A stretch of 64,000 nt of DNA from Pseudomonas mendocina (GTDB lineage: Bacteria; Pseudomonadota; Gammaproteobacteria; Pseudomonadales; Pseudomonadaceae): the NCBI RefSeq assembly GCF_003008615.1, contig NZ_CP027657.1, positions 2,790,001 to 2,854,000 of the forward strand, read 5' to 3'. The translations under genes and the position numbers were made by a program. Under the pieces are notes generated by a model, which did not search any database, had not been told where the DNA came from, and was given only the letters and a program-made list of their open reading frames with translations. Shown here piece by piece: positions 1 through 64,000 of the stretch. Each line of letters starts with the position of its first letter. The first letter of the stretch is position 1.

Positions 1-401
1 GCGGTATCCACCTCCACCGTGGCTTCGCGGAACTCCAGTACCTGGGTGCCGACGTAGCCGAGGCCCTCGGCCAGATCCAGGTAGTCCTGGCGAGTCATGC
101 CGCCACGACCGACGATGCGTCCGAGTAGCGCCGCGCGCCGGTCGGCCATGGATTGTCCGGCCGGGGCGCAGGCCGATGGCAGGCCGTAGCTCGCCTCCCA
201 GTCCTCGAAGCTGTAAAGCGCCTGGCGTGGGTCGGCTTCGCCGAGCAAGGCCAGTGCGCGCTCGTCGATACGGGCGAACTCGCGGGCCTGGCCGGCCAGC
301 AGGCGCTGCAGCGTTGAGTCCGGCGCGGCATTCCAGACGATGCCTGGCGGCAGCAGCGCAAACAGCTGCTGGCGGTAATCGTCAGCGCTCAGGCCAGCCA
401 C
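1..401 (-). CDS. Mu gp48-like tail protein (YmfQ/DUF2313), 3' end cut by window edge
   Basis: About 133 residues are visible, starting from a GTG at 401 with a strong GGGGAGG ribosome site just upstream and overlapping the end of the gp47-like gene by 13 bases. The N-terminus reads LSADDYRQQL and is followed by LLPPGIVWN, RLLAGQAREFARID and DWEASYGLP, which is the typical pattern of the YmfQ/DUF2313 family found downstream of baseplate J in Mu-like phages. These proteins are thought to sit at the baseplate periphery, linking it to tail fibres. The tail-fibre gene, which would set the target range, should follow to the left outside the window. Confidence 0.85.
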   Translation of the reverse strand, partial: MAGLSADDYRQQLFALLPPGIVWNAAPDSTLQRLLAGQAREFARIDERALALLGEADPRQALYSFEDWEASYGLPSACAPAGQSMADRRAALLGRIVGRGGMTRQDYLDLAEGLGYVGTQVLEFREATVEVDT

Positions 402-1438
402 TGCACACCTCCCCAGATCGGCAGATGGCCATGGGCATGCAGCACGTTGCTGGTCGGCCATTCCATCTCGTAGTCCGTGACCCCGGCAGCCGTGCCGAGG
501 GCGGTGCGAATCGACGAGATGGACAACGTGCCGCCCGGCTCTCCACTGCTCAGCACAAGGTTCTGCAGGGACTGCTCGACAGCCGCGCGGGTGCTGTTGT
601 TGTCCGGCGAGATACGCAGCCGCGGCGAGAAGGCCACGGGCACCGGCGCGATCACATAGACGTGGGCGGTGACGTTGCGCTGCGTCTGGATATGGCTGAA
701 GACCTCCTCGAGCAGTTGCTGGGAAGGCATCGGCCCACCTGGCGCTGCGTCGGCCATGATGCGCAGCACCACGGTGCCCGGCCCCATGCCAAGCGGATCT
801 TCCCAGGCGCGGCTGACCCCCGGTACCTGAAGGGCCCATTCGGCCCAGTCGCCCTCGGCGCCGCCACGGGGAATACGGGCGCGGCGACGCATGATCCGCT
901 CGCGCCAGCTGTCGAAACCCTCGATATCCTCACCACCACTGATACCCGCACCCACGACGGTGGCGAGGGTATTCACGCCAACCACCGGCGAGATCAGGCT
1001 CAACTGCTTGCCCACCGCCAGATCGGCTGCACGCCCGGCTTGCAACGCTTCGACCTCAGCGGTTGCGCTGCCGGCCAGCAGCACGGTGTCCTGGGTTAGG
1101 CGATACTCCCGGCTGTCGGCGTGCAGCAGGGTGCCGGCATCCAGCACGACTCCGGCGTTGCCGGTGAACTGCACCGGGCCGCTGGCCGTGGCGGCCTGAC
1201 GCCTAGGCACGCCGACACTGTGCAGGTGCAGCAGGTCGTCGTCGCAGGTCTCGGGAAACAGCTGCCGCTCCAGCCACTGCAGGTAGCCATAGAGGCCGTG
1301 GGCCACGCCCGCTTCGCTGGTGGCCAGGATGCGCGTCAGGCGGCTGGCGAGCAGTGCCTGGCTACCCGGCAGGCGCGAGACCAGATCATTGTCGACGCGC
1401 TCGATCAGTTCAGGCAGCGTCGGTCGCTTAAATCCCAT
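389..1438 (-). CDS. Baseplate J-like protein (Mu gp47)
   Basis: A 349-residue protein of the baseplate J family, the wedge component that joins the central hub to peripheral baseplate proteins in contractile tails. It starts MGFKRPTLPELIERV and contains the family core including SRLPGS, GVPRRQAATASG and GMGPGTV. It lies between the gp46-like and gp48-like genes, in Mu order, overlapping gp46 by 11 bases, which suggests translational coupling. Length is normal for Mu-type members. It looks intact and complete. Confidence 0.93.
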   Translation of the reverse strand: MGFKRPTLPELIERVDNDLVSRLPGSQALLASRLTRILATSEAGVAHGLYGYLQWLERQLFPETCDDDLLHLHSVGVPRRQAATASGPVQFTGNAGVVLDAGTLLHADSREYRLTQDTVLLAGSATAEVEALQAGRAADLAVGKQLSLISPVVGVNTLATVVGAGISGGEDIEGFDSWRERIMRRRARIPRGGAEGDWAEWALQVPGVSRAWEDPLGMGPGTVVLRIMADAAPGGPMPSQQLLEEVFSHIQTQRNVTAHVYVIAPVPVAFSPRLRISPDNNSTRAAVEQSLQNLVLSSGEPGGTLSISSIRTALGTAAGVTDYEMEWPTSNVLHAHGHLPIWGGVQWLA

Positions 1439-1877
1439 TGTTCACTCCCCATACATAGTCATAACGGCGCTCCAGTGCGGCACCGACCGGGCGCTGGATG
1501 CCCACAATCAGTTGCAGCACGCCACGGCGCAGGTGAATCGCCTCGACCTCCACGGCACTGGCAATGCCGTCCTCGGTCAGCCAGGTCAGCGCTTCGCGGG
1601 CGTACTCCTCGGCCCGGCGCAACACGCTGTCCATTTCCTTTTCCCGCCACAGCAACCACAGGCGCGAGCCATACGGGCGGTCTGCATAGGCATCGGCCCA
1701 CCAGCCACGGCGATCGTTGCCGCCGTCGGGCAGCTGATCCGCCGGCAAGGCTCGACGGTCGGTGTAGAGCGACAGGAGCACTGCGGTTTCCAGGCTCTCG
1801 TCGCGGGCCAGATCGCCGTTGGCGATTGCCAGGTCGAAGGCCTTGGCCTTCGTGTCGTAAAGCAGGGCAACGTCCAT
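1428..1877 (-). CDS. Phage GP46 family baseplate protein
   Basis: A 149-residue protein matching the Mu gp46 family (gpW/gp25-like baseplate wedge role). It begins MDVALLYDTKAKAFDLAI; the ATG at 1877 overlaps the stop of the gp45-like gene (TGATG), so I prefer it over the in-frame TTG one codon earlier. Typical features are the early LARDESLETAVLLSLYTDRR stretch, the WWADAY motif, and a C-terminal half suited to the LysM-like wedge fold. Its place between the spike and baseplate J is the normal Mu order. Confidence 0.9.
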   Translation of the reverse strand: MDVALLYDTKAKAFDLAIANGDLARDESLETAVLLSLYTDRRALPADQLPDGGNDRRGWWADAYADRPYGSRLWLLWREKEMDSVLRRAEEYAREALTWLTEDGIASAVEVEAIHLRRGVLQLIVGIQRPVGAALERRYDYVWGVNNGI

Positions 1878-2410
1878 CAAGACATCTCCGGTGAAGGGCC
1901 AGGCCCGCCGTGGTGGTGGGCGTTGTAACGGTCACGCATGGTCTGCATGGTGCTGCTGTGGTCACGTACTTCGCCGGCGACCTCGAGGTCGCCATCCATG
2001 CTCACCAGCGGGCAATCGACGAAGGCCAGGGGCAAGCCGGCGCCCTTGATCACGATGCCTTCGCGGGTCAGGTGCACGGACTGGCCGAGGTCGTCATAGA
2101 TGGCCACCTCACCGCTCTTGAGCGACGCCATGCGGTAGCGCCGGTCATCCACGGCAACCGCCACCAGGTGGGCGCGGGCACCGCCGACGGCCACCACCAG
2201 GGCCTCGGCGCCGACATGCGGCACCGCGGTATAGCCGTACTGCTGGAAGCGCTCGGCCCAGGCCGGAGACTCGCCCAGCAAGGTGACCTGCACGTTCTGC
2301 AGGGTCGTTTCGTCTTCCGTCATCTGCAGTACACCGCGGCTCACCAGCAGACGCAGGCGGCGCCACAGCGGGCTGAGCAGACGGGACATGCTGCGCTGAT
2401 CGATCACCAT
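1877..2410 (-). CDS. Mu gp45-like baseplate assembly / central spike protein
   Basis: 177 residues from the ATG at 2410 (MVIDQRSMSRLLSPLWRRL), overlapping the end of the gp44-like gene by 7 bases. The middle region VQVTLLGESPAWAERFQQYGYTAVPHVGAEALVV is the OB-fold region of Mu gp45/P2 GpV-type spikes; it is followed by repeated short beta strands (AIYDDLGQSVHLT, GIVIKGAG). Near the C-terminus is a histidine cluster (YNAHHHGG); related spikes hold an iron ion at the tip through histidines, and this cluster is a candidate for that site by inference. It would pierce the outer membrane of the target cell. Confidence 0.9.
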   Translation of the reverse strand: MVIDQRSMSRLLSPLWRRLRLLVSRGVLQMTEDETTLQNVQVTLLGESPAWAERFQQYGYTAVPHVGAEALVVAVGGARAHLVAVAVDDRRYRMASLKSGEVAIYDDLGQSVHLTREGIVIKGAGLPLAFVDCPLVSMDGDLEVAGEVRDHSSTMQTMRDRYNAHHHGGPGPSPEMS

Positions 2411-3465
2411 CCCCAGCTCCTCGCTTCGTTGTTTGTGCCAGCTGTTGCCAGTGGCGCGATGGGCACTGGCTCGAACGCGGCGACAGGAGCGACGCGCAGC
2501 TCGGTGTGCCGGCCCTGCGGGCCATCCAGCAGTTGCACCTCGCTGACCAGCAGTCGTTCGTTCAGCCCCAGGTAGCCATCCTGTACCTGCACCAGATCCC
2601 CTGGTCGCCATATGCCCTGCTCATGCATCCAGCCGCTCAGGCTGTAGCTGACGGTGCGCCCCTTGGCCCAGCGCATGCGCGCCTCCAGCTCGGCGCGGGC
2701 CGTGCAGTCACGACTGTCAGCTGGGATATCGCACAGCAGCAGGGTGCTGCGTGGGCGGCGCACCCGCGGATCCAGCGCGCTGCCGCTCGGGCTGGAGGCG
2801 TCGAGGCCGTGCCACTGGTTGTCGCCAGGTGTCTGCCCCTCGACCAAGTAATGGTTGAACCTGTCGCGATTGCTGAAGGTGGCGGCGGCCTGGCGGATGT
2901 TCTTGCCCAGAATTAGCGGGGTACGCACCTCGCGCTGCACGGCATGCACGATCAGCAGGCGCCCCTGGGCGTCGCTGACCACCCTGGCACCACGTAGCTG
3001 TGCGGCGCGCTCGATGGCCTCGGCAATGGGCTGCCCGTCCTCAAGGACGAACGAGCGAAACGGCCTGGCGGCGCCCAGGGTGTCCAGCACTTCGATGCCA
3101 TAGGGCTGTGCCAGGGTCTGGGCAATCTGCGCCAGTGTGAGGCCATCCAGGCGTCGTTCACGGCCGCTGCAGTCGATCAGGTCACCGGCCTTGCTGCGGC
3201 CACTGGCGACGACTGTGTGCTGATAGGCGGAATAGCCCAGGCGCACGTCTTCCAGGTGTCCGGTCAGCAGCAGCTCGCCGCCAACCGACAAGGTGCAGGG
3301 CACATCGGGCGAGAGCGGTCGCTTGCCCTGTGGTTCGCTCCAGCGCTCGCTCAGCGTCAGCGCATACTCGTCGGCGATCTGCTCCAGGGACAGGCGGATG
3401 CGCACCTCTTGCCAGCCGGAGTGGCGTTCACTGCCGATCTGCAGAATGACGGGCTCATCACTCAC
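2404..3465 (-). CDS. Mu gp44-like tail protein (baseplate hub)
   Basis: 353 residues, GTG start at 3465 (MSDEPVILQIGSERH), overlapping the gp43 gene by 8 bases. It matches the Mu gp44/P2 GpD-type hub protein (gp27-like fold): early WQEVRIRLSLEQIADEY, then GTVC-poor beta-rich domains and the C-terminal PGDLVQVQDGYLGLNERLLVSEV. The hub sits between tail tube and spike and is needed for baseplate assembly. Length and position are usual for the family. Confidence 0.88.
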   Translation of the reverse strand: MSDEPVILQIGSERHSGWQEVRIRLSLEQIADEYALTLSERWSEPQGKRPLSPDVPCTLSVGGELLLTGHLEDVRLGYSAYQHTVVASGRSKAGDLIDCSGRERRLDGLTLAQIAQTLAQPYGIEVLDTLGAARPFRSFVLEDGQPIAEAIERAAQLRGARVVSDAQGRLLIVHAVQREVRTPLILGKNIRQAAATFSNRDRFNHYLVEGQTPGDNQWHGLDASSPSGSALDPRVRRPRSTLLLCDIPADSRDCTARAELEARMRWAKGRTVSYSLSGWMHEQGIWRPGDLVQVQDGYLGLNERLLVSEVQLLDGPQGRHTELRVAPVAAFEPVPIAPLATAGTNNEARSWGW

Positions 3466-4705
3466 TGAGCACCTCCAGAGTCATCCCACCGCGCAGGGCG
3501 CCGGGGTGACGGACGTTGTTACGTACGCAGATCTCGTCGGCGCGTTTCGCATCGCCGTACAGGCGATGGGCGACCAAGAGGGCCGGCAGGGTGAGCTGCG
3601 GCGTGTATTCGGTCAGGTTGGGGATGGCCAGGGCACGCGTGCGCAGGTCGTTCGACAAGGCTGCGCGCAGCTCGACCAGGGCGTTGTAGACCTCGTCACT
3701 GATCGGCTCGGCCGTCTTCAGCTCACGGTCGATCAGGGCCAGGGCATCGCGGCCGGCCGCTGCGGCATCCTGGCGCGACAGCCAGTCTGTCTCCGCCACC
3801 ACCCGTGCCGCAGTCGTCGCCGCCAGGCGACCGTTGAGCTGGCTGGCGGCCAGAAGATTGCCGGCTATGCGGATGCTCTCCGGGCTGTCCGCCGCAGGCA
3901 GCAGCACTTGGCTGCCTGCGCTGGCCAGCTCACGCAGCCTGCGCACGGTTCTGGCCGGCGTACCAAGAGCCAGGCGCAGGGGGGCCGCACCATCCAGGGA
4001 CAACAGACTGTTGCCGCTGTACAGATTCAGGGCATGCAGCGGGCGCATTACCGCGTTGCGGATACGGTTGTAACCACCCAGAACCAACCCGGCGATATTC
4101 ATCGGGAAACGGATCACCTGAGTGATCTCTTCGGCTATACCCCCTGCGATCTGATCCAGGCTGTCGATTTCGGACGCCAGGGCTTGCTCGATGCTCGCCA
4201 GCGAGCGGCCTGTCAGACCTTCTACGCTCCAGCGATCGAGGAAGTCCTTCTCGGTCACCGCTTCAGCAAGCGTGGCAGCCTGACCGACCTCACGTTGGGT
4301 ATCCAATGTGGTGTCCAGGCTCGCTGGCAGGCCGGATTCCTTGAAGGTCACCGTGAACTCGCACATGCCGCCGAGGCTGGTTCTTTCATCGAAAGACACC
4401 GAGGTGGCCACTGCGGATATTGGCTTCCCGCCTAGAAAGGGGTTCACCAACTCAGCGGCACCCGGCGCATTCAGCGCATCCAGCAGCTTGTCGCGCTGCT
4501 CGTCGTAATTCTCACCTGCGACGAACAGTTGCAGAGTCCAGCTTTTGATCGCGCGGCCCTTGTCCGCGAAGAAGGCACCGTCGGCATTGGGTTTTTCTTC
4601 TTCCGTCCAGCGGCGGCCAGCAGAGGCTTTCGAGCTCGTCACGTAGAACGGCACGCCGCCGTAGCTGCCGCGTAGTTCGGGGTCTATACGGTCACGCCAG
4701 GACAT
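3458..4705 (-). CDS. Mu gp43-like 'DNA circularization' N-family tail protein
   Basis: 415 residues starting MSWRDRIDPELRGSYGG, the diagnostic N-terminus of the Mu gp43/DNA-circularisation N family. The family name is historical; in Mu this gene lies among tail/baseplate genes and its product is thought to act in tail or baseplate assembly. The N-terminal domain (VPFYVTSSKASAGRR, FVAGENYDEQRDKLL) is intact, and the C-terminus ends with a LysM-like segment (HRLYGDAKRADEICVRNN). It follows the tape measure after 81 bases with no gene. Confidence 0.88.
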   Translation of the reverse strand: MSWRDRIDPELRGSYGGVPFYVTSSKASAGRRWTEEEKPNADGAFFADKGRAIKSWTLQLFVAGENYDEQRDKLLDALNAPGAAELVNPFLGGKPISAVATSVSFDERTSLGGMCEFTVTFKESGLPASLDTTLDTQREVGQAATLAEAVTEKDFLDRWSVEGLTGRSLASIEQALASEIDSLDQIAGGIAEEITQVIRFPMNIAGLVLGGYNRIRNAVMRPLHALNLYSGNSLLSLDGAAPLRLALGTPARTVRRLRELASAGSQVLLPAADSPESIRIAGNLLAASQLNGRLAATTAARVVAETDWLSRQDAAAAGRDALALIDRELKTAEPISDEVYNALVELRAALSNDLRTRALAIPNLTEYTPQLTLPALLVAHRLYGDAKRADEICVRNNVRHPGALRGGMTLEVLSE

Positions 4706-4786
4706 CGATAGGGCTCCAGATAAAAAGTTCGAGGGGAAACAGGTGCCGGCAGGCCCGGCCAGCCGCTCGGGTGGGAGTGCAGTGCC

Positions 4787-6427
4787 TCACGACATCACCC
4801 CCAGCAAGCCGCTATCCAGGCTGTAGCCCAGGCCACCATTGGCCTTCATCGACGACACCCGTGGGTTGCCGTCCGCATCGATCCTGATTCGCAGTTCTCC
4901 GCCCACATCGGTGTAGCGGGGCGCCAGCAGGGGCGACTGACGATTGCCCAGCAGCGGTTGGCCCAGACCCGACAGGGTCGAGGCAGCGGCCTCGGGTTCA
5001 TCGGGGCGTTGCAGGCCCAGGCGCTTGACGACCCAGTCCGGCATCAACAGGGTCAGTTCGCCGATCTTCTGCCGCAGCCAACTGGTCAGTTGCTCGAAGC
5101 GCTCGCCGATACCGCTGGCCAGGCCGCCGATCCAGTCCCGGCCGAGCTGGCTCAGCGAGCGGCCGGCGAAGAGTTCGAACACCGCATCGACCGCCTTGAG
5201 CAACTGTGCGGCGGGGGTGAAGGCCAGCAGGCCTTGGAGGATTGCGCCGATGCCCTGGTCGAAGAACGCCCTGATCTGCGCCCACAGGCCAGCGAACCAC
5301 TCGGCGATAGCGCCCCAGTTGCTGTAGATCAGGTACGCCGCTCCAGCCAGCGCGGTGATACCGAGCACGATCCAGCCGATCGGTGTGGTGAACAGCGCCA
5401 CGGACAATGCGCGAATCCCGTCTATCGCCAGCGGAATCCACCTGCTGGCCATCTCACCGAGCGCGCTGCCGAACTGCAGCAAGGTCACGGCACCGGAGAA
5501 CAGCGAAAACACGAACCTGCCGGCCATCAGCTCCGCGACCAGGGTGATCAGGGGGACGAAGCCGCCCGCCATTCCTGCGACCCAGGTGAAGGCACTGGCC
5601 AACGCCTGAATGCCGGCAGCCAGTTGCTGCAGCCCTTGCACGATCTGCTGCGAGATCGCCTGGCGGTTGGCCTGCGACAGCTCGTTGAGGCTGCCGAGCC
5701 ACTGGTTGATGGTCGGCAGCAACGCGCCCAGCACGGTGTTCTTGATCGACTGCAGGGTGCTGGTCAGTTGGTTCATCTGCTGGATGTACAGGCGCGACTG
5801 CTCGACATCCTCATCGCTGATGATGGCGCCATTGTCTCGGCCTGCCTGGCGCAGCCGATCCAGCTCATCGCCAGACTGGCGCAGCAGGGTGATGAGTTGC
5901 TCGCCGTCGCGGCCGAACAGTTCGCCGATCACGCGCGGTGCCGCGCTGGCTTCGATACGGCCTAGGCGCGAAGCCACCAGTTCGAGGAGCTTCTCGGTGT
6001 CTCCGGCCGTGGCCTGCAGATCCTCAGCGCCAATACCCAGACGCTTGAACGACTCGGCCGCGCTGCTACCCCCGGTGGCCAGGAATTCCTCGGCTTGCAG
6101 GCTGAGTTCCTTGAGGCCGGAGACCAGGGCGCCATTGTCGGCGCCGAACTGCCGGGCGGCGTACTGCCACTCCTGCAGCCAGCCGAGCCCGACGCCAAGG
6201 CGCTCCGAGTTGCTCTGGACCTCGTTGCCAAGGGTGGCGAAGCCGTCGACCATACGCCCGACGTTCCCGCCAATCCCTGCTGCGACGGTGCCTATGGCGG
6301 CCAGGCGCTGACCGAACGAAGCGATCCGAGCGAAGGCGCCAGCCGAGGCTTCGGCAGCCTGGTTCAGGGCCGGGGTCAACCGATCCTGCATATCCAGGGT
6401 CACCGTTACTCTGATTTCATCCGCCAT
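4787..6427 (-). CDS. Tail tape measure protein (Mu gp42-like)
   Basis: 546 residues, starting MADEIRVTVTLDMQDRLTPAL at an ATG (6427) that overlaps the end of the frameshifted chaperone reading frame. The N-terminal half is coiled-coil and alanine/glutamine rich (LNQAAEASAGAFARIASFG, LQSIKNTVLGALLPTINQW). Two hydrophobic stretches, around residues 290 to 320 and 335 to 375 (IGWIVLGITALAGAAYLIYSNW), match the membrane-inserting regions seen in tape measures. The protein sets tail length; it is intact, so a full-length tail is expected. Confidence 0.92.
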   Translation of the reverse strand: MADEIRVTVTLDMQDRLTPALNQAAEASAGAFARIASFGQRLAAIGTVAAGIGGNVGRMVDGFATLGNEVQSNSERLGVGLGWLQEWQYAARQFGADNGALVSGLKELSLQAEEFLATGGSSAAESFKRLGIGAEDLQATAGDTEKLLELVASRLGRIEASAAPRVIGELFGRDGEQLITLLRQSGDELDRLRQAGRDNGAIISDEDVEQSRLYIQQMNQLTSTLQSIKNTVLGALLPTINQWLGSLNELSQANRQAISQQIVQGLQQLAAGIQALASAFTWVAGMAGGFVPLITLVAELMAGRFVFSLFSGAVTLLQFGSALGEMASRWIPLAIDGIRALSVALFTTPIGWIVLGITALAGAAYLIYSNWGAIAEWFAGLWAQIRAFFDQGIGAILQGLLAFTPAAQLLKAVDAVFELFAGRSLSQLGRDWIGGLASGIGERFEQLTSWLRQKIGELTLLMPDWVVKRLGLQRPDEPEAAASTLSGLGQPLLGNRQSPLLAPRYTDVGGELRIRIDADGNPRVSSMKANGGLGYSLDSGLLGVMS

Positions 6428-6904
6428 GTCGTTTCATTTCCTCTGCCAACTTTTCCGCCTGACCGAGCCACCAACGCAGGTCGCTCAGCTCCATTTCCAA
6501 CAGGTCAAGCGGGTTGAAACCGCCAAATGCCGTCGCCACGACGCGGATCAGGACATCCCAGTCCGCCGGGGCTTGGGCAAAAAAGGCTCGACTACCGCCA
6601 GCACGACCTCCATGTCGCGCGCATCCAGTTCGTCCATGGCTTGGGCCGGCACCCCCGCGAGGGCCCCGACCAGGGCCAGGCTCTGGGCAATGCCGCCACT
6701 GCCGGCCTGATCCATGGCCTTGAGGTGCTTGCCCTTGAGCGTCTTGACCAGGCTCAGCTCGGTGAGCGTGCGCTCACCCTCGAGCTTGCTGTGGCGGTAG
6801 GTAATGGGCGCCAGCAGGGTGACCCGCAGGGAGTCGCCCAGATCCTGGATACGCCCACGCTCTGCTTCACTCAGGCCGAGACCGGCAAGAAAATCGCTGG
6901 TCAT
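6417..6904 (-). CDS. Frameshifted tail assembly chaperone (gp41 plus -1 extension)
   Basis: Predicted -1 ribosomal frameshift product. The zero frame reads CCT TTT TTG near the 3' end; slipping back one base on T TTT TTG opens a frame that continues ..FFAQAPADWDVLIRV and ..FNPLDLLEMELSDLRWW, ending EEMKRHGG at a stop at 6417 to 6419, exactly over the start of the tape measure. This adds about 55 residues. Contractile-tail phages commonly make two chaperones this way (Mu gp41/42, P2 E/E', lambda G/GT). The extension's tryptophan-rich, helical character fits that role. Confidence 0.82.
6548..6904 (-). CDS. Mu gp41-like tail assembly chaperone, unshifted form
   Basis: 118 residues beginning MTSDFLAGLGLSEAERGR, with the family core LLAPITYRHSKLEGERTLTELSL and LKAMDQAGSGGIAQSLALVGALAGVP. 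It is the zero-frame product, terminating at 6548 just after the slippery heptamer. The chaperone is thought to coat the tape measure during tail tube polymerisation and not to be part of the finished tail. It lies 3 bases after the tail tube gene. Confidence 0.9.
   Translation of the reverse strand: MTSDFLAGLGLSEAERGRIQDLGDSLRVTLLAPITYRHSKLEGERTLTELSLVKTLKGKHLKAMDQAGSGGIAQSLALVGALAGVPAQAMDELDARDMEVVLAVVEPFLPKPRRTGMS
6578..6584 (-). other. Slippery heptamer T TTT TTG for programmed -1 frameshift
   Basis: On the minus strand the run of six T followed by G is in the zero-frame phase X XXY YYZ (codons TTT TTG), the canonical -1 slip site. It lies about ten codons before the gp41 stop, and the -1 frame stays open up to the tape-measure start. 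Confidence 0.82.
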
Positions 6905-6907
6905 GGC

Positions 6908-7264
6908 TCAGATCCTTTCGCAGCGGTGCGCGGCGAGGTTCAGGCGCACCTTGCCTTCGGCTGTGGTGAGCTCTGCGGTCTCGGTCACGAAGGCACCGGT
7001 CAGCAGGTAGTCCTGGCCGTTGTCGCACTCGACCAGCACGGTGGCGTTGGTGATGGCGTTGAGGTCGATCAGATCGATCTCATCGGTATGCAGCACCGAG
7101 CACTGCAGCGTCGGCGCCACGGCTTCCTCGTTGTAATGCACGCGGTTGCCGGCCATGCGCGTGGTGCGCTTGACCCCGCCAGGGTTGAGGGTCGCCCCTT
7201 TCTCGGTGGGGAATTCACGGCCATCGATGCGAATCGTGGCGATCCCGGTGATTTTTCCGCTCAT
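6908..7264 (-). CDS. Phage tail tube protein (Mu gp40/M family)
   Basis: 118 residues, MSGKITGIATIRIDGREFPTEK onward, with GGVKRTTRMAGNRVHYNEE characteristic of the Mu-type tail tube protein family. It forms the inner tube that is driven through the target envelope when the sheath contracts. It lies directly after the sheath gene (15-base gap), the normal gene pair in contractile systems. Length matches Mu M. Confidence 0.93.
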   Translation of the reverse strand: MSGKITGIATIRIDGREFPTEKGATLNPGGVKRTTRMAGNRVHYNEEAVAPTLQCSVLHTDEIDLIDLNAITNATVLVECDNGQDYLLTGAFVTETAELTTAEGKVRLNLAAHRCERI

Positions 7265-7279
7265 GTGGTTCTCCTCTGA

Positions 7280-8767
7280 TTAACGGCGGAACTGCGTCTG
7301 CTGGGCATGGACGCTGTATTGGCCGATCAGCATTGGCTGATCGATGACGTTGAGGCGGTTCGGGTTGTCCGGGTCGATATCGACCTGCAGGCTTTCCTTG
7401 TAGCCCTCGTAGTCACGTACCCAGGCACGCTCGCCCATGAACGTCTGCAGGTAGAGGCCGAGCAGCTCGCCCTTGCACACCTTGGGTGTCATCACCGGCT
7501 GGCTGGGGTCGTACAGCGCGCGATCGGCATCCGCGGCGAGCTTGTGCCGTGGGTATTTCTGGGCGAACGTGCTGCGTTGCTCGTAGCGAATGCGCTCCAG
7601 GGTCTCGGGGGTGTTGATCAGCAGGTAGCTGTCATCCGCCACGCCCGCCGCATTGCGCTGGTAGGTGGTGATCTGCAGCTCGATCTGCACGGTGCCGTCG
7701 ACCGCCACGGTATGCGTTGCGATACCGTCGAACAGCAGCAGGTTGCGCTCGGCGTCGTCCCAGCGTTGATCTTCGCGCGGGCCGATCAGGCCAGGCAGCG
7801 GCAGGCGTTGCAGCGGACGTGCCGGGTCGACGGCCAGGGCCTTGGCAGCGACGATGGCGTTGGTTGCAGCCCAGATCCACGGCGCGCTGGGCGAGGCGCC
7901 CATGCCCATGACCGACAGGTGCGGCGAGTTGCGGCTGTTGCCCAGTGCGGCTGCAGCGGCATGGCTGCCACGGAAGGCAGCGAAGGCGCGGCCGCCGATC
8001 TGGCGCATCGGGCCGTAACGCTTGGCCAGCTCGACCTCGATCGCTTCCAGCGAGGTGGCATCGGTGTAAGGCAGGCAGATCCAGTTCCACCATTCGCCAC
8101 CCATGGCCGCCACGGCATCGAGCAGGTCGGGGTTGACCGCGCCCCCTGCCGGAGCGGTATAGGTCAGGCTCAGGCCGGCGGTGCGCTCCTCGCCCTTGAG
8201 GCTGTCACCCAGGGAAATGGCGTTGCCGGTTTCACCGCCCCAGCGGCAGGTGATGTCCACTCGCTCCGGGGTTTCGCTGGCGATGCTGGCCAACACCGGC
8301 AGACGGCCGTCGGCGTTGATGGCATCGGCGATGGCTTGCGCCGTAGCGACCGGGTTGGCACCCGCCACCATCTCGCACCAGACACGGTAGCCGGCGATGT
8401 ACAGGGCCAGCGGCCGGGTTTCTGCCGGGCCAGCGGCGACCACGATGGCACCCTTGGCCTTGATGGACAGGGCCGCATCGCTCATGGGCAGGGCCCAGGT
8501 TTCGGTGTACAGATCGATGTTCTTGATGGCCTGGAACTGCTCGGCCAGCATCGAGCCACGGCCGAACAGTTCGTCGGTCTGGCCCTGGCGGGTTACCCGC
8601 ACCGGCACCAGGGGCTGGGCATTGCCGCTTTCGAGCATCTGCCCAAGCACCAGCAGCTTGCCCTGAAACACGGCGTTGCCGGCCAGGCGGTTGTCGAACT
8701 CGACGTACCAGCCCGGAATGCGTAGCGCCGCGGGGATTTCATTGAATACAGTGGAACTGATGGCCAT
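7280..8767 (-). CDS. Tail sheath protein (Mu gp39/L family)
   Basis: 495 residues from the ATG at 8767 (MAISSTVFNEIPAALRIPG), about the length of Mu L. Family hallmarks include PGWYVEFDN at the N-terminus, VPVRVTRQGQ, and the C-terminal sheath fold ending with the VKGELLGLYLQ region and QYSVHAQQTQFRR. I chose this ATG because it follows the DUF2635 gene's end and the family starts here. The sheath contracts to drive the tube; an intact sheath means a contractile (R-type) particle. Confidence 0.95.
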   Translation of the reverse strand: MAISSTVFNEIPAALRIPGWYVEFDNRLAGNAVFQGKLLVLGQMLESGNAQPLVPVRVTRQGQTDELFGRGSMLAEQFQAIKNIDLYTETWALPMSDAALSIKAKGAIVVAAGPAETRPLALYIAGYRVWCEMVAGANPVATAQAIADAINADGRLPVLASIASETPERVDITCRWGGETGNAISLGDSLKGEERTAGLSLTYTAPAGGAVNPDLLDAVAAMGGEWWNWICLPYTDATSLEAIEVELAKRYGPMRQIGGRAFAAFRGSHAAAAALGNSRNSPHLSVMGMGASPSAPWIWAATNAIVAAKALAVDPARPLQRLPLPGLIGPREDQRWDDAERNLLLFDGIATHTVAVDGTVQIELQITTYQRNAAGVADDSYLLINTPETLERIRYEQRSTFAQKYPRHKLAADADRALYDPSQPVMTPKVCKGELLGLYLQTFMGERAWVRDYEGYKESLQVDIDPDNPNRLNVIDQPMLIGQYSVHAQQTQFRR

Positions 8768-8994
8768 TACTTGGCACCTCCTTTCTTGATTGCAACCTGG
8801 GATCGCTTCACCTTCGGTGGCTCCTGTCTTGCTTGTGTGCTGTGCGGCGCATCGACGATGTCGCCTTCGTTCCAGCGGCGCTGCCAGTAGGCAGACCACT
8901 CGACCTGTTCGCCTTGCGCGGCGATAGGGCGGGCGTTCTCCGGGCGCCGCACGATCAGGCCCGCGTGGGCTGGTTTGATGTTTCGTTGAGTCAT
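8767..8994 (-). CDS. DUF2635 (Mu gp38-like) protein
   Basis: 75 residues, MTQRNIKPAHAGLIVRRPEN, with the small-protein family pattern of an LIVRRPEN-like strand followed by GEQVEWSAYWQRRWNEGDI. DUF2635 genes sit just upstream of the sheath in Mu-like phages. The function is unknown. It overlaps its neighbours by one and four bases, so it is translationally coupled in the tail operon. The C-terminus is lysine rich. Confidence 0.88.
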   Translation of the reverse strand: MTQRNIKPAHAGLIVRRPENARPIAAQGEQVEWSAYWQRRWNEGDIVDAPHSTQARQEPPKVKRSQVAIKKGGAK

Positions 8995-9554
8995 GGCTGT
9001 ACCTCGCTGCCCGCGGGCAGGGTGAGATGGGTTTCGCTGTCAGGACCGTCCGGCACCTTGCTGTTGCTGTGGTAGTGGGTGAAGTCAGCGAGGCCGGCGC
9101 TGCTCAGGGCAGCTGGGAACAGCAGCTTGTTGAGCACGAAGAAGGCGCCGTAGATGGCCACGCCGTGCTGTTCGGCCTGCGCCGAATAGAGGTTCTCCAG
9201 GCGCTCCAGCTGGAGCGTGCCGATACCCTCGATGGATAGGCCGTGCAGGCCTGGCACGACGCGCTCCAGCAACTGGTAGGCGCCGACCATGCTGGCGTCG
9301 CCACGACGCCGGACGCGTTCGTTGCTGTTCTGCCCGGTGACGATGTAGACGCCGTACTGGCTGTCGAGCAGGGCACGTGAACCGGCAGCGGCAGCGCCGC
9401 CCGACCAGTTGATATAGATGCCGGGCAGATCGCTGAGGATCTCCGCCAGGCTGCTGTCGTCCCAGGCACCTGGCAGCTCCTGGATTGTGGAGACATAAGC
9501 GCCAGCGACCTTGTGGCAGCGCTCGGCGATGGCGTCTTCGATCGCGCTCAGCAT
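8991..9554 (-). CDS. Mu gp37-like tail protein (DUF1834)
   Basis: 187 residues from the ATG at 9554 (MLSAIEDAIAERCHKVAG), which overlaps the preceding small frame by ATGCTGA. The pattern fits the Mu gp37/DUF1834 family, small proteins encoded just before gp38 and the sheath and thought to act at the tail terminus or completion step. This is the first recognisable Mu structural gene after the lysis block; nothing of gp26 to gp36 precedes it. Confidence 0.82.
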   Translation of the reverse strand: MLSAIEDAIAERCHKVAGAYVSTIQELPGAWDDSSLAEILSDLPGIYINWSGGAAAAGSRALLDSQYGVYIVTGQNSNERVRRRGDASMVGAYQLLERVVPGLHGLSIEGIGTLQLERLENLYSAQAEQHGVAIYGAFFVLNKLLFPAALSSAGLADFTHYHSNSKVPDGPDSETHLTLPAGSEVQP

Positions 9555-9682
9555 TGGCGCACCTCGACTGCGTGCGGCGCACGCCATGGCAGGGAGTCGA
9601 TATCGCCGGCAGGGCCCTGCTCGCTAGCCGTCTGGCGGGCGAGAGGGGATGCGGCGGCTGGAGTGGATGGCTTCGTTTTCAT
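9548..9682 (-). CDS. Small ORF of 44 residues leading the tail operon
   Basis: An ATG at 9682 opens a frame starting MKTKPSTPAAASPLARQTAS and ending WRAPHAVEVRQC, with its stop inside the start of the gp37-like gene (ATGCTGA overlap). No family recognised. The tight overlap and the promoter-like element 25 bases upstream suggest it is translated as the first gene of the tail operon; it may be what remains of a gene cut by the head-module loss. The ribosome site is weak. Confidence 0.4.
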   Translation of the reverse strand: MKTKPSTPAAASPLARQTASEQGPAGDIDSLPWRAPHAVEVRQC

Positions 9683-9706
9683 GGGGCCATCTTGGAGCGC
9701 CGGCCC

Positions 9707-9746
9707 CGGTGCCCGGGATTAAAGGGTTTTGCTGCTGCAGACGAGG
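9707..9746 (-). promoter_or_regulatory. Putative late promoter of tail block (copy B)
   Basis: On the minus strand this reads CCT-N-GT, then AGCAAA-N-C-N-CTTTAATCCCG and GC-NN-CG, with nearly the same bases as the element at 11811 to 11849 upstream of the lysis block. It lies 25 bases before the first small frame of the tail operon. TTTAAT could serve as the -10 box and the upstream GC-rich half as a Mor/C binding site; the assignment to Mor/C is inference. Confidence 0.6.
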
Positions 9747-10229
9747 TAATCCGGCCAGATGGAGCGACCGTCTATGCAGTCCTTATGGAGAAGGCGCGGC
9801 GGCCCGAGGCGCCTGACTGCCTGGCCATGCACCGGCACGCGAATCTAACGGGGGTCTAACGCCTGTTTGGCCGTCAACGTGGATGAAGGTGGCGCTCAGA
9901 GCTTGGAACCCGGCAGAGACTCGCCACGGGCGACCAGATCGAACAGGCCTGGCGATGGCCGAAGGAGAAAGATGGGCGGGGCTGTTAGAGGGCACGACCG
10001 AGATATGCAGAGCCGCCCGCCTGCTGGCGGAAACGGCTGCATGGCCTTGAACGGTGGGGTTTGCCTGGCAGAGAGGAGAAACGACGGAGGGCAGGAGCAG
10101 GCTTCGATCGAAGCCCTGGGCTTGTCGCCCATGAGTGGTAAGCAGAAGGGGGAAGTAGCAGGGGTGGCTGAGGGCTGCAGAGTTACAGCCCCGGAGGTCA
10201 GTGGGGGATATCGGCCCTAGCTGGCGCGA
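9747..10229. other. 483-bp spacer where Mu-type head genes are missing
   Basis: Between the tail promoter element and the DUF2730 gene I find no frame with a family match or good coding character on either strand; the open frames are short and compositionally odd. In Mu this position holds about 11 kb of packaging and capsid genes (gp26 to gp36). It may be a deletion scar. Short GC-rich repeats are present, but no clear terminator. Confidence 0.6.
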
Positions 10230-10613
10230 TCACTCATGTCGCGATCCCTTGAGCAGGATATTTTCGAACTTCAGGGCCAGGCCATCGAGCTTGGCCTCGA
10301 TCACCGATTGCCCGCGTACCCAATCCTCGCGTCGCACATATTCGAGCGGCAGTTCGGCCTGGAAGCGCAGGAACGAACGCTCCAGCTGCACTACGATCTC
10401 GGCATCCTTGTCCTGGCGATCACGCACCTTGGCGAAGTTTTCCGCCCAGTGCTGGTTGGCCGCCTTGCGCGCTTCATCCTGGGCGGAAAAGCGCTCGGCC
10501 AGGCGCTTCTCGAAACTGTTGAGCAGCAGTTTCACCAGGCCGACCACCACCGTGGTGAAGATCGACAGCAACGAAATTGCCCAGCCGATCAGTTCGGCAA
10601 GCTCCAGTGACAT
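10230..10613 (-). CDS. DUF2730 family protein (Mu gp25 position)
   Basis: 127 residues from the ATG at 10613 (MSLELAELIGWAISLLSIF). One N-terminal membrane span (residues 8 to 30) is followed by a long charged coiled coil (NSFEKRLAERFSAQDEARK). The DUF2730 family is typical of Mu-like phages and lies at the end of the lysis cluster. Its function is unsettled; no other holin-like gene is visible here, so a holin-related or membrane role is possible but unproven. It overlaps the Rz gene by one base. Confidence 0.78.
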   Translation of the reverse strand: MSLELAELIGWAISLLSIFTTVVVGLVKLLLNSFEKRLAERFSAQDEARKAANQHWAENFAKVRDRQDKDAEIVVQLERSFLRFQAELPLEYVRREDWVRGQSVIEAKLDGLALKFENILLKGSRHE

Positions 10614-11227
10614 CAGTGCAGACCCTCCATGGCGTCGATCAGGGCATCCAGCTGCGCGGCAGTGTTGCGGCACTGCTCGGCGTAGCGGATATGGTGGGCG
10701 AGGAGCGCGCGCTGGCCGAGGCCTGAATCGAGCTGCTCAAGGGCTCGGGTTTCGGCGCCTTGCGCAGCAGCTCGGCCGGGATCGGCGGACGCGGGCATAT
10801 GGGCGCCGCTGGCTTCGTCCCACAGGCGGACAAAGCCACGAGTGAACACGCAAGCAGGCAGAGGTTCAGGCGCGCTATCGAGCGCCGTGCGGTACAGGTC
10901 GTTGACACGGGCAATCTCCCCGGAAAGTCGGTCGGTGGTTCGGCGGTGTTGGCGTTGCTGCTCGGCCAGATCTGCGGCAAGCCGGTCGTTACGCGCCAGT
11001 TCTTGTCGCAGGCGGTCTGTCGCCGCCTCGGCGGCATCCGCGGCGCTGCGCGCGCGCTGCAGTTCCTGCTGCTGGTGGGCACTGCGCAATCGGGCCAGCT
11101 CCAGCTCACCTTCGGCCCTCGCCTTGGAATAACCGGCGTCATGGGCCGACTGCTCGATAAAACCGATCAGCAGATACAGGGCCAGTGCGCCCAGCAGTGG
11201 CAGCCAGAGGCGCAGATAGCTGCTCAC
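10613..11227 (-). CDS. Rz-like inner-membrane spanin (i-spanin)
   Basis: 204 residues from a GTG at 11227 that overlaps the endolysin stop. It begins SSYLRLWLPLLGALALYLL, a single N-terminal membrane anchor, then a long coiled coil (ELELARLRSAHQQQELQRARSAADA onward), the plan of phage Rz proteins. With Rz1 it would bridge the periplasm and fuse the membranes in the last step of lysis. The Rz1 gene is embedded in another frame of its 3' half. Confidence 0.85.
   Translation of the reverse strand: MSSYLRLWLPLLGALALYLLIGFIEQSAHDAGYSKARAEGELELARLRSAHQQQELQRARSAADAAEAATDRLRQELARNDRLAADLAEQQRQHRRTTDRLSGEIARVNDLYRTALDSAPEPLPACVFTRGFVRLWDEASGAHMPASADPGRAAAQGAETRALEQLDSGLGQRALLAHHIRYAEQCRNTAAQLDALIDAMEGLH
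10639..10908 (-). CDS. Rz1-like outer-membrane lipoprotein (o-spanin), embedded in Rz
   Basis: An overlapping frame inside the Rz gene, starting with GTG at 10908 behind a GGGGAG ribosome site 7 bases away. The 89-residue product has a positively charged start (TARRSIAR), a hydrophobic core and a lipobox LSAC with Cys29, followed by the proline-rich stretch KPAAPICPRPPIPAE typical of Rz1. Nested Rz/Rz1 pairs occur in lambda and P2-type phages. The lipobox and proline-rich mature part make this convincing even though the start is GTG. Confidence 0.8.
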   Translation of the reverse strand: MSTTCTARRSIARLNLCLLACSLVALSACGTKPAAPICPRPPIPAELLRKAPKPEPLSSSIQASASARSSPTISATPSSAATLPRSWMP

Positions 11228-11679
11228 AGTCCGGCCTCGCACAGCTTGCGCTCCGCTGCGCGGCGCTTGACCAGGCCGGGGAGTACGCGCCCTCCGGCAT
11301 ATACCCAGCGACTCAGCTCCGCACATGCACCGGCGATATCACCCTTATTGAGCTTGCGCAGCAGGGTGCTGCGTTCGAACGCGCCACCACCGACGTTGTA
11401 GACGAAGGACGCCAGCGCGGCCCGGCGGCTATCGGGTTGCGCCTGGCGGATCAGGCGATCGACGGTGGCGACAGCCCGCCCCAGTTCGGCAGCCAGCAGC
11501 GCATCGCACTCGGCGTCGGTTTTGCTCTGGCCGAGGGCCACGCCCTGGGTGATGCCGTCGCAGATGGTCGGGATACCGACCGGGTCGAGGTAGGCCACCA
11601 GGCTACGGCCTTCGAAATAGCCCACCAGCGGCAGGGCGATGGCCAGGGCACCCGCGGCGAGACGGGCCTTGCCGTTCAT
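11224..11679 (-). CDS. Phage lysozyme / SAR-type endolysin (GH24)
   Basis: 151 residues from the ATG at 11679 (MNGKARLAAGALAIALPLVG). The hydrophobic, alanine-rich N-terminus looks like a signal-anchor-release segment for Sec export without a holin. Glu23, Asp32 and Thr38 form the E-x8-D-x5-T triad of T4-type lysozymes (GYFEG .. YLDPVGIPT). It breaks peptidoglycan to release particles. The start overlaps a 28-codon upstream frame (ATGA). Confidence 0.93.
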   Translation of the reverse strand: MNGKARLAAGALAIALPLVGYFEGRSLVAYLDPVGIPTICDGITQGVALGQSKTDAECDALLAAELGRAVATVDRLIRQAQPDSRRAALASFVYNVGGGAFERSTLLRKLNKGDIAGACAELSRWVYAGGRVLPGLVKRRAAERKLCEAGL

Positions 11680-11762
11680 TTGCCCATCCCTGCCGGGCAG
11701 GCGCATGCCGACTCGGCCGAGCAGAAGTCGCCGTTGGGGTAATCAAGATGGAACGCGGACAC
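11676..11762 (-). CDS. 28-residue cysteine-rich peptide upstream of endolysin
   Basis: A GTG at 11762 with a GGAG site 8 bases upstream opens a frame SAFHLDYPNGDFC..ACACPAGMGK whose stop overlaps the endolysin start (ATGA). Three cysteines are in its last 15 residues. It is the first frame of the lysis block. No family recognised; it could be a leader that couples endolysin translation, or a small real protein. Confidence 0.4.
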   Translation of the reverse strand: MSAFHLDYPNGDFCSAESACACPAGMGK

Positions 11763-11810
11763 TGCGCTTGCTCCGATGCAAAAGGAGCAGTGACAGTAAG
11801 ACGCGGCAAT

Positions 11811-11849
11811 CGCCGCTCGGGATTAAAGCGCTTTGCTACAGCAACCAGG
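11811..11849 (-). promoter_or_regulatory. Putative late promoter of lysis block (copy A)
   Basis: Nearly identical to the element at 9707 to 9746 (AGCAAA-N-C-N-CTTTAATCCCG core with matching flanks on the minus strand). It stands about 50 bases upstream of the first lysis frame and about 67 bases downstream of the Mor/C gene, the place of Mu's Plys. TTTAAT may be the -10 box. Confidence 0.62.
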
Positions 11850-11915
11850 CAGACCAGTGGGGCTCGGCGCAGGCTTATTCAATGGCGGCCAGGCGCCCTC
11901 TGTAAAGCCTTTTGT

Positions 11916-12317
11916 TCAGAACAGCGAAGGCTGCAACCGTTGCCGATGCAGGGCGCGCTGCTCGGCGATGATCGAATAGATCTGCACCACCGTCAGCTCG
12001 AATGCCTCGGCCAGATCGTCGACATTGTTACCCTTGTATCTGGCCCAGATATCCCGATCGCGCAGTGCACGCTCCAGCACATCGCCCTTGGGCATGTACA
12101 GCTGACGGCCGCCGGCATAGCGGGACAAGGCGCGCACCGTGACGAAGGCCCGGGTTCGGGCGGCCTCGGGGGCATCGCCGGCGCGCAGGTAGGCCGCCTC
12201 TATCACGCTGACCAGGTCGGCCAGTGCCTTCGGCCATTTGGCGCGGATCGCCGGCGTCTGCAGATGCTCCAGAATCTCTTTCGACAGCTCGTCGCCGAGC
12301 AGGTCTTTATCGCTCAT
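11916..12317 (-). CDS. Mor/C family late transcription activator
   Basis: 133 residues: MSDKDLLGDELSKEILEHL, then the dimerisation part and the C-terminal helix-turn-helix (RYKGNNVDDLAEAFELTVVQIYSII), as in Mu Mor and C. Mor activates the middle promoter and C the late promoters of Mu; only one such protein is present here, so it probably does the late job. It sits directly upstream of the lysis block, as C does in Mu. The likely targets are the two repeated elements at 11811 and 9707. Confidence 0.92.
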   Translation of the reverse strand: MSDKDLLGDELSKEILEHLQTPAIRAKWPKALADLVSVIEAAYLRAGDAPEAARTRAFVTVRALSRYAGGRQLYMPKGDVLERALRDRDIWARYKGNNVDDLAEAFELTVVQIYSIIAEQRALHRQRLQPSLF

Positions 12318-12341
12318 ACCACCCTCCTGTGGCGTGTGGCC

Positions 12342-12419
12342 TCATAGGCCTGTGAGCAGGCTGTGCATGGCCAGGAAGGCCGTGCGTGTGCATTGGTCGA
12401 TGTTCACTCGGCTGCTCAT
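12342..12419 (-). CDS. Possible 25-residue ORF between DUF3164 and Mor/C
   Basis: ATG at 12419, MSSRVNIDQCTRTAFLAMHS onward, stop at 12342, 22 bases before the Mor/C ATG. The ribosome site is weak and no family was recognised. It occupies the place where Mu-like phages usually carry GemA-type and other early genes, which are absent here. Reported as a low-confidence candidate. Confidence 0.25.
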   Translation of the reverse strand: MSSRVNIDQCTRTAFLAMHSLLTGL

Positions 12420-12516
12420 CAGTACCCAGCCACCACGCTGGGCAGATCACCTCCGGCAGGGCCGGAAGCGGTTTCGCTCGATTTCTCTTGATATCAATAG
12501 GTGGTGAGGTCGCAGA

Positions 12517-13176
12517 TCAGGCGCTCAGCGCCTGCTGGCCAGCCATGCCGGGCATGATCACTGCGGCGATATCCAGGCTGATAGGCCGATACTGTTCGCT
12601 GTCAGCGATGCGCTCGTAGATACGCAGGTACTCCTTGGAGCCGATCACCTGGCAGGCCTCGCCGATCGCCTTCATCGCCCGCTGCCAGCGCTCGTCGTTG
12701 ATCTCCAGGCGACGCAGGGCCAACACCCGCGCCGTGCGGATCTCACCCTTGGTGTCCGTGCGGAAGGCATCGTTGACCAGGGTAACTACCTCCGGCCGGG
12801 CTCCCTCGGTCCATTCGGCCAGGCATTCGTCGATCAACGCCCGGGCGGCCTGCAGGCGCTCGTCGAAGCTGATCGAGTCCTGCACGGAGATCTGCAACTT
12901 GTAGCGGCCATCGAAACTCAGCAGGGTGACGTTGCCCTTCTTGCCGCCGACCCGGGCGCCGTACTCCTCGAAACTCATTTCGATGAAGGCACGTACATCA
13001 CCGAATACCGTGGCCTTGAAACTGGCCAGGGCGTTGTTCAGGGTGCCGGCCTGATCGACCAGGCGGCGCACCAGGGCATCGCGCTCCTGGTCGATGGGCT
13101 TGATCATGCTCTCCGGAATCAAGCGGCCCTGTGCATCCTGGCGGTAGCCCATGGGCAGGGGCTGTTGCATGTTCAT
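12517..13176 (-). CDS. DUF3164 family protein
   Basis: 219 residues from the ATG at 13176, chosen for its GGAGGA ribosome site; an in-frame ATG at 13206 also has a site. The N-terminus GYRQDAQGRLIPESMIKPIDQ matches the family pattern 'xGYxxnaqGxlvPxsqIKxiD', and FEEYGARVGGKKGNVTLLSFDGRYKL is the conserved centre. DUF3164 proteins are common in the early region of Mu-like phages next to transposition genes. Function unknown. Confidence 0.85.
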   Translation of the reverse strand: MNMQQPLPMGYRQDAQGRLIPESMIKPIDQERDALVRRLVDQAGTLNNALASFKATVFGDVRAFIEMSFEEYGARVGGKKGNVTLLSFDGRYKLQISVQDSISFDERLQAARALIDECLAEWTEGARPEVVTLVNDAFRTDTKGEIRTARVLALRRLEINDERWQRAMKAIGEACQVIGSKEYLRIYERIADSEQYRPISLDIAAVIMPGMAGQQALSA

Positions 13177-13198
13177 CCGTGAATCCTCCGATAGTGGC

Positions 13199-13585
13199 TT
13201 AGACATGGTTGCGCTCCTTGCGCCGGGCGCAGTTGGGGTTGTTGGCGCAGTGCTGGCAGGCACGCCAGAGCTGCATGGCCTGGGGGTTATGGGTGGGCGC
13301 CTTGCGTTGGTGATGGCTTTGGCACTGCTCTGCAGTGATGGCATTGCCCAGAGCCGTGCACTGGATGCGGCCCAGTGTTTCCAGCACCCGTTGTTCGACA
13401 GCGGTGGTCGCCGCTGGATAGCGGTTGATCAGCACCAGAGACACCGCCGTGCGGCTCAGTCCCAGTCGCTTGCCTGCGAGGGTACGGTTGCTCTGCTCGA
13501 CCTCCCTGGCCAGCAGGGTGATGAATAGAGGTGGCTGTGTGCCCCAGGCACGGATGTCGACACTGCTGCCGCTACCGGTCGCCAT
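13199..13585 (-). CDS. HTH protein with C-terminal cysteine cluster, Mu-like early region
   Basis: 128 residues from the ATG at 13585, overlapping the MuB-like stop (TGATG). A helix-turn-helix is visible around residues 36 to 58 (LAGKRLGLSRTAVSLVLINR). The C-terminal part carries Cys residues spaced CTALGN..EQC and ACQHCANNPNC, a possible metal site. Similar proteins follow MuB in B3-type Pseudomonas transposable phages; the role is unknown, probably regulatory. Confidence 0.7.
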   Translation of the reverse strand: MATGSGSSVDIRAWGTQPPLFITLLAREVEQSNRTLAGKRLGLSRTAVSLVLINRYPAATTAVEQRVLETLGRIQCTALGNAITAEQCQSHHQRKAPTHNPQAMQLWRACQHCANNPNCARRKERNHV

Positions 13586-14307
13586 CACACCAGCCTCCGC
13601 ACGGGGGCCTGGCCGGTGAACCAGCCGCGTTTGCCCCAGGCGGCGAGGCTGACAGTGTCCATGCCGCTGGCCGAGGCCTCGCTGTTGACCCGATGCAGAT
13701 TCACCGCCATGCGTCGCAGGCAGCCACGCGTGGCTTTGGTCAGATCAGCCAGCAGATCCTCGGCCAGAGCCAGGCCCGGGTAACTCTCGCAGGCAAGGCG
13801 CCTGACATCGGCCAGGCTGGCGGCCTGCGCGGGTACCCATTCGAGAACCCGGTTGTGCAGGCGCTCGAGCTTGATCAGGCTGGGCACCAGGCTTTCTTCC
13901 CCGATCAGGACGATGGCGCCCTGGCTCGCGTTGTAGATATCGGTGAGGACATTGGCGAGCGCCTTGTCCAGCAGGTATTGCACGTCATCGATGATCAGCG
14001 GTCGGCCGGACAGCCCCAACTGCTCGGCGATCTGATCGACCATCTCGGACAGGGTACGTGCCGGCGTCAGCGACATCTCGCAGAGAATCGCCAGCAGAAA
14101 GGCCTTCTTGCTCCAGGTATCACGACATTCCACGTAGTAGGCGCGGTGCAGGCTGGCGGCGTGGGCTGCGGCCACCGATTTGCCCAGGCCGCTGGCGCCG
14201 TACATCACCACCAGGCCCGGCAGGCCGGCCGGACGCTGCTGGGCGCGCTCGATGGCGGCCGACAACAGGCCGACGTTGGTAAGAGGGACGATTTTCGGGA
14301 TGCTCAT
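13585..14307 (-). CDS. MuB-like transposition target ATPase
   Basis: 240 residues from the ATG at 14307 (MSIPKIVPLTNVGLLSAAI). Walker A is YGASGLGKS near residue 35, Walker B LIIDDVQY near residue 105, with an arginine-containing sensor region after IGEESLVPSL. MuB binds target DNA, recruits the transpososome and gives target immunity. It is shorter than Mu B (312 aa), as usual for B3-type phages. It lies 17 bases after the transposase gene. Confidence 0.92.
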   Translation of the reverse strand: MSIPKIVPLTNVGLLSAAIERAQQRPAGLPGLVVMYGASGLGKSVAAAHAASLHRAYYVECRDTWSKKAFLLAILCEMSLTPARTLSEMVDQIAEQLGLSGRPLIIDDVQYLLDKALANVLTDIYNASQGAIVLIGEESLVPSLIKLERLHNRVLEWVPAQAASLADVRRLACESYPGLALAEDLLADLTKATRGCLRRMAVNLHRVNSEASASGMDTVSLAAWGKRGWFTGQAPVRRLV

Positions 14308-14323
14308 GGTAGAACTCCTCTGT

Positions 14324-16375
14324 TCAGTCGCGAGCCTGCTCGGCCGCGTAGGTGTCGTACATGCGTTGAATGGATTTGAAGTCGGTGTGCTGCGGGTAAG
14401 CCGTATGCCAGCGAGCTTGTTCTTCACCCAGGTACTGGCCCGCACGATGGCGGTCATCCAGCTCCTGCCAAAGGTCATAGCGAGCCATGGCGTTTTCCGG
14501 CACCTCGAATTCGGCCTGCCGGCGCACCTGCTCCAAGGCGGCCTGTTCGCGGGCAGCGTCCAACTGTTCAGCAGACAGCTCGGCAATACGCGCTTCTGGT
14601 GTAATTACGCATAGCTCCACGTCATGACCGGTCACGGTCTTGGCCTTCCTGACCAGGCGCGCCAGTTGACCGCGCTCGCGCTTCGCGGCGGCCTTGTCCA
14701 ACAGGCTTTGTGGCATGGCCGGGGTGCTGTTGCCGTTTAGCATCGCCTCACCGATCAGCTCACCCTCCAGGGTGTGTACCCACACGCGGCTGGCATCACG
14801 AAAGTCATAGGCCACGCTTACTTGCTGGCCATGCAATGGTTCCAGCTCTGCCAGGAAGTAGATGCTGCCGCTGAAGCGCACCTCGGCCCGATGGGTGGTT
14901 CGTACCACCCGTGGTCGAATCAATGCGGACAACACATCTGCATCGGCTTTGAGCGGCTCCCAGCCTTCTGTCAGCGCTGATTGCCAGGACTCCAACGGGC
15001 TCTGGTTGCGCAACTTCCCGCTGTGGATATCGCGGCATTTCGCCAACCCGCGGTGCGGGGTGCTGTTGTACTGGTCGAGGGCGTTCTGCAGATCCGCGAA
15101 AAAGGCCTCGAAGGTGGGAATCTGTTTCGGCTGGCTACCAGAGGCCAGTTGTTTGCGTGACAGGCGGTGGACTCGAGTCGCTGCCTCGCTGTCCATATCG
15201 ACGCCGACATAACTGGCATAGGCCTTGGCCAGACGTACCAGAATGGTCTTGTGTGGGCGCTCGATGACACCACGCGCTTGCGAGTTGTAGGGCAGCGAAT
15301 GGGTGATGGTGCCACCCAGGCGGTCGTTCACCTCATAGACGACGGCGTTGTCGAAGCCGCTGCCGTTGTCGACATACAGAACCTTGTACATGCCAACCCG
15401 GCTTACCCCGTCGCGCAGGGCATCGAGGGTGGCGATGGTCGACTCGGCCAGGTTGACGGAAAAACCGACGATGCGGCGGGTGCCCCAGTCGATCACCAGC
15501 GTGATCTCGGGACGGAATATCTGTCCGGTCAGCGGGTTGATTACCTCGGCATCGAAGGTATGACCGTCAGCGATCCAGACATCATTGGGCCAGAGCATAT
15601 CGGCAGCGCGGCGGTTGAATGCCTTGAGGGACTTCAGTTCCCTGCTGCCCATCCGCCCCTGCTCGCGTACCTGGGGCGCCAATTTGGCCAGGAAGCGGCG
15701 CACGACATGGATGCTTGGGCAGCCGGGATATTCGACCTGAAAGGTCGCATATGCCGCCTCAATGCTCGGCTTCTGCGGGCGCTGGTAGTGGCGGAGGAAC
15801 ACCGGCGCCCAGGTCGGCACGCTCATGTCCGGTTTGCGCCGCACGGGAGCCAGGGCAATTTCGCCCCGTCTGCGAAAGTCCGCCAGCCAGCGTTTCAACG
15901 TTCGTTCACTGAGGCTGCGCTCGGCATTCTTGCGATCGTTGGCCCGCTCGACGCGCTCGTCGAGGTACGCGCTCAGGTGACCACTACGCGCCAGCTCGAC
16001 CAGGGTCATGATCGCTTGCTGCTGGCTAACCAGTTGGCTCAAGCGTTCGATCTCGCGGATGAGCGCCACCCGAGCAGCCATCACCTCGCGCTGTCCATCG
16101 GTCAGACGTGAGGCGCCATCGCGCTGAGGCGCAATCAGCAGATGATGAGCGGTGGGGCGAGGGGGCGGCGCAGGCAAATCGCCCTGTACCGAACGTGCAA
16201 CGAGGGCGGTCTGCACCTCAAGGGGCAGTATGGAAAAGCTGTACTCGATGGCTTTCGATCCAGCCCTACGCCTGCCCTCCCAGCTCTTGCGCTCGGCCAG
16301 CAACCTGACATTGCGGTCGGTGCCCGGCATGCCGGGCAAGCCGGCCAGCTCCTTGGCGGTGTACCAGCTATGCAT
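14324..16375 (-). CDS. MuA-like DDE transposase
   Basis: 683 residues from the ATG at 16375 (MHSWYTAKELAGLPGMPG), which aligns with the MuA N-terminus (xxLWVSxKExxxLPGLP type). A winged-helix DNA-binding region (to about residue 70) is followed by an HTH/linker region around 150 to 175 and the RNase H catalytic core with Asp270 (WIADGHTFD), Asp336 (YVDNGSG) and Glu372 (RGVIERPHK), matching MuA Asp269, Asp336, Glu392. The C-terminal domain would bind MuB. All catalytic residues are intact, so the element may still be able to transpose. Confidence 0.95.
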   Translation of the reverse strand: MHSWYTAKELAGLPGMPGTDRNVRLLAERKSWEGRRRAGSKAIEYSFSILPLEVQTALVARSVQGDLPAPPPRPTAHHLLIAPQRDGASRLTDGQREVMAARVALIREIERLSQLVSQQQAIMTLVELARSGHLSAYLDERVERANDRKNAERSLSERTLKRWLADFRRRGEIALAPVRRKPDMSVPTWAPVFLRHYQRPQKPSIEAAYATFQVEYPGCPSIHVVRRFLAKLAPQVREQGRMGSRELKSLKAFNRRAADMLWPNDVWIADGHTFDAEVINPLTGQIFRPEITLVIDWGTRRIVGFSVNLAESTIATLDALRDGVSRVGMYKVLYVDNGSGFDNAVVYEVNDRLGGTITHSLPYNSQARGVIERPHKTILVRLAKAYASYVGVDMDSEAATRVHRLSRKQLASGSQPKQIPTFEAFFADLQNALDQYNSTPHRGLAKCRDIHSGKLRNQSPLESWQSALTEGWEPLKADADVLSALIRPRVVRTTHRAEVRFSGSIYFLAELEPLHGQQVSVAYDFRDASRVWVHTLEGELIGEAMLNGNSTPAMPQSLLDKAAAKRERGQLARLVRKAKTVTGHDVELCVITPEARIAELSAEQLDAAREQAALEQVRRQAEFEVPENAMARYDLWQELDDRHRAGQYLGEEQARWHTAYPQHTDFKSIQRMYDTYAAEQARD

Positions 16376-16466
16376 GGCCTTTGCCCCCAGCGCGCAGGAA
16401 CTGGTCTGCCAGGGCGCAGCTCGGCAAGGCAAGAATGCCGCCATGGCTGTCTTTTCCGTGATGCAT
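16368..16466 (-). CDS. 32-residue ORF between Ner and transposase
   Basis: ATG at 16466, MHHGKDSHGGILALPSCAL, stop overlapping the transposase start (ATGCATAG). A good GGAG site lies inside the end of the Ner gene. No family recognised. The overlap on both sides suggests it is translated and couples Ner and transposase synthesis. Confidence 0.45.
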   Translation of the reverse strand: MHHGKDSHGGILALPSCALADQFLRAGGKGHA

Positions 16467-16468
16467 GT

Positions 16469-16819
16469 TTATTTCTCCGTCCCTGTTTTACGGTGCCCAA
16501 GGTCATAAGCTGGGGTATTCTCTTGGGCGTTGCCTGCCATGGCCTCGCCACGGCCTGGCCGGCAGCGTTTGGGCTGCTCCTTGGACAGCCAACGCTCGGG
16601 CCAGATCAGCGCTGGCGACAGGCCCAGAGCACTGGCGATGGCACGCTCGACCCGCGGGTATGGCAGGTGTTTGGCATTTTTTACCGCGGAGCCAGTGACC
16701 TTGAGCGTTCTGGCGATATCGGCTAGCGAGGTGCCCCTCAGTCGCAGCTGAAACTTGATCCATTCCCATCGATGAGAAGGCGCAGCGGGAATATCGACTT
16801 CTACTGTGTTCATGCTCAT
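16469..16819 (-). CDS. Ner-like regulator with C-terminal extension
   Basis: 116 residues; HRWEWIKFQLRLRGTSLADIARTLKVTGSAVKN is the Ner/Nlp helix-turn-helix, then LPYPRVERAIASALGLSPALIWPERW, the conserved end of Ner. Ner represses both repressor and early promoters to set the lytic course. Mu Ner is 75 residues; here about 35 more charged residues follow. The gene is first in the early operon, divergent from the repressor. Confidence 0.9.
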   Translation of the reverse strand: MSMNTVEVDIPAAPSHRWEWIKFQLRLRGTSLADIARTLKVTGSAVKNAKHLPYPRVERAIASALGLSPALIWPERWLSKEQPKRCRPGRGEAMAGNAQENTPAYDLGHRKTGTEK

Positions 16820-16876
16820 GTCCGGTGACCGCCAGCGAGGGCGGTTTTTTGGGATGTCTAACGTGACCTAGGGCAT

Positions 16877-16904
16877 AAGGTACGCTAAAAAAAGAGCAAG
16901 TCAA
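16877..16904 (-). promoter_or_regulatory. Candidate early promoter (Pe) upstream of ner
   Basis: On the minus strand TTGACT (16904 to 16899) and TACCTT (16882 to 16877), 16 bases apart, lie about 58 bases upstream of the ner ATG. One copy of the operator-like repeat touches the -35 box, so repressor binding there would block it. Confidence 0.5.
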
Positions 16905-16908
16905 TCGG

Positions 16909-16961
16909 ATAAAAGCGCATCCGGTTGTTTTTTAAATGCAATCAGTGCGAATAAAAGCGCA
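16909..16961. promoter_or_regulatory. Direct repeat ATAAAAGCGCA, putative repressor operators
   Basis: The 11-bp sequence ATAAAAGCGCA occurs at 16909 to 16919 and 16951 to 16961, 42 bp apart (about four helical turns), in the divergent region between ner and the repressor; a degenerate copy sits near 16885. Position and phasing suit cooperative repressor or Ner binding. No footprint data; inference. Confidence 0.55.
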
Positions 16962-16976
16962 AGGCCAGGTAAATCA

Positions 16977-17672
16977 ATGAGTTACGCAGAATCGGATGAA
17001 AAGGATAGCCATGAGCCAGATCATCCCATTCCTCTTGGCGGAATCGGATGCTTTGGAGAGCGTCTCAAGGAGATGATGAGCAACACAGGTGCACGCGCTT
17101 TTGCGCGTAAATGTGGGCTTTCTGAAGGAGCGATACGCAGTTATCTGAGCAAGGAAACCTACCCCACCCTCGACCGCCTCGCGCAGATAGCCCAGGCCAA
17201 TGGGGTCGACCCGTTGTGGCTGGCGTTTGGCGCGACCAGCAAGGCCGAGGAAGACACTTACGCCTACGTGCCGCTCTACGATGCCCGTTGCAGTGCTGGA
17301 AATGGCGCCTGGAACGAGCGCAGCCGCATCCTCGTGAGCTTGTCGTTCACGCGCTACAGCCTGCGCAAGAAAGGCCTCAATCCGGCCGATCTGGCGTGTC
17401 TGCGGGTCGACGGAGACTCAATGACCGGGCTGCTGGAGGATGGCGACACGGTCATGGTCGATCAACGCCGCAATACGCTGGAAGGCGAAGGCGTGTATGT
17501 AGTTCTGCTGGATGACCACCTGTATGCCAAGCGCTTACAGCGTCAGTTCGATGGTTCGGTGCTGATCATCAGCCACAATAGGGAATACCAGCCCATGACG
17601 GTTCCCAAGGATCGTCTGGCGGAACTACAGATCATTGGTCGTGTTGTCTGGGCCGGAGGCTGGATGGTCTGA
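16977..17672 (+). CDS. S24-family (LexA-like) phage repressor
   Basis: 231 residues. An HTH region (residues 35 to 70, ARAFARKCGLSEGAIRSYLS) is followed by an S24 self-cleavage domain: cut site Ala107-Gly108 (RCSAGNG), Ser148 (VDGDSM) and Lys185 (LYAKRLQ). Such repressors cleave themselves when RecA is activated, so the prophage should be SOS inducible, unlike Mu itself. It is divergent from the early operon. A hairpin follows its stop. Confidence 0.94.
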   Translation: MSYAESDEKDSHEPDHPIPLGGIGCFGERLKEMMSNTGARAFARKCGLSEGAIRSYLSKETYPTLDRLAQIAQANGVDPLWLAFGATSKAEEDTYAYVPLYDARCSAGNGAWNERSRILVSLSFTRYSLRKKGLNPADLACLRVDGDSMTGLLEDGDTVMVDQRRNTLEGEGVYVVLLDDHLYAKRLQRQFDGSVLIISHNREYQPMTVPKDRLAELQIIGRVVWAGGWMV

Positions 17673-17687
17673 AGACTGGTAGTCTTC
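17671..17687 (+). terminator. Hairpin after the repressor gene
   Basis: GAAGACT and AGTCTTC form a perfect 7-bp stem with a GGT loop, overlapping the repressor stop codon. There is no clear T run, so it may act in RNA stability or as a weak terminator. Confidence 0.5.
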
Positions 17688-17689
17688 AG

Positions 17690-18010
17690 GATTGCTCTTG
17701 CGGGAGCTCGGCTATTTTAGGCGGCAGGTTTTGACATCCTGCCTGCCACCAATGCCAAACACTCTACGAATGGCCATGGCTTCTGTCTGTTTCAGCTTTG
17801 GCACTGCCGATCCGAGATTGCATCGTTGTCCTGCTGTTCGACGCACCAGCTGTAACGTGGCAACCCATCTCATCTTTTCGACACCTCCTCCAAGTAGCTG
17901 TGCCAATACAACTGCAAGCTCACAGCTGTGCGCACCGATTAATAGGGGCATCTTCGAGGCGAGTCTCCCCTTCTGGTGCGCACGGCAGCGCACCATGCAA
18001 GAGTTTGGTC
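17690..18010. other. Prophage end / host junction, no gene
   Basis: About 320 bases with no convincing gene. GTGCGCA-type motifs recur at 17928 and 17974 to 17995; the last is a perfect 8-bp inverted repeat with a 6-base loop and resembles the host REP-like family, so it may be host DNA. The region must contain the phage left end with its transposase binding sites, but the boundary cannot be set from one end. A 94-residue minus-strand frame (17712 to 17996) has no recognised family. Confidence 0.6.
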
Positions 18011-19207
18011 TTAGCTGTTGGGCAGAAGGCGAACGGTGAGGCTCTTGATATAGCGGGTCTCGTTGATCGCTGGGTGTACCGGGTGATCCGGGCCCTGGGC
18101 GCCGCGCTCGAGCAGTTGAATGTTGCGATCCAGATGACGCGCGCTGGTCAGCAGGATGTTCTGCAGGTTGTCTTCTTCCAGGTGCATGGAGCAGCTGGCG
18201 CTGACCAGGATGCCGTCCTTGTTGAGCAGGCGCATGGCGGTTTCGTTGAGGCGGCGGTAGGCCGCTTCGCCATTCTTGATGTCCTTCTTGCGCTTGATGA
18301 ACGCGGGTGGGTCGGCGATCACCACGTCGAAGCGTTCTTCGGCGGATTTCAGTTCGCGTAGGGCGGCGAACACGTCACCTTCCACGCAGGTGACCTTCTC
18401 GGCGAAGCCGTTGAGCGTGGCGTTGCGCTCGACGCCGTCCAGGGCGAAGGCTGAAGCGTCTACGCAGAAGACTTCGCTGGCGCCAAAGGCCGCCGCTTGC
18501 ACGCCCCAGCCGCCGATGTAGCTGAACAGATCGAGCACGCGCTTACCCTTTACGTAGGGCGCCAGGCGCGCGCGGTTCATGCGGTGGTCGTAGAACCAGC
18601 CGGTTTTCTGCCCTTCGATCACCGGTGCTTCGAACTTCACGCCATTCTCCTCCAGGGCGACCCACTCCGGCACCACGCCGAAGGCGGTGTCGACGTAGCG
18701 CTCAAGGCCTTCGGCGTCGCGCGCGGCGGAGTCGTTCTTGAGCAGGATGCCGCTGGGCTTGAGCACCTGGATCAGCGCGGCCAGCACGTCGTCCTTGTGG
18801 CGCTCCATGGTTGCCGAGGCCAATTGCACCACCAGAATGTCGAAGAAACGGTCGACCACCAGGCCTGGCAGCAAGTCGGAGTCGCCGTACACCAGGCGGT
18901 AGCAGGGCTGGTCGAACAGGCGTTCGCGCAGGCTCAGGGCAACGTTGAGGCGATGCACTAGCAGCGACTTATCCAACACGTGCTTGATGTCGCGTGACAG
19001 CAGGCGGGCGCAGATCAGGTTGTTCGGGCTCATGGCGACGATGCCCAGCGGCTTGCCGCCAGCGGCTTCGAGGATCGCCTGATCGCCAGCCTCGAAACTG
19101 TGCAGCGGTGTAGCAGCAACATCGATTTCGTTGCTGTAGACCCACAGGTGGCCGGCGCGCAGGCGTCGGTCGGCATTGGCTTTCAGGCGCAGGCTGGGCA
19201 GGGACAT
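18011..19207 (-). CDS. rlmI: 23S rRNA m5C1962 methyltransferase
   Basis: 398 residues. An N-terminal PUA domain (LRLKANADRRLRAGHLWVYSNEI) precedes a Rossmann methyltransferase domain: motif I VLDLFSYIGGWG, motif IV ADPPAF, and the catalytic-type Cys in SASCSMH. RlmI methylates C1962 of 23S rRNA with SAM. Length and layout are those of the E. coli enzyme. Its 3' end faces the prophage, which inserted just downstream without touching the gene. Confidence 0.93.
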   Translation of the reverse strand: MSLPSLRLKANADRRLRAGHLWVYSNEIDVAATPLHSFEAGDQAILEAAGGKPLGIVAMSPNNLICARLLSRDIKHVLDKSLLVHRLNVALSLRERLFDQPCYRLVYGDSDLLPGLVVDRFFDILVVQLASATMERHKDDVLAALIQVLKPSGILLKNDSAARDAEGLERYVDTAFGVVPEWVALEENGVKFEAPVIEGQKTGWFYDHRMNRARLAPYVKGKRVLDLFSYIGGWGVQAAAFGASEVFCVDASAFALDGVERNATLNGFAEKVTCVEGDVFAALRELKSAEERFDVVIADPPAFIKRKKDIKNGEAAYRRLNETAMRLLNKDGILVSASCSMHLEEDNLQNILLTSARHLDRNIQLLERGAQGPDHPVHPAINETRYIKSLTVRLLPNS

Positions 19208-19400
19208 GGTGGGCTCCGTCGGGCAAAAACGCGCATTCTAAACGAGCTGCTCGGTGGCTGCTTGCGAGGCGATGGAAAGTGCCTTGCCATCGGTCTGCTC
19301 GAATGAATCTATTGCATGCAGATTTCCCGTCGCAGGGGTGGGCAAAACCCCTCACGCGCAGGGTAGACTGTGCGCTCTATCACCTTTTCCTTCCGCGCCC

Positions 19401-20267
19401 ATGGACAAAGAACTTTCCGCCGAGCAGATCCAGAAATTTCTGCAGGGCATCAGTGTGCCGCCGCAGCCGCAGATCATGGTCGATCTGCAGTTCGAGCAGG
19501 TCATGCCCAATCCCGATCTCAAGGCCATCTCGCGGCTAATCAGCCAGGATCCAGGACTGTCCGGGGCGTTGTTGAAGATCGTCAATTCGCCTTACTTCGG
19601 CCTGGTGAACAAGGTCAGCTCGATCCAGCGGGCGGTCAACCTGCTGGGTAGCAACTCGGTGATCAACATGGTCAACGCCTTGTCGATCCGCGGGGAGATG
19701 AGCGACGAGACTATCGTCACCCTGAACCGCTTCTGGGATACCGCCCAGGATGTGGCCATGACCTGCATGACACTGGCCAAGCGTATCGGCTGCGAATCGA
19801 TGGACGAGGCCTACACGCTGGGGTTGTTCCACAATTGCGGCATCCCGCTGATGCTCAAGCGCTTCCCCAGCTACATGGACGTGCTTGAGGAATCCTACGC
19901 CAGTGCCAGCCGTGAGCGGCGCGTGGTCGATACCGAAAACCGCCTGCTCAATACCAACCACGCGGTGGTCGGCTATTTCACTGCCAAGTCGTGGAACCTG
20001 CCGATGCACCTGTGTGAGGCGATCGCCAATCACCACAACGCCTTGGCGATCTTCAGCGATGACAATGGCCGCGATGCGCAACTGAAGAACCTTCTGGCCA
20101 TCCTGAAAATGGCCGAGCACATCTGCCGTAGTTATCAGGTGCTGGGCAACCAGAGTGAAGATCATGAGTGGGAAAGCATCGAAGCGCTGGTGCTGGATTA
20201 CGTCGGCCTGTCCGAATACGACTTCGAGAACCTGCGCGAGAGCATCCGTGATCTTGGCGCGGACTGA
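19401..20267 (+). CDS. HDOD domain protein
   Basis: 288 residues from the ATG at 19401. The HDOD domain spans most of the protein (ISRLISQDPGLSGALLKIVNS, VNLLGSNSVINMVNALSIRG, LGLFHNCGIPLMLK, HHNAL). HDOD proteins are HD-superfamily relatives, often without catalysis, that act in signalling. No partner domain is present. Divergent from rlmI. Function unknown. Confidence 0.85.
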   Translation: MDKELSAEQIQKFLQGISVPPQPQIMVDLQFEQVMPNPDLKAISRLISQDPGLSGALLKIVNSPYFGLVNKVSSIQRAVNLLGSNSVINMVNALSIRGEMSDETIVTLNRFWDTAQDVAMTCMTLAKRIGCESMDEAYTLGLFHNCGIPLMLKRFPSYMDVLEESYASASRERRVVDTENRLLNTNHAVVGYFTAKSWNLPMHLCEAIANHHNALAIFSDDNGRDAQLKNLLAILKMAEHICRSYQVLGNQSEDHEWESIEALVLDYVGLSEYDFENLRESIRDLGAD

Positions 20268-20344
20268 GGGTTGCGCTCGGTATCTACCGTTAGCCCTATT
20301 CTGCCTGCTAAGGTTGCCCGCCGTTTCACACCAGTAGTGCCGTC

Positions 20345-21157
20345 ATGCCCGAATTACCAGAAGTCGAAACCACTCGCCGCGGTATCGCGCCCTACCTCAT
20401 TGGCGCGCGCGTCAGTCGCGTGATCGTGCGTGAGCGCCGTTTGCGTTGGCCGATCCCTGAGGATCTGGACGTGCGCCTGTCCGGCCAGCGCATCGAATGC
20501 GTCGAGCGCCGCGCCAAGTACCTGCTGATCAAGGCCGAAGTGGGCAGTTTGATCAGCCACCTGGGCATGTCCGGCAGCCTGCGTCTGGTCGAGTGTGGCC
20601 TGCCCGCGGCCAAGCATGAGCACGTAGATATCGAGCTGGAGTCGGGCTTGGCGCTGCGTTACACCGACCCCCGTCGTTTCGGCGCGCTGCTGTGGAGCGA
20701 AGACCCGCTGCGCCACGAACTGCTGAGCAAGCTCGGCCCTGAGCCGCTGGGTGGACTCTTCGACGGTGAGCGGCTGTTCCAGCTGTCGCGCGGGCGAAGC
20801 ATGGCGGTGAAACCCTTCATCATGGATAACGCCGTGGTCGTCGGCGTCGGCAACATCTACGCCACCGAAGCGCTGTTCGCCGCCGGTATCGATCCACGCC
20901 GCGAGGCCGGCGCCATCTCGCGGGCGCGCTACTTGCGCCTGGCCGAGGAGATCAAACGCATTCTCGCCCATGCCATCGAGCGCGGTGGCACCACGTTGCG
21001 CGATTTCGTCGGTGGTGATGGCCAGCCCGGTTACTTCCAGCAGGAACTGTTCGCCTACGGGCGCGGCGGCGAATTCTGCAAGGTCTGTGGCAGCACCCTG
21101 CGCGAGGTCAAACTGGGCCAGCGCGCGAGTGTGTACTGTCCTAAGTGCCAACGCTGA
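20345..21157 (+). CDS. mutM: Formamidopyrimidine-DNA glycosylase
   Basis: 270 residues starting [13 protein letters not shown], so the catalytic Pro2 and Glu3 are present. Lys near residue 58 (RRAKYLL) and the NIYATEALF helix belong to the family, and a C-terminal zinc finger reads CKVCGS .. YCPKCQR. It removes oxidised purines such as 8-oxoG and cuts the strand. Full length and intact. Confidence 0.96.
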
Positions 21158-21160
21158 GAA

Positions 21161-21296
21161 CCTGTTTACGATCTGCTGCGCGTCGGCCCTACTGCGTTAA
21201 AAACAGGTTCGGAATGCTCATGTACAAAAGTACACTCCGCTTCCTCACCTGTTTTTGCCTTGTATGGCTCTAGCTCGCGAGCTCGTAAAACACGTT
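21161..21296. repeat. Structured dispersed repeat, copy 1
   Basis: About 135 bp between mutM and the acyltransferase. Outer arms (GTTTACGA near 21164; TCGTAAAAC near 21283) and a perfect 10-bp inner stem (21199 to 21208 with 21247 to 21256) enclose a TGTAC/GTACA hairpin. It shares the scaffold CGGCC-x-TACTGCGTT and AATGCTCATGTACA with the copy at 42165. Confidence 0.75.
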
Positions 21297-21333
21297 CTGG
21301 TATGAAAACAATAAGAAACACCGAGGTTGATCG

Positions 21334-21912
21334 ATGTCCGGTAACTACTTGCCGCGCAATCCGGCCGCCGAATGGCTGGGGCGCAGCGTGCTGAAACTGA
21401 TGGGCTGGCGTATCGAAGGGCAGTTGCCGAACCTCGATAAGTTCGTCGCCATTGGCGCTCACCACACCTCCAACTGGGACTTCGTGATCTTCATTGCGCT
21501 GAAATTCGTGCTGCGTCTGAATGCGCGCTGGTTCGGCAAACACAGCATCTTCCGCTGGCCATTCGGTGGCCTGATGCGCGCCTGGGGCGGCATCGCGATC
21601 CGCCGCGACCGTAAGCTCAATACCGTAGAGCAGGCGGTGCAGGCCTTTCGCGAACATGACGAATTCATTCTGGTGCTCTCGCCCGAGGGCACGCGCAAGA
21701 AGGTCGAGCGCTGGAAGATGGGCTTCTACCACATCGCACTGGGCGCGGGTGTGCCCATCGTGCTCGGGGCGCTGGACTATCAGAATCGCCGTGTGGTGAT
21801 CGGCCCGACTTTTCAGCCAACGGGTGACGAGAAGGCCGATCTGGCCGCGATGCTGGTGTTCTTTCGTCCTTATGTGCCGAAAAAGCCGGAATACGCCTTT
21901 CATGGCGATTGA
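21334..21912 (+). CDS. PlsC-family acyltransferase
   Basis: 192 residues. The H-x4-D acyltransferase motif is HHTSNWD (near residue 43) and the glycerophosphate-binding motif is SPEGTR (near residue 115). Such enzymes transfer an acyl chain to a lysophospholipid or related acceptor at the inner membrane. The small size and GAHHTSNWD type resemble the YihG/short PlsC branch; the substrate is unknown. Confidence 0.85.
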
Positions 21913-21988
21913 CGTCCGTCACGCTGACAATTACCAATGCGCTGTTATAGTTACTGGCACTTTCCCGAATAACCTGAAGGATCGATTC

Positions 21989-22327
21989 ATGAAAGCGTTC
22001 CGCACTTCCGCTGCTGTCCTGGCGCTGACCTCTGGCCTGCTGGCGCTATCGGCGCAAGCGGAAGTGGTTCAGCAGAACGCCAGCGGCGATCCGCTCTACA
22101 CCGTCGAGGCTCCTAAAGCCTTTTCCATGATCGGCGACCTGGTCATCGCTCGCCCGCTGCTGATCGGTGCTACAGCGATCGGTGCTGCAGCTTTTGTCGT
22201 CAGCCTGCCGTTCACAGCTCTTGGTGGTAACGTTGGCGAAGCCGCTCAGGCACTGGTGGTCGAGCCAGGCAAAGAGGCCTTCGTACGCTGCCTGGGCTGC
22301 ACCAGCAGTGGCTACAAGCACGACTGA
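21989..22327 (+). CDS. Small exported protein, conserved hypothetical
   Basis: 112 residues from the ATG at 21989 after an AAGGA-type site. Signal peptide [24 protein letters not shown], then a second hydrophobic segment ([22 protein letters not shown]) and a C-terminal [12 protein letters not shown]. Similar small proteins are common in Pseudomonas and are sometimes mislabelled 'multidrug transporter'. Function unknown; a strong hairpin follows. Confidence 0.7.
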
Positions 22328-22347
22328 TTTGCTGTAATTCGCATGTC

Positions 22348-22383
22348 GCGGCCTCTCGCCTCCTTCTCGAGGCGAGAGGCCGC
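22348..22383 (+). terminator. Strong hairpin after small exported protein gene
   Basis: A perfect 15-bp GC-rich stem (22348 to 22362 with 22369 to 22383) and 6-base loop. The T run is weak, but stem strength and place between two genes suit a terminator. Confidence 0.65.
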
Positions 22384-22415
22384 TTGCGTTTGAACGCCGA
22401 AAAAAGGATGCAACG

Positions 22416-24257
22416 GTGGTAATGAAGTACCTGCGCTGGGTGATGGTGTTGCTGGTGGTGTCGGGGCTGATCGCCTCGTTCTGGTTCAGCCAGGGCTGGC
22501 TGCAACTGTGCGCGGGGCTGGCGATCTTCCTGTTCGGCATGCAATGCCTGGAGGAAGGGCTGCGCCAACTGGCCGGCAGCAAGCTGGAGCAGATACTCGG
22601 GAGCAGCACCTCGACGCCGTTCAAGAGCCTGCTGTTCGGTGTCGGCGGCACCCTGTTGCTGCAGTCCAGCACCCTGGTATCGCTGCTGACCATCGCCTTC
22701 ATCAGCACCGGGCTGATCCAGCTGGCCGGCGGTATCGCCATTCTGTTCGGTGCCAACCTGGGGGCCACCAGCGGTATCTGGCTGCTGGCGCTGGCGGGGC
22801 AGAACCTCAGCCTCAGTCCATTGGCGCTGCCACTGCTGGTGTTCGGCGTGCTGGCGGGTTTCTTCGGGCCCAAGAGCAAGGCGGCCGGGCGCATCGTACT
22901 GGGGATCGCGTTCATCTTTCTCGGCATCGACCAGATCAAGGAAGGCTTCGCCAGCTTCGGCGATGGCCTGGACATGACCGGTTATCAGGAGGGTGGGCTG
23001 CGCGGTGCTCTGCTGTTCACCGCCATCGGCATGGCCATCACGGTGGTGCTGCAATCGAGCCACGCCACGCTGATGCTGACGTTGGCGGCATTGGCCAGTG
23101 GCCAGCTGGAGCTGGGGCAAAGTCTGGCCATCGCCATTGGTTCGAACATCGGCAGCAGCGTGACCACCGCCTTCGTCGGTTCGCTGGGCGGTAATCGCAG
23201 TGGTCAGCGTCTGGCGCTGGCTCATGTGCTGTTCAACGTCACCACCGGTGTTATCGCCTTCTGCCTGCTCGGCCCGCTGACCTGGCTGGTGCATGCCTTG
23301 GCCGAGCCCATGGGCCTGGGAGGCAACAGCCTGATCCAGTTGGCGATGTTCCACACCCTGTTCAATGCCATGGGCGTGGTGCTGTTCTGGCCGTTGCAGG
23401 GGCACCTGGCGCAGTACCTGATCCGCTGGCTGCCGGAGCGCGTCGAACCGCAGGTGTTGATTACCGAACTGGCGCCCGAGCGGGTGGCCGAACCCGAGCG
23501 CACCCGTGCCCGTTATCTGAACGAGCGCGCTCTGGATTCGGTCGATGCGGCGTCCGGCGCGGTGGTGCAGGAGCTGGGCCACCTCGGGCGCTTGAGCCTG
23601 GAAGTGATCTGCCATGCGTTGTATCTGCCGGTCGATCAACTGGCGCAGGCCAAGGGGGATGAGCGGGTGTTGCAGGCCAAGCCCGCACAGGGTGGCTTCG
23701 ATGCCGAGCACCTCTACCAGTTTCACATCAAGGGCGTGTATAGCGACCTGTTGAGTTTCATGGGGCGCATGGAACTGCCGATGGACGAGGCGCACCAGCA
23801 ATTCTGGGTCAGTTGCCAGCTGGCGGCGCTGCAACTGGTGGACGCGGTCAAGGATGCCAAGCACCTGCAGAAGAACCTTGGCCATTACCTCGACGCGCCA
23901 CCGTCGGCGGTGCGTGAGGCCTATGTGGAGCTACGCCGCCATCTGCTCGCGACCTTGCATGAGGTGCGCGAGCTGGCGCGCTCTGACATGCCTGACGACA
24001 TGTGGCAATCACGCCTGCGCTGGCTCGACGAGCAGGCGGCAGACTTCGATGCACAGTTCCGCCAGCGGCTGTTCGCCGAGGTACGTTACGGTCATCTCGA
24101 TGGCCTGCAGACCAGCTCGCTGATGAATGACCTGGGCTATGCTAGTCGTATCTTCCAGAGCCTGCGCAACGTGCTGATGCTGGGCAGCGAGCAGGCCTTG
24201 TTCCGTGAGCTGCGCAAGTTCGGTGATGAGCAGGAGAGCCTGATCAGGCTCTCCTGA
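22416..24257 (+). CDS. Na/Pi cotransporter family protein with PhoU-like domain
   Basis: 613 residues. GTG start at 22416, 8 bases from an AAAGG site; an in-frame ATG at 22422 is possible. Two inverted NptA-type membrane repeats carry the QSS signatures LLLQSSTLVSLL and VLQSSHATLML; the C-terminal 200 residues are a helical PhoU-like domain. It likely moves phosphate, or another small anion, with sodium across the inner membrane; transport direction is not evident from sequence. Confidence 0.88.
   Translation: MVMKYLRWVMVLLVVSGLIASFWFSQGWLQLCAGLAIFLFGMQCLEEGLRQLAGSKLEQILGSSTSTPFKSLLFGVGGTLLLQSSTLVSLLTIAFISTGLIQLAGGIAILFGANLGATSGIWLLALAGQNLSLSPLALPLLVFGVLAGFFGPKSKAAGRIVLGIAFIFLGIDQIKEGFASFGDGLDMTGYQEGGLRGALLFTAIGMAITVVLQSSHATLMLTLAALASGQLELGQSLAIAIGSNIGSSVTTAFVGSLGGNRSGQRLALAHVLFNVTTGVIAFCLLGPLTWLVHALAEPMGLGGNSLIQLAMFHTLFNAMGVVLFWPLQGHLAQYLIRWLPERVEPQVLITELAPERVAEPERTRARYLNERALDSVDAASGAVVQELGHLGRLSLEVICHALYLPVDQLAQAKGDERVLQAKPAQGGFDAEHLYQFHIKGVYSDLLSFMGRMELPMDEAHQQFWVSCQLAALQLVDAVKDAKHLQKNLGHYLDAPPSAVREAYVELRRHLLATLHEVRELARSDMPDDMWQSRLRWLDEQAADFDAQFRQRLFAEVRYGHLDGLQTSSLMNDLGYASRIFQSLRNVLMLGSEQALFRELRKFGDEQESLIRLS
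24232..24255. terminator. 24-bp perfect palindrome over the stop of the Na/Pi gene
   Basis: AGGAGAGCCTGA is followed at once by its exact reverse complement. It covers the last codons and stop of the Na/Pi gene and lies 8 bases from the stop of the convergent ggt gene. It may act as a bidirectional stop signal for both transcripts. Confidence 0.5.
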
Positions 24258-24262
24258 CTCGC

Positions 24263-25945
24263 TCAGTCCGAGCCTTCGTCCGAGGCTCGTGGAACTGCGG
24301 TGCCGATCCCGCGCGGATCGCTTGCTGCCTGCACCTCGCCGCTGACCTTGTCCCAGAACAGCACCTGCTGGTTGCCGTACTGCCGATCCAGGCGTTTGAG
24401 TTCATAACCGCGCCGTTGCAGCTCGGCGACCTGCTCATCGCTGAAGGTGTCCGGCTCATGCTCGATCACATCGGGCAGGAACTGGTGGTGGTAGCGTGCC
24501 ACCGCCGGCCAGCGCTCGATGGGCTTGTCGTCCAGGTATTCGAGCATCGACAGCAGCACCATGCTCGGGATGCGGCTGCCGCCAGGGGTGCCGAAGGCGG
24601 TGAATTCGTCGCTGCTCTCGATGAAGCTCGGGCTCATTGACGACAGCGGCCGCTTGCCGCCGGCAATCGCGTTGGCCTGGCTGCCGGCCAGGCCGTATGC
24701 GTTGGCGCCCTGTACGTCGGCGGCGAAGTCGTCCATCTCGTCGTTGAGTAGCACGCCAGTGCCGGGCACGGTGAAGGCTGCGCCGAACGGCAGGTTGATC
24801 GACAGCGTGGCCGCGACCGCATTGCCTTCGGCATCGAGCACGGCGAAGTGGGTGGTGTGGTCGCCTTCGTGCCAGGTGCCGGCAGGCGGCAGGCTGGAAC
24901 TGGGAGTGGCTCGTTCGGGGTCGATGCTGCCGGCGAGTACCGCCAGGTGTCCCGGCGAGAGCAGTTGCTCCAGCGGGTTTTGCACGAAGTCCGGGTCGCC
25001 CAGCAGGCCGCGGTCGCGGTAAGCGCGACGCAGCGCCTCGACCACATAGTGCACGCGTTGCACCGGTTCGGCGTCGCGCCAGGGCAATTGCTCGAGCATC
25101 GCCAGGCTCTGTGCCAGGGCCACGCCACCGGCCGAGGGGGGCGGTGCGCTGATCAGCTCGCGGCCGTCTTCGAGGGCGAAACGCAGCGGTTCACGGCGGA
25201 CGATGCGGTACTCGCGCAGATCATCGAGCGTCCAGATGCCACCGGCATGGCGCACGCCCGTGACCAGGCGTTCGGCCACGGGGCCGTTGTAGAAGCCCTC
25301 GCGGCCCCGTTCGGCCAGCGCCTGCAGAGTGGCCGCGAGGTCGGTCTGGCGCAGCAGCTGACCTTCAGCGGGGATGTCACCCTGGTCGAGGAACAGCTTG
25401 GCACTTTCGGCATCGTCACGCAGCGCAGCCAGGCGCCAGGACGCGCGTTCGCGGTAGACGCGATCGACCGCGAAGCCCTCATTGGCCAGGCGGATTGCCG
25501 GTGCCAGGCTGGTTTTCAGCGGCAAGCGGCCGTGGTGTTCGGCCAGCTCGACCAGTGCCGCCGGCAGCCCTGGAATGGCGGCAGCCAGTGCGCCATTGAG
25601 CGACAGCTCGCGCTGCACCTGGCCGTCGCGCACGTAGAGATTCGGCTTGGCCTCCAGCGGCGCGCGTTCACGGGCATCGAGGAAGTCATAGCCCGCCGTG
25701 TCGCCGGCACTGCTCAGCAGGAAGAAGCCGCCACCACCGAGGCCCGAACCGTAGGGCTCGACCACGGCCAGTGCAGCGCTGGCGGCGATGGCGGCATCGA
25801 AGGCGTTACCGCCAGCGTCGAGCATCTGCTGCGCGGCGGCCGTGGCGGCGGGGTGGGCAGTGGCAATGGCGGGTTGCTGCGGGGCTGCCTGGGCCAGCAG
25901 GCTGGCGCCGAGCAGCAGGGTCGATAGCAGGAGTTTGCGCAACAT
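24263..25945 (-). CDS. ggt: Gamma-glutamyltransferase precursor
   Basis: 560 residues with signal peptide (MLRKLLLSTLLLGASLLAQA). A periplasmic Ntn hydrolase that self-cleaves before the catalytic threonine, here Thr364 in HTTHFAVLD. The glycine-rich oxyanion loop GLGGGGFF, the RPLSSMSPS motif and GTPGGSRI in the small subunit are present. It hydrolyses glutathione and transfers gamma-glutamyl groups. Complete. Confidence 0.93.
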   Translation of the reverse strand: MLRKLLLSTLLLGASLLAQAAPQQPAIATAHPAATAAAQQMLDAGGNAFDAAIAASAALAVVEPYGSGLGGGGFFLLSSAGDTAGYDFLDARERAPLEAKPNLYVRDGQVQRELSLNGALAAAIPGLPAALVELAEHHGRLPLKTSLAPAIRLANEGFAVDRVYRERASWRLAALRDDAESAKLFLDQGDIPAEGQLLRQTDLAATLQALAERGREGFYNGPVAERLVTGVRHAGGIWTLDDLREYRIVRREPLRFALEDGRELISAPPPSAGGVALAQSLAMLEQLPWRDAEPVQRVHYVVEALRRAYRDRGLLGDPDFVQNPLEQLLSPGHLAVLAGSIDPERATPSSSLPPAGTWHEGDHTTHFAVLDAEGNAVAATLSINLPFGAAFTVPGTGVLLNDEMDDFAADVQGANAYGLAGSQANAIAGGKRPLSSMSPSFIESSDEFTAFGTPGGSRIPSMVLLSMLEYLDDKPIERWPAVARYHHQFLPDVIEHEPDTFSDEQVAELQRRGYELKRLDRQYGNQQVLFWDKVSGEVQAASDPRGIGTAVPRASDEGSD

Positions 25946-26051
25946 GCGATCTACCAGAGGCGGCTAAAAGAAGCTGGAAGCTTAACAGCCTGGCTTGGGC
26001 GAGGGCAGAACGTATGTGGCGCGCGGGAGACCGGCGGCCTCCCCGGGAGGG

Positions 26052-27393
<1,342 letters not shown>

Positions 27394-27394
27394 A

Positions 27395-28987
27395 TCAGGC
27401 CTTCAGGCGTTCGGCCAGCAAGGTGGCGAGTTTCGAGGTCAGCCCGTAGATCGACAGTTGCGGGTTGGCGCCGATGCTGGTGGGGAACAGCGAACCATCG
27501 TGGATCGACAGGTTGCCGAGCTGGTGATGGCGACCCAGGCTGTCGACCACTGCCTGCTGCGGGTCTTCGCCCATGGCACAGCCGCCCATGACGTGGGCGC
27601 TGCCGAGACGGGTGCGGTACAGCGCGAGATCGAGCTGCTCGATCAGGCCTTTGGCCTCCTTCCACGTCTTCACGTAGCCGGCATCGGCGTGCATCGGCAT
27701 CACCGCCTTGGCCCCGGCCGCGAACTGGATTTCGGCCATGGTCAGGAAGGCGCGGCGCACGCCGTCCCAGGTGTAGTCGGTCATCTGGTAGTCGAGCACC
27801 GGGCTGCCGTCGCCGCGCAGTTCCACACGGCCTTCGGCGCTGTCCGGATGGAAGCCGTCGCGCAGCAGGGCGAGCATCACGTTGGTGTGCGGCAACTGTT
27901 CCATGCGCAGGGCATTCTCGCGGCCGAACTCGCCGAGCAGGGTGGCGGTCAGCGCCGGTTGCAACGGCGGTACTTCCAGCTTGTAGGACAGCCGCCCGCT
28001 GGTGCCGTCGTCCCATTGGAAGTGATCGGAGTAGAGCGACTGTGGTGCGCCGTAGAAGGGATTGATCACTTGCTCGAACTGCGCCGCGGAGAAGTTCACC
28101 AGGTGCAGGTAGGTGCGCCGGCCGACGCGCTTGTGCGGATCGGGTACCTCGGAGCGCAGCAGGATGCCGGGGGTGTTGATGCCACCGCCGGCCAGCACGT
28201 AATGCCGCGCCTTGACCCGGATGCGCTTGCCGGTGGGCGCCACGCAGCGCTCGTCCATGCCCAGGCAGTCGATGCCGACCACCTTGTCACCTTCGATTAC
28301 CAGCTTGTCGGCGCGTGCCAGGTAGAGCAACTCGCCGCCCGCATCCAGGGTGGCAGGGATAGTGGTCACCAGCATCGACTGCTTGGCGTTGGTCGGGCAG
28401 CCCATGCCGCAGTAGCCGAGGTTCCAGCAGCCGCGCACGTTGCGCGGGATCACCGCCCAGTGATAGCCGAGCTTGTCGCAGCCAGTGCGGATTACCTCGT
28501 TGTTGGCATTAGGCGGCACCACCCAGGGAGCGACGCCCAGGCGCTGCTCCATCTTCTCGAACCAGGGCGCCATGGACGCCACATCGTGGCCCTTCACACC
28601 ATGGGTCTCGGCCCAGTGCGCCAGGGTTTGCGGCGGCGTGCGGAAGCTGCTGGTCCAGTTGATCAGCGTGGTGCCCCCCACGGCACGGCCCTGCAGGATG
28701 GTAATGGCGCCGTCCTTGCTCATGCGGCCGATGCCTTCCTGATAGAGATTCGGGTAGGCCTCGGCCTCCTGCATCTTGAAGTCGTCGCTGGTCTTCAGCG
28801 GGCCTTCCTCGATCAGCAGCACCTTGTAGCCGGCGGCGCTGAGAATCTCTGCGGTGGTACCACCGCCGGCGCCGCTGCCGACGATGGCGACATCGGCCTC
28901 CAGAGTCAGGTCGTTTTCCAGGCGCGAACCGTCGTATGTCTTCCAGCCCTTGGCCAGGCCTTGCTTGAAAAGATCGGGTACAGGCAT
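27395..28987 (-). CDS. GMC-type oxidoreductase (alcohol dehydrogenase-like)
   Basis: 530 residues from the ATG at 28987 (MPVPDLFKQGLAKGW); an in-frame ATG at 29008 is possible. FAD-binding DVAIVGSGAGGGTTAEIL near residue 35 and the GMC C-terminal part with GSAHVMGGCAMG and the active-site-type SLFPTSIGANPQLSIYGL. The family oxidises alcohols to aldehydes with FAD. The neighbours, a Tat-exported partner and an aldehyde dehydrogenase, suggest a two-step alcohol oxidation route for an unknown aromatic or long-chain alcohol. Confidence 0.88.
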   Translation of the reverse strand: MPVPDLFKQGLAKGWKTYDGSRLENDLTLEADVAIVGSGAGGGTTAEILSAAGYKVLLIEEGPLKTSDDFKMQEAEAYPNLYQEGIGRMSKDGAITILQGRAVGGTTLINWTSSFRTPPQTLAHWAETHGVKGHDVASMAPWFEKMEQRLGVAPWVVPPNANNEVIRTGCDKLGYHWAVIPRNVRGCWNLGYCGMGCPTNAKQSMLVTTIPATLDAGGELLYLARADKLVIEGDKVVGIDCLGMDERCVAPTGKRIRVKARHYVLAGGGINTPGILLRSEVPDPHKRVGRRTYLHLVNFSAAQFEQVINPFYGAPQSLYSDHFQWDDGTSGRLSYKLEVPPLQPALTATLLGEFGRENALRMEQLPHTNVMLALLRDGFHPDSAEGRVELRGDGSPVLDYQMTDYTWDGVRRAFLTMAEIQFAAGAKAVMPMHADAGYVKTWKEAKGLIEQLDLALYRTRLGSAHVMGGCAMGEDPQQAVVDSLGRHHQLGNLSIHDGSLFPTSIGANPQLSIYGLTSKLATLLAERLKA

Positions 28988-29031
28988 TTCAGGCTCTCTT
29001 CTTGTCATTCACCGCCAGCGAGGCAGGGCGG

Positions 29032-29093
29032 GTAGGGTGCGCCGCGCGCACCGAGGCGCAACCCCGTTTTGTGGTGCGCATGGCGCACCCTAC
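29032..29093. repeat. REP-like pair in inverted orientation
   Basis: GTAGGGTGCGCC at 29032 and its reverse complement GGCGCACCCTAC at 29082 flank a short spacer; each half contains its own GGTGCGC..GCGCACC palindrome. A BIME-like arrangement between the GMC and Tat-protein genes. Confidence 0.78.
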
Positions 29094-29111
29094 GGAATCC
29101 GCGGCACGTCT

Positions 29112-29657
29112 TCAGACCGTGGGCGGTCCGGGGTAGCCGCAATGCGCCCAGGCTTCCTGGCGGCTGTACCAAGCCATCATCACCAGTTGCAGCAGCGAGG
29201 CATGGCCCATGCGCAGCAGGCTCAGGCTGCTGTTCTGCCAGCGCTTGAGGAACTGCCGCACGTCATCGCCGCTGGCCTTGTCCCAACTGCCCCAGACCCC
29301 GGTCAGCGGGCCGCGGGTGATGGGCAGCGCCAGCACGTCGAACAGCTGCACGGTAAGTTTCAGCATCTCCGGCGACAGATGCGCCAGGCTGTTGTCGAGG
29401 CTCTTCAGCGTGCCGTCGATGGCCTGCGGCATCTGCTCGGTGCTGACGGCGCCATCGAGCATCACTGGAATCAGCGCACGCAGAAACGGCAGGTCGCTGC
29501 TGCGCAGGATCAGGTAACCATTGGCCGGCGTGCTGGCCGAGCAGCCGCTGAGCGTGGCGGTCAGTCCGGCTGTGCCGAGCAGCGCCGTGCCCATCAGGCC
29601 GACCTTGAGCAGGCTGCGCCGCGACAGCTGCGGCGCGTGGAGGGTGGTGTCGTTCAT
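29112..29657 (-). CDS. Tat-exported protein, partner of the GMC oxidoreductase
   Basis: 181 residues from the ATG at 29657. A twin-arginine leader SRRSLLKVG at residue 12 and a hydrophobic region end near a cysteine (LSGCSAS), so it may also be a lipoprotein. The rest resembles the small Tat subunits paired with GMC oxidoreductases (gluconate 2-dehydrogenase subunit 3 type), which carry the large FAD subunit to the periplasm. The pairing here is by position. Confidence 0.72.
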   Translation of the reverse strand: MNDTTLHAPQLSRRSLLKVGLMGTALLGTAGLTATLSGCSASTPANGYLILRSSDLPFLRALIPVMLDGAVSTEQMPQAIDGTLKSLDNSLAHLSPEMLKLTVQLFDVLALPITRGPLTGVWGSWDKASGDDVRQFLKRWQNSSLSLLRMGHASLLQLVMMAWYSRQEAWAHCGYPGPPTV

Positions 29658-29698
29658 TGTTGTTATCACCAGGCGTATACGGGCGGTGCCCGCGTTGA

Positions 29699-31129
29699 TC
29701 AGCGTACGAACAGCTTGTAGACCAGCTTCTGGATCGACTTGCCATACGGCGGGTAGATCAGCCGCGCGGCATTGAAGCGCTGCTTGATGAACACGCCCTT
29801 GGCCTTGCTGAAGGTCAGGAAGCCTTCGTGGCCGTGGTAGTGACCCATGCCCGACGGGCCGACGCCGCCGAACGGCATGTCGTCCTGGGCCACGTGCAGC
29901 AGGGTGTCGTTCAGGCACACGCCGCCGGAGTGGGTTTCGTGCAGCACGCGCTGTTGCTCGCGCTTGTCGTAGCCGAAGTAGTACAGCGCCAGCGGGCGAG
30001 GGCGCGCATTGACGTAGGCGAAGGCATCTTCGATACGGTCGTAGGGCACCACCGGCAGCAGTGGGCCGAAGATCTCGTCCTGCATCAGCTTCATGTCGTC
30101 ATTGACGTCCAGCACCAGGCTCTGTGGCAGGCGCCGGCCCTGCGCTTCGGGGTAGAGCGCAACGATGCGCGCGCCCTTGGCCTCGGCGTCCTGCAGGTAG
30201 CCGTTGAGGCGTGCCAGCTGGCGTTCGTTGATGATCGCGGTGTAGTCCGGGTTGTCCTTGAGCTGCGGATAGAAGCGCTGCACCACCTCGCGGTAGGCGC
30301 TGACGAAACCGTCGATGCGGTCACGCGGCACCAGCACGTAGTCCGGCGCCACGCAGGTCTGTCCGGCATTGAGGGTCTTACCGAAGGCGATGCGCTCGGC
30401 GGCGTCCGCCAGCGGCACGTCGGCGGAGACGATGGCCGGCGACTTGCCGCCCAGTTCCAGGGTCACCGGGGTCAGGTTCTCGGCGGCGGCGCGCATCACG
30501 TGCTTGCCGATGCTGGTGGCACCGGTGAACAGCAGGTGGTCGAACGGCAGCTTGGAGAATGCCATGCCGACTTCCGCCTCGCCCAGAACGACGCTGACCA
30601 GGTCCTCGGGGAAGATGCGCGCCAGCAGATCCTTGACCAGTTGCGAGGTGGCCGGGGTGGACTCGCTCATCTTGATCATCACCCGGTTGCCGGCGGCCAG
30701 TGCACCGGTCAGCGGGCCGATGGCGAGAAACAGCGGGTAGTTCCACGGCACGATGATGCCGACCACGCCCAGCGGCTGGTAAATGACCTTGGCCGAGGCG
30801 GGCATGAACTGCATGCCGACGCTGCGTCGCGAGGGTTTCATCCACTTCTTGATGCGTTTGCTCGCGTAATGGATGCCATGCAGGCTGGGCATCAGCTCGG
30901 CGAGCAGGGTTTCATCAGCCGAGCGGTTGCTGAAGTCGCTGGAGATCGCTGCCACCAGTGCATCCTGCTGCTGAGTCAGCAGCTCGCTCAGGGATTTCAG
31001 CCACTGGATGCGTTGTTCGGCCGACGGCATCGGGTTGGCAGCAAAGGCAGAACGCTGCAGGGCGAAGACGCTGTCCAGCTGGTTGATCTGCTGTTGGCTG
31101 TGCTGCAGGTAGGCGATGTCGGCGACCAT
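29699..31129 (-). CDS. Aldehyde dehydrogenase (coniferyl aldehyde dehydrogenase type)
   Basis: 476 residues of the NAD(P)-dependent aldehyde dehydrogenase superfamily: PWNYPLFLAIGPLTGALAAG, FTGATSIGKHVM, catalytic Glu in LELGGKSPA and catalytic Cys in NAGQTCVAPDY. The short C-terminal membrane-like tail (YPPYGKSIQKLVYKLFVR) fits the CalB/fatty-aldehyde branch. It oxidises the aldehyde made by the neighbouring oxidoreductase; the substrate is not known. Confidence 0.9.
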   Translation of the reverse strand: MVADIAYLQHSQQQINQLDSVFALQRSAFAANPMPSAEQRIQWLKSLSELLTQQQDALVAAISSDFSNRSADETLLAELMPSLHGIHYASKRIKKWMKPSRRSVGMQFMPASAKVIYQPLGVVGIIVPWNYPLFLAIGPLTGALAAGNRVMIKMSESTPATSQLVKDLLARIFPEDLVSVVLGEAEVGMAFSKLPFDHLLFTGATSIGKHVMRAAAENLTPVTLELGGKSPAIVSADVPLADAAERIAFGKTLNAGQTCVAPDYVLVPRDRIDGFVSAYREVVQRFYPQLKDNPDYTAIINERQLARLNGYLQDAEAKGARIVALYPEAQGRRLPQSLVLDVNDDMKLMQDEIFGPLLPVVPYDRIEDAFAYVNARPRPLALYYFGYDKREQQRVLHETHSGGVCLNDTLLHVAQDDMPFGGVGPSGMGHYHGHEGFLTFSKAKGVFIKQRFNAARLIYPPYGKSIQKLVYKLFVR

Positions 31130-31343
31130 TGGGTTTCTCCTCGACGTTCCAGCGGGCTGCTTGGGAAGACTGAGCTGGATTTTTAGAGCAATTACTCTAA
31201 TGTGTCAAATAGGATGCCGCGTCGCTGTCCTCGCTGCACCCTAACCAAAGGCCTGCTGCAGCGTGTGCGGTGCATCCGGGGGTAACACTTCGGCTGTTTC
31301 GCCTGTACCTTTGCCACTTTTGAAGTCGAGATCGAGCTGCGTC

Positions 31344-32003
31344 ATGGCGCCACCCAAGACCCGCGACCGCATCGTTGCCGAGAGCCTGGCCCTGTTCAAC
31401 AGCCAGGGCGAGCGCAACGTCACCACCAACCACATCGCTGCGCACCTGGGCATGTCGCCGGGCAATCTGTATTACCACTTCCGCAACAAGCAGGTGATCA
31501 TCGCTGAGCTGTTCGCTCAATACGAAGCGCAGGTCGACAGCTTCCTGCGTCTGCCCGAAGGTCGCGCGCTGACGGTGGAGGACAAGACCTTCTATCTGGA
31601 AGCATTGCTGGCAGCGATGTGGCACTACCGCTTCCTGCACCGCGATCTGGAACACCTGCTGGATTCCGACGCCGAACTGGCTGAGCGCTACCGTGCCTTC
31701 GCGCGGCGCTGTCTGGTGGGCGCGCAATCGATTTATCAGGGGTTCGTCGAGGCGGGCATCCTGCTGATGAATCCGGCGCAGATCGAGGCGCTGACGCTCA
31801 ACAGCTGGATCATCATGACTTCCTGGGTGCGCTTTCTCTGCACCGCCGGGGCCAACCCGGACAACCTCAGCCAGGACATGCTGCGCCGAGGTATCTATCA
31901 GGTGCTGGCGTTGGAGGGGGGCTACATCGCGCCCTCGGCACGCGAGGCGGTCGAAGCGCTGTATGCCCGGCTGCATGTGCCGCTGGAGCAGGTGCTGGGG
32001 TGA
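31344..32003 (+). CDS. TetR/AcrR family regulator
   Basis: 219 residues from the ATG at 31344 (MAPPKTRDRIVAESLALFN). The N-terminal TetR HTH reads VTTNHIAAHLGMSPGNLYYHFRNK; the C-terminal part would bind a ligand. Divergent from the aldehyde dehydrogenase gene and probably controls that operon, as in the similar P. aeruginosa locus. Confidence 0.88.
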   Translation: MAPPKTRDRIVAESLALFNSQGERNVTTNHIAAHLGMSPGNLYYHFRNKQVIIAELFAQYEAQVDSFLRLPEGRALTVEDKTFYLEALLAAMWHYRFLHRDLEHLLDSDAELAERYRAFARRCLVGAQSIYQGFVEAGILLMNPAQIEALTLNSWIIMTSWVRFLCTAGANPDNLSQDMLRRGIYQVLALEGGYIAPSAREAVEALYARLHVPLEQVLG

Positions 32004-32027
32004 TTGCTTCGGTGCCGCTATAGCCCG

Positions 32028-32063
32028 GATGCAGTCCGCGTAGGAGCGGCTTCAGCCGCGATT
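32028..32063. repeat. Pseudomonas-type GTAGGAGCGGCTTCAGCCGCGA repeat
   Basis: A REP-like hairpin (GCGGCTTCAGCCGC core) of the kind frequent in Pseudomonas genomes, between the TetR gene and the convergent hydrolase gene. Confidence 0.7.
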
Positions 32064-33045
32064 ATCCGTGGCTCGCCAGCCACTGCGGGATACGCCGCTC
32101 CAGGTAATAACCCGGCTGGCGCGGGCTACCTTCGACGAAGCCAACATGGCCACCCTTGGCATGCAGCTCGAACTCTGTACCGGGCGCCAGTTCTCTGGCT
32201 TCGGGCAGGCTGTGGCGGAAGATGAAGGGGTCGTCTTCGGCCTGGATGATCAGCGTCCGCGTACGAATGTCGCCCAGGTAGAAGCGGCTGGACGCCCGGC
32301 GGTAGTAATCGTGGGCATCGGCGAAACCGTGCAGCGGCGCGGTGATGCGGCCGTCGAAATCCCAGAAGGTGCGCATGCCGTCCAGCGGGCCGAGACGCTC
32401 CAGCACCGACAGGCGCTCGCTCTGCCCCTGTTCGGTGAACAGGCGCTGCTTGTTGTTCACATAGGCGACCATCTCGCGCATGAAGTGCGCCTGGTACACC
32501 CGTGAGAAACCCAGGCCGATACGATCGGCGCACTGATCCAGGCGAAACGGCACCGACACTGCCACAGCGCCCTGCAACTGGCTCTGTGGGCCGCTTTCGC
32601 CCAGATACTTGAGCAGTACGTTGCCGCCCAGCGAATAGCCAACGGCGTACAGCGGCGCCATCGGTCGTTGCGCGCGCAGATGTGCCACGGCCGAAGCCAG
32701 ATCCTCGCTGGCACCGGAGTGGTAGCCACGCGGCAGCAGGTTGGGTTCGCCCGAGCAGCCGCGCCAGTTCAGCGCTGCGCTGGCCCAGCCGCGTGCGGCC
32801 AGTTTCTGTTGCAGGCCCAGCACGTAGAGTGAGCTGGAACTACCTGTCAGGCCATGCAGCACCAGCACCAGCGGTGCATGGGCGTCGTGCGGGCCATGCC
32901 AGTCGAGGTCGAGAAAATCGCCGTCGTCCAGCCACAGCCGTTCGCGCTGCCGTTCGAGTTGCGGCGGCTTGCGACAGAAGGGGTTCCACAGCGTCTGCAG
33001 ATGCGGGCCGGGGAGCCACCAGGCGGGGCGAAAGTCGGTGTTCAT
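32062..33045 (-). CDS. Alpha/beta hydrolase, YheT type
   Basis: 327 residues from the ATG at 33045. LVLHGLTGSSSSLY near residue 65 and the nucleophile elbow GYSLGGNVLLKYLGE (Ser in GYSLGG) with the C-terminal His in KGGHVGF mark a serine hydrolase/esterase of the YheT family. The substrate is unknown. The 5' side faces the rsmD block across a repeat region. Confidence 0.85.
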   Translation of the reverse strand: MNTDFRPAWWLPGPHLQTLWNPFCRKPPQLERQRERLWLDDGDFLDLDWHGPHDAHAPLVLVLHGLTGSSSSLYVLGLQQKLAARGWASAALNWRGCSGEPNLLPRGYHSGASEDLASAVAHLRAQRPMAPLYAVGYSLGGNVLLKYLGESGPQSQLQGAVAVSVPFRLDQCADRIGLGFSRVYQAHFMREMVAYVNNKQRLFTEQGQSERLSVLERLGPLDGMRTFWDFDGRITAPLHGFADAHDYYRRASSRFYLGDIRTRTLIIQAEDDPFIFRHSLPEARELAPGTEFELHAKGGHVGFVEGSPRQPGYYLERRIPQWLASHG

Positions 33046-33069
33046 CAGGTGGTCGGTCGTTATTCTGGG

Positions 33070-33191
33070 GTAGGGCGTACTCGCGAAGCAGTACGCCGTT
33101 GCGGAGTCTCTCATGACGCAGGTGCTAGAGAGGGGGCTTTGTGGCATGAACCAGGCGGACTGTTCGCTGGCGCTCCTGAGTCCGCCCTACG
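33070..33191. repeat. Inverted repeat element between hydrolase and rsmD
   Basis: GTAGGGCG at 33070 and CGCCCTAC at 33184 are inverted; inside the left half, GGCGTACT and AGTACGCC (33074 to 33097) form an 8-bp stem. A BIME-like intergenic element. Confidence 0.5.
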
Positions 33192-33789
33192 CGTTTCTTT
33201 GCCACAGTGCGTAATGCACCTGGCCGGTGTGCTTTTCGCGGTGCAGACGCCAGTTGCCGGGCAGGCCCAGTGTCGAAGGCGTCGTCTCGCTTTCGGTATA
33301 GACCCAGGCGTTATCGGCCAGCCAGCCCTGCGTCTCCAGCAGCGTGCAGGCGTCCTGCAGCAGATCCTTGTGGAATGGCGGGTCGAGCAGGGCGATATCG
33401 AAATGACGCGGTGCCGGGCGGGCCAGCAATTGCAGGGCGTCGCCCAGCTGAATTTCGCCATTGCTGCACTGCAATGTCGCCAGGTGCTCACGCAATGCCG
33501 CAACCGATGCTGGATTCAGGTCGCAGGCCAGGCCGCTGGCGGCACCGCGCGACAGGGCTTCGAGCAGCAGTGCACCGCTACCGGCGAAGGGGTCGAGCAC
33601 ATGGGCGCCCTCGACATAAGGCGCCAGCCAGTTGAACAGGGTTTCGCGCACACGATCCGGGGTCGGGCGCAGGCCCGGCCCGTCGGGGAAGGCGAAGCGC
33701 CGCGAACGCCACTCACCACCGATGATGCGCAACTGACCCTGGCCGCCATGAGCTTTGGCGGCCGATTTCTGCGGTGTGCGTGCGCGCAT
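33187..33789 (-). CDS. rsmD: 16S rRNA m2G966 methyltransferase
   Basis: 200 residues. RIIGGEWRSRRFAFPDG and RPTPDRVRETLFNWL at the N-terminus, SAM motif LDPFAGSGALLLEAL and catalytic DPPF are the RsmD signature. It methylates G966 of 16S rRNA in the assembled 30S particle. It overlaps the lipoprotein M16 gene by one base; the operon order is M16-M16-rsmD. Confidence 0.95.
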   Translation of the reverse strand: MRARTPQKSAAKAHGGQGQLRIIGGEWRSRRFAFPDGPGLRPTPDRVRETLFNWLAPYVEGAHVLDPFAGSGALLLEALSRGAASGLACDLNPASVAALREHLATLQCSNGEIQLGDALQLLARPAPRHFDIALLDPPFHKDLLQDACTLLETQGWLADNAWVYTESETTPSTLGLPGNWRLHREKHTGQVHYALWQRNA

Positions 33790-35249
33790 CAGTGCGGCAC
33801 CGTGCTGGTCTGTTCGGCCGGGCGGTCGGTGGGCGGCGGCAGTTCTTTCTGCGCCACTGTCGGACCGGCAGTGACCACCACCAGTGCTTCCGGGTCGAGA
33901 TGCTTGGCCATTGCCGCTTTCACCTGCTCGGTCGTGAGGCTCTGCACGTCACGCATGAAATCGTCCAGGTAGCTCAAGGGCAGGTCGTAGAAGCCCATCG
34001 AGGCCAACTGCCCGACGATAGCGGCATTGCTCGCGGTGGACAGCGGGAAGCTGCCGGCCAGCTCGCGTTTGGCATTGTCCAGCTCTTGTTGAGTGGGGCC
34101 GTCACGCAGGTAGTCGGTGAGCAGTTGCTTGACCAGTTTCAGAGTGCCCTCGCTGAGCTCGGCACGGGTCTGCAGGTTGATCATGAACGGGCCACGCGCC
34201 TGCATGGCGCTGAAGCCGGAGTAGACGCCATAGGTCAGACCGCGCTTTTCGCGCACTTCGCTCATCAGGCGTGTGCCGAAACCGCCGCCACCGAAGATCT
34301 GATTGCCCAGGTACAGCGCAGCGTAGTCCGGGTCGCGGCGGTCGATGCCGAGTTGGGCGATCAGCAGGTGGGTCTGGTTGGACGGATATTCGATATGGCT
34401 GGCGCCGGCCTTCGGCGTTTGTGGCTGGGCGATGTTCGCCAGTGCCGGGCCCTTCGGCAAGGCAGCCGACACCTGATTGGCGATGGCCTCGGCTTCGGCG
34501 CGTGACAGGTCGCCGACCAGCGCGATTACCGCATTGCCGGCCGTGTAGGCGCGAGCATGGAAAGCCTGCAGTTGCTGGCGGCTGATCGCCGGAATCGACT
34601 GGGCTGTGCCGTCGCTGGGGTGGGCGTAGGGGTGTTTGCCGTACAGGCGCTCGAACAGCTCCAGACTGGCCAGCTTGCCTGGGTTCTGCTTCTGGAACTC
34701 GAAGCCGGCGAGCAACTGGTTCTTGATCCGTGCCAGCGAGTCGGCGGGGAAGGTGGGCTTGCCCAACACCTCGGCGAACAGGGCCAGTGCCGGCTCACGT
34801 TGTTCCTGTGCACTAAGGCTGCGCAGGCTGGCCACGGCCATGTCGCGGTAGGCGCCATTGCCGAATTCGGCGCCGAGGCCTTCGAAACCGGCGGCGATGG
34901 CGCCGACATCCTTGCCTGGCACGCCTTCGTTGAGCATGGCGTTGGTCAGGGTGGCTAGGCCCGGCACGTCGCCGTCCTGGCTGCTGCCGGCGGCGAAGGT
35001 CAGGCGCAGGTCGAACATCGGCAGCTCATGTGCTTCGACGAACAGCACCTTGGCGCCTTGCGTGGTGTTCCAGGTCTGGATCTCCAGGGTGCGGCGGGTT
35101 GGCGCCTTGCCGTCGAGTGCGGCCAGGGACTGCAATTTGGCTGCATCGCCCGTCGGCGCATTGTCAGAGAGGTTGGCGCAGGCGCCCAGCACCAGTGCGC
35201 TGGACAGAACCAGGCCGAGCAGGCCCAGGCGGCGGTGCTCAGTCTTCAT
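33789..35249 (-). CDS. M16 peptidase-like lipoprotein lacking the zinc motif
   Basis: 486 residues from the ATG at 35249 (MKTEHRRLGLLGLVL). Lipobox LVLGAC predicts a lipoprotein. It has the M16 two-domain fold (FDLRLTFAAGSSQDG; FGGGGFGTRLMSEVREKRGLTYGVYSGF) but no HxxEH; the position reads NAMLNEG. Such proteins pair with an active M16 subunit, here encoded immediately upstream, as in mitochondrial processing peptidase. Its R/Y pair RGLTYGVY, used for substrate binding, is present. Confidence 0.9.
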   Translation of the reverse strand: MKTEHRRLGLLGLVLSSALVLGACANLSDNAPTGDAAKLQSLAALDGKAPTRRTLEIQTWNTTQGAKVLFVEAHELPMFDLRLTFAAGSSQDGDVPGLATLTNAMLNEGVPGKDVGAIAAGFEGLGAEFGNGAYRDMAVASLRSLSAQEQREPALALFAEVLGKPTFPADSLARIKNQLLAGFEFQKQNPGKLASLELFERLYGKHPYAHPSDGTAQSIPAISRQQLQAFHARAYTAGNAVIALVGDLSRAEAEAIANQVSAALPKGPALANIAQPQTPKAGASHIEYPSNQTHLLIAQLGIDRRDPDYAALYLGNQIFGGGGFGTRLMSEVREKRGLTYGVYSGFSAMQARGPFMINLQTRAELSEGTLKLVKQLLTDYLRDGPTQQELDNAKRELAGSFPLSTASNAAIVGQLASMGFYDLPLSYLDDFMRDVQSLTTEQVKAAMAKHLDPEALVVVTAGPTVAQKELPPPTDRPAEQTSTVPH

Positions 35250-36612
35250 GGCGGGACTCCTCATGACGGGACTCTTCGGGCAGAACGTGGGCGACGCTCA
35301 GGCGGTCGCGGACGAAGAAGGTGCGGGCGGCCTGCTGGATATCGGCCGGGGTCACGGCTTCCAGCTCGGTCAGCTCCTGATCGGTGAGTTGCCAGGACAG
35401 GCCGACGGTTTCCAGTTGGCCGATGCTGGTGGCCTGGCTGGTGATCGAGTCGCGCTCGTAGACCAGGCCGGCGATGACTTGAGCGCGTACGCGTGCCAGC
35501 TCGGCAGCGGACGGCGGGGCCTTCTTCAGTTCCTCCAGCTCGCGCCACAGACCGGCTTCGGCTTGCTCCAGGGTTCTGCCCTTCTGCACGTTGGGCGTAG
35601 CCGAGAGGATGAACAGGCTGTCACCACGGGGGAAGGCGTTGTACCAGGCGCTGGCGCCGGAAACGAGCTCTTCGCCACGCTCCAGTCGCGTGGACAGGCG
35701 TGCGCTGTAGCCGCCATCGAGCAGGGCAGCGGCCAGACGCAGGGCATAGACCTGGCGTGGCGTTTCGGCAGTGGCCATGCCTGGTACGTTGAAGCCCATG
35801 ATCAGGCTCGGCAACTGGGTCTTGAGATACAGCGTGATGCGTCGTTCACCCGGTGCAGCCAGCTCCAGCGGCAGCTTGGCGGTCGGCACTTCGCGGCGCG
35901 GGATGTCGCCGAAGTAGCGCTGAACCTGAGTCTTGACCTCATCGACGCTGACGTCCCCGACCACCACCAGGGTGGCGTTGTTCGGTGCGTACCACTTCTG
36001 ATACCAGGCGCGCAGCTCGTCGATCTGCATGCGCTGCAGATCCGCCATCCAACCGATGGTCGGGATGTTGTAGCCGCTGGCCGGGTAGGCCATTGCCTTG
36101 AAGCGTTCGTAAGCCAATGAGGAAGGGCGGTCGTCGGTGCGCAGGCGGCGCTCTTCCTTGATAACTTCGATTTCCTTGTCGAATTCATCTGCCGGCAGTT
36201 TCAGGCTGGCGAGGCGATCGGCTTCCAGCTCCAGGGCCACGCCCAGACGATCACTGGCCAGCACCTGGTAATAAGCGGTGTAGTCGTCGCTGGTGAAGGC
36301 GTTCTCCTCGGCGCCCAGTTCGCGCAGGATGCGCGAGGCTTCGCCGGGGCCGAACTTGCGGCTGCCCTTGAACATCATGTGTTCCAGCGCATGAGACAGG
36401 CCGGTGGAACCGGGCGTCTCGTAGCTGGAGCCGACCTTGTACCAGATTTGCGAGACCACCACGGGCGCACGGTGATCCTCGCGGACGATGACCTTGAGGC
36501 CGTTGTCCAGTTCGAATTCGTGGGTGGGTTGAGCGGGAGAAGCGAAGGCCGCGAGTGGCACGCAAAGGGCGCCGAACAGCAGGCCGAGGGAACGGCGGGC
36601 AATGGCATTCAT
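35239..36612 (-). CDS. M16 zinc metallopeptidase, catalytic subunit
   Basis: 457 residues with signal peptide (LGLLFGALCVPLAAFA). Zinc motif HALEH in GLSHALEHMMFKG and downstream Glu in ELEADRLASL are intact. Periplasmic partner of the lipoprotein encoded downstream, with which it overlaps by 11 bases. The C-terminus carries a duplicated ESRHE stretch that also contains the next gene's ribosome site and start. Confidence 0.92.
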   Translation of the reverse strand: MNAIARRSLGLLFGALCVPLAAFASPAQPTHEFELDNGLKVIVREDHRAPVVVSQIWYKVGSSYETPGSTGLSHALEHMMFKGSRKFGPGEASRILRELGAEENAFTSDDYTAYYQVLASDRLGVALELEADRLASLKLPADEFDKEIEVIKEERRLRTDDRPSSLAYERFKAMAYPASGYNIPTIGWMADLQRMQIDELRAWYQKWYAPNNATLVVVGDVSVDEVKTQVQRYFGDIPRREVPTAKLPLELAAPGERRITLYLKTQLPSLIMGFNVPGMATAETPRQVYALRLAAALLDGGYSARLSTRLERGEELVSGASAWYNAFPRGDSLFILSATPNVQKGRTLEQAEAGLWRELEELKKAPPSAAELARVRAQVIAGLVYERDSITSQATSIGQLETVGLSWQLTDQELTELEAVTPADIQQAARTFFVRDRLSVAHVLPEESRHEESRHED

Positions 36613-36755
36613 CGAAAGTCAGACCTGTCGGATAGCCTGGGCGGTCGTACCGCCGGCGGGCGAAGAGGTGCTAGGATACCCCATCCTTTTCCGGGGCGGC
36701 GCGGCAAGGCTTTACAGCCTGTTAGCTGTCCGCTCCCCTGAGATGCAAGCGACCC

Positions 36756-38099
36756 ATGTTTGGTTCCAATGACGACAAGAAGTCGCCGGCCGAGGCTGGC
36801 GCGCAGACCCCGCCTGTGACCGAAGAAAAGAAATCTCTGTTCAGCTGGTGGCGCAAGAAACCGGCAGATACCCCTGCCGAGCCGGTTCAGCCTGTGGCTG
36901 CGCCCGTCGAGCCGCTCGAGTCAGCGGCGGAACCTGCCGAGCCGCCGGCTCCCGAGCAAACACCGGCTGCAGATCCAGCTATCGAGCCTGAGGCTCCAGC
37001 CTCTGTCGCTCTTGAGCAGCCACCGCAGCCAGAGCCTGCGGTTGTCGAAGCGCCTGCCCCTATGGTTGCCGAAGAGCCGCCAGTGGTGCCCGAGCCCATC
37101 GTCGAGGTCGTGCCCGCGCCGGTGGTGACGCCGCCGGCTCCCGTCGCTGCGCCGGCCACGCAGGAAAGACCCGGTTTCTTCGCCCGCCTCAAGCAGGGGC
37201 TGAGCAAGACCAGTGCCAGCCTCGGCGAAGGCATGGCCAGCCTGTTCCTCGGCAAGAAGGCCATCGACGACGACCTGCTCGACGATCTGGAAACTCGCCT
37301 GCTGACCGCCGATGTGGGCGTCGAGGCGACCACCACCATCATCGGTAACCTGACCAAGCGCGTGGCGCGCAAGGAGCTGGCCGATAGCGGTGCGTTGTAC
37401 AAGGCGCTGCAGGAAGAGTTGGTGACCCTGCTCAAACCGGTCGAGCAGCCGCTGGTCATCGACGCGGCCAGGCAGCCCTACGTGATTCTTGTCGTCGGTG
37501 TGAACGGTGCCGGCAAAACCACCACCATCGGCAAGCTGGCCAAGAAACTCCAGCTTGAAGGCAAGAAGGTCATGCTCGCTGCAGGTGATACCTTCCGCGC
37601 TGCTGCCGTGGAGCAGCTGCAGGTCTGGGGTGAACGCAACAACATCGCGGTGATCGCCCAGCACACCGGCGCCGATTCGGCTTCGGTGATCTTCGATGCG
37701 GTGCAGGCCGCCAAGTCGCGCGGCGTTGATGTGCTGATCGCCGACACCGCCGGCCGCCTGCATACCAAAGACAACCTGATGGAAGAGCTGAAGAAGGTGC
37801 GTCGGGTTATCGGCAAGCTGGACGAGACGGCGCCGCACGAAGTGCTGCTGGTGCTCGATGCCGGCACCGGCCAGAACGCGATCAGTCAGGCCAAACAGTT
37901 CAACCAGACGGTGAACCTCACCGGTCTGGCACTGACCAAGCTCGATGGCACCGCCAAAGGTGGCGTCATCTTCGCCCTGGCCAAGCAGTTCGGTCTGCCG
38001 ATTCGCTACATCGGCGTGGGCGAGGGTATCGATGACCTGCGTCCATTCGAGGCGCAGGCTTTCGTCCAGGCACTCTTCGAGGAGCGTGAGCGGGCATGA
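36756..38099 (+). CDS. ftsY: Signal recognition particle receptor FtsY
   Basis: 447 residues. A long acidic, proline-rich A domain (residues 1 to 145) precedes the N domain and the SRP GTPase (NG) domain with P-loop GVNGAGKTTTIGK, DTAGRLHTK and TKLDGTAKGG. It docks ribosome-SRP complexes at the membrane. First gene of ftsYEX; the stop overlaps ftsE by four bases. Confidence 0.97.
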   Translation: MFGSNDDKKSPAEAGAQTPPVTEEKKSLFSWWRKKPADTPAEPVQPVAAPVEPLESAAEPAEPPAPEQTPAADPAIEPEAPASVALEQPPQPEPAVVEAPAPMVAEEPPVVPEPIVEVVPAPVVTPPAPVAAPATQERPGFFARLKQGLSKTSASLGEGMASLFLGKKAIDDDLLDDLETRLLTADVGVEATTTIIGNLTKRVARKELADSGALYKALQEELVTLLKPVEQPLVIDAARQPYVILVVGVNGAGKTTTIGKLAKKLQLEGKKVMLAAGDTFRAAAVEQLQVWGERNNIAVIAQHTGADSASVIFDAVQAAKSRGVDVLIADTAGRLHTKDNLMEELKKVRRVIGKLDETAPHEVLLVLDAGTGQNAISQAKQFNQTVNLTGLALTKLDGTAKGGVIFALAKQFGLPIRYIGVGEGIDDLRPFEAQAFVQALFEERERA

Positions 38100-38764
38100 T
38101 CCGATTCGAGCAGGTCGCCAAGCGTTACCCCAATGGTCATGTCGGGCTGCACGAGCTGAGCTTCCGCGTTCGCCCCGGCGAATTTCTCTTTGTCACCGGC
38201 CACTCCGGTGCTGGCAAGAGCACGCTGCTGCGCCTGCTGCTGGCGATGGAGCGGCCCACCAGCGGCAAGTTGCTGCTGGCCGGGCAGGATCTGTCGACCA
38301 TCACCAATGCGCAGATTCCCTTCCTGCGCCGGCAGATCGGCGTGGTGTTCCAGAACCATCAACTGCTGTTCGACCGCACCGTGTTCGACAACGTCGCATT
38401 GCCGCTGCAGATCCTCGGTCTGTCCAAGCCGGAGATCGCCAAGCGTGTCGGTGCCGCGCTGGAGCGCGTCAGCCTCAGCGACAAGGCGGCGCAGTCACCG
38501 GGTGATCTGTCCACTGGCCAGCAACAGCGCGTCGGCATTGCCCGTGCCATCGTCCATCGCCCAGCTCTGCTGCTGGCCGACGAACCCACCGGTAACCTCG
38601 ACCCGCGCCTGGCTGCCGAGATCATGGGCGTGTTCGAAGACATCAACCAGCTGGGAACCACGGTGCTGATTGCCAGCCACGACCTGGCGCTGATCGCGCG
38701 CATGCGCCAGCGCATGCTCACCCTGCAACGTGGTCGCCTGATCGGTGATGGGGAGGCTGCCTGA
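38096..38764 (+). CDS. ftsE: Cell division ABC ATPase FtsE
   Basis: 222 residues. Walker A GHSGAGKS, signature LSTGQQQR, Walker B LLLADEPTGNLD. FtsE with FtsX controls peptidoglycan hydrolases at the septum. It starts inside the ftsY stop and its own stop overlaps the ftsX start, so the three genes are translated in concert. Confidence 0.96.
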   Translation: MIRFEQVAKRYPNGHVGLHELSFRVRPGEFLFVTGHSGAGKSTLLRLLLAMERPTSGKLLLAGQDLSTITNAQIPFLRRQIGVVFQNHQLLFDRTVFDNVALPLQILGLSKPEIAKRVGAALERVSLSDKAAQSPGDLSTGQQQRVGIARAIVHRPALLLADEPTGNLDPRLAAEIMGVFEDINQLGTTVLIASHDLALIARMRQRMLTLQRGRLIGDGEAA

Positions 38765-39780
38765 TGAGCGCATCGAAAATGCCTACGCCGCAACCGGCCG
38801 AACGTGTCGGCGCGGCGCCGCGTAACAAGGTGGTGGATGGCCCGGCGGATGAGCCGGATTTTCGTACCCTGCTCAATGCCTGGCTGGAAAGCCACCGCGC
38901 CAGCCTGGTCGATAGCCTGCGCCGTCTGGCGCGCCAGCCCATCGGCAGTTTCTTCACCTGCCTGGTGATGGCCGTGGCGTTGAGCCTGCCCATGGGCCTG
39001 TCGCTGCTGCTGGACAACGTCGAGAAGCTCGGCGGCTCCTGGCAGCGTGCGGCGCAGATTTCCCTGTTCCTCGACATGTCCGCTGGCGAGCGCGATGGCC
39101 AGGCACTGCGCGAGCAGATCGCGGCTATGGATGACGTATCCGAAGCCGAGTGGATCAGTCGCGAGCAGGCGCTGGAAGAGTTCCAGCAGCTGTCCGGCCT
39201 TGGCCAGGCGCTGAAGGAGTTGCCAGAGAATCCGCTGCCAGGCGTGGTGCTGGTAACGCCCAAGGAAGTTGACAAGGCCAAGCTGGAGGCACTGCGCCAA
39301 CGTCTGGCGGAGTTGCCGAAGGTGGAGCAGGCGCAGCTCGATCTGGTCTGGGTCGAGCGCCTGACCGCGATCCTCAAGCTGGGTGATCGCTTCGTCTTCG
39401 GCCTCAGCCTGTTGTTGATCCTGGCGCTGCTGCTGGTGATTGGTAACACCATCCGCCTGCACATCGAGAACCGTCGCGCCGAGATCGAGGTGATCAAGCT
39501 GGTAGGTGGAACCGATGGCTACGTGCGACGTCCCTTCCTTTATATGGGCGCGTTGTATGGTTTCGGCGCCGGTATCTTCGCCTGGCTGCTGCTGGCCTTT
39601 GGGCTGGATTGGCTGAACGATGCTGTAGTACGTTTGGCCGGCTTGTACGGTAGCGATTTCGCGCTGGGTGGCGTACCTTCGTCCGACGGTTTTTCGCTGC
39701 TGCTCGGCGCCGTGCTGTTGGGCTATATTGGCGCCTGGTTGGCTGTGGCGCGTCACCTCAATGAACTGGCTCCCCGCTGA
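38764..39780 (+). CDS. ftsX: Cell division membrane protein FtsX
   Basis: 338 residues: a proline-rich cytoplasmic head, one membrane helix (FFTCLVMAVALSLPMGLSLLL), a periplasmic domain, then three C-terminal helices (VFGLSLLLILALLLVIG, PFLYMGALYGFGAGIFAWLLL and the last near GAVLLGYIGAWLAV). FtsX transmits ATPase action to EnvC-type amidase activators. Confidence 0.95.
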   Translation: MSASKMPTPQPAERVGAAPRNKVVDGPADEPDFRTLLNAWLESHRASLVDSLRRLARQPIGSFFTCLVMAVALSLPMGLSLLLDNVEKLGGSWQRAAQISLFLDMSAGERDGQALREQIAAMDDVSEAEWISREQALEEFQQLSGLGQALKELPENPLPGVVLVTPKEVDKAKLEALRQRLAELPKVEQAQLDLVWVERLTAILKLGDRFVFGLSLLLILALLLVIGNTIRLHIENRRAEIEVIKLVGGTDGYVRRPFLYMGALYGFGAGIFAWLLLAFGLDWLNDAVVRLAGLYGSDFALGGVPSSDGFSLLLGAVLLGYIGAWLAVARHLNELAPR

Positions 39781-39923
39781 GGCGCCATTCAGCGAAGCTG
39801 AACGCAAGCTGACAAGTCATTGTTTTGGTTGATATTGACTATCTATCAGGGAACTTATCCACAGGCCCTGCATCAGATAGCGCAGTGCTAAACTGCACGA
39901 GTTTCGTGAATCGGAGGATTCGA

Positions 39924-40778
<855 letters not shown>

Positions 40779-40796
40779 CCCGCCGCAAAAGAAAAA

Positions 40797-40820
40797 GCCG
40801 CACCCAGGTGCGGCTTTTTT
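40797..40820 (+). terminator. Rho-independent terminator after rpoH
   Basis: GCCGCACC-CA-GGTGCGGC stem followed by six T, 18 bases after the rpoH stop. Confidence 0.92.
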
Positions 40821-40831
40821 ATGCCTGTAGA

Positions 40832-40895
40832 GTAGGGGGGCTGTGCGCACCTCCGGCAATCCGCATGAATATGCGGTACGCATGGCGCACCCTAC
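40832..40895. repeat. REP-like pair in inverted orientation
   Basis: GTAGGG..TGTGCGCACC at 40832 and GGTACGCATGGCGCACCCTAC ending at 40895, in inverted orientation around CCGCATGAATATGCGG. Same family as at 29032 and 62096. Confidence 0.72.
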
Positions 40896-40902
40896 GATCA
40901 TC

Positions 40903-41631
40903 CTACAACCAGCGCGGCCACCACTCCGGGCGCTGCGCCCTGAGCTGGTTGAGGTAGTGACTGCCACCCAGCTGATTCATTTGCTGGCGAATCCAGGCGG
41001 CGCGGCGAATCACGTAGCCATTCGGGCGGCCTGCGCTCCAGCGCAGTGGATTGGGCAGCACGGCGGCCAGTTGGCTGGCCTGCTGACGATTCAGATAGGG
41101 CGCACCGACACCGAAATGATGCTGTGCGGCCGCTTCGGCGCCGAAGATGCCATCGCCCCATTCCGCGCTGTTGAGATAGACCTCAAGAATGCGTTCCTTG
41201 GGCCAGAGTAGCTCGATCAGTGCGGTGAACCAGGCCTCCAGGCCTTTGCGCAGCCAGCTGCGGCCCGACCAGAGAAAGAGGTTTTTCGCGACTTGCTGGC
41301 TGAGGGTGCTGGCGCCGCGCAGCGAGCCACCGCTCTGGTTATGGGTCAATGCCGCCTGGATCGCGCCCATGTCGAAGCCCCAGTGTTCGGCGAACTTCTG
41401 ATCCTCGGCGGCGATCACCGCCATCTTCAGGTGATCCGGTAGCTCGTTCCACTGACGCCACTGGCGCTTGAGTTGCAGCGGCTGCTCGCCGCCCCAGGAT
41501 TCGATCTTGCGTTCGATCATCAAGGCCGTGCCGGGCGGCGGTACCCAGCGCAGTGCGAGTACCAGCAGTGCGCTGGCCAGCATCAGCCAGAGCAGCAGTT
41601 TCAGCAGGCGACGGGTCAGGGCTCGGAGCAT
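40903..41631 (-). CDS. mtgA: Monofunctional peptidoglycan glycosyltransferase
   Basis: 242 residues from the ATG at 41631 with one N-terminal membrane anchor (LLKLLLWLMLASALLVLAL). GT51 motifs: catalytic Glu in AAEDQKFAEHWGFD, GGSTLSQQ-type RGASTLSQQVAKNLFLW, and KERILEVYLNSAEWG. It polymerises lipid II into glycan strands; no transpeptidase domain is present, as expected for MtgA. Confidence 0.95.
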   Translation of the reverse strand: MLRALTRRLLKLLLWLMLASALLVLALRWVPPPGTALMIERKIESWGGEQPLQLKRQWRQWNELPDHLKMAVIAAEDQKFAEHWGFDMGAIQAALTHNQSGGSLRGASTLSQQVAKNLFLWSGRSWLRKGLEAWFTALIELLWPKERILEVYLNSAEWGDGIFGAEAAAQHHFGVGAPYLNRQQASQLAAVLPNPLRWSAGRPNGYVIRRAAWIRQQMNQLGGSHYLNQLRAQRPEWWPRWL

Positions 41632-41791
41632 GGGGTCTCGCAACGATTGGCGGTGGCGCTATTAAAACAAAAAATCGCCGGGGAAATTCCCGAGCAGCCG
41701 CACGATTGCGCGCAGGTGTGACAATAACAACCATTTCGCCTTCGGGCTCAATGGTTAAACTGCGTGCACGTCGATCTCACCAGGAGGTTCC

Positions 41792-42163
41792 ATGGCTCGT
41801 CTCTGGCTGCTGTTATCCGCTTTCGCCGGCTTTACCGGGGTGGCCCTGGGCGCCTTCGCGGCGCATGGTCTGAAGCACAGGTTAAGCGCCGAATACCTGA
41901 CGGTGTTCCAGACAGGTACGCACTATCAGCTGATCCATGCGCTGGCCCTGTTCGGTGTTGGCCTGCTGGCGCTACATGCCCCTGGCCGTCTGGTCAATCT
42001 GGCCGGTGTTGCCTTCGCCTTGGGCATCCTGCTGTTCTCCGGCAGCCTGTATCTGCTGACGCTCAGTGGCATCGGCAAGCTGGGCATCATCACCCCGTTC
42101 GGTGGTGTGGCCTTCTTGTTCGGCTGGGTTTGCCTGGGGCTGGCGGCCTGGAAACTGAGCTGA
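41792..42163 (+). CDS. DUF423 family membrane protein
   Basis: 123 residues, four membrane segments, with the family start LLSAFAGFTGVALGAFAAHGLK and the C-terminal ITPFGGVAFLFGWVCLGL. DUF423 (YgdD-type) proteins are widespread; function unknown. The distance to thiS is filled by a structured repeat. Confidence 0.9.
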   Translation: MARLWLLLSAFAGFTGVALGAFAAHGLKHRLSAEYLTVFQTGTHYQLIHALALFGVGLLALHAPGRLVNLAGVAFALGILLFSGSLYLLTLSGIGKLGIITPFGGVAFLFGWVCLGLAAWKLS

Positions 42164-42164
42164 G

Positions 42165-42304
42165 AGGGTGTCTACAAATTGCTGCGCTCGGCCATACTGC
42201 GTTGAAATCAGCCTCAAAATGCTCATGTACAGCTCGTACACTCCGCTTTTTCGGTTGATTTCGCCTTGTCTGACCTTTGCTCGCTGCTTTGTAAACACAC
42301 TCTG
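42165..42304. repeat. Structured dispersed repeat, copy 2
   Basis: Outer arms 42168 to 42178 and 42288 to 42298, inner arms 42204 to 42213 and 42253 to 42262, and a central TGTAC/GTACA hairpin. It shares the scaffold with the copy at 21161, but the inner stem has different bases that still pair. Confidence 0.75.
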
Positions 42305-42407
42305 ACTCTGGCGTCAGAAATGAGGATGAATGGCGCCTTTTAGCCTTGGTCGTGGCCAGCTAACGGGCTAGAATGCCGGCCCTCTTCCTAGTTGTGACCG
42401 AGCCGTC

Positions 42408-42608
42408 ATGCGCATCCAGTTGAATGGTGAACCCTTCGAACTGCCGGATAACCAGAGCGTCGCCGACCTGTTGGTTCGCCTCGATCTGACCGGGCGCCGG
42501 GTGGCGGTCGAGCTCAATCTGGACATCGTTCCACGCAGCCAGCACGAGACCACGCTGCTCGCCGAAGGCGATCAGGTGGAAGTGGTGCACGCCATCGGCG
42601 GCGGTTGA
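42408..42608 (+). CDS. thiS: Sulfur carrier protein ThiS
   Basis: 66 residues of the ubiquitin-like fold ending in Gly-Gly (AIGGG), the C-terminus that is adenylated and thiocarboxylated. It gives sulfur to the thiazole of thiamine. Directly upstream of thiG (19-base gap). Confidence 0.94.
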
Positions 42609-42627
42609 TCCCTCTGAGGAGTTTCCC

Positions 42628-43422
42628 ATGAGCCAAGTTCGCAGCGACAAGCCCTTTACCCTGGCCGGTCGTACTTACCAGTCGCGCCTGCTGGTCGGTA
42701 CCGGCAAGTACAAGGATATGGACGAGACCCGCGACGCGATCGCCGCCTCCGGCGCCGAGATCGTCACCGTGGCCGTGCGTCGCACCAACATTGGCCAGAA
42801 CCCGGGTGAGCCGAACCTGCTCGACGTGATCAGCCCGGACAAGTACACCATCCTGCCGAACACCGCCGGTTGCTACGACGCCGTGGAGGCCGTGCGCACC
42901 TGTCGTCTGGCCCGCGAACTGCTCGATGGCCACAACCTGGTCAAGCTGGAAGTGCTGGCCGACCAGAAGACCCTGTTTCCCAACGTCATCGAGACCATCA
43001 AGGCCGCAGAAGTGCTGGTCAAGGACGGTTTCGACGTGATGGTTTACACCAGCGACGATCCGATCATCGCCCGTCAACTGGCCGAGATCGGTTGCATCGC
43101 GGTGATGCCGCTGGCCGGCCTGATCGGCTCGGGCCTGGGTATCTGCAACCCGTACAACCTGCGCATCATCCTCGAAGAGGCCAAGGTGCCGGTGCTGGTC
43201 GATGCCGGCGTGGGCACGGCCTCCGACGCCACCATCGCCATGGAGCTGGGTTGTGAAGCGGTGCTGATGAACAGCGCCATCGCCCATGCCGAGGATCCGA
43301 TTCTCATGGCGCGCGCCATGCAGCACGCAGTGGAAGCCGGTCGCCTGGCTTACCTGGCTGGCCGCATGCCGAAGAAACTCTATGCCAGTGCGTCGTCGCC
43401 GCTGACTGGCCTGATCAACTAA
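42628..43422 (+). CDS. thiG: Thiazole synthase ThiG
   Basis: 264 residues. TIM-barrel enzyme that joins deoxyxylulose phosphate, dehydroglycine and ThiS-carried sulfur. Signature parts: [26 protein letters not shown] start, [13 protein letters not shown], the Schiff-base Lys region LVKLEVLAD, and [11 protein letters not shown]. Complete. Confidence 0.96.
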
Positions 43423-43445
43423 GGATGACGATTCATCGCGTGGCG

Positions 43446-43469
43446 GCCCTGCTGCGTTGAAAGCAGGGC
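43446..43469. repeat. Reduced copy of the structured repeat (hairpin)
   Basis: GCCCTGC and GCAGGGC pair around TGCGTTGAAA; the GGCC..TGCTGCGTTGAAA core matches the longer copies at 21161 and 42165, so this may be a shortened derivative in the thiG to trmB gap. Confidence 0.5.
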
Positions 43470-43508
43470 TTCCGTTCGCGAATCGTGAGCACTCTACAAG
43501 AGCACAGC

Positions 43509-44225
43509 ATGACCGATACCCAACAGCCCGAACTGACCGAAGACGGTCGCCAGCGCCGTACCATCAAGAGCTTCGTGATGCGTGCCGGGCGCATGACCGA
43601 AGGCCAGCAGCGTGGCCTGGAGAAGGGCTGGCCGCTGTTCGGCCTGGAGCTGGAAGATGGTCTGCGCGACTTCGACCAGGTGTTCGGTCGCAGCGCGCCG
43701 CGTACCTTCGAGATCGGCTTCGGCATGGGCCATTCCACCCTGGAGATGGCTGCCGCCGCCCCTGAGCAGGATTTCATCGGCGTCGAGGTGCACAAGCCGG
43801 GCGTCGGTGCGCTGCTGAGCGGCGCGATGGTGCAGAACCTGAGCAACATCCGCGTCTACAGCTGCGATGCCCTGGAAGTGCTGCGTGACTGCGTGGCTGA
43901 CGCCAGTCTGGATCGCGTGCTGCTGTTCTTCCCGGATCCCTGGCACAAGTCGCGTCATCACAAGCGCCGCATCGTCCAGCCGGCCTTTGCCGAACTAGTG
44001 CGCAGCAAGTTGAAGGTCGGTGGCGTACTGCACATGGCCACCGATTGGGAAAACTATGCTGAGCACATGCTCGAGGTGATGAACGCTGCGCCTGGCTACC
44101 GCAACCTGGCTGCCGATGGCACCTATGTGCCGCGCCCTGAAGAGCGCCCGGTGACCAAGTTCGAACGCCGTGGCGAGCGTCTTGGCCACGGTGTATGGGA
44201 TCTCAAGTTCCAGCGCCAGAGCTGA
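43509..44225 (+). CDS. trmB: tRNA (guanine-N7)-methyltransferase TrmB
   Basis: 238 residues from the ATG at 43509 ([17 protein letters not shown]). SAM-binding [10 protein letters not shown] and the catalytic-site [17 protein letters not shown] and [18 protein letters not shown] are typical. It makes m7G46 in tRNA. Upstream GAGC site; an earlier in-frame start at 43485 is possible. Confidence 0.94.
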
Positions 44226-44344
44226 GGATTACGTCGCGATCCTTGGGTGGATCGAGCTGAATCAGAACCAGCAGGATGCACTACTAGATCGGGATAACCC
44301 GACGGCCAGGACGGCGCCTCACCGCAAGACACAACAACGATAAG

Positions 44345-44359
44345 TACGCCTGCAAGGCG
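44345..44359. other. Small hairpin in the trmB to DUF1329 gap
   Basis: ACGCCT-GCA-AGGCGT pairs perfectly. The 180-base gap also has CGGGATAACCCG and repeated GC-rich halves; no gene or clear promoter seen. Confidence 0.35.
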
Positions 44360-44406
44360 TGCAGATATTAGCGGTGCCGTTGTCGTGGCGCCGCGAGGAG
44401 AGCATT

Positions 44407-45750
44407 GTGTTGAGATCGGTTTCCATTCTTCTGCTGACTGCCCTGGCGTTTCAGGCTCAGGCCAAGGTCGACCCCAGCCAGGCCGCGCGTCTCGGGCAGG
44501 AATTGACCCCGTTAGGGGGGGAGCGCGCTGCCAACGCCAGCGGCACCATTCCTGCCTGGGAGGGTGGCATGGCGACGCCGCCGGGCAATTATCAGCCGGG
44601 CATGCATCACCCGGATCCCTACGCCGACGACAAACTGCTGTATCGGGTCGACAGTCAGAACCTGGCGCAATACGAGCAGCAGTTGCCGGTCGGTCTCAAG
44701 GCCCTGCTGCAACAGAATCCCAGCTTCTATCTGCGGGTGTTCCCGACCCGTCGCAGCGCTGCCGCACCGCAGCGTATCTACGACGCGACACGCTTCAATG
44801 CGCTGAATGCCGAACTGATTTCCGGTGGCAACGGTGTGCAGGGCGCCGCTGCCGGCGTGCCGTTCCCGCTGCCGCAGAACGGCCAGGAAGCCATCTGGAA
44901 CCACATCATGCGTTATCGTGGCGACCAGATCAGCATGGCCACGAATCAGGCGGCAGTGCTCGCCAATGGCAGCTACAACCTGCTCAAGCTCGAACGCGAC
45001 GTCTACTTCCTCTATGGTCGTGACGGCGTTGCCCCGCAGGATCTCGACAACACCCTGTTCTATTACAAGTACAAGGTGGTGGCCCCGGCCAAGCTGGCTG
45101 GTTCGGCTCTGGTGGTGCAAGAGACCCTCGATCAGGTGCTGGCGATTCGCAAGGCCTGGCGTTTCAACCGCGGCGAGCGCCGTGTGCGCCGTCTGCCGAT
45201 GCTCGCCTACGATACCCTGCAGCCTGATACCAATGGCATGGCCACCGCCGACCAGGTCGACTCTTACAACGGCGCGCCGGATCGCTACGAATGGCAACTG
45301 CTGGGCAAGCGCGAGATGCTGGTGCCCTACAACAGCTACGCCGTGCATCAGAAGGGCATTCCCTATGCCGAGATTTTGCAGGCCAAGCACATCAATCCGG
45401 AATTGCTGCGTTACGAGCTGCACCGCGTCTGGGTGGTCGAGGCGGATCTGCGCACTGGCTTCAGCCATCCGTATGGCAAGCGTCGTTTCTACCTCGACGA
45501 GGACAGCTGGCAGATTCTCGCCGTTGACCTGTATGACCGTAGCGGCGCGTTGATCGGCCTGCAGGAGGCGCATCCGATCAGCTACTACGACGTACCGATG
45601 TTCGGCTCGACCCTGGAGACCATCTACGACTTCAAGGGGGGGCGCTACTTCGCCGATGGCCTGGACAACAACGAGAAGATGTACGACTTCAATGCCAGGC
45701 TGACCCCGCGCGACTTCACCCCGCAGGCGCTGCGCCGCGAAGGTAACTGA
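44407..45750 (+). CDS. DUF1329 family outer-membrane-associated protein
   Basis: 447 residues from a GTG at 44407 behind a GAGGAG site. Signal peptide (LRSVSILLLTALAFQAQA), then a conserved DUF1329 body with LTPLGGERAANASGTIPAW and RRLPMLAYDTLQPDTNGM. Family proteins resemble lipoprotein-sorting proteins in fold and often accompany RND or lipid export systems in Pseudomonas. No such system is adjacent here. Confidence 0.87.
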   Translation: MLRSVSILLLTALAFQAQAKVDPSQAARLGQELTPLGGERAANASGTIPAWEGGMATPPGNYQPGMHHPDPYADDKLLYRVDSQNLAQYEQQLPVGLKALLQQNPSFYLRVFPTRRSAAAPQRIYDATRFNALNAELISGGNGVQGAAAGVPFPLPQNGQEAIWNHIMRYRGDQISMATNQAAVLANGSYNLLKLERDVYFLYGRDGVAPQDLDNTLFYYKYKVVAPAKLAGSALVVQETLDQVLAIRKAWRFNRGERRVRRLPMLAYDTLQPDTNGMATADQVDSYNGAPDRYEWQLLGKREMLVPYNSYAVHQKGIPYAEILQAKHINPELLRYELHRVWVVEADLRTGFSHPYGKRRFYLDEDSWQILAVDLYDRSGALIGLQEAHPISYYDVPMFGSTLETIYDFKGGRYFADGLDNNEKMYDFNARLTPRDFTPQALRREGN

Positions 45751-45757
45751 GCCTGCT

Positions 45758-46186
45758 TCATTCGCGCGACCAGCGCATCGTCAGCTCCGCCTGGCCGGTG
45801 TGCGGGTCGTGCGCTTCGGCAACGGTCACGAAGCCGTTGGCCTTGTAAAAGGCCACCGCCCGAGTATTGGCGCAGTACACGCTCAGCTCGAGGCTATCGC
45901 GCCTGCGCTTGGCTTCGTCCAGTAGTTGGCGGCCTATGCCACGGCCCTGGGCGTCCGGGCTGACGAACAATGCAGCCAGGCGCTGTTCATGCAGCGACAG
46001 AAAGCCGAGCGTCTGGCCATTTTCCTCCAGCACCAGGGTTTCGGCTTGCGGCAGGTAGTGCTCGCGCATGGCGGGCAGCTGTTCCTGCCAGAACGCCTTC
46101 GGTACGAAGTCGTGTGCCTGGATCGAGGCATCGAGCCAGAGCGTGAGTACGGTTTCGCTGTCAGAGGGGCGGTAGGGGCGAATCAT
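45758..46186 (-). CDS. GNAT family acetyltransferase
   Basis: 142 residues from the ATG at 46186 (MIRPYRPSDSETVLTLW). The acetyl-CoA loop is VSPDAQGRGIGRQLLDEAKR, with the usual AFYKANGF at the end. Substrate unknown. It is divergent from the kinase-like gene, with 32 bases between starts. Confidence 0.85.
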   Translation of the reverse strand: MIRPYRPSDSETVLTLWLDASIQAHDFVPKAFWQEQLPAMREHYLPQAETLVLEENGQTLGFLSLHEQRLAALFVSPDAQGRGIGRQLLDEAKRRRDSLELSVYCANTRAVAFYKANGFVTVAEAHDPHTGQAELTMRWSRE

Positions 46187-46218
46187 CTTGAAATCCTGTT
46201 CGAAAAGGAGGTGAATCC

Positions 46219-46767
46219 ATGGCGGTTCGGTTACATATCTTCGGTGCGTCCGGCTCTGGCACCAGCACCCTGGCTCGGGAGCTGGCCGAGCGTTGCGGCT
46301 GGCTGCACCTGGATACCGACGATTTCTACTGGTTGCCCAGCGAGCCGCCCTACCTGCATAAGCGTCCACCGCAACAGCGTGTGGAAATGATCCGCGAGCA
46401 CACGGCGCAGGCGCCGAACTGGGTGTTGAGTGGCTCGCTGTGCAGCTGGGGCGAGGCGTTGATTCCGTCGTTCAGCCATGCGCTGTTCCTGCGCCTGAAC
46501 GATGAAGAGCGCATGCGTCGCCTGCGTCAGCGTGAAGCGCAGCGCTATGGCGAGCGCATCCAGCCGGGTGGCGACATGCATGCGCAGAGCCTGGCGTTCC
46601 TCGAATGGGCGGCCGGCTACGAGCAGGGCGACCTGCAGACCCGCAGCCTGCGCATGCACGAGGCATGGATCGAGCGGCAACTGAGCTGTCCGTTGTTGCG
46701 GCTCGATTCGACGTATGACAGTCCTGCGCAATTGGTCGAGCAGGCACTGGCGTGGCTGCGCGGCTGA
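46219..46767 (+). CDS. P-loop kinase-like protein
   Basis: 182 residues. Walker A GASGSGTSTLARELA near the N-terminus, then LHLDTDDFYW and a lid-type R-rich segment (EERMRRLRQREAQRYGER). It resembles the adenylate-kinase/shikimate-kinase-like family of small kinases; substrate unknown. Complete. Confidence 0.8.
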   Translation: MAVRLHIFGASGSGTSTLARELAERCGWLHLDTDDFYWLPSEPPYLHKRPPQQRVEMIREHTAQAPNWVLSGSLCSWGEALIPSFSHALFLRLNDEERMRRLRQREAQRYGERIQPGGDMHAQSLAFLEWAAGYEQGDLQTRSLRMHEAWIERQLSCPLLRLDSTYDSPAQLVEQALAWLRG

Positions 46768-46791
46768 CTTCGTGAAGCAGGGCAAGGCTCG

Positions 46792-47115
46792 CTAATTGCG
46801 GTCGGCAAGTATGCCGATCACCACGAAGATCAGAATCAACACCGGCGCCAGGGTGAAGTTGTTGAAATGCGCCAGGCCCTTGGCCAGCCAGGGCGTGAGG
46901 AAGACGATGGCCAGGCCATAGCCGACGGCGCAGAACACCACGAACAACAGGGTGCGCAGCACGAAGTTGAGATTGCCGATGGTACGTTGAACCCAGGCGT
47001 TGATCGCCGGGCCGAACAGCACCAGAAGGGTGGCCATGATGGCCAGGGAGATATCGCCGAGGTGGCTGCGGCTCCAGCGCGACAGGGTGACGATCAGATC
47101 CAGTATCAGATCCAT
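46792..47115 (-). CDS. DUF3392 membrane protein
   Basis: 107 residues from the ATG at 47115 (MDLILDLIVTLSRWSRSHLG) with three or four hydrophobic segments (ISLAIMATLLVLFGPAIN; TLLFVVFCAVGYGLAIVFL; LAPVLILIFVVIGILA). DUF3392 family, function unknown. It follows the diguanylate cyclase gene after 16 bases. Confidence 0.82.
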   Translation of the reverse strand: MDLILDLIVTLSRWSRSHLGDISLAIMATLLVLFGPAINAWVQRTIGNLNFVLRTLLFVVFCAVGYGLAIVFLTPWLAKGLAHFNNFTLAPVLILIFVVIGILADRN

Positions 47116-47131
47116 TGGGGCTCCTAGAGGG

Positions 47132-48283
47132 TCAGGCTTGTTCGACTCGGTTGCGACCTTCGCGCTTGGCGCGGTACAGCGCCGTATCGGCGCGCTGCAG
47201 CAGCTGCTCCAGGCTTTCCTGCGCGTATGCGGTGGCGTGACCGATGCTGGTGGTGATCGGGTAATCGTTCTGCGAGTAGCGATACGGAGCTTCGGCAACG
47301 CATTGGCGCAGTCGTTCGGCGGTGATGCGCGCCGATTCGGCGTCCACGTCGCGTAGCAGGATGATGAATTCCTCGCCGCCATAGCGACCCAGCGGCTCGT
47401 TCGAGCGCAGGTTGGCCGTGAGCGTGCGCACGAAATGCTTGAGCACCTCGTCACCGCCCTGGTGGCCGAGGTTGTCGTTGACCTGCTTGAAGTGATCGAT
47501 ATCCAGCAGCAACAGCGATAGTGGCTGGCGCAGGGTGCTCAGCTCACGCTGTGCAAGCTCGAAGATCATCGGCCGGGAGTAGGCATTGGTCAGCGGATCG
47601 TGGCTGAGCTGGTGTTCGAGCATCGCATGCAGGCGCTCGTTGAGCATGAGGATGAAACCTACCGAGATGCAGATCGCCAGCAGGCCGTGGGTGGAGAAAT
47701 ACAGGGCATTGAGCGGCGTCGGTGCGAGGAAGTCGCTACCTACGGTGGGGTGCAGCACGGCGTTGATGATGCGGGCCAGCGACACCAGTGCGTCGAAGAT
47801 CACTGTGATTGCCGTGAACAGATAGGGAAATTGGGCGCGCCCGGTTTCTCGTGGACGGTGGCGCAGTACGTCGAGGCCGAACAGGAACAGCAAAACTCCG
47901 GAGACACTGGAGAAAATCACCACGCGGATGGCGTACAGGTCTTGTACGTAGAGGCAGTAGACCAGCCCCAGGTTGGCAATCAGCAGGGCGATGATCAGTT
48001 GCCGGCCATGACGCCGCTGCTCGAAGAAGGCGCGTCCGCCGTAGTAGATCAGTGCGGTGGCGCCCATGGCAGAGGCGTTGGCGACTACCATCGACAGCGA
48101 CTCCGGCACCATGTCGCGCAAGCCGTACAGTACCGAGGCGAGCGCTACGCAGAGCATGCTCGCGCTCCAGTGTCGCGCGCCCTGCTGGCGATCGCGCACG
48201 GCGCTGGGCATGGCCGATAGCACGATGGCCATCAGCAGGCTCAGGGCGGCGAGAATGAAGACGATGCTGCGCGGGTCGAGCAC
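47132..48283 (-). CDS. Membrane diguanylate cyclase (GGDEF)
   Basis: 383 residues from a GTG at 48283 after an AGGGAA site. Six or seven membrane helices fill the first 220 residues, then a GGDEF domain with active GGEEF (YGGEEFIILL), LLLDIDHFKQVND upstream and the C-terminal YRAKREGRNRVEQA. No clear RxxD I-site before GGEEF (sequence is SNEPLGRYGGEEF). It makes cyclic-di-GMP in response to a membrane signal. Confidence 0.9.
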   Translation of the reverse strand: MLDPRSIVFILAALSLLMAIVLSAMPSAVRDRQQGARHWSASMLCVALASVLYGLRDMVPESLSMVVANASAMGATALIYYGGRAFFEQRRHGRQLIIALLIANLGLVYCLYVQDLYAIRVVIFSSVSGVLLFLFGLDVLRHRPRETGRAQFPYLFTAITVIFDALVSLARIINAVLHPTVGSDFLAPTPLNALYFSTHGLLAICISVGFILMLNERLHAMLEHQLSHDPLTNAYSRPMIFELAQRELSTLRQPLSLLLLDIDHFKQVNDNLGHQGGDEVLKHFVRTLTANLRSNEPLGRYGGEEFIILLRDVDAESARITAERLRQCVAEAPYRYSQNDYPITTSIGHATAYAQESLEQLLQRADTALYRAKREGRNRVEQA

Positions 48284-48457
48284 GACGGGTTCCCTGTCTG
48301 CGCATGGTGAAGCGCCATAGACTACCGGATTTGTAGGGAACCTGGACAAGGAACAGTCGCGGCAGTGCGTAGCGTGTAGGGCGGAAGAAGCCCGTCCATC
48401 GGGCTGCGGCGGGTTTCGTTTGCCTTACGCATCCACCATTCGAGAGGCGTTGCGAGG

Positions 48458-49618
48458 CTAGGCGAGGAACAGCTGCAGCAGGTCGTTGAGAAACAGCTGT
48501 CCTTTTGCCGTGGCGACCAAACGGGTGTCATCGCCTTGCAGCAGACCACGGTGCTCGGCCTCGCGACGTGCCTGTTCCAATTGCTGCAGGGACAGGCCGG
48601 TGCGCTGGCTGAACAATTCGGCTGGCGCGCCTTCGGTCAGGCGCAGCACGTTCATCAGGAACTCGAAGGGCAACTCGTCGCTATCCAGCACGCGTTCACC
48701 TGCCTGGTAAGCCTTGCCTGGATCGAGGTAATCCTTGGGCAGGCGGGTCTTCCAGGTGCGCAGAATGCGCCCGTGCGGCGTGCTCAGCTTGGCGTGGGCG
48801 CCGGCACCGATGCCGAGAAAGTCGCCGAACGTCCAGTAATTGAGGTTGTGCCGCGCCTGCTTGCCGGGCTGGGCATAGGCGGATACTTCGTACTGTGCGT
48901 AACCCTCGGCCGCGAGCAAGGCCTGGCCGGCTTCCTGGATGTCCCACAGCAGATCGTCCTCGGGAAGCACCGGCGGCTGGTTCCAGAACACTGTGTTCGG
49001 CTCCATGGTCAGCTGGTACCAGGACAGGTGCGTCGGTGCCTGGGCGATGGCGGTGCGCAGGTCGAACAGGGCGTCCTCGATGCTCTGCTCGGGCAGGCCG
49101 TGCATCAGGTCGAGGTTGAAGTTATCGAAGCCGGCGGCGCGGGCCATGTCGGCAGCGCGGATGGCTTCGCCGCCATCATGGATGCGCCCCAGTGCCTTGA
49201 GCTTGGCCTCCTGGAAGCTCTGCACGCCGATGGACAGGCGATTGATGCCCAGAGCCCGATAGCCCTTGAACTTGGCTTGCTCGAAGGTGCCGGGGTTGGC
49301 TTCCAGGGTGATTTCGATGTCTGGCGCGAAGGCGATGCGCCGCTCGACGCCTTCCAGCAGACGGCCCAGGGCGCGGTCGGAGAACAGGCTGGGCGTGCCG
49401 CCGCCGAAGAAGATCGAAGTCAGCGGCCGGCCATGGACGTGCTGCAGGTCGATGTCGAGGTCGGCAAGCAGCGCGTCGACATACTCTTCTTCAGGCAGTT
49501 GCGGCCCGGCGGCGTGGGAGTTGAAGTCGCAGTAAGGGCATTTGCGCACGCACCACGGAATGTGGATGTAGAGCGCCAGGGGCGGGAGCAGGAAGCGCCC
49601 GCCAGCGGTTTCGCTCAT
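48458..49618 (-). CDS. hemW: HemW-type radical SAM protein
   Basis: 386 residues. Radical SAM motif CVRKCPYC at residue 22 and the HemN-family motifs GGGTPSLF and [10 protein letters not shown]. The class with CxxxCxxC and missing the HemN N-terminal extension is HemW, a heme chaperone, not coproporphyrinogen oxidase. It overlaps rdgB by four bases. Confidence 0.92.
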
Positions 49619-50223
49619 GCCAGCCCCAGACGCTGCTTGAGCAGAGCCATGGCGCGGGCGCGGTGGCTGAGGCGGTTCTTCTGCTCGGGCGGCATTTCAG
49701 CGCTGGAGCACTCACCTTCGGGCACCCAGAACAGCGGATCGTAGCCGAAGCCATGTTCGCCGCGGGCGGCATGCAGGATGCTGCCGTGCCACAGGCCTTC
49801 GCAGAGGATCGGCAACGGATCATCGGCATGCCGTACCAGCGCCAGGGCGCAGACGAACTGGGCGCCGCGCTCGGCATCCGGTACGTCCTTGAGGGCGTCG
49901 AGCAGCTTGGCGTTGTTGGCCGCATCGCCCTTGCCATCGGCATAGCGCGCCGAGTAGATGCCGGGGGCGCCACCGAGGGCATCCACCGCCAGGCCGGAGT
50001 CGTCGGCCAGCGCCGGCAGGCCGGAGATGCGTGCTGCGTTGCGCGCTTTGAGGATGGCGTTCTCGACGAACGACAGACCGGTCTCTTCCGGCTCGACCTG
50101 GCTGAACTCGCCAATGGAACGCACGCGTACGGCATCACCGAGCATGGCCTGCAGCTCCTTGAGCTTGCCGGCGTTGTGGCTGGCCAGCACCAGTTCCTTG
50201 AAACCACTCACGGGATTAGTCAT
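49615..50223 (-). CDS. rdgB: dITP/XTP pyrophosphatase (Ham1/RdgB)
   Basis: 202 residues from the ATG at 50223. [18 protein letters not shown] at the N-terminus and the [32 protein letters not shown] region with [13 protein letters not shown] are the family signature. It removes dITP and XTP from the nucleotide pool. The gene order DUF4426-rdgB-hemW is conserved in Pseudomonas. Confidence 0.95.
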
Positions 50224-50632
50224 CCGGGAACATTTCCTGGTTGAAGGTAATGCGGTGTGCGTCGTCGCCCTGGCGCACATCCAGGGTGAAACTCAGCACT
50301 TCGCGGGTCTTGAAGGGGAACTGCGCCAGGTAATAGATGGCGCCACCTTCGGTGACCTGGCGGAAGGTCAGGGCGGTGCTCTTGCCGAGCAGATCCTTCA
50401 CTTCACCACCAACCACGGCGGTGCTAGCCTTGCCGGCCTTGAGTACGGCGACGTTGATCACGCCTTGAGTCTTGCTGCGAGTCAGACCGGCGGCAGCAGC
50501 GATATCCGGCTGAATGAAGCTGGAATTGAACACGCTGTAGTGCACGTCGAGATCGCCAAAGCTCTGCTTGCGTTCGGCGGCGGCTGGCAGTGCCAGGCAC
50601 AGGGCGATGAGGAAGGGAACGAGACGACGCAT
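50216..50632 (-). CDS. DUF4426 periplasmic protein
   Basis: 138 residues from the ATG at 50632 with signal peptide ([19 protein letters not shown]), then the DUF4426 core [21 protein letters not shown]. Function unknown; found in the metWX-rdgB cluster of gammaproteobacteria. Confidence 0.88.
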
Positions 50633-50648
50633 GATGATTCTCCTCTGT

Positions 50649-51275
50649 TCAGACCGCGACCTGATGCCCGGAAAGGCCTGCGGCGCTGATGCGGTAGATG
50701 CCGATTTCACCCAGCAGGTTAGGCCAGATGCGGCTTGCCAGGCCGTGGTGGTGATCGCGATCCACCGCCAGGCGTTCTTCCACGCGGGCACCCTGGGCGT
50801 GACAGAGGCGCTCGAAGTCCTCGAAGGTGCAGAAGTGGATGTTCGGCGTGTTGTACCAGGTATAGGGCAGGAAGTCCGATACTGGCATGCGACCTTTTGT
50901 CGTAAGGTACCAGCGGCAGCGCCAGTGACCGAAATTGGGGAAGGTGATGATGCAGGTCTTGCCGACGCGCAGCATCTCGGCCAGCACCTTGTCCGGGTAG
51001 TGCAGCGCCTGCAGCGACTGGGTCATGACCACCACGTCGAAACTGTTACTGGCGAAATTGCCCAGGCCCAGGTCGAGGTTCTGCTCAATGACGTTGACAC
51101 CGCGCTCGATGCACAGCGCGATCTTGTCCGGGTCGATTTCCAGGCCGTAACCGGAGACCTGCTTGTGATCGCGCAGCCAGGCGAGCAGCTCGCCATCGCC
51201 GCAGCCCAGGTCGAGCACACGGCTGCCCGGGGCGATCCATTCCTGGATGATTTCCAGATCCGCTCGCATGCTCAT
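50649..51275 (-). CDS. metW: MetW methyltransferase-like protein
   Basis: 208 residues. SAM motif [15 protein letters not shown] and the MetW core [24 protein letters not shown]. It works with MetX in methionine synthesis in Pseudomonas. Its start overlaps the metX stop (ATGA). Confidence 0.95.
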
Positions 51276-52411
51276 ACCTCGATTCGCTTCATGTAGCTGC
51301 CGAATGCCTGCAGGTAACGCGGGATCGGCATGAGGAAGGCGTCATGACCCTGCGGAGCATCGATCTCCAGGTAGCAGACGTTTTTCTTCGCGACCAGCAG
51401 AGCATCGACGATCTCCCGCGAGCGTGCCGGGGAGAAGCGCCAGTCGGTGGTGAAGGACATCAGGCAGAAGTCGGCCTTGGCTCCAGCCAGGGTTTTCGCC
51501 AGGTTGCCGTCATGGGCGGCGGCCGGGTCGAAGTAGTCCAGCGCCTTGGTCATCAGCAGATAGGTGTTGGCGTCGAAGCGCCCGGAAAACTCCTCGCCCT
51601 GGTAGCGCAGGTAGCTTTCCACCTGGAACTCGACGCTGTGGAAGTCGTAGTTGAGCTTTTCGCTCTTCAGGCCACGGCCGAATTTCTCGCCCATGGCGTC
51701 ATCGGACAGGTAAGTGATGTGGCCGACCATGCGTGCCAGCATCAGGCCACGCTTGGGGATCACACCCTGTTCCTGGAAGTGTCCGCCGTGGAATTCGGGA
51801 TCGGTGAGAATCGCCTGGCGCGCCACTTCGTTGAAGGCGATGTTCTGTGCCGACAGCTTGGGTGCCGAGGCGATGGCCAGGCAATGGCGCACGCGCTCGG
51901 GGTAGCTGATGGTCCACTGCATGGCCTGCATACCGCCGAGGCTGCCGCCGATCACCGCCGCCCATTGGTCGATGCCGAGTTCATCGGCCAGGCGCGCCTG
52001 GCTGTGCACCCAGTCTTCGACCGTCATCACCGGGAAGTCGGCGCCGTAGGGTTTGCCGGTGGCCGGGTTGGTGCTGCTGGGGCCGGTGGAGCCGTTGCAG
52101 CCGCCGAGGTTGTTGAGGCTGACGACGAAGAACTTGTTGGTGTCGATCGGCTTGCCGGGGCCGATGCAACTGTCCCACCAGCCCGGTTTGCGATCATCCG
52201 GGCTGTGATAGCCGGCGGCGTGATGATGGCCGGACAGGGCGTGACAGATGAGCACGGCATTGCTGCGTGCGGCGTTCAGTTTGCCGTAGGTTTCGACGAC
52301 CAGTTCGTACTCGGCCAGGCTGCGCCCGCAGGCCAGCGCCAGCGGCTCGCTGAAGCGGAATACCTGGGGGCTGACCAGGCCGACGGAATCTTCGGGGAAT
52401 GCAGTGGGCAT
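51272..52411 (-). CDS. metX: Homoserine O-acyltransferase MetX
   Basis: 379 residues of the alpha/beta-hydrolase acyltransferase family; nucleophile Ser in [12 protein letters not shown], with [14 protein letters not shown] and the C-terminal GHDAFLMP containing the His/Asp triad. It activates homoserine for sulfhydrylation; the acyl donor (succinyl- or acetyl-CoA) is not decided by this sequence alone. First gene of metX-metW. Confidence 0.94.
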
Positions 52412-52539
52412 TGAGGCGCTGCTAATGACTCTGAGGAGGGCGCCAGTCTAAAGAGCACCGACCCGAGCGGCAAGCGAGCGGTCTGGTCACCTCTCTCCCA
52501 TTTATGGAAGAGAGGGCAGGGCGCGCATGAACATAGAAT

Positions 52540-54516
52540 TTACAGGCTGCGTGGGCGCGCGATCACCGGCAGGCTGACCACCTTGCCTTGGCGCTGCACT
52601 GGCGCCGGTCGACGCAGCACGCGCAGCATGTCGCTGGCCTGGGCCAGTTGCTGCTCCAGCTCTTCCTGATAGCGCGCCAGTTGCAGGCTCCGTTTGCGCG
52701 TTTGCTGGGTTTCCTGGGCCAGGGCCTTGAGGCGCAGCATGTGGGTTTCCAGCATCTGCTTGTGTTCCAGGGTGTGCTGCATCAGCGGCATCAGTGCATC
52801 GGCCGCCCATTGCTCGGCGTCCTGGCGCAGGCGCTGGTGCAGGCCGATCACTTCCTGGGCCAGGGTGGCGAAGAAACGCCGAGTCAGGCTGCGCTGTTCG
52901 GTGAGCAGGGTCTTCACGTGCAGGCGGAACTGGTCGCCCTTGGCTTGCAGCTTCTTCAACTCACGCAGGTAGCGCTGGATCTTGAACTGCGGCGCGTCGA
53001 CACCGCCCAGCGGGTTGTCTTCGTTATGCCGGCGATAGATGGCGGCGACCATCTTGTTGGCCATCTCGGCTTCATGCTGCAGGTTGTGCAGATCCTGCTC
53101 GACGACGCGAAAAAAATGCAGGATGGCCTGGTTGATACCCAGGGTGGTCCAACTGCCGGTAAGGTTGCGCCGGACTTCGCTCAGGTGCTCTTCCAGGCGC
53201 TCGGCACGTGCGGCATGGCGCAGCAACTGACCCTGGCGGTGCAGCAGGCGCTGATTGGTTTTCAGGCCGAGCAGGCGCTTGTGGTGCTGATTGTGATCTT
53301 CCTTGGTCTTGGCGGTCAGTTCGAAGAGCAACTGGCCATTGTCCTGCTGGTGGTTGCCGAGCAGGGCCAACTGTTCGTTGACCTTTTCCAGGCGCAGGTT
53401 GAGCACGTGCTGGCTGTTGTTGAGCAAGGCCAGTACCTGACGCACCACATGATCTTCGATCAGGCGCTCCTTCTGCGCGACGATGCGTTCGCACAGCAAG
53501 TTCTCCAGATTGGCCATCTGGCTACGCGCCAGTAATTCTTCGTCCTTGCGTACCTTGGCCAGCAGCGCCTGCTTGGCCGACAGCGGCAAGACGTCCTGCT
53601 TGGCGATGCCCAGCTGCTTGGCGGTGGCGTTCTGGATCTGGCTGATGGCGTTCTGCACGAAGGTCTCGCCAGCCAGGTCGTCCCACAGCACATCGATCTT
53701 GTTCAGCACGGCGAACAGGCTGGTCTGCGCGTCTTCGTCGAGCTGGCGGATGTGCTGTTGCCAGATGCTCATGTCGCTGGCGGTGACGCCGGTATCGGCG
53801 GACAGCAGGAAGATGATCGCCTGGGCGTTGGGCAACATCGACAGGGTCAGTTCCGGCTCGCTGCCAAGGGCATTGAGGCCGGGTGTATCGAGAATGCGCA
53901 GGCCCTGGCGCAGCAAGGGGTGGTCGAAATTGACCATCGCATGGCGCCAGGCCGGTACCAGTACCTGACCGCGTTTGCCGGTGCCTTCGAGCATGTCCGG
54001 GTGGAAGCCGAGCTGGATCGCCTGTTCCACCGGCATGGCTTTGGTCTTGGCCACCTGGCTGAAAGCCAGGGCCATGTTGGCGGGGTCGCTGGTGTCCAGC
54101 GGGATGTTCACCCAGTGCCTGGGAATGCGCTTGAACTGGGCGACGCTGGCCGAGGCCGTACGGGTCTCTATCGGCAGCAGGCGAATGTAGGGGCGCTCCG
54201 AGCGCGGGTCGAAGAACAACTCGGTGGGGCACATGGTGGTGCGCCCGGCGTGCGAGGGCAGCATGCGCTGACCATATTCGGAGAAGAACAGGCTGTTGAT
54301 CAGCTCGGTCTTGCCGCGTGAGAACTCGCCAACGAAAGCCAGGGTGATGTGGTCGGTGCGCAGGATCTTCAGGGCGCGTTCGAGGCGTGCCTGTACGGCT
54401 TCGGAGTTGAGCCGATTGTGCTCCAGCCAACTGCGATAACGCGTGATCTCGCGCATCAGCTCGCGCTTCCAGGCAACGTAGGCGTCAACCTGCTGGCTGA
54501 GACGTTCCATGCTCAT
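52540..54516 (-). CDS. Dynamin-like GTPase family protein
   Basis: 658 residues from the ATG at 54516 behind a GGAGAG site (MSMERLSQQVDAYVAW). GTPase P-loop GEFSRGKTELIN near residue 65, switch TTMCPTELFF, DTPGLNALGSEPE and NKID; the C-terminal 350 residues are coiled coil (QTRKRSLQLARYQEELEQQ). Bacterial dynamin-like proteins act at membranes; the specific role is unknown. It is separated by about 130 bases from metX. Confidence 0.85.
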   Translation of the reverse strand: MSMERLSQQVDAYVAWKRELMREITRYRSWLEHNRLNSEAVQARLERALKILRTDHITLAFVGEFSRGKTELINSLFFSEYGQRMLPSHAGRTTMCPTELFFDPRSERPYIRLLPIETRTASASVAQFKRIPRHWVNIPLDTSDPANMALAFSQVAKTKAMPVEQAIQLGFHPDMLEGTGKRGQVLVPAWRHAMVNFDHPLLRQGLRILDTPGLNALGSEPELTLSMLPNAQAIIFLLSADTGVTASDMSIWQQHIRQLDEDAQTSLFAVLNKIDVLWDDLAGETFVQNAISQIQNATAKQLGIAKQDVLPLSAKQALLAKVRKDEELLARSQMANLENLLCERIVAQKERLIEDHVVRQVLALLNNSQHVLNLRLEKVNEQLALLGNHQQDNGQLLFELTAKTKEDHNQHHKRLLGLKTNQRLLHRQGQLLRHAARAERLEEHLSEVRRNLTGSWTTLGINQAILHFFRVVEQDLHNLQHEAEMANKMVAAIYRRHNEDNPLGGVDAPQFKIQRYLRELKKLQAKGDQFRLHVKTLLTEQRSLTRRFFATLAQEVIGLHQRLRQDAEQWAADALMPLMQHTLEHKQMLETHMLRLKALAQETQQTRKRSLQLARYQEELEQQLAQASDMLRVLRRPAPVQRQGKVVSLPVIARPRSL

Positions 54517-54702
54517 CCTGGCTCTCCTCTCGGCAAGATCATCCACTTGCTGGTTAGCGTCTGCGTGACGGTTCAGTTGGGTTGGCCGCCAGGACGCACG
54601 GCATTGGCGAGAATAGCTTGCATTATGCGACGCGCCAGGCGGCCGTCAATTGGCCGCTGGTACAGTCCCGCCTTATGGTCGGGGCAGGCGGCTGAGTGGT
54701 CG

Positions 54703-54993
54703 TCAGGTGCGTTGCAGGCCGGGAATCGGCGGCAGGCTCTGCGGGGCGCGAATACGCAGGCGCTTCTGTCGGTTGAGTTCACCGCTCTCCAGGCTCACCT
54801 GACTCTTGGCGACACCGAAGGCCTTGGCCAGGAAGGCCTGCAGATGGGCGTTGGCCTTGCCGTCGACCGGCGGGGCGGTGAGGCGGATTTTCAGCCGCTC
54901 ACCGTGCAGCCCGGCGAACTCGTCCTTGCTCGCCTTGGGCTGCAGATGGCAGTCGAGGATCAGATCCTCGCCGTCCCAGCGGTAGAAGCTCAT
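54703..54993 (-). CDS. DUF167 (YggU) protein
   Basis: 96 residues: FYRWDGEDLILDCHLQPKASKDEFAG and DGKANAHLQAFLAKAFGVAKSQVSLESGE are the YggU/DUF167 signature. Function unknown. It follows yggT within the yggS-proC-yggT-yggU operon. Confidence 0.93.
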   Translation of the reverse strand: MSFYRWDGEDLILDCHLQPKASKDEFAGLHGERLKIRLTAPPVDGKANAHLQAFLAKAFGVAKSQVSLESGELNRQKRLRIRAPQSLPPIPGLQRT

Positions 54994-54995
54994 GC

Positions 54996-55589
54996 TCAGA
55001 GGAAGGGGCTGAGCATCGGCGGCAGGCCGGTGGAGGCCGCCAGCCCGCCGATCACGAAGCGGTCGATCAGGTTGATGGTGATGAAGGCGAAGATCGGCGA
55101 GATATCCAGGCCGCCAAGGTTAGGCAGCAGCTTGCGAAATGGTGCCAGCAGTGGTTCGCAGATCTGATTCACCAGTTGCGCGCCTGGGTTGTAGCTGCCC
55201 GGTGCGACCCAGGAGAGGATCACGCTGATGATCAGGGCGAAGAAGAACACCTTGAGAAACAGCGAGGTTACGCCGATCAGCGACCACACCAGCAACTGCA
55301 GGATGAAGCCGCCGACGTTGTAGCCCATCAGCGTCAGGGTGACGATCATCAGTACCAGCTGCACCAGAATGGCCAGGATCAGCGAGGCCAGATCCAGACC
55401 GGCGAAACCGGGGATGATCCGCCGTAGCGGCGTCACCAGCGGCTGAGTAGCCTTGACGATGAACTGGCTGAGTGGATTGTAGAAATCGGCGCGTACCAGT
55501 TGCAGGATGAAACGCAGCAGCACGATCAGCAGGTACAGGCTGCCGAGCGTCTGGATGATATAGATGAGAGCTTCGATGAGTCCGGACAT
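54996..55589 (-). CDS. YggT family membrane protein
   Basis: 197 residues, two YggT repeats each with membrane helices (LYLLIVLLRFILQLVRADFYNPLSQFIVKATQPL and LKVFFFALIISVILSWVAPGSYNPG). Implicated in membrane resistance to stress in other bacteria. The two-domain form is the gammaproteobacterial one. Confidence 0.92.
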   Translation of the reverse strand: MSGLIEALIYIIQTLGSLYLLIVLLRFILQLVRADFYNPLSQFIVKATQPLVTPLRRIIPGFAGLDLASLILAILVQLVLMIVTLTLMGYNVGGFILQLLVWSLIGVTSLFLKVFFFALIISVILSWVAPGSYNPGAQLVNQICEPLLAPFRKLLPNLGGLDISPIFAFITINLIDRFVIGGLAASTGLPPMLSPFL

Positions 55590-55598
55590 GCTGTCTCC

Positions 55599-56417
55599 TT
55601 ATTGACCCAGTTGTTCGGCGAGTTCGGTCGAGCGGTTGGCCGCTGCGTTGAGTGCCTGCTGCACCAGCGCCTCGAAACCACCTGCCTGGAAGGTTTTGAT
55701 TGCCGCTTCGGTGGTGCCGTTCGGCGAGGTAACACGACGACGCAATTCTGCGGCGTCGACATCGCTCTCGCTGGCCATGCGCGCGGCGCCCAGAGCGGTC
55801 TGGATGCTCAGGCGGGCAGCGGTTTCGCGTGGCAGGCCGAGTTTTTCACCAGCCTCGGTCATCGCTTCGATCAGCAGGAAGAAATAGGCCGGGCCGCTGC
55901 CGGACACGGCGGTGACCGCGTCGATCTGCGCTTCGTTATCGAGCCACAGCGCCAGACCAACGGCGCTCAGCACCTGTTCGGCCTGGGCTTTCTGTGCGGC
56001 GCTGACGCGCGGGTTGGCGAACAGGCCGGATACGCCCTGGCGCAGCAGCGCTGGGGTGTTGGGCATGCAGCGCACGACAGGGCGCTCGCCCAGCCAGTTT
56101 TCCAGGCTGGCGCAACTGATGCCGGCGGCGATGGAGATGATCACCTGGTTCGGTGCGAGGTGTGCGGCCAGATCCAGGCACACCGCTTTCATGATCTGCG
56201 GCTTGACTGCCAGCACGATCAGATCCGCGCCTTCGATGGCGTCGGCGTTATTCGCAAAGGTGATGATGCCGTGTTCCTGTTGCAGGCGCGCGCGCTGCTC
56301 GGTACCAGGTTCGCTGGCACGGATGGCGTTGGCCGCCACGCCCTGGGCGCGCAGGCCGCCGATCAGGCTGGCAGCCATGTTGCCGGCGCCGACGAAGACG
56401 ATGATCGGGTTGCTCAT
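55599..56417 (-). CDS. proC: Pyrroline-5-carboxylate reductase
   Basis: 272 residues. NAD(P)-binding IVFVGAGNMAASLIGGL and the C-terminal helices with VTAVSGSGPAYFFLLIEAMTEA, VTSPNGTTEAAI define ProC. It makes proline from P5C, the last step of proline synthesis. Operon with yggS. Confidence 0.96.
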   Translation of the reverse strand: MSNPIIVFVGAGNMAASLIGGLRAQGVAANAIRASEPGTEQRARLQQEHGIITFANNADAIEGADLIVLAVKPQIMKAVCLDLAAHLAPNQVIISIAAGISCASLENWLGERPVVRCMPNTPALLRQGVSGLFANPRVSAAQKAQAEQVLSAVGLALWLDNEAQIDAVTAVSGSGPAYFFLLIEAMTEAGEKLGLPRETAARLSIQTALGAARMASESDVDAAELRRRVTSPNGTTEAAIKTFQAGGFEALVQQALNAAANRSTELAEQLGQ

Positions 56418-56434
56418 TAGGGGAATTCCTTCAT

Positions 56435-57127
56435 TCAGTGAGTGGGCTGGCCGTAGTCGCGGGCGCCGAACAGAGCAGTGCCGATGCGGACCCAGGTGGC
56501 ACCTTCGGCGATGGCGGCTTCCAGATCATGGCTCATGCCCATGGACAGGGTATCGAGATTCAACGCCAGATCATCGCGCAGCTGGCGCAAGCGGGCGAAG
56601 GCGGCATGTTGTGCGGCGATGTCATCGGTGGGTTCGGGGATCGCCATCAGGCCGCGCAGTTTCAGGTGGGGCAGGGTCGCGACGGCCTTGGCCAGTGCCG
56701 ACAGATCCTCGGGTGCGCAGCCGGATTTGCTGTCTTCACCGCTGACGTTGACCTGCAGACAGATGTTCAGCGTTGGCAGGTGGGCGGGGCGCTGCTCGGA
56801 CAGGCGTTGGGCGATTTTCAGACGATCCACCGAATGTACCCAGTCGAAGTGTTCGGCGATGGGCCGGGTCTTGTTCGACTGAATGGGGCCGATGAAGTGC
56901 CAGATCAAGGGCAGATCGCTCAACTCGACCTGCTTTCCCAGGGCCTCCTGCAGGTAGTTTTCGCCAAAATCGGATAGACCGGCGGCATGGGCTTCGCGGA
57001 TGGCGTCTGCCGGTTTGGTCTTGCTCACCGCAAGCAGGCCGACCTCCGCCAAATTGCGCTGCGAGGCTTGCGCCGCCTCACGGATGCGCGCTCCGACCTT
57101 TGCAATATTCTCTGCTATCGTGGACAT
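56435..57127 (-). CDS. yggS: PLP homeostasis protein (YggS/PLPBP)
   Basis: 230 residues. The PLP-binding lysine is in LAVSKTKPA (AVSKT motif) and the fold is the alanine-racemase N-domain barrel (FGENYLQEALGKQ, WHFIGPIQSNK, SMGMSHDLEAAI, RIGTALFGARDY). It buffers PLP in the cytoplasm. Divergent from pilT. Confidence 0.95.
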   Translation of the reverse strand: MSTIAENIAKVGARIREAAQASQRNLAEVGLLAVSKTKPADAIREAHAAGLSDFGENYLQEALGKQVELSDLPLIWHFIGPIQSNKTRPIAEHFDWVHSVDRLKIAQRLSEQRPAHLPTLNICLQVNVSGEDSKSGCAPEDLSALAKAVATLPHLKLRGLMAIPEPTDDIAAQHAAFARLRQLRDDLALNLDTLSMGMSHDLEAAIAEGATWVRIGTALFGARDYGQPTH

Positions 57128-57202
57128 TACCTGCGCTCTACAAAGCCCGACCTTTAGAGGGTTCGCGGCATTCTACCTGCTTGCTTGTAATTGGGGAGTC
57201 CC

Positions 57203-58237
57203 ATGGATATCACTGAGCTGCTTGCCTTCAGCGCCAAGCAAGGCGCGTCGGATTTGCACCTCTCGGCGGGTCTGCCGCCGATGATCCGCGTCGACGGCGA
57301 CGTGCGCCGCATCAACCTGCCGCCGCTGGATCACAAGCAGGTACACGCGCTGATCTACGACATCATGAATGACAAGCAGCGCAAGGATTTCGAAGAGTTC
57401 CTCGAGACCGACTTCTCCTTCGAGGTGCCGGGCGTGGCGCGCTTTCGGGTCAACGCCTTCAACCAGAACCGTGGCGCCGGTGCGGTGTTCCGTACCATTC
57501 CGTCCAAGGTGCTGACCATGGATGACCTGGGCATGGGCGAGGTCTTCCGCAAGATCACCGACGTGCCGCGCGGCCTGGTGCTGGTCACCGGCCCCACCGG
57601 TTCGGGCAAGTCGACCACCCTGGCGGCGATGCTCGACTACCTCAACAGCAACAAGTACCACCATATCCTTACCATCGAAGATCCTATCGAATTCGTCCAC
57701 GAATCGAAGAAGTGCCTGGTCAACCAGCGTGAGGTGCACCGCGACACCCACGGCTTCTCCGAAGCACTGCGTTCGGCGCTGCGCGAAGACCCGGACATCA
57801 TCCTGGTGGGTGAGATGCGTGACCTGGAAACCATCCGCCTGGCGCTGACTGCCGCGGAAACCGGCCACCTGGTATTCGGCACCCTGCACACCACCTCCGC
57901 TGCCAAGACCATCGACCGTGTGGTCGACGTGTTCCCGGCCGAAGAGAAGTCGATGGTGCGCTCGATGCTCTCCGAATCGCTGCAAGCGGTGATTTCGCAG
58001 ACCCTGCTGAAGAAGATCGGCGGTGGTCGTGTGGCGGCGCATGAAATCATGATCGGTACGCCGGCCATCCGTAACCTGATCCGCGAGGACAAGGTGGCGC
58101 AGATGTATTCGGCGATCCAGACCGGCGGTGCGCTGGGCATGCAGACTCTGGACGCCTGCCTGAAGACGCTGGTATCCAAGGGGCTGGTCAGCCGCGACAG
58201 TGCGCGCGAAAAGGCCAAGAGCCCCGAGAACTTCTAA
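57203..58237 (+). CDS. pilT: Type IV pilus retraction ATPase PilT
   Basis: 344 residues from the ATG at 57203 after GGGGAG (MDITELLAFSAKQGASDLHL). Walker A GPTGSGKSTTLAAML, Asp box, Walker B/His box GEMRDLETIRLALTAAETGHLVFGTLHT, and AIRNLIRED. It powers pilus retraction and twitching motility. Followed by pilU after 87 bases. Confidence 0.97.
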   Translation: MDITELLAFSAKQGASDLHLSAGLPPMIRVDGDVRRINLPPLDHKQVHALIYDIMNDKQRKDFEEFLETDFSFEVPGVARFRVNAFNQNRGAGAVFRTIPSKVLTMDDLGMGEVFRKITDVPRGLVLVTGPTGSGKSTTLAAMLDYLNSNKYHHILTIEDPIEFVHESKKCLVNQREVHRDTHGFSEALRSALREDPDIILVGEMRDLETIRLALTAAETGHLVFGTLHTTSAAKTIDRVVDVFPAEEKSMVRSMLSESLQAVISQTLLKKIGGGRVAAHEIMIGTPAIRNLIREDKVAQMYSAIQTGGALGMQTLDACLKTLVSKGLVSRDSAREKAKSPENF

Positions 58238-58324
58238 AAGCCGCAGCGACTGCGCCGCACGCCGCCAGTCGTCAGGCCCGCTCAGGGCCTTTATCGGGCG
58301 TGCAGCTGATTGGCGAGACCGAAG

Positions 58325-59470
58325 ATGGAATTCGAAAAACTATTGCGCCTGATGGTCGAAAAAGGCGGCTCCGATCTGTTCATCACTGCCGGTGTGCCAC
58401 CGTCGATGAAGGTCAATGGCAAGATCATGCCGGTGACCAAGAACGCCATGTCGCCGGAGCAGACCCGCGAGACCGTTCTGGGCGTGATGAACGAGGCGCA
58501 GCGCCGCGACTTTGCCGAGAACCACGAGTGCAACTTTGCCATCAGCGCCCGTGGCATTGGTCGTTTCCGTGTCAGTGCCTTCTACCAGCGCAACCTGGTG
58601 GGTATGGTGCTGCGTCGTATCGAGACCACCATCCCGACCATCGACGAACTCAAACTGCCGGAAATCCTCAAGAAGTTGTCGCTGACCAAGCGTGGCCTGG
58701 TGTTGTTCGTCGGGGCCACTGGTACCGGCAAGTCGACTTCGCTGGCGGCGATGATCGGCTATCGCAACCGCAACAGCAGCGGCCACATCATCTCCATCGA
58801 AGATCCGATCGAATACATCCACCAGCACCAGAGCTGCATCGTCACGCAGCGCGAAGTGGGCATCGACACCGAGTCGTTCGAGGTGGCACTGAAGAACACC
58901 CTGCGCCAGGCGCCGGACGTGATCATGATCGGCGAGGTGCGCACCCGCGAGACCATGGATCACGCTGTGGCCTTCGCCGAAACCGGTCACTTGTGCCTGG
59001 CCACCCTGCACGCCAACAACGCCAACCAGGCGCTGGATCGCATCATCAACTTCTTCCCAGCCGATCGGCAGAATCAGGTGTGGATGGATCTGTCGCTCAA
59101 CCTCAAGGCCATCGTCGCCCAGCAACTGGTGCCAACGCCGGATGGCAAGGGGCGCCGCGCGGTGATCGAGGTGCTGATCAATACCCCGCTGGCTGCCGAC
59201 CTGATCCGCAAGGGCGAAGTGCACGAGCTCAAGGGCCTGATGAAGCGCTCCACCGAGCAGGGCATGCAGACCTTCGATCAGGCGTTGTACAACCTCTACA
59301 CCCAGGGTGAGATCACCTACGAAGATGCGCTGCTCTACGCCGACTCGGCCAACGACCTGCGCCTGATGATCAAACTCGGTTCGGAAACCGACGGCGACCA
59401 CCTGACCAGCATGGCCCAGGGCCTGGCGCTGGAGGTCAGCGAGGAAGATCCGGGGCGTCGCTTCCGCTGA
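58325..59470 (+). CDS. pilU: PilT-like ATPase PilU
   Basis: 381 residues from the ATG at 58325 (MEFEKLLRLMVEKGGSDLF). Walker A GATGTGKSTSLAAM, GEVRTRETMDHAVAFAETGHLCLATLHA. PilU assists PilT in retraction. Its last 35 bases overlap the end of the convergent gene at 59436. Confidence 0.96.
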   Translation: MEFEKLLRLMVEKGGSDLFITAGVPPSMKVNGKIMPVTKNAMSPEQTRETVLGVMNEAQRRDFAENHECNFAISARGIGRFRVSAFYQRNLVGMVLRRIETTIPTIDELKLPEILKKLSLTKRGLVLFVGATGTGKSTSLAAMIGYRNRNSSGHIISIEDPIEYIHQHQSCIVTQREVGIDTESFEVALKNTLRQAPDVIMIGEVRTRETMDHAVAFAETGHLCLATLHANNANQALDRIINFFPADRQNQVWMDLSLNLKAIVAQQLVPTPDGKGRRAVIEVLINTPLAADLIRKGEVHELKGLMKRSTEQGMQTFDQALYNLYTQGEITYEDALLYADSANDLRLMIKLGSETDGDHLTSMAQGLALEVSEEDPGRRFR

Positions 59471-60323
59471 TGCTGCCAGAGAGGGGACGCGATGCGTCCC
59501 CTTCGTTCACCTGGGCAATGCGTTTTCCCTTCCTGCCGGCCAGCACCAGTGCCTGGCCGTCGCGTTGCGCACCGGCGCGCGCTTCGCTCATCAACTGCGG
59601 GATCAGTGGCCCCTCCGGCAGGTGCTTCCAGAACCTCAGGGGCAGGTGCTGCTGCATCACCGTGCGATTGAGCCGTGCCGGGTTGAAGGTGCTGCCATAG
59701 TAGGCCCGCCACAGTGCCTGGCCGTCATCGTCGGATTGCTGCGCCCAGGCTTGCCATTGCACGGGGCAGCGGCGCTCATGCTGCAGGCTCTGGCCGTTCC
59801 AGTAGACGCCATCGCGCGGTGTGGCGATCAGCCAACTGTGCTTGCCCAGGCGTTCGGCGAAGTGTCCGCTGGCTGAGGCGAGAATATCGTGCGCCGGTTC
59901 GAACCAGGCGACGAAGTCGGGTGCGCCTGCTGTCTTGCCCGGCTGGAAACGCACGAAGGCATGCAGGTGATGGGCCTCGCGACGCACTGCCTTGAGCCGG
60001 CGGTGCAGCTCGCTGCCGTCGGGATCGCCCGCCAGCACGGCGCTGCGTTCGCCCTGCACGAAGCGCCAGAGCACACGATAGAGCAGGCTCCAGCGTTCCT
60101 CACCGCGATACTGCGCGGCGCTTTCCAGCAAATCGAGCAGTTCGGGGGAGACACGCAGGCGGCCATTGGGCTCTGGTGCGCGCTCGGCGGCTTCGTCGAA
60201 CAGGCCAGGTGCTGCTTCTTCGTCCAGCCACTGCAGTTGATGCGGCGCCAGGTTTTGCAGCAGGGCACGCCGTGCGGCCTGACGCCAGGTGGCGAAGGTG
60301 CCGTCGAAGCGCAGGCTGTGCAT
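59436..60323 (-). CDS. DUF4130-type partner of radical SAM DNA repair/modification protein
   Basis: 295 residues from the ATG at 60323, overlapping the radical SAM gene's stop (TGATG). It matches the TIGR03915/DUF4130 family (ALLQNLAPHQLQWLD; LHRRLKAVRREAHHLHAFVRFQ; PARLNRTVMQQHLPLRFWKHLPE). Always found with the neighbouring radical SAM protein and assigned by gene context to DNA repair or modification; the reaction is unknown. The 3' end overlaps pilU. Confidence 0.88.
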   Translation of the reverse strand: MHSLRFDGTFATWRQAARRALLQNLAPHQLQWLDEEAAPGLFDEAAERAPEPNGRLRVSPELLDLLESAAQYRGEERWSLLYRVLWRFVQGERSAVLAGDPDGSELHRRLKAVRREAHHLHAFVRFQPGKTAGAPDFVAWFEPAHDILASASGHFAERLGKHSWLIATPRDGVYWNGQSLQHERRCPVQWQAWAQQSDDDGQALWRAYYGSTFNPARLNRTVMQQHLPLRFWKHLPEGPLIPQLMSEARAGAQRDGQALVLAGRKGKRIAQVNEGDASRPLSGSISGSDAPDLPR

Positions 60324-61534
60324 CACCACAACGCCATTTGCGCCGAGGTATCGCGCAGCTGCTGACGCAGTACCACGGACTCGTGCTCGGCCCGCGGTGG
60401 CCGGTAATCCTGAGTAACGATGAAGGGCTTGGCCTTTTCCAGGACGCAGCGCAGGCGGGTCAGATCTTCATAACGGATGCGCCGTTCACGACGCAGCGCG
60501 CCCAGGCGCCGTGCGCTGAGCACGCCGATGCCCGGTACGCGGGCGATCAGCGATTCGTCGGCGCGGTTGAGATCGACGGGAAACTGTTCGCGGTTGGCCA
60601 GTGCCCAGGCCAGCTTGGGGTCGATATCCAGTGCCAGGTTGCCGGGGCCGGCGAGCAGTTCCGTGGCACTGAAGCCATATCCGCGCATGAGGAAGTCCGC
60701 CTGGTACAGGCGGTGTTCGCGCAGCAAAGGCGGCGCTTCGAAGGGAACGGTCTTCGGGCTCTGTGGAATTGGGCTGAACGCCGAGTAGTAGACGCGGCGC
60801 AGGCGGTAGTCGTGATACAGCGTCTGGGCGTTGTGCAGGATGGTGCTGTCGTCGGTGGCGTCTGCGCCGACGATCATCTGCGTGCTCTGCCCGGCAGGGG
60901 CGAAGCGCGGCGCGCGGTGTTCTTCCCTGGCCTCGCGCTCGCCCTGATGAATGTTGTGCATGGCCTGGTGGATGCTGCCGACGTTCTTTTCCGGCGCCAG
61001 GCGTACCAGGCTGGTTTCGGTGGGCAGCTCGATATTGACGCTGAGGCGGTCGGCATACAGGCCGGCCTCGGCGATCAGTTCCGGCGCGGCCTCGGGGATG
61101 GTCTTGAGGTGAATGTAGCCGCGGAACTGATGCTCCTGGCGCAGCAGTTTGGCGACACGGATCAACTGCTCCATGGTGTAGTCGGCCGAGCGGATGATGC
61201 CGGAGCTGAGAAACAGGCCGCTGATGCAGTTGCGTTTGTAGAAGTCCAGCGTCAGGGTCACCACTTCCTCGGGTGTGAAGCGCGCTCGCGGCACATCGCT
61301 GGAGCGACGGTTGATGCAGTATTGGCAGTCGTACAGGCAGAAGTTGGTCAGCAGCACTTTGAGCAGCGCTACGCAGCGGCCATCCGGTGTGTAGCTGTGG
61401 CAGATGCCCATGCCATTGGTCGAGCCGATGCCATCCTTGCCTTTCGAGCTGCGCTTTGGCGCGCCGCTGCTGGCGCAGGAGGCGTCGTATTTTGCGGCGT
61501 CGGCGAGGATCGTGAGTTTCTCGATCAGTTGCAT
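60323..61534 (-). CDS. Radical SAM protein, putative DNA modification/repair (TIGR03916 type)
   Basis: 403 residues from the ATG at 61534 (MQLIEKLTILADAAKYDASC). Radical SAM cluster CLYDCQYC near residue 66, upstream CASSG and GICHSYTPDGRC, and a C-terminal helix-hairpin-helix (VDLNRADESLIARVPGIGVLSARRLGALR), a DNA-binding element. A consensus LexA box stands 17 bases upstream, so the pair is likely SOS-induced. Substrate unknown. Confidence 0.9.
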   Translation of the reverse strand: MQLIEKLTILADAAKYDASCASSGAPKRSSKGKDGIGSTNGMGICHSYTPDGRCVALLKVLLTNFCLYDCQYCINRRSSDVPRARFTPEEVVTLTLDFYKRNCISGLFLSSGIIRSADYTMEQLIRVAKLLRQEHQFRGYIHLKTIPEAAPELIAEAGLYADRLSVNIELPTETSLVRLAPEKNVGSIHQAMHNIHQGEREAREEHRAPRFAPAGQSTQMIVGADATDDSTILHNAQTLYHDYRLRRVYYSAFSPIPQSPKTVPFEAPPLLREHRLYQADFLMRGYGFSATELLAGPGNLALDIDPKLAWALANREQFPVDLNRADESLIARVPGIGVLSARRLGALRRERRIRYEDLTRLRCVLEKAKPFIVTQDYRPPRAEHESVVLRQQLRDTSAQMALW

Positions 61535-61550
61535 GCAGAAGGCTCGAATA

Positions 61551-61566
61551 CTGTTTTTATATACAG
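61551..61566 (-). promoter_or_regulatory. LexA (SOS) box
   Basis: On the minus strand CTGTATATAAAAACAG, a fit to the gammaproteobacterial consensus CTG-N10-CAG with an AT-alternating core. It ends 17 bases from the radical SAM start, where it would cover the promoter. Confidence 0.9.
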
Positions 61567-61680
61567 TAATCTGCGAATCTGTGACAGGCAAGCGCTTTAC
61601 GGTACTTGAGTGTGGAGCGGCGCCATGAAACCTTGCCAGCAGGGCAGCGTCATATGCGCAGATTGATCAAGGAGATCGCC

Positions 61681-62079
61681 ATGCAACGACATGACACGCA
61701 CAGCAAGCTGATTGGTTATCTGTTGTGGATTTTCGGTTTCCTCGGTTCGCACCGCTTCTATTACGGCAAGCCGGTGACCGGCACCATCTGGTTCTTCACC
61801 CTGGGATTGTTCTTCATCGGCTGGATCATCGACCTGTTCCTGATCCCGGCGATGGATCGCGAGGCCGATCTGCGCTTCACTGCGGGTGACATCGACTACA
61901 ACGTGGCGTGGATTCTGCTGACCTTCCTCGGCGTGTTCGGTGTGCACCGCATGTATCAGGGCAAGTGGATCACCGGGATCATTTACCTGTTCACCGGTGG
62001 CCTGTTCCTGGTCGGCGTGCTCTATGACTTCTGGACGCTGAACACGCAGATTTCGATCAAGAACGCGCAGCGCGGTTGA
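61681..62079 (+). CDS. TM2 domain protein
   Basis: 132 residues from the ATG at 61681 after AAGGAGA. Two TM2-type hairpins (LIGYLLWIFGFLGSHRFYYGK..; LTFLGVFGVHRMYQGKW..), with the GxHRxY turn in both. Small inner-membrane protein, function unknown. Divergent from the LexA-controlled operon; the box at 61551 may also influence it. Confidence 0.9.
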   Translation: MQRHDTHSKLIGYLLWIFGFLGSHRFYYGKPVTGTIWFFTLGLFFIGWIIDLFLIPAMDREADLRFTAGDIDYNVAWILLTFLGVFGVHRMYQGKWITGIIYLFTGGLFLVGVLYDFWTLNTQISIKNAQRG

Positions 62080-62095
62080 GCTTGTTTCAATAGGC

Positions 62096-62153
62096 GGTGC
62101 GCGCGGCGCACCCTACGGTCGTCGCGCTCTGGGTAGGGTGCGCTGTGCGCACC
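62096..62153. repeat. REP-like pair in inverted orientation
   Basis: GGTGCGCGCGGCGCACCCTACG at 62096 in inverted arrangement with GGGTAGGGTGCGCTGTGCGCACC ending at 62153, following the TM2 gene. Confidence 0.78.
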
Positions 62154-62180
62154 ACCAATGGCCGGCCAGTGACTACAAAT

Positions 62181-62210
62181 AAAAAGGGCATCCCATGGGA
62201 TGCCCTTTTT
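62181..62210. terminator. 30-bp perfect palindrome, bidirectional terminator
   Basis: AAAAAGGGCATCCCA is followed at once by its exact reverse complement, giving a GC stem flanked by A run and T run on both strands. It lies between the convergent TM2 and ntrC genes and would stop both. Confidence 0.92.
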
Positions 62211-62226
62211 CGTCACGCTAGCTGAC

Positions 62227-63656
<1,430 letters not shown>

Positions 63657-63660
<4 letters not shown>

Positions 63661-64000
63661 GGCGTGGGCGCTCCTTGTTCCAGCGGCAGAAAGATCGAGA
63701 ACACGGTGTGGCCGGGATGGCTCTCGCATTCGATCAGACCCTGGTGCTGGCTAATGATGTTCTGGGTGATGGCCAGGCCCAGGCCGGTGCCGTCGGCACG
63801 ACCACTGACCATGGGGTAGAAGATGGTTTCCTGCAGCTCCGGCGGAATACCGGGGCCGTTGTCGATGATCTCGACCTTGACCACCAGGCGATGGCGAGTG
63901 TGGCCGATGGTGAACTGGCGAATGGTGCGTGTGCGCAGGCTGATGCGGCCCAGGCCCATGTCGTGTCTCTGCCCGGCGATGGCCTGCATGGCATTGCGCA
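63657..64000 (-). CDS. glnL: Nitrogen regulation sensor kinase NtrB, 5' part outside window
   Basis: The C-terminal ATPase domain is visible: RNAMQAIAG (N box), EIIDNGPGIPPELQETIFYPMVSGRADGTGLGLAI (G1/F/G2 boxes), CESHPGHTVFSIFLPL. The gene overlaps ntrC by four bases. The sensor and dimerisation parts lie beyond the right edge. NtrB phosphorylates NtrC under nitrogen limitation. Confidence 0.95.

Follow-up and report, generated by a model that had tools for sequence, protein, structure and literature searches.

Tailocins are generally regarded as prophages that have been domesticated. The R-type tailocins of P. syringae (R-type syringacins) are reported to derive from phage Mu (PMC12090994), and known Pseudomonas tailocins to lie at mutS-cinA/recA (PMC7815802). 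BceTMilo of Burkholderia cenocepacia is described as a headless contractile tailocin that comes from a prophage and is induced in a RecA-dependent manner; BcepMu was considered as its parent and ruled out, because the same paper gives a P2/KL3-type origin (PMC5411513).

Here we describe a 21,119-bp element of Pseudomonas mendocina at 2,786,806-2,807,924 of the genome, positions 1..17924 of which lie within the window (the whole stretch of 64,000 nucleotides that was analysed). It is probably a Mu-type transposable prophage that has lost its head and packaging genes and serves today as a tailocin locus of the R (contractile) type. Four full Mu-like sister prophages, in P. toyotomiensis, P. segetis, Pseudomonas sp. 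F(2018) and P. sichuanensis, resemble it in gene order, in the type of ends and in the leader that precedes protease I. Their sheaths are 77-86% identical to that of the element and most other tail genes 49-87% identical (tblastn); unlike it, they carry head genes and a longer early region, measure 34.5-35.1 kb and show a perfect duplication of the 5-bp target (4/4). Gene content and order were checked with PHROGs and Pfam, with the following result:

L003:6806 (genome 2,786,806), left of the window: tail-side element end
Left of the window: tail fibre (504 aa), DUF4376 and DUF1353 genes
1..398, continuing to L003:9778, minus: gp48 baseplate gene (Phage_Mu_Gp48)
389..1438, minus: gp47, Baseplate_J (PHROG/Pfam profile matches)
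1428..1880, minus: gp46 (Pfam GP46)
1877..2410, minus: gp45 (Phage_Mu_Gp45; Pfam match on longer ORF 1877-2611)
2404..3465, minus: gp44/P baseplate hub
3458..4705, minus: gp43/N, DNA_circ_N
4787..6427, minus: tape measure, 546 aa (PHROG matches; no Pfam match)
6548..6904, minus: gp41-type tail assembly chaperone
6908..7264, minus: tail tube
7280..8767, minus: tail sheath
8767..8994, minus: DUF2635 (gp38 position)
8991..9554, minus: gp37 (Phage_Mu_Gp37; start 9554 by sister alignment)
9548..9682, minus: 44-codon ORF beginning like protease I; overlaps gp37 start, edge of second deletion
9680..9920, minus: kept leader, equivalent of the sisters' stretch before protease I
9921..10229, no strand: scar of ~310 bp, no convincing match in the four sisters
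10230..10616, minus: small membrane protein at the DUF2730 position (PHROG 462, hydropathy; no Pfam match)
10613..11224, minus: spanin candidate with membrane segment (no Pfam match)
11224..11679, minus: endolysin (Phage_lysozyme)
11819..11828, minus: CTTTAATCCC box within the leader of the lysis genes, with similar counterparts in 3/4 sisters
11916..12317, minus: Mor/C-type late activator
12517..13206, minus: DUF3164
13199..13588, minus: ORF lacking a Pfam match; similar DNA in 4/4 sisters
13585..14307, minus: MuB-like ATPase (matches on longer ORF 13585-14586)
14324..16444, minus: MuA-like DDE transposase
16469..16819, minus: HTH_35 protein (Pfam), by position presumably Ner-like
16977..17672, plus: S24-peptidase HTH repressor (Pfam)
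17880..17924, no strand: repressor-side element end, inward TGTGAG...

The preliminary description had ended the element at 17990, and the recomputed end at 17924 replaces that limit. On extending the sequence to the left, as it advised, over the 3,195 bp beyond the window we found the rest of gp48, the fibre, DUF4376 and DUF1353 genes in open frames and the other element end, and no head genes were detected there. The ends are of the TG...CA type, as in Mu-like elements, carry the repeats seen in the sisters, and both look intact. The contractile tail set runs from gp37 to the fibre and chaperone-like genes in open frames, as in R-type tailocins, and no internal stop was seen among the genes checked, in keeping with the intact reading frames first reported. 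The analysis likewise bore out the tail and lysis genes, the repressor of S24 type, MuB and the DDE triad. PHROG 490 labels gp37 a 'portal protein'; we take it as a tail gene because Pfam assigns it to Phage_Mu_Gp37 and the sisters have a separate portal-like gene. The element possesses both a DDE transposase and MuB, as Mu-like transposable phages do, and the catalytic residues given earlier as Asp270/Asp336/Glu372 are correct when counted from Met24, while from the first ATG they are D293/D359/E395. The claim of an intact set of regulation and transposition genes needs qualifying, as three stretches are missing relative to the P. toyotomiensis sister: ~4 kb from the MuB-Mor interval, a 108-aa ORF that separates Mor from the endolysin, and a Com/D12-methyltransferase end. 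An ORF in another frame (10639-11142) overlaps the spanin candidate and weakly matches an Rz-like spanin. No holin was identified in the element by hydropathy; an endolysin and a spanin candidate are present.

The headless layout first noticed between the DUF2730 position and gp37 is real: from the gene at 10230-10616 to gp37 there is just a stretch with no recognised genes and the 44-codon ORF, where the four sisters carry ~8.8 kb of head genes. Head and packaging genes were not found in the window or in the IMG/VR record L106, which extends leftward as far as the final tail gene, by tblastn with 12 proteins of Chromohalobacter phage YPCBV-1 and 9 of Alteromonadaceae phage B23 from their packaging and head regions (E<=1e-5). 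The genome-wide head-gene search with a working control covered the sister-type terminase, which gave 0 matches in the whole genome versus 3 in the positive-control genome; within this scope, head or terminase genes elsewhere, which would have spoken against a headless element, were not encountered. A new observation is that head genes were lost on either side of a stretch which, in the sisters, lies ahead of protease I. This stretch was spared between the two losses, and the tail operon thus retains an upstream leader (9680..9920), which holds a GTTAGA-N5-GTTAGA repeat and a CTTTAATCCC box and is a candidate late control region. In phage Mu the late promoter sits before gene I. The promoter role of the leader would rest on analogy with this Mu promoter, as a sigma-70 scan found no promoter within 9400-12400. 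When the deletion-joint DNA was compared with 249 genomes of the genus, its own included, some match was found in 34 of them, mostly short; the joint was spanned only in its own genome, and the strongest non-self match covers the DUF2730/spanin side only. The joint peptide had no match in the protein collection, a weak test since short ORFs are seldom called.

The main rival to the tailocin reading is an ordinary defective prophage, in which chance deletions are too recent for the rest to have decayed, no selection acts and any tails are accidental. We consider this possible but the less likely of the two. It would agree with the loss of accessory and early genes and with the finding of just one such element: a search of related genomes for the same layout had been advised, and no second headless copy was found in 398 genomes of the genus and 390 of the order, leaving this element as the single example of the layout. 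Against it, several separate losses have spared the tail, lysis and regulatory genes together with the leader of the tail operon. Selection was analysed on 11 tail and 4 control genes, leaving out gp46 and DUF2730, the latter having no match in one sister. On the element lineage, a branch that includes time before head loss, the 11 tail genes show 83.3 nonsynonymous versus 82.7 synonymous changes, well below the neutral expectation of ~2.48:1, compared with 149.0:429.0 in the sisters. The tail genes are constrained, yet looser than those of the sisters; the raised nonsynonymous share counts in favor of a defective prophage and would also fit partial relaxation.

The age of the element bears on the same question. 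Its neighbours are an ABC-transporter gene on one side and an rRNA-methyltransferase-like gene on the other. The 5-bp target duplication is absent (ACAGC versus CCAAC), which suggests that it is old or rearranged and speaks against the recent deletions of a defective prophage. Conversely, a P. toyotomiensis genome with ~90% identical flanks has no element at the corresponding site, the two flanks being 11 bp apart, so the element need not be old. Among nine relative loci, the flanks lie close together in 3 and match on one side in 6; the exact empty site is not recoverable from them because the intergenic DNA is too divergent.

Two further alternatives fare worse. A phage satellite, which would provide the tails itself and be mobilised by the heads of a Mu-like helper phage, either co-resident or infecting, is very unlikely: ends, transposase and MuB are retained, but no sister-type terminase was found in the genome, 21 kb is far smaller than the sisters' ~35 kb, and phage satellites usually encode no tails. 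An assembly artefact in which a misjoin at 9547-10229 dropped existing head genes is the least probable of all, since the host genome is one contig of 5.77 Mb (completeness listed as 100) with recognisable sister sequence inside the gap, genes are absent at several separate places and no sister-type terminase turned up elsewhere in the genome; L106, identical to the element over 19,531 bp, may derive from the same assembly, and as it is probably the same isolate it offers no independent confirmation.

Our best reading is a Mu-derived R-type tailocin in early domestication with the transposition genes still aboard. It is supported by the tail set, lysis genes, S24 repressor and open frames; by losses flanking a spared leader and tail genes below neutral; by head genes at the same spot in four sisters of the same gene order; by the absence of the sister-type terminase elsewhere in the genome with the control working; and by tape measures of equal length (546 aa), 96% and 94% identical, in other samples, where the longest contigs measure 28,991 bp and 14,623 bp, respectively. 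It is weakened by the single element, the looser tail-gene evolution, the lack of an identified holin and the remaining transposition genes, unlike the sampled known Mu-derived tailocins. Induction would be SOS-driven: upon DNA damage, RecA would cause the S24 repressor to cleave itself, and expression of the early operon, with its Ner-like gene, the transposase, MuB and Mor, would follow. Mor may then activate two leaders, that of the lysis genes and the spared one before gp37; tails would be assembled, the cell would lyse, and headless contractile tails could kill neighbours selected by the fibre. The transposase may be not yet lost, or may serve to multiply the tail genes during induction. 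That the tailocin still transposes, replicating by transposition on induction and so raising the copy number of its tail genes ahead of lysis, seems doubtful; the missing target duplication and the single headless copy are evidence against recent movement. If it did, chromosome damage would be costless in a cell that is dying in any case, the few survivors or DNA uptake by other cells could seed new sites, and a weapon locus would double as a mobile element. Because the element can be compared with full sister phages at such sheath identity and its deletion edges are still readable, the step from phage to weapon is open to direct comparison with the transposase retained and the leader spared, and the question is raised whether transposition genes serve a purpose in a tailocin.

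We found no publication on a transposase-bearing Mu-type tailocin in the openly available full-text literature. BceTMilo is related to the P2-type phage KL3, whereas our element is of Mu type. The nearest phage records by sheath, YPCBV-1 (72%) and B23 (54%), have the same gene order but are full phages with head genes. The Mu-derived Pseudomonas R-type tailocins are also comparable: locus L215 shares with the element a Mu-type headless contractile tail, an S24 repressor and a lysis gene; the transposase gene at L215 is of IS type (DDE_Tnp_1), not Mu type. Sheaths of other Pseudomonas Mu-type loci are mostly just ~35% identical to that of the element, and a Mu transposase domain lies near the sheath in 0 out of 41 genomes of the sampled Mu-type-sheath loci. 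The present element differs from the known Mu-derived tailocins both in its site, which is neither mutS-cinA/recA nor trp, and in retaining its transposase.

The genome around the window is a single contig of 5,773,548 bp. The main ORFs of the element, which was followed into the stretches next to the window, were annotated by PHROGs and Pfam, and relatives for comparison were drawn from genome, viral and phage collections. Alignment with the four sister prophages places the element ends at genome positions 2,786,806 and 2,807,924 (21,119 bp). An ABC-transporter operon adjoins it on the left and an rRNA-methyltransferase-like gene on the right, and the flanks are ~90% identical to P. toyotomiensis, so the host is taken as a Pseudomonas close to that species. 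The gene order in the phage direction is as follows:

Early part: S24 repressor (divergent), HTH gene at the Ner position, MuA-like transposase, MuB
After MuB: ORF 13199-13588, DUF3164, Mor, endolysin, spanin candidate, small membrane protein at the DUF2730 position (10230-10616)
After the DUF2730-position gene: scar (9921-10229) and leader (9680-9920), gp37, DUF2635, sheath, tube, gp41, tape measure
After the tape measure: gp43, gp44, gp45, gp46, gp47, gp48, fibre, DUF4376, DUF1353

ORF 13199-13588 is without a Pfam match, and all four sisters carry similar DNA there. For the gp37 protein the labels disagree ('portal' for PHROG 490, Mu gp37 in Pfam); because the sisters carry a separate portal-like gene, the Pfam assignment was adopted and the portal identity set aside.

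The sheath search returned 6 loci in the genome contigs and 13 in the viral contigs. Homologues of terminase, portal and the capsid region lie upstream of gp37 in 6/6 genome loci, and among the matches listed head-region homologues lie upstream of the sheath in 10 of the 13 viral loci, the shortest pieces having only the last of them; two others start at the sheath (L094, L095) and one is this element (L106). Viral loci L099 and L100 appear to duplicate the elements of L089 and L092. The four Pseudomonas sisters, taken with their early regions, are 35,095, 34,904, 34,463 and 35,087 bp long, and all four are flanked by a perfect 5-bp target duplication. Sheath identity between the element and the sisters is 86, 79, 78 and 77%, and transposase identity is lower (52-60%). 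Closer transposases are found elsewhere, at 74% within the P. toyotomiensis genome, on a different contig, and at 79% in the protein collection; on these identities the Mu-like family of this element is therefore mosaic. The P. toyotomiensis genome has three terminase matches, two of equal score on different contigs, which suggests several Mu-like prophages in one strain. Beside the last tail genes of Chromohalobacter phage YPCBV-1, the annotated record shows a diversity-generating retroelement with Avd and reverse transcriptase (L107:31362-33095).

In the sisters a gene-free leader sits between the gp31-type gene and protease I, whose start, ATGAAAACGA, closes it in 4/4. The sister leaders contain a CTT(T/G)A(A/G)TCCC box in two cases and a degenerate form in a third. 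The element keeps the equivalent leader at 9680-9920 plus an ORF beginning like protease I, from which its sequence passes straight to the stretch immediately ahead of gp37. On the leader's other flank, ~310 bp (9921-10229) for which none of the four sisters offers a convincing match separate it from the DUF2730-position gene. By this comparison the genes on both sides of the leader are gone, and the leader, which is spared, now directly precedes the tail operon. The head loss is most simply explained by two deletions, one complex event being possible. Phage Mu has a late promoter before gene I, and by analogy the kept leader is a candidate promoter; a sigma-70 scan found no promoter in this stretch. 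A similar box precedes the lysis genes in the element and 3/4 sisters. A GTTAGA-N5-GTTAGA repeat, conserved in the element (9838-9862, upstream of the leader box) and all four sister leaders (GTTAAA in one), is possibly the binding site of a late regulator.

Other parts are also missing against the sisters: the MuB-to-Mor distance is ~1.3 kb in the element vs ~5.3 kb in the P. toyotomiensis sister, and the 108-aa ORF between Mor and endolysin and the Com plus D12-methyltransferase end of that sister are absent. At that end the sister prophages carry a gene for a D12-class adenine methyltransferase (L118:16971-17923; L123:388-1149), preceded in L118 by a Mu Com-like gene.

The preliminary description took intact reading frames to argue against random decay, and the frames checked are indeed intact: no internal stop interrupts ten of the tail genes, and gp46, gp48, fibre, DUF4376 and DUF1353 are open up to their stop codons. 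Across 11 tail genes compared between five lineages, we then counted the codons in which a single lineage departs from the remaining four. The element has 83.3 nonsynonymous to 82.7 synonymous changes, on a branch that also includes time before head loss, vs 20.0:47.0, 31.2:48.8, 33.0:195.0 and 64.8:138.2 in the sisters (149.0:429.0 when pooled). Fisher's test gives p ~8e-9 when the element is set against all sisters and 0.006 for the P. toyotomiensis sister alone, values that serve only as a guide since related sequences are not independent. The neutral expectation is ~2.48:1 (10/11 tail genes, kappa 2), and the counts for four genes used as controls (transposase, MuB, Mor and repressor) are 29.5:52.5 in the element vs ~58.8:133.2 in the sisters together. 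The tail thus appears constrained, though more loosely than that of full phages, a pattern that a change of job or partial relaxation would give. The main rival explanation, which the raised nonsynonymous share would also suit, is a defective prophage, which we consider less likely though far from negligible. The reading we favour is a headless Mu-type prophage, most probably an R-type tailocin at an early stage of domestication.

The transposase, described as complete, has its DDE triad; MuB is open, and the element ends match those of the sisters. Recent movement of this putative tailocin is spoken against by the absent 5-bp duplication (ACAGC vs CCAAC), by single transposase and sheath matches in its own genome at the thresholds used, and by the lack of another headless copy in the collections searched. 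An adjacent deletion, or age, would fit the lost duplication. P. toyotomiensis has an empty site, with only 11 bp between the flanks.

The same headless layout, which the preliminary description proposed to seek in related genomes, was not found again among 398 genus genomes, 390 order genomes and 31 viral loci. Counting its own genome, the transposase matched in 21/398 genus (E<=1e-20) and 8/390 order genomes (E<=1e-30), and the sheath in 127/398 and 9/390. Both lie within 10 kb only in its own genome, with positions compared by eye and pairs split over contigs missed in the many drafts. In order genome G556 ~20 kb separates them on a single contig, the spacing of a full phage. The transposase search gave 32 viral loci, one of them this element, and the sheath was seen in none of the other 31, many of them short. 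A Mu-transposase C-domain, sought in 41 single-contig genomes of the 127 (the sheath matches of these 41 being at ~34-37% identity), occurs somewhere in 13 and near the sheath match in none; a blast search of two of these 41 sheath loci showed neither a head protein nor a transposase of the element's kind. On annotation, one of the two (L215, with a ~35% identical Mu-type sheath) proved to hold an S24 repressor, holin and tail terminator besides the sheath, together with an IS-type transposase gene. Tape measure relatives of the same 546 aa (96% and 94% identity) are known as proteins only. Genome G354 holds two equal-score transposase matches on opposite strands ~80 kb apart (C1:4149510-4151576 and 4229321-4231387), each with one TAG stop, possibly two copies of one Mu-like prophage.

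The literature searches, which covered sources in part, returned no description of a transposase-bearing Mu-type tailocin, and the available portions of PMC6331570 and PMC10598620 held nothing on transposases. As excerpted, published work traces the R-type tailocins of P. syringae to phage Mu and those of P. aeruginosa to P2 (PMC12090994), names mutS-cinA/recA as a tailocin hotspot (PMC7815802), describes a P2-type tailocin with RecA-requiring induction (PMC5411513), and reports Mu-like prophages in Desulfovibrio piger with no genomic evidence of tailocins (PMC12724379). Set beside these systems, what is new is the closeness of the element to full phages, an apparently two-sided head loss that is still readable with the leader spared, and the retention of transposition genes in a headless Mu-type element.
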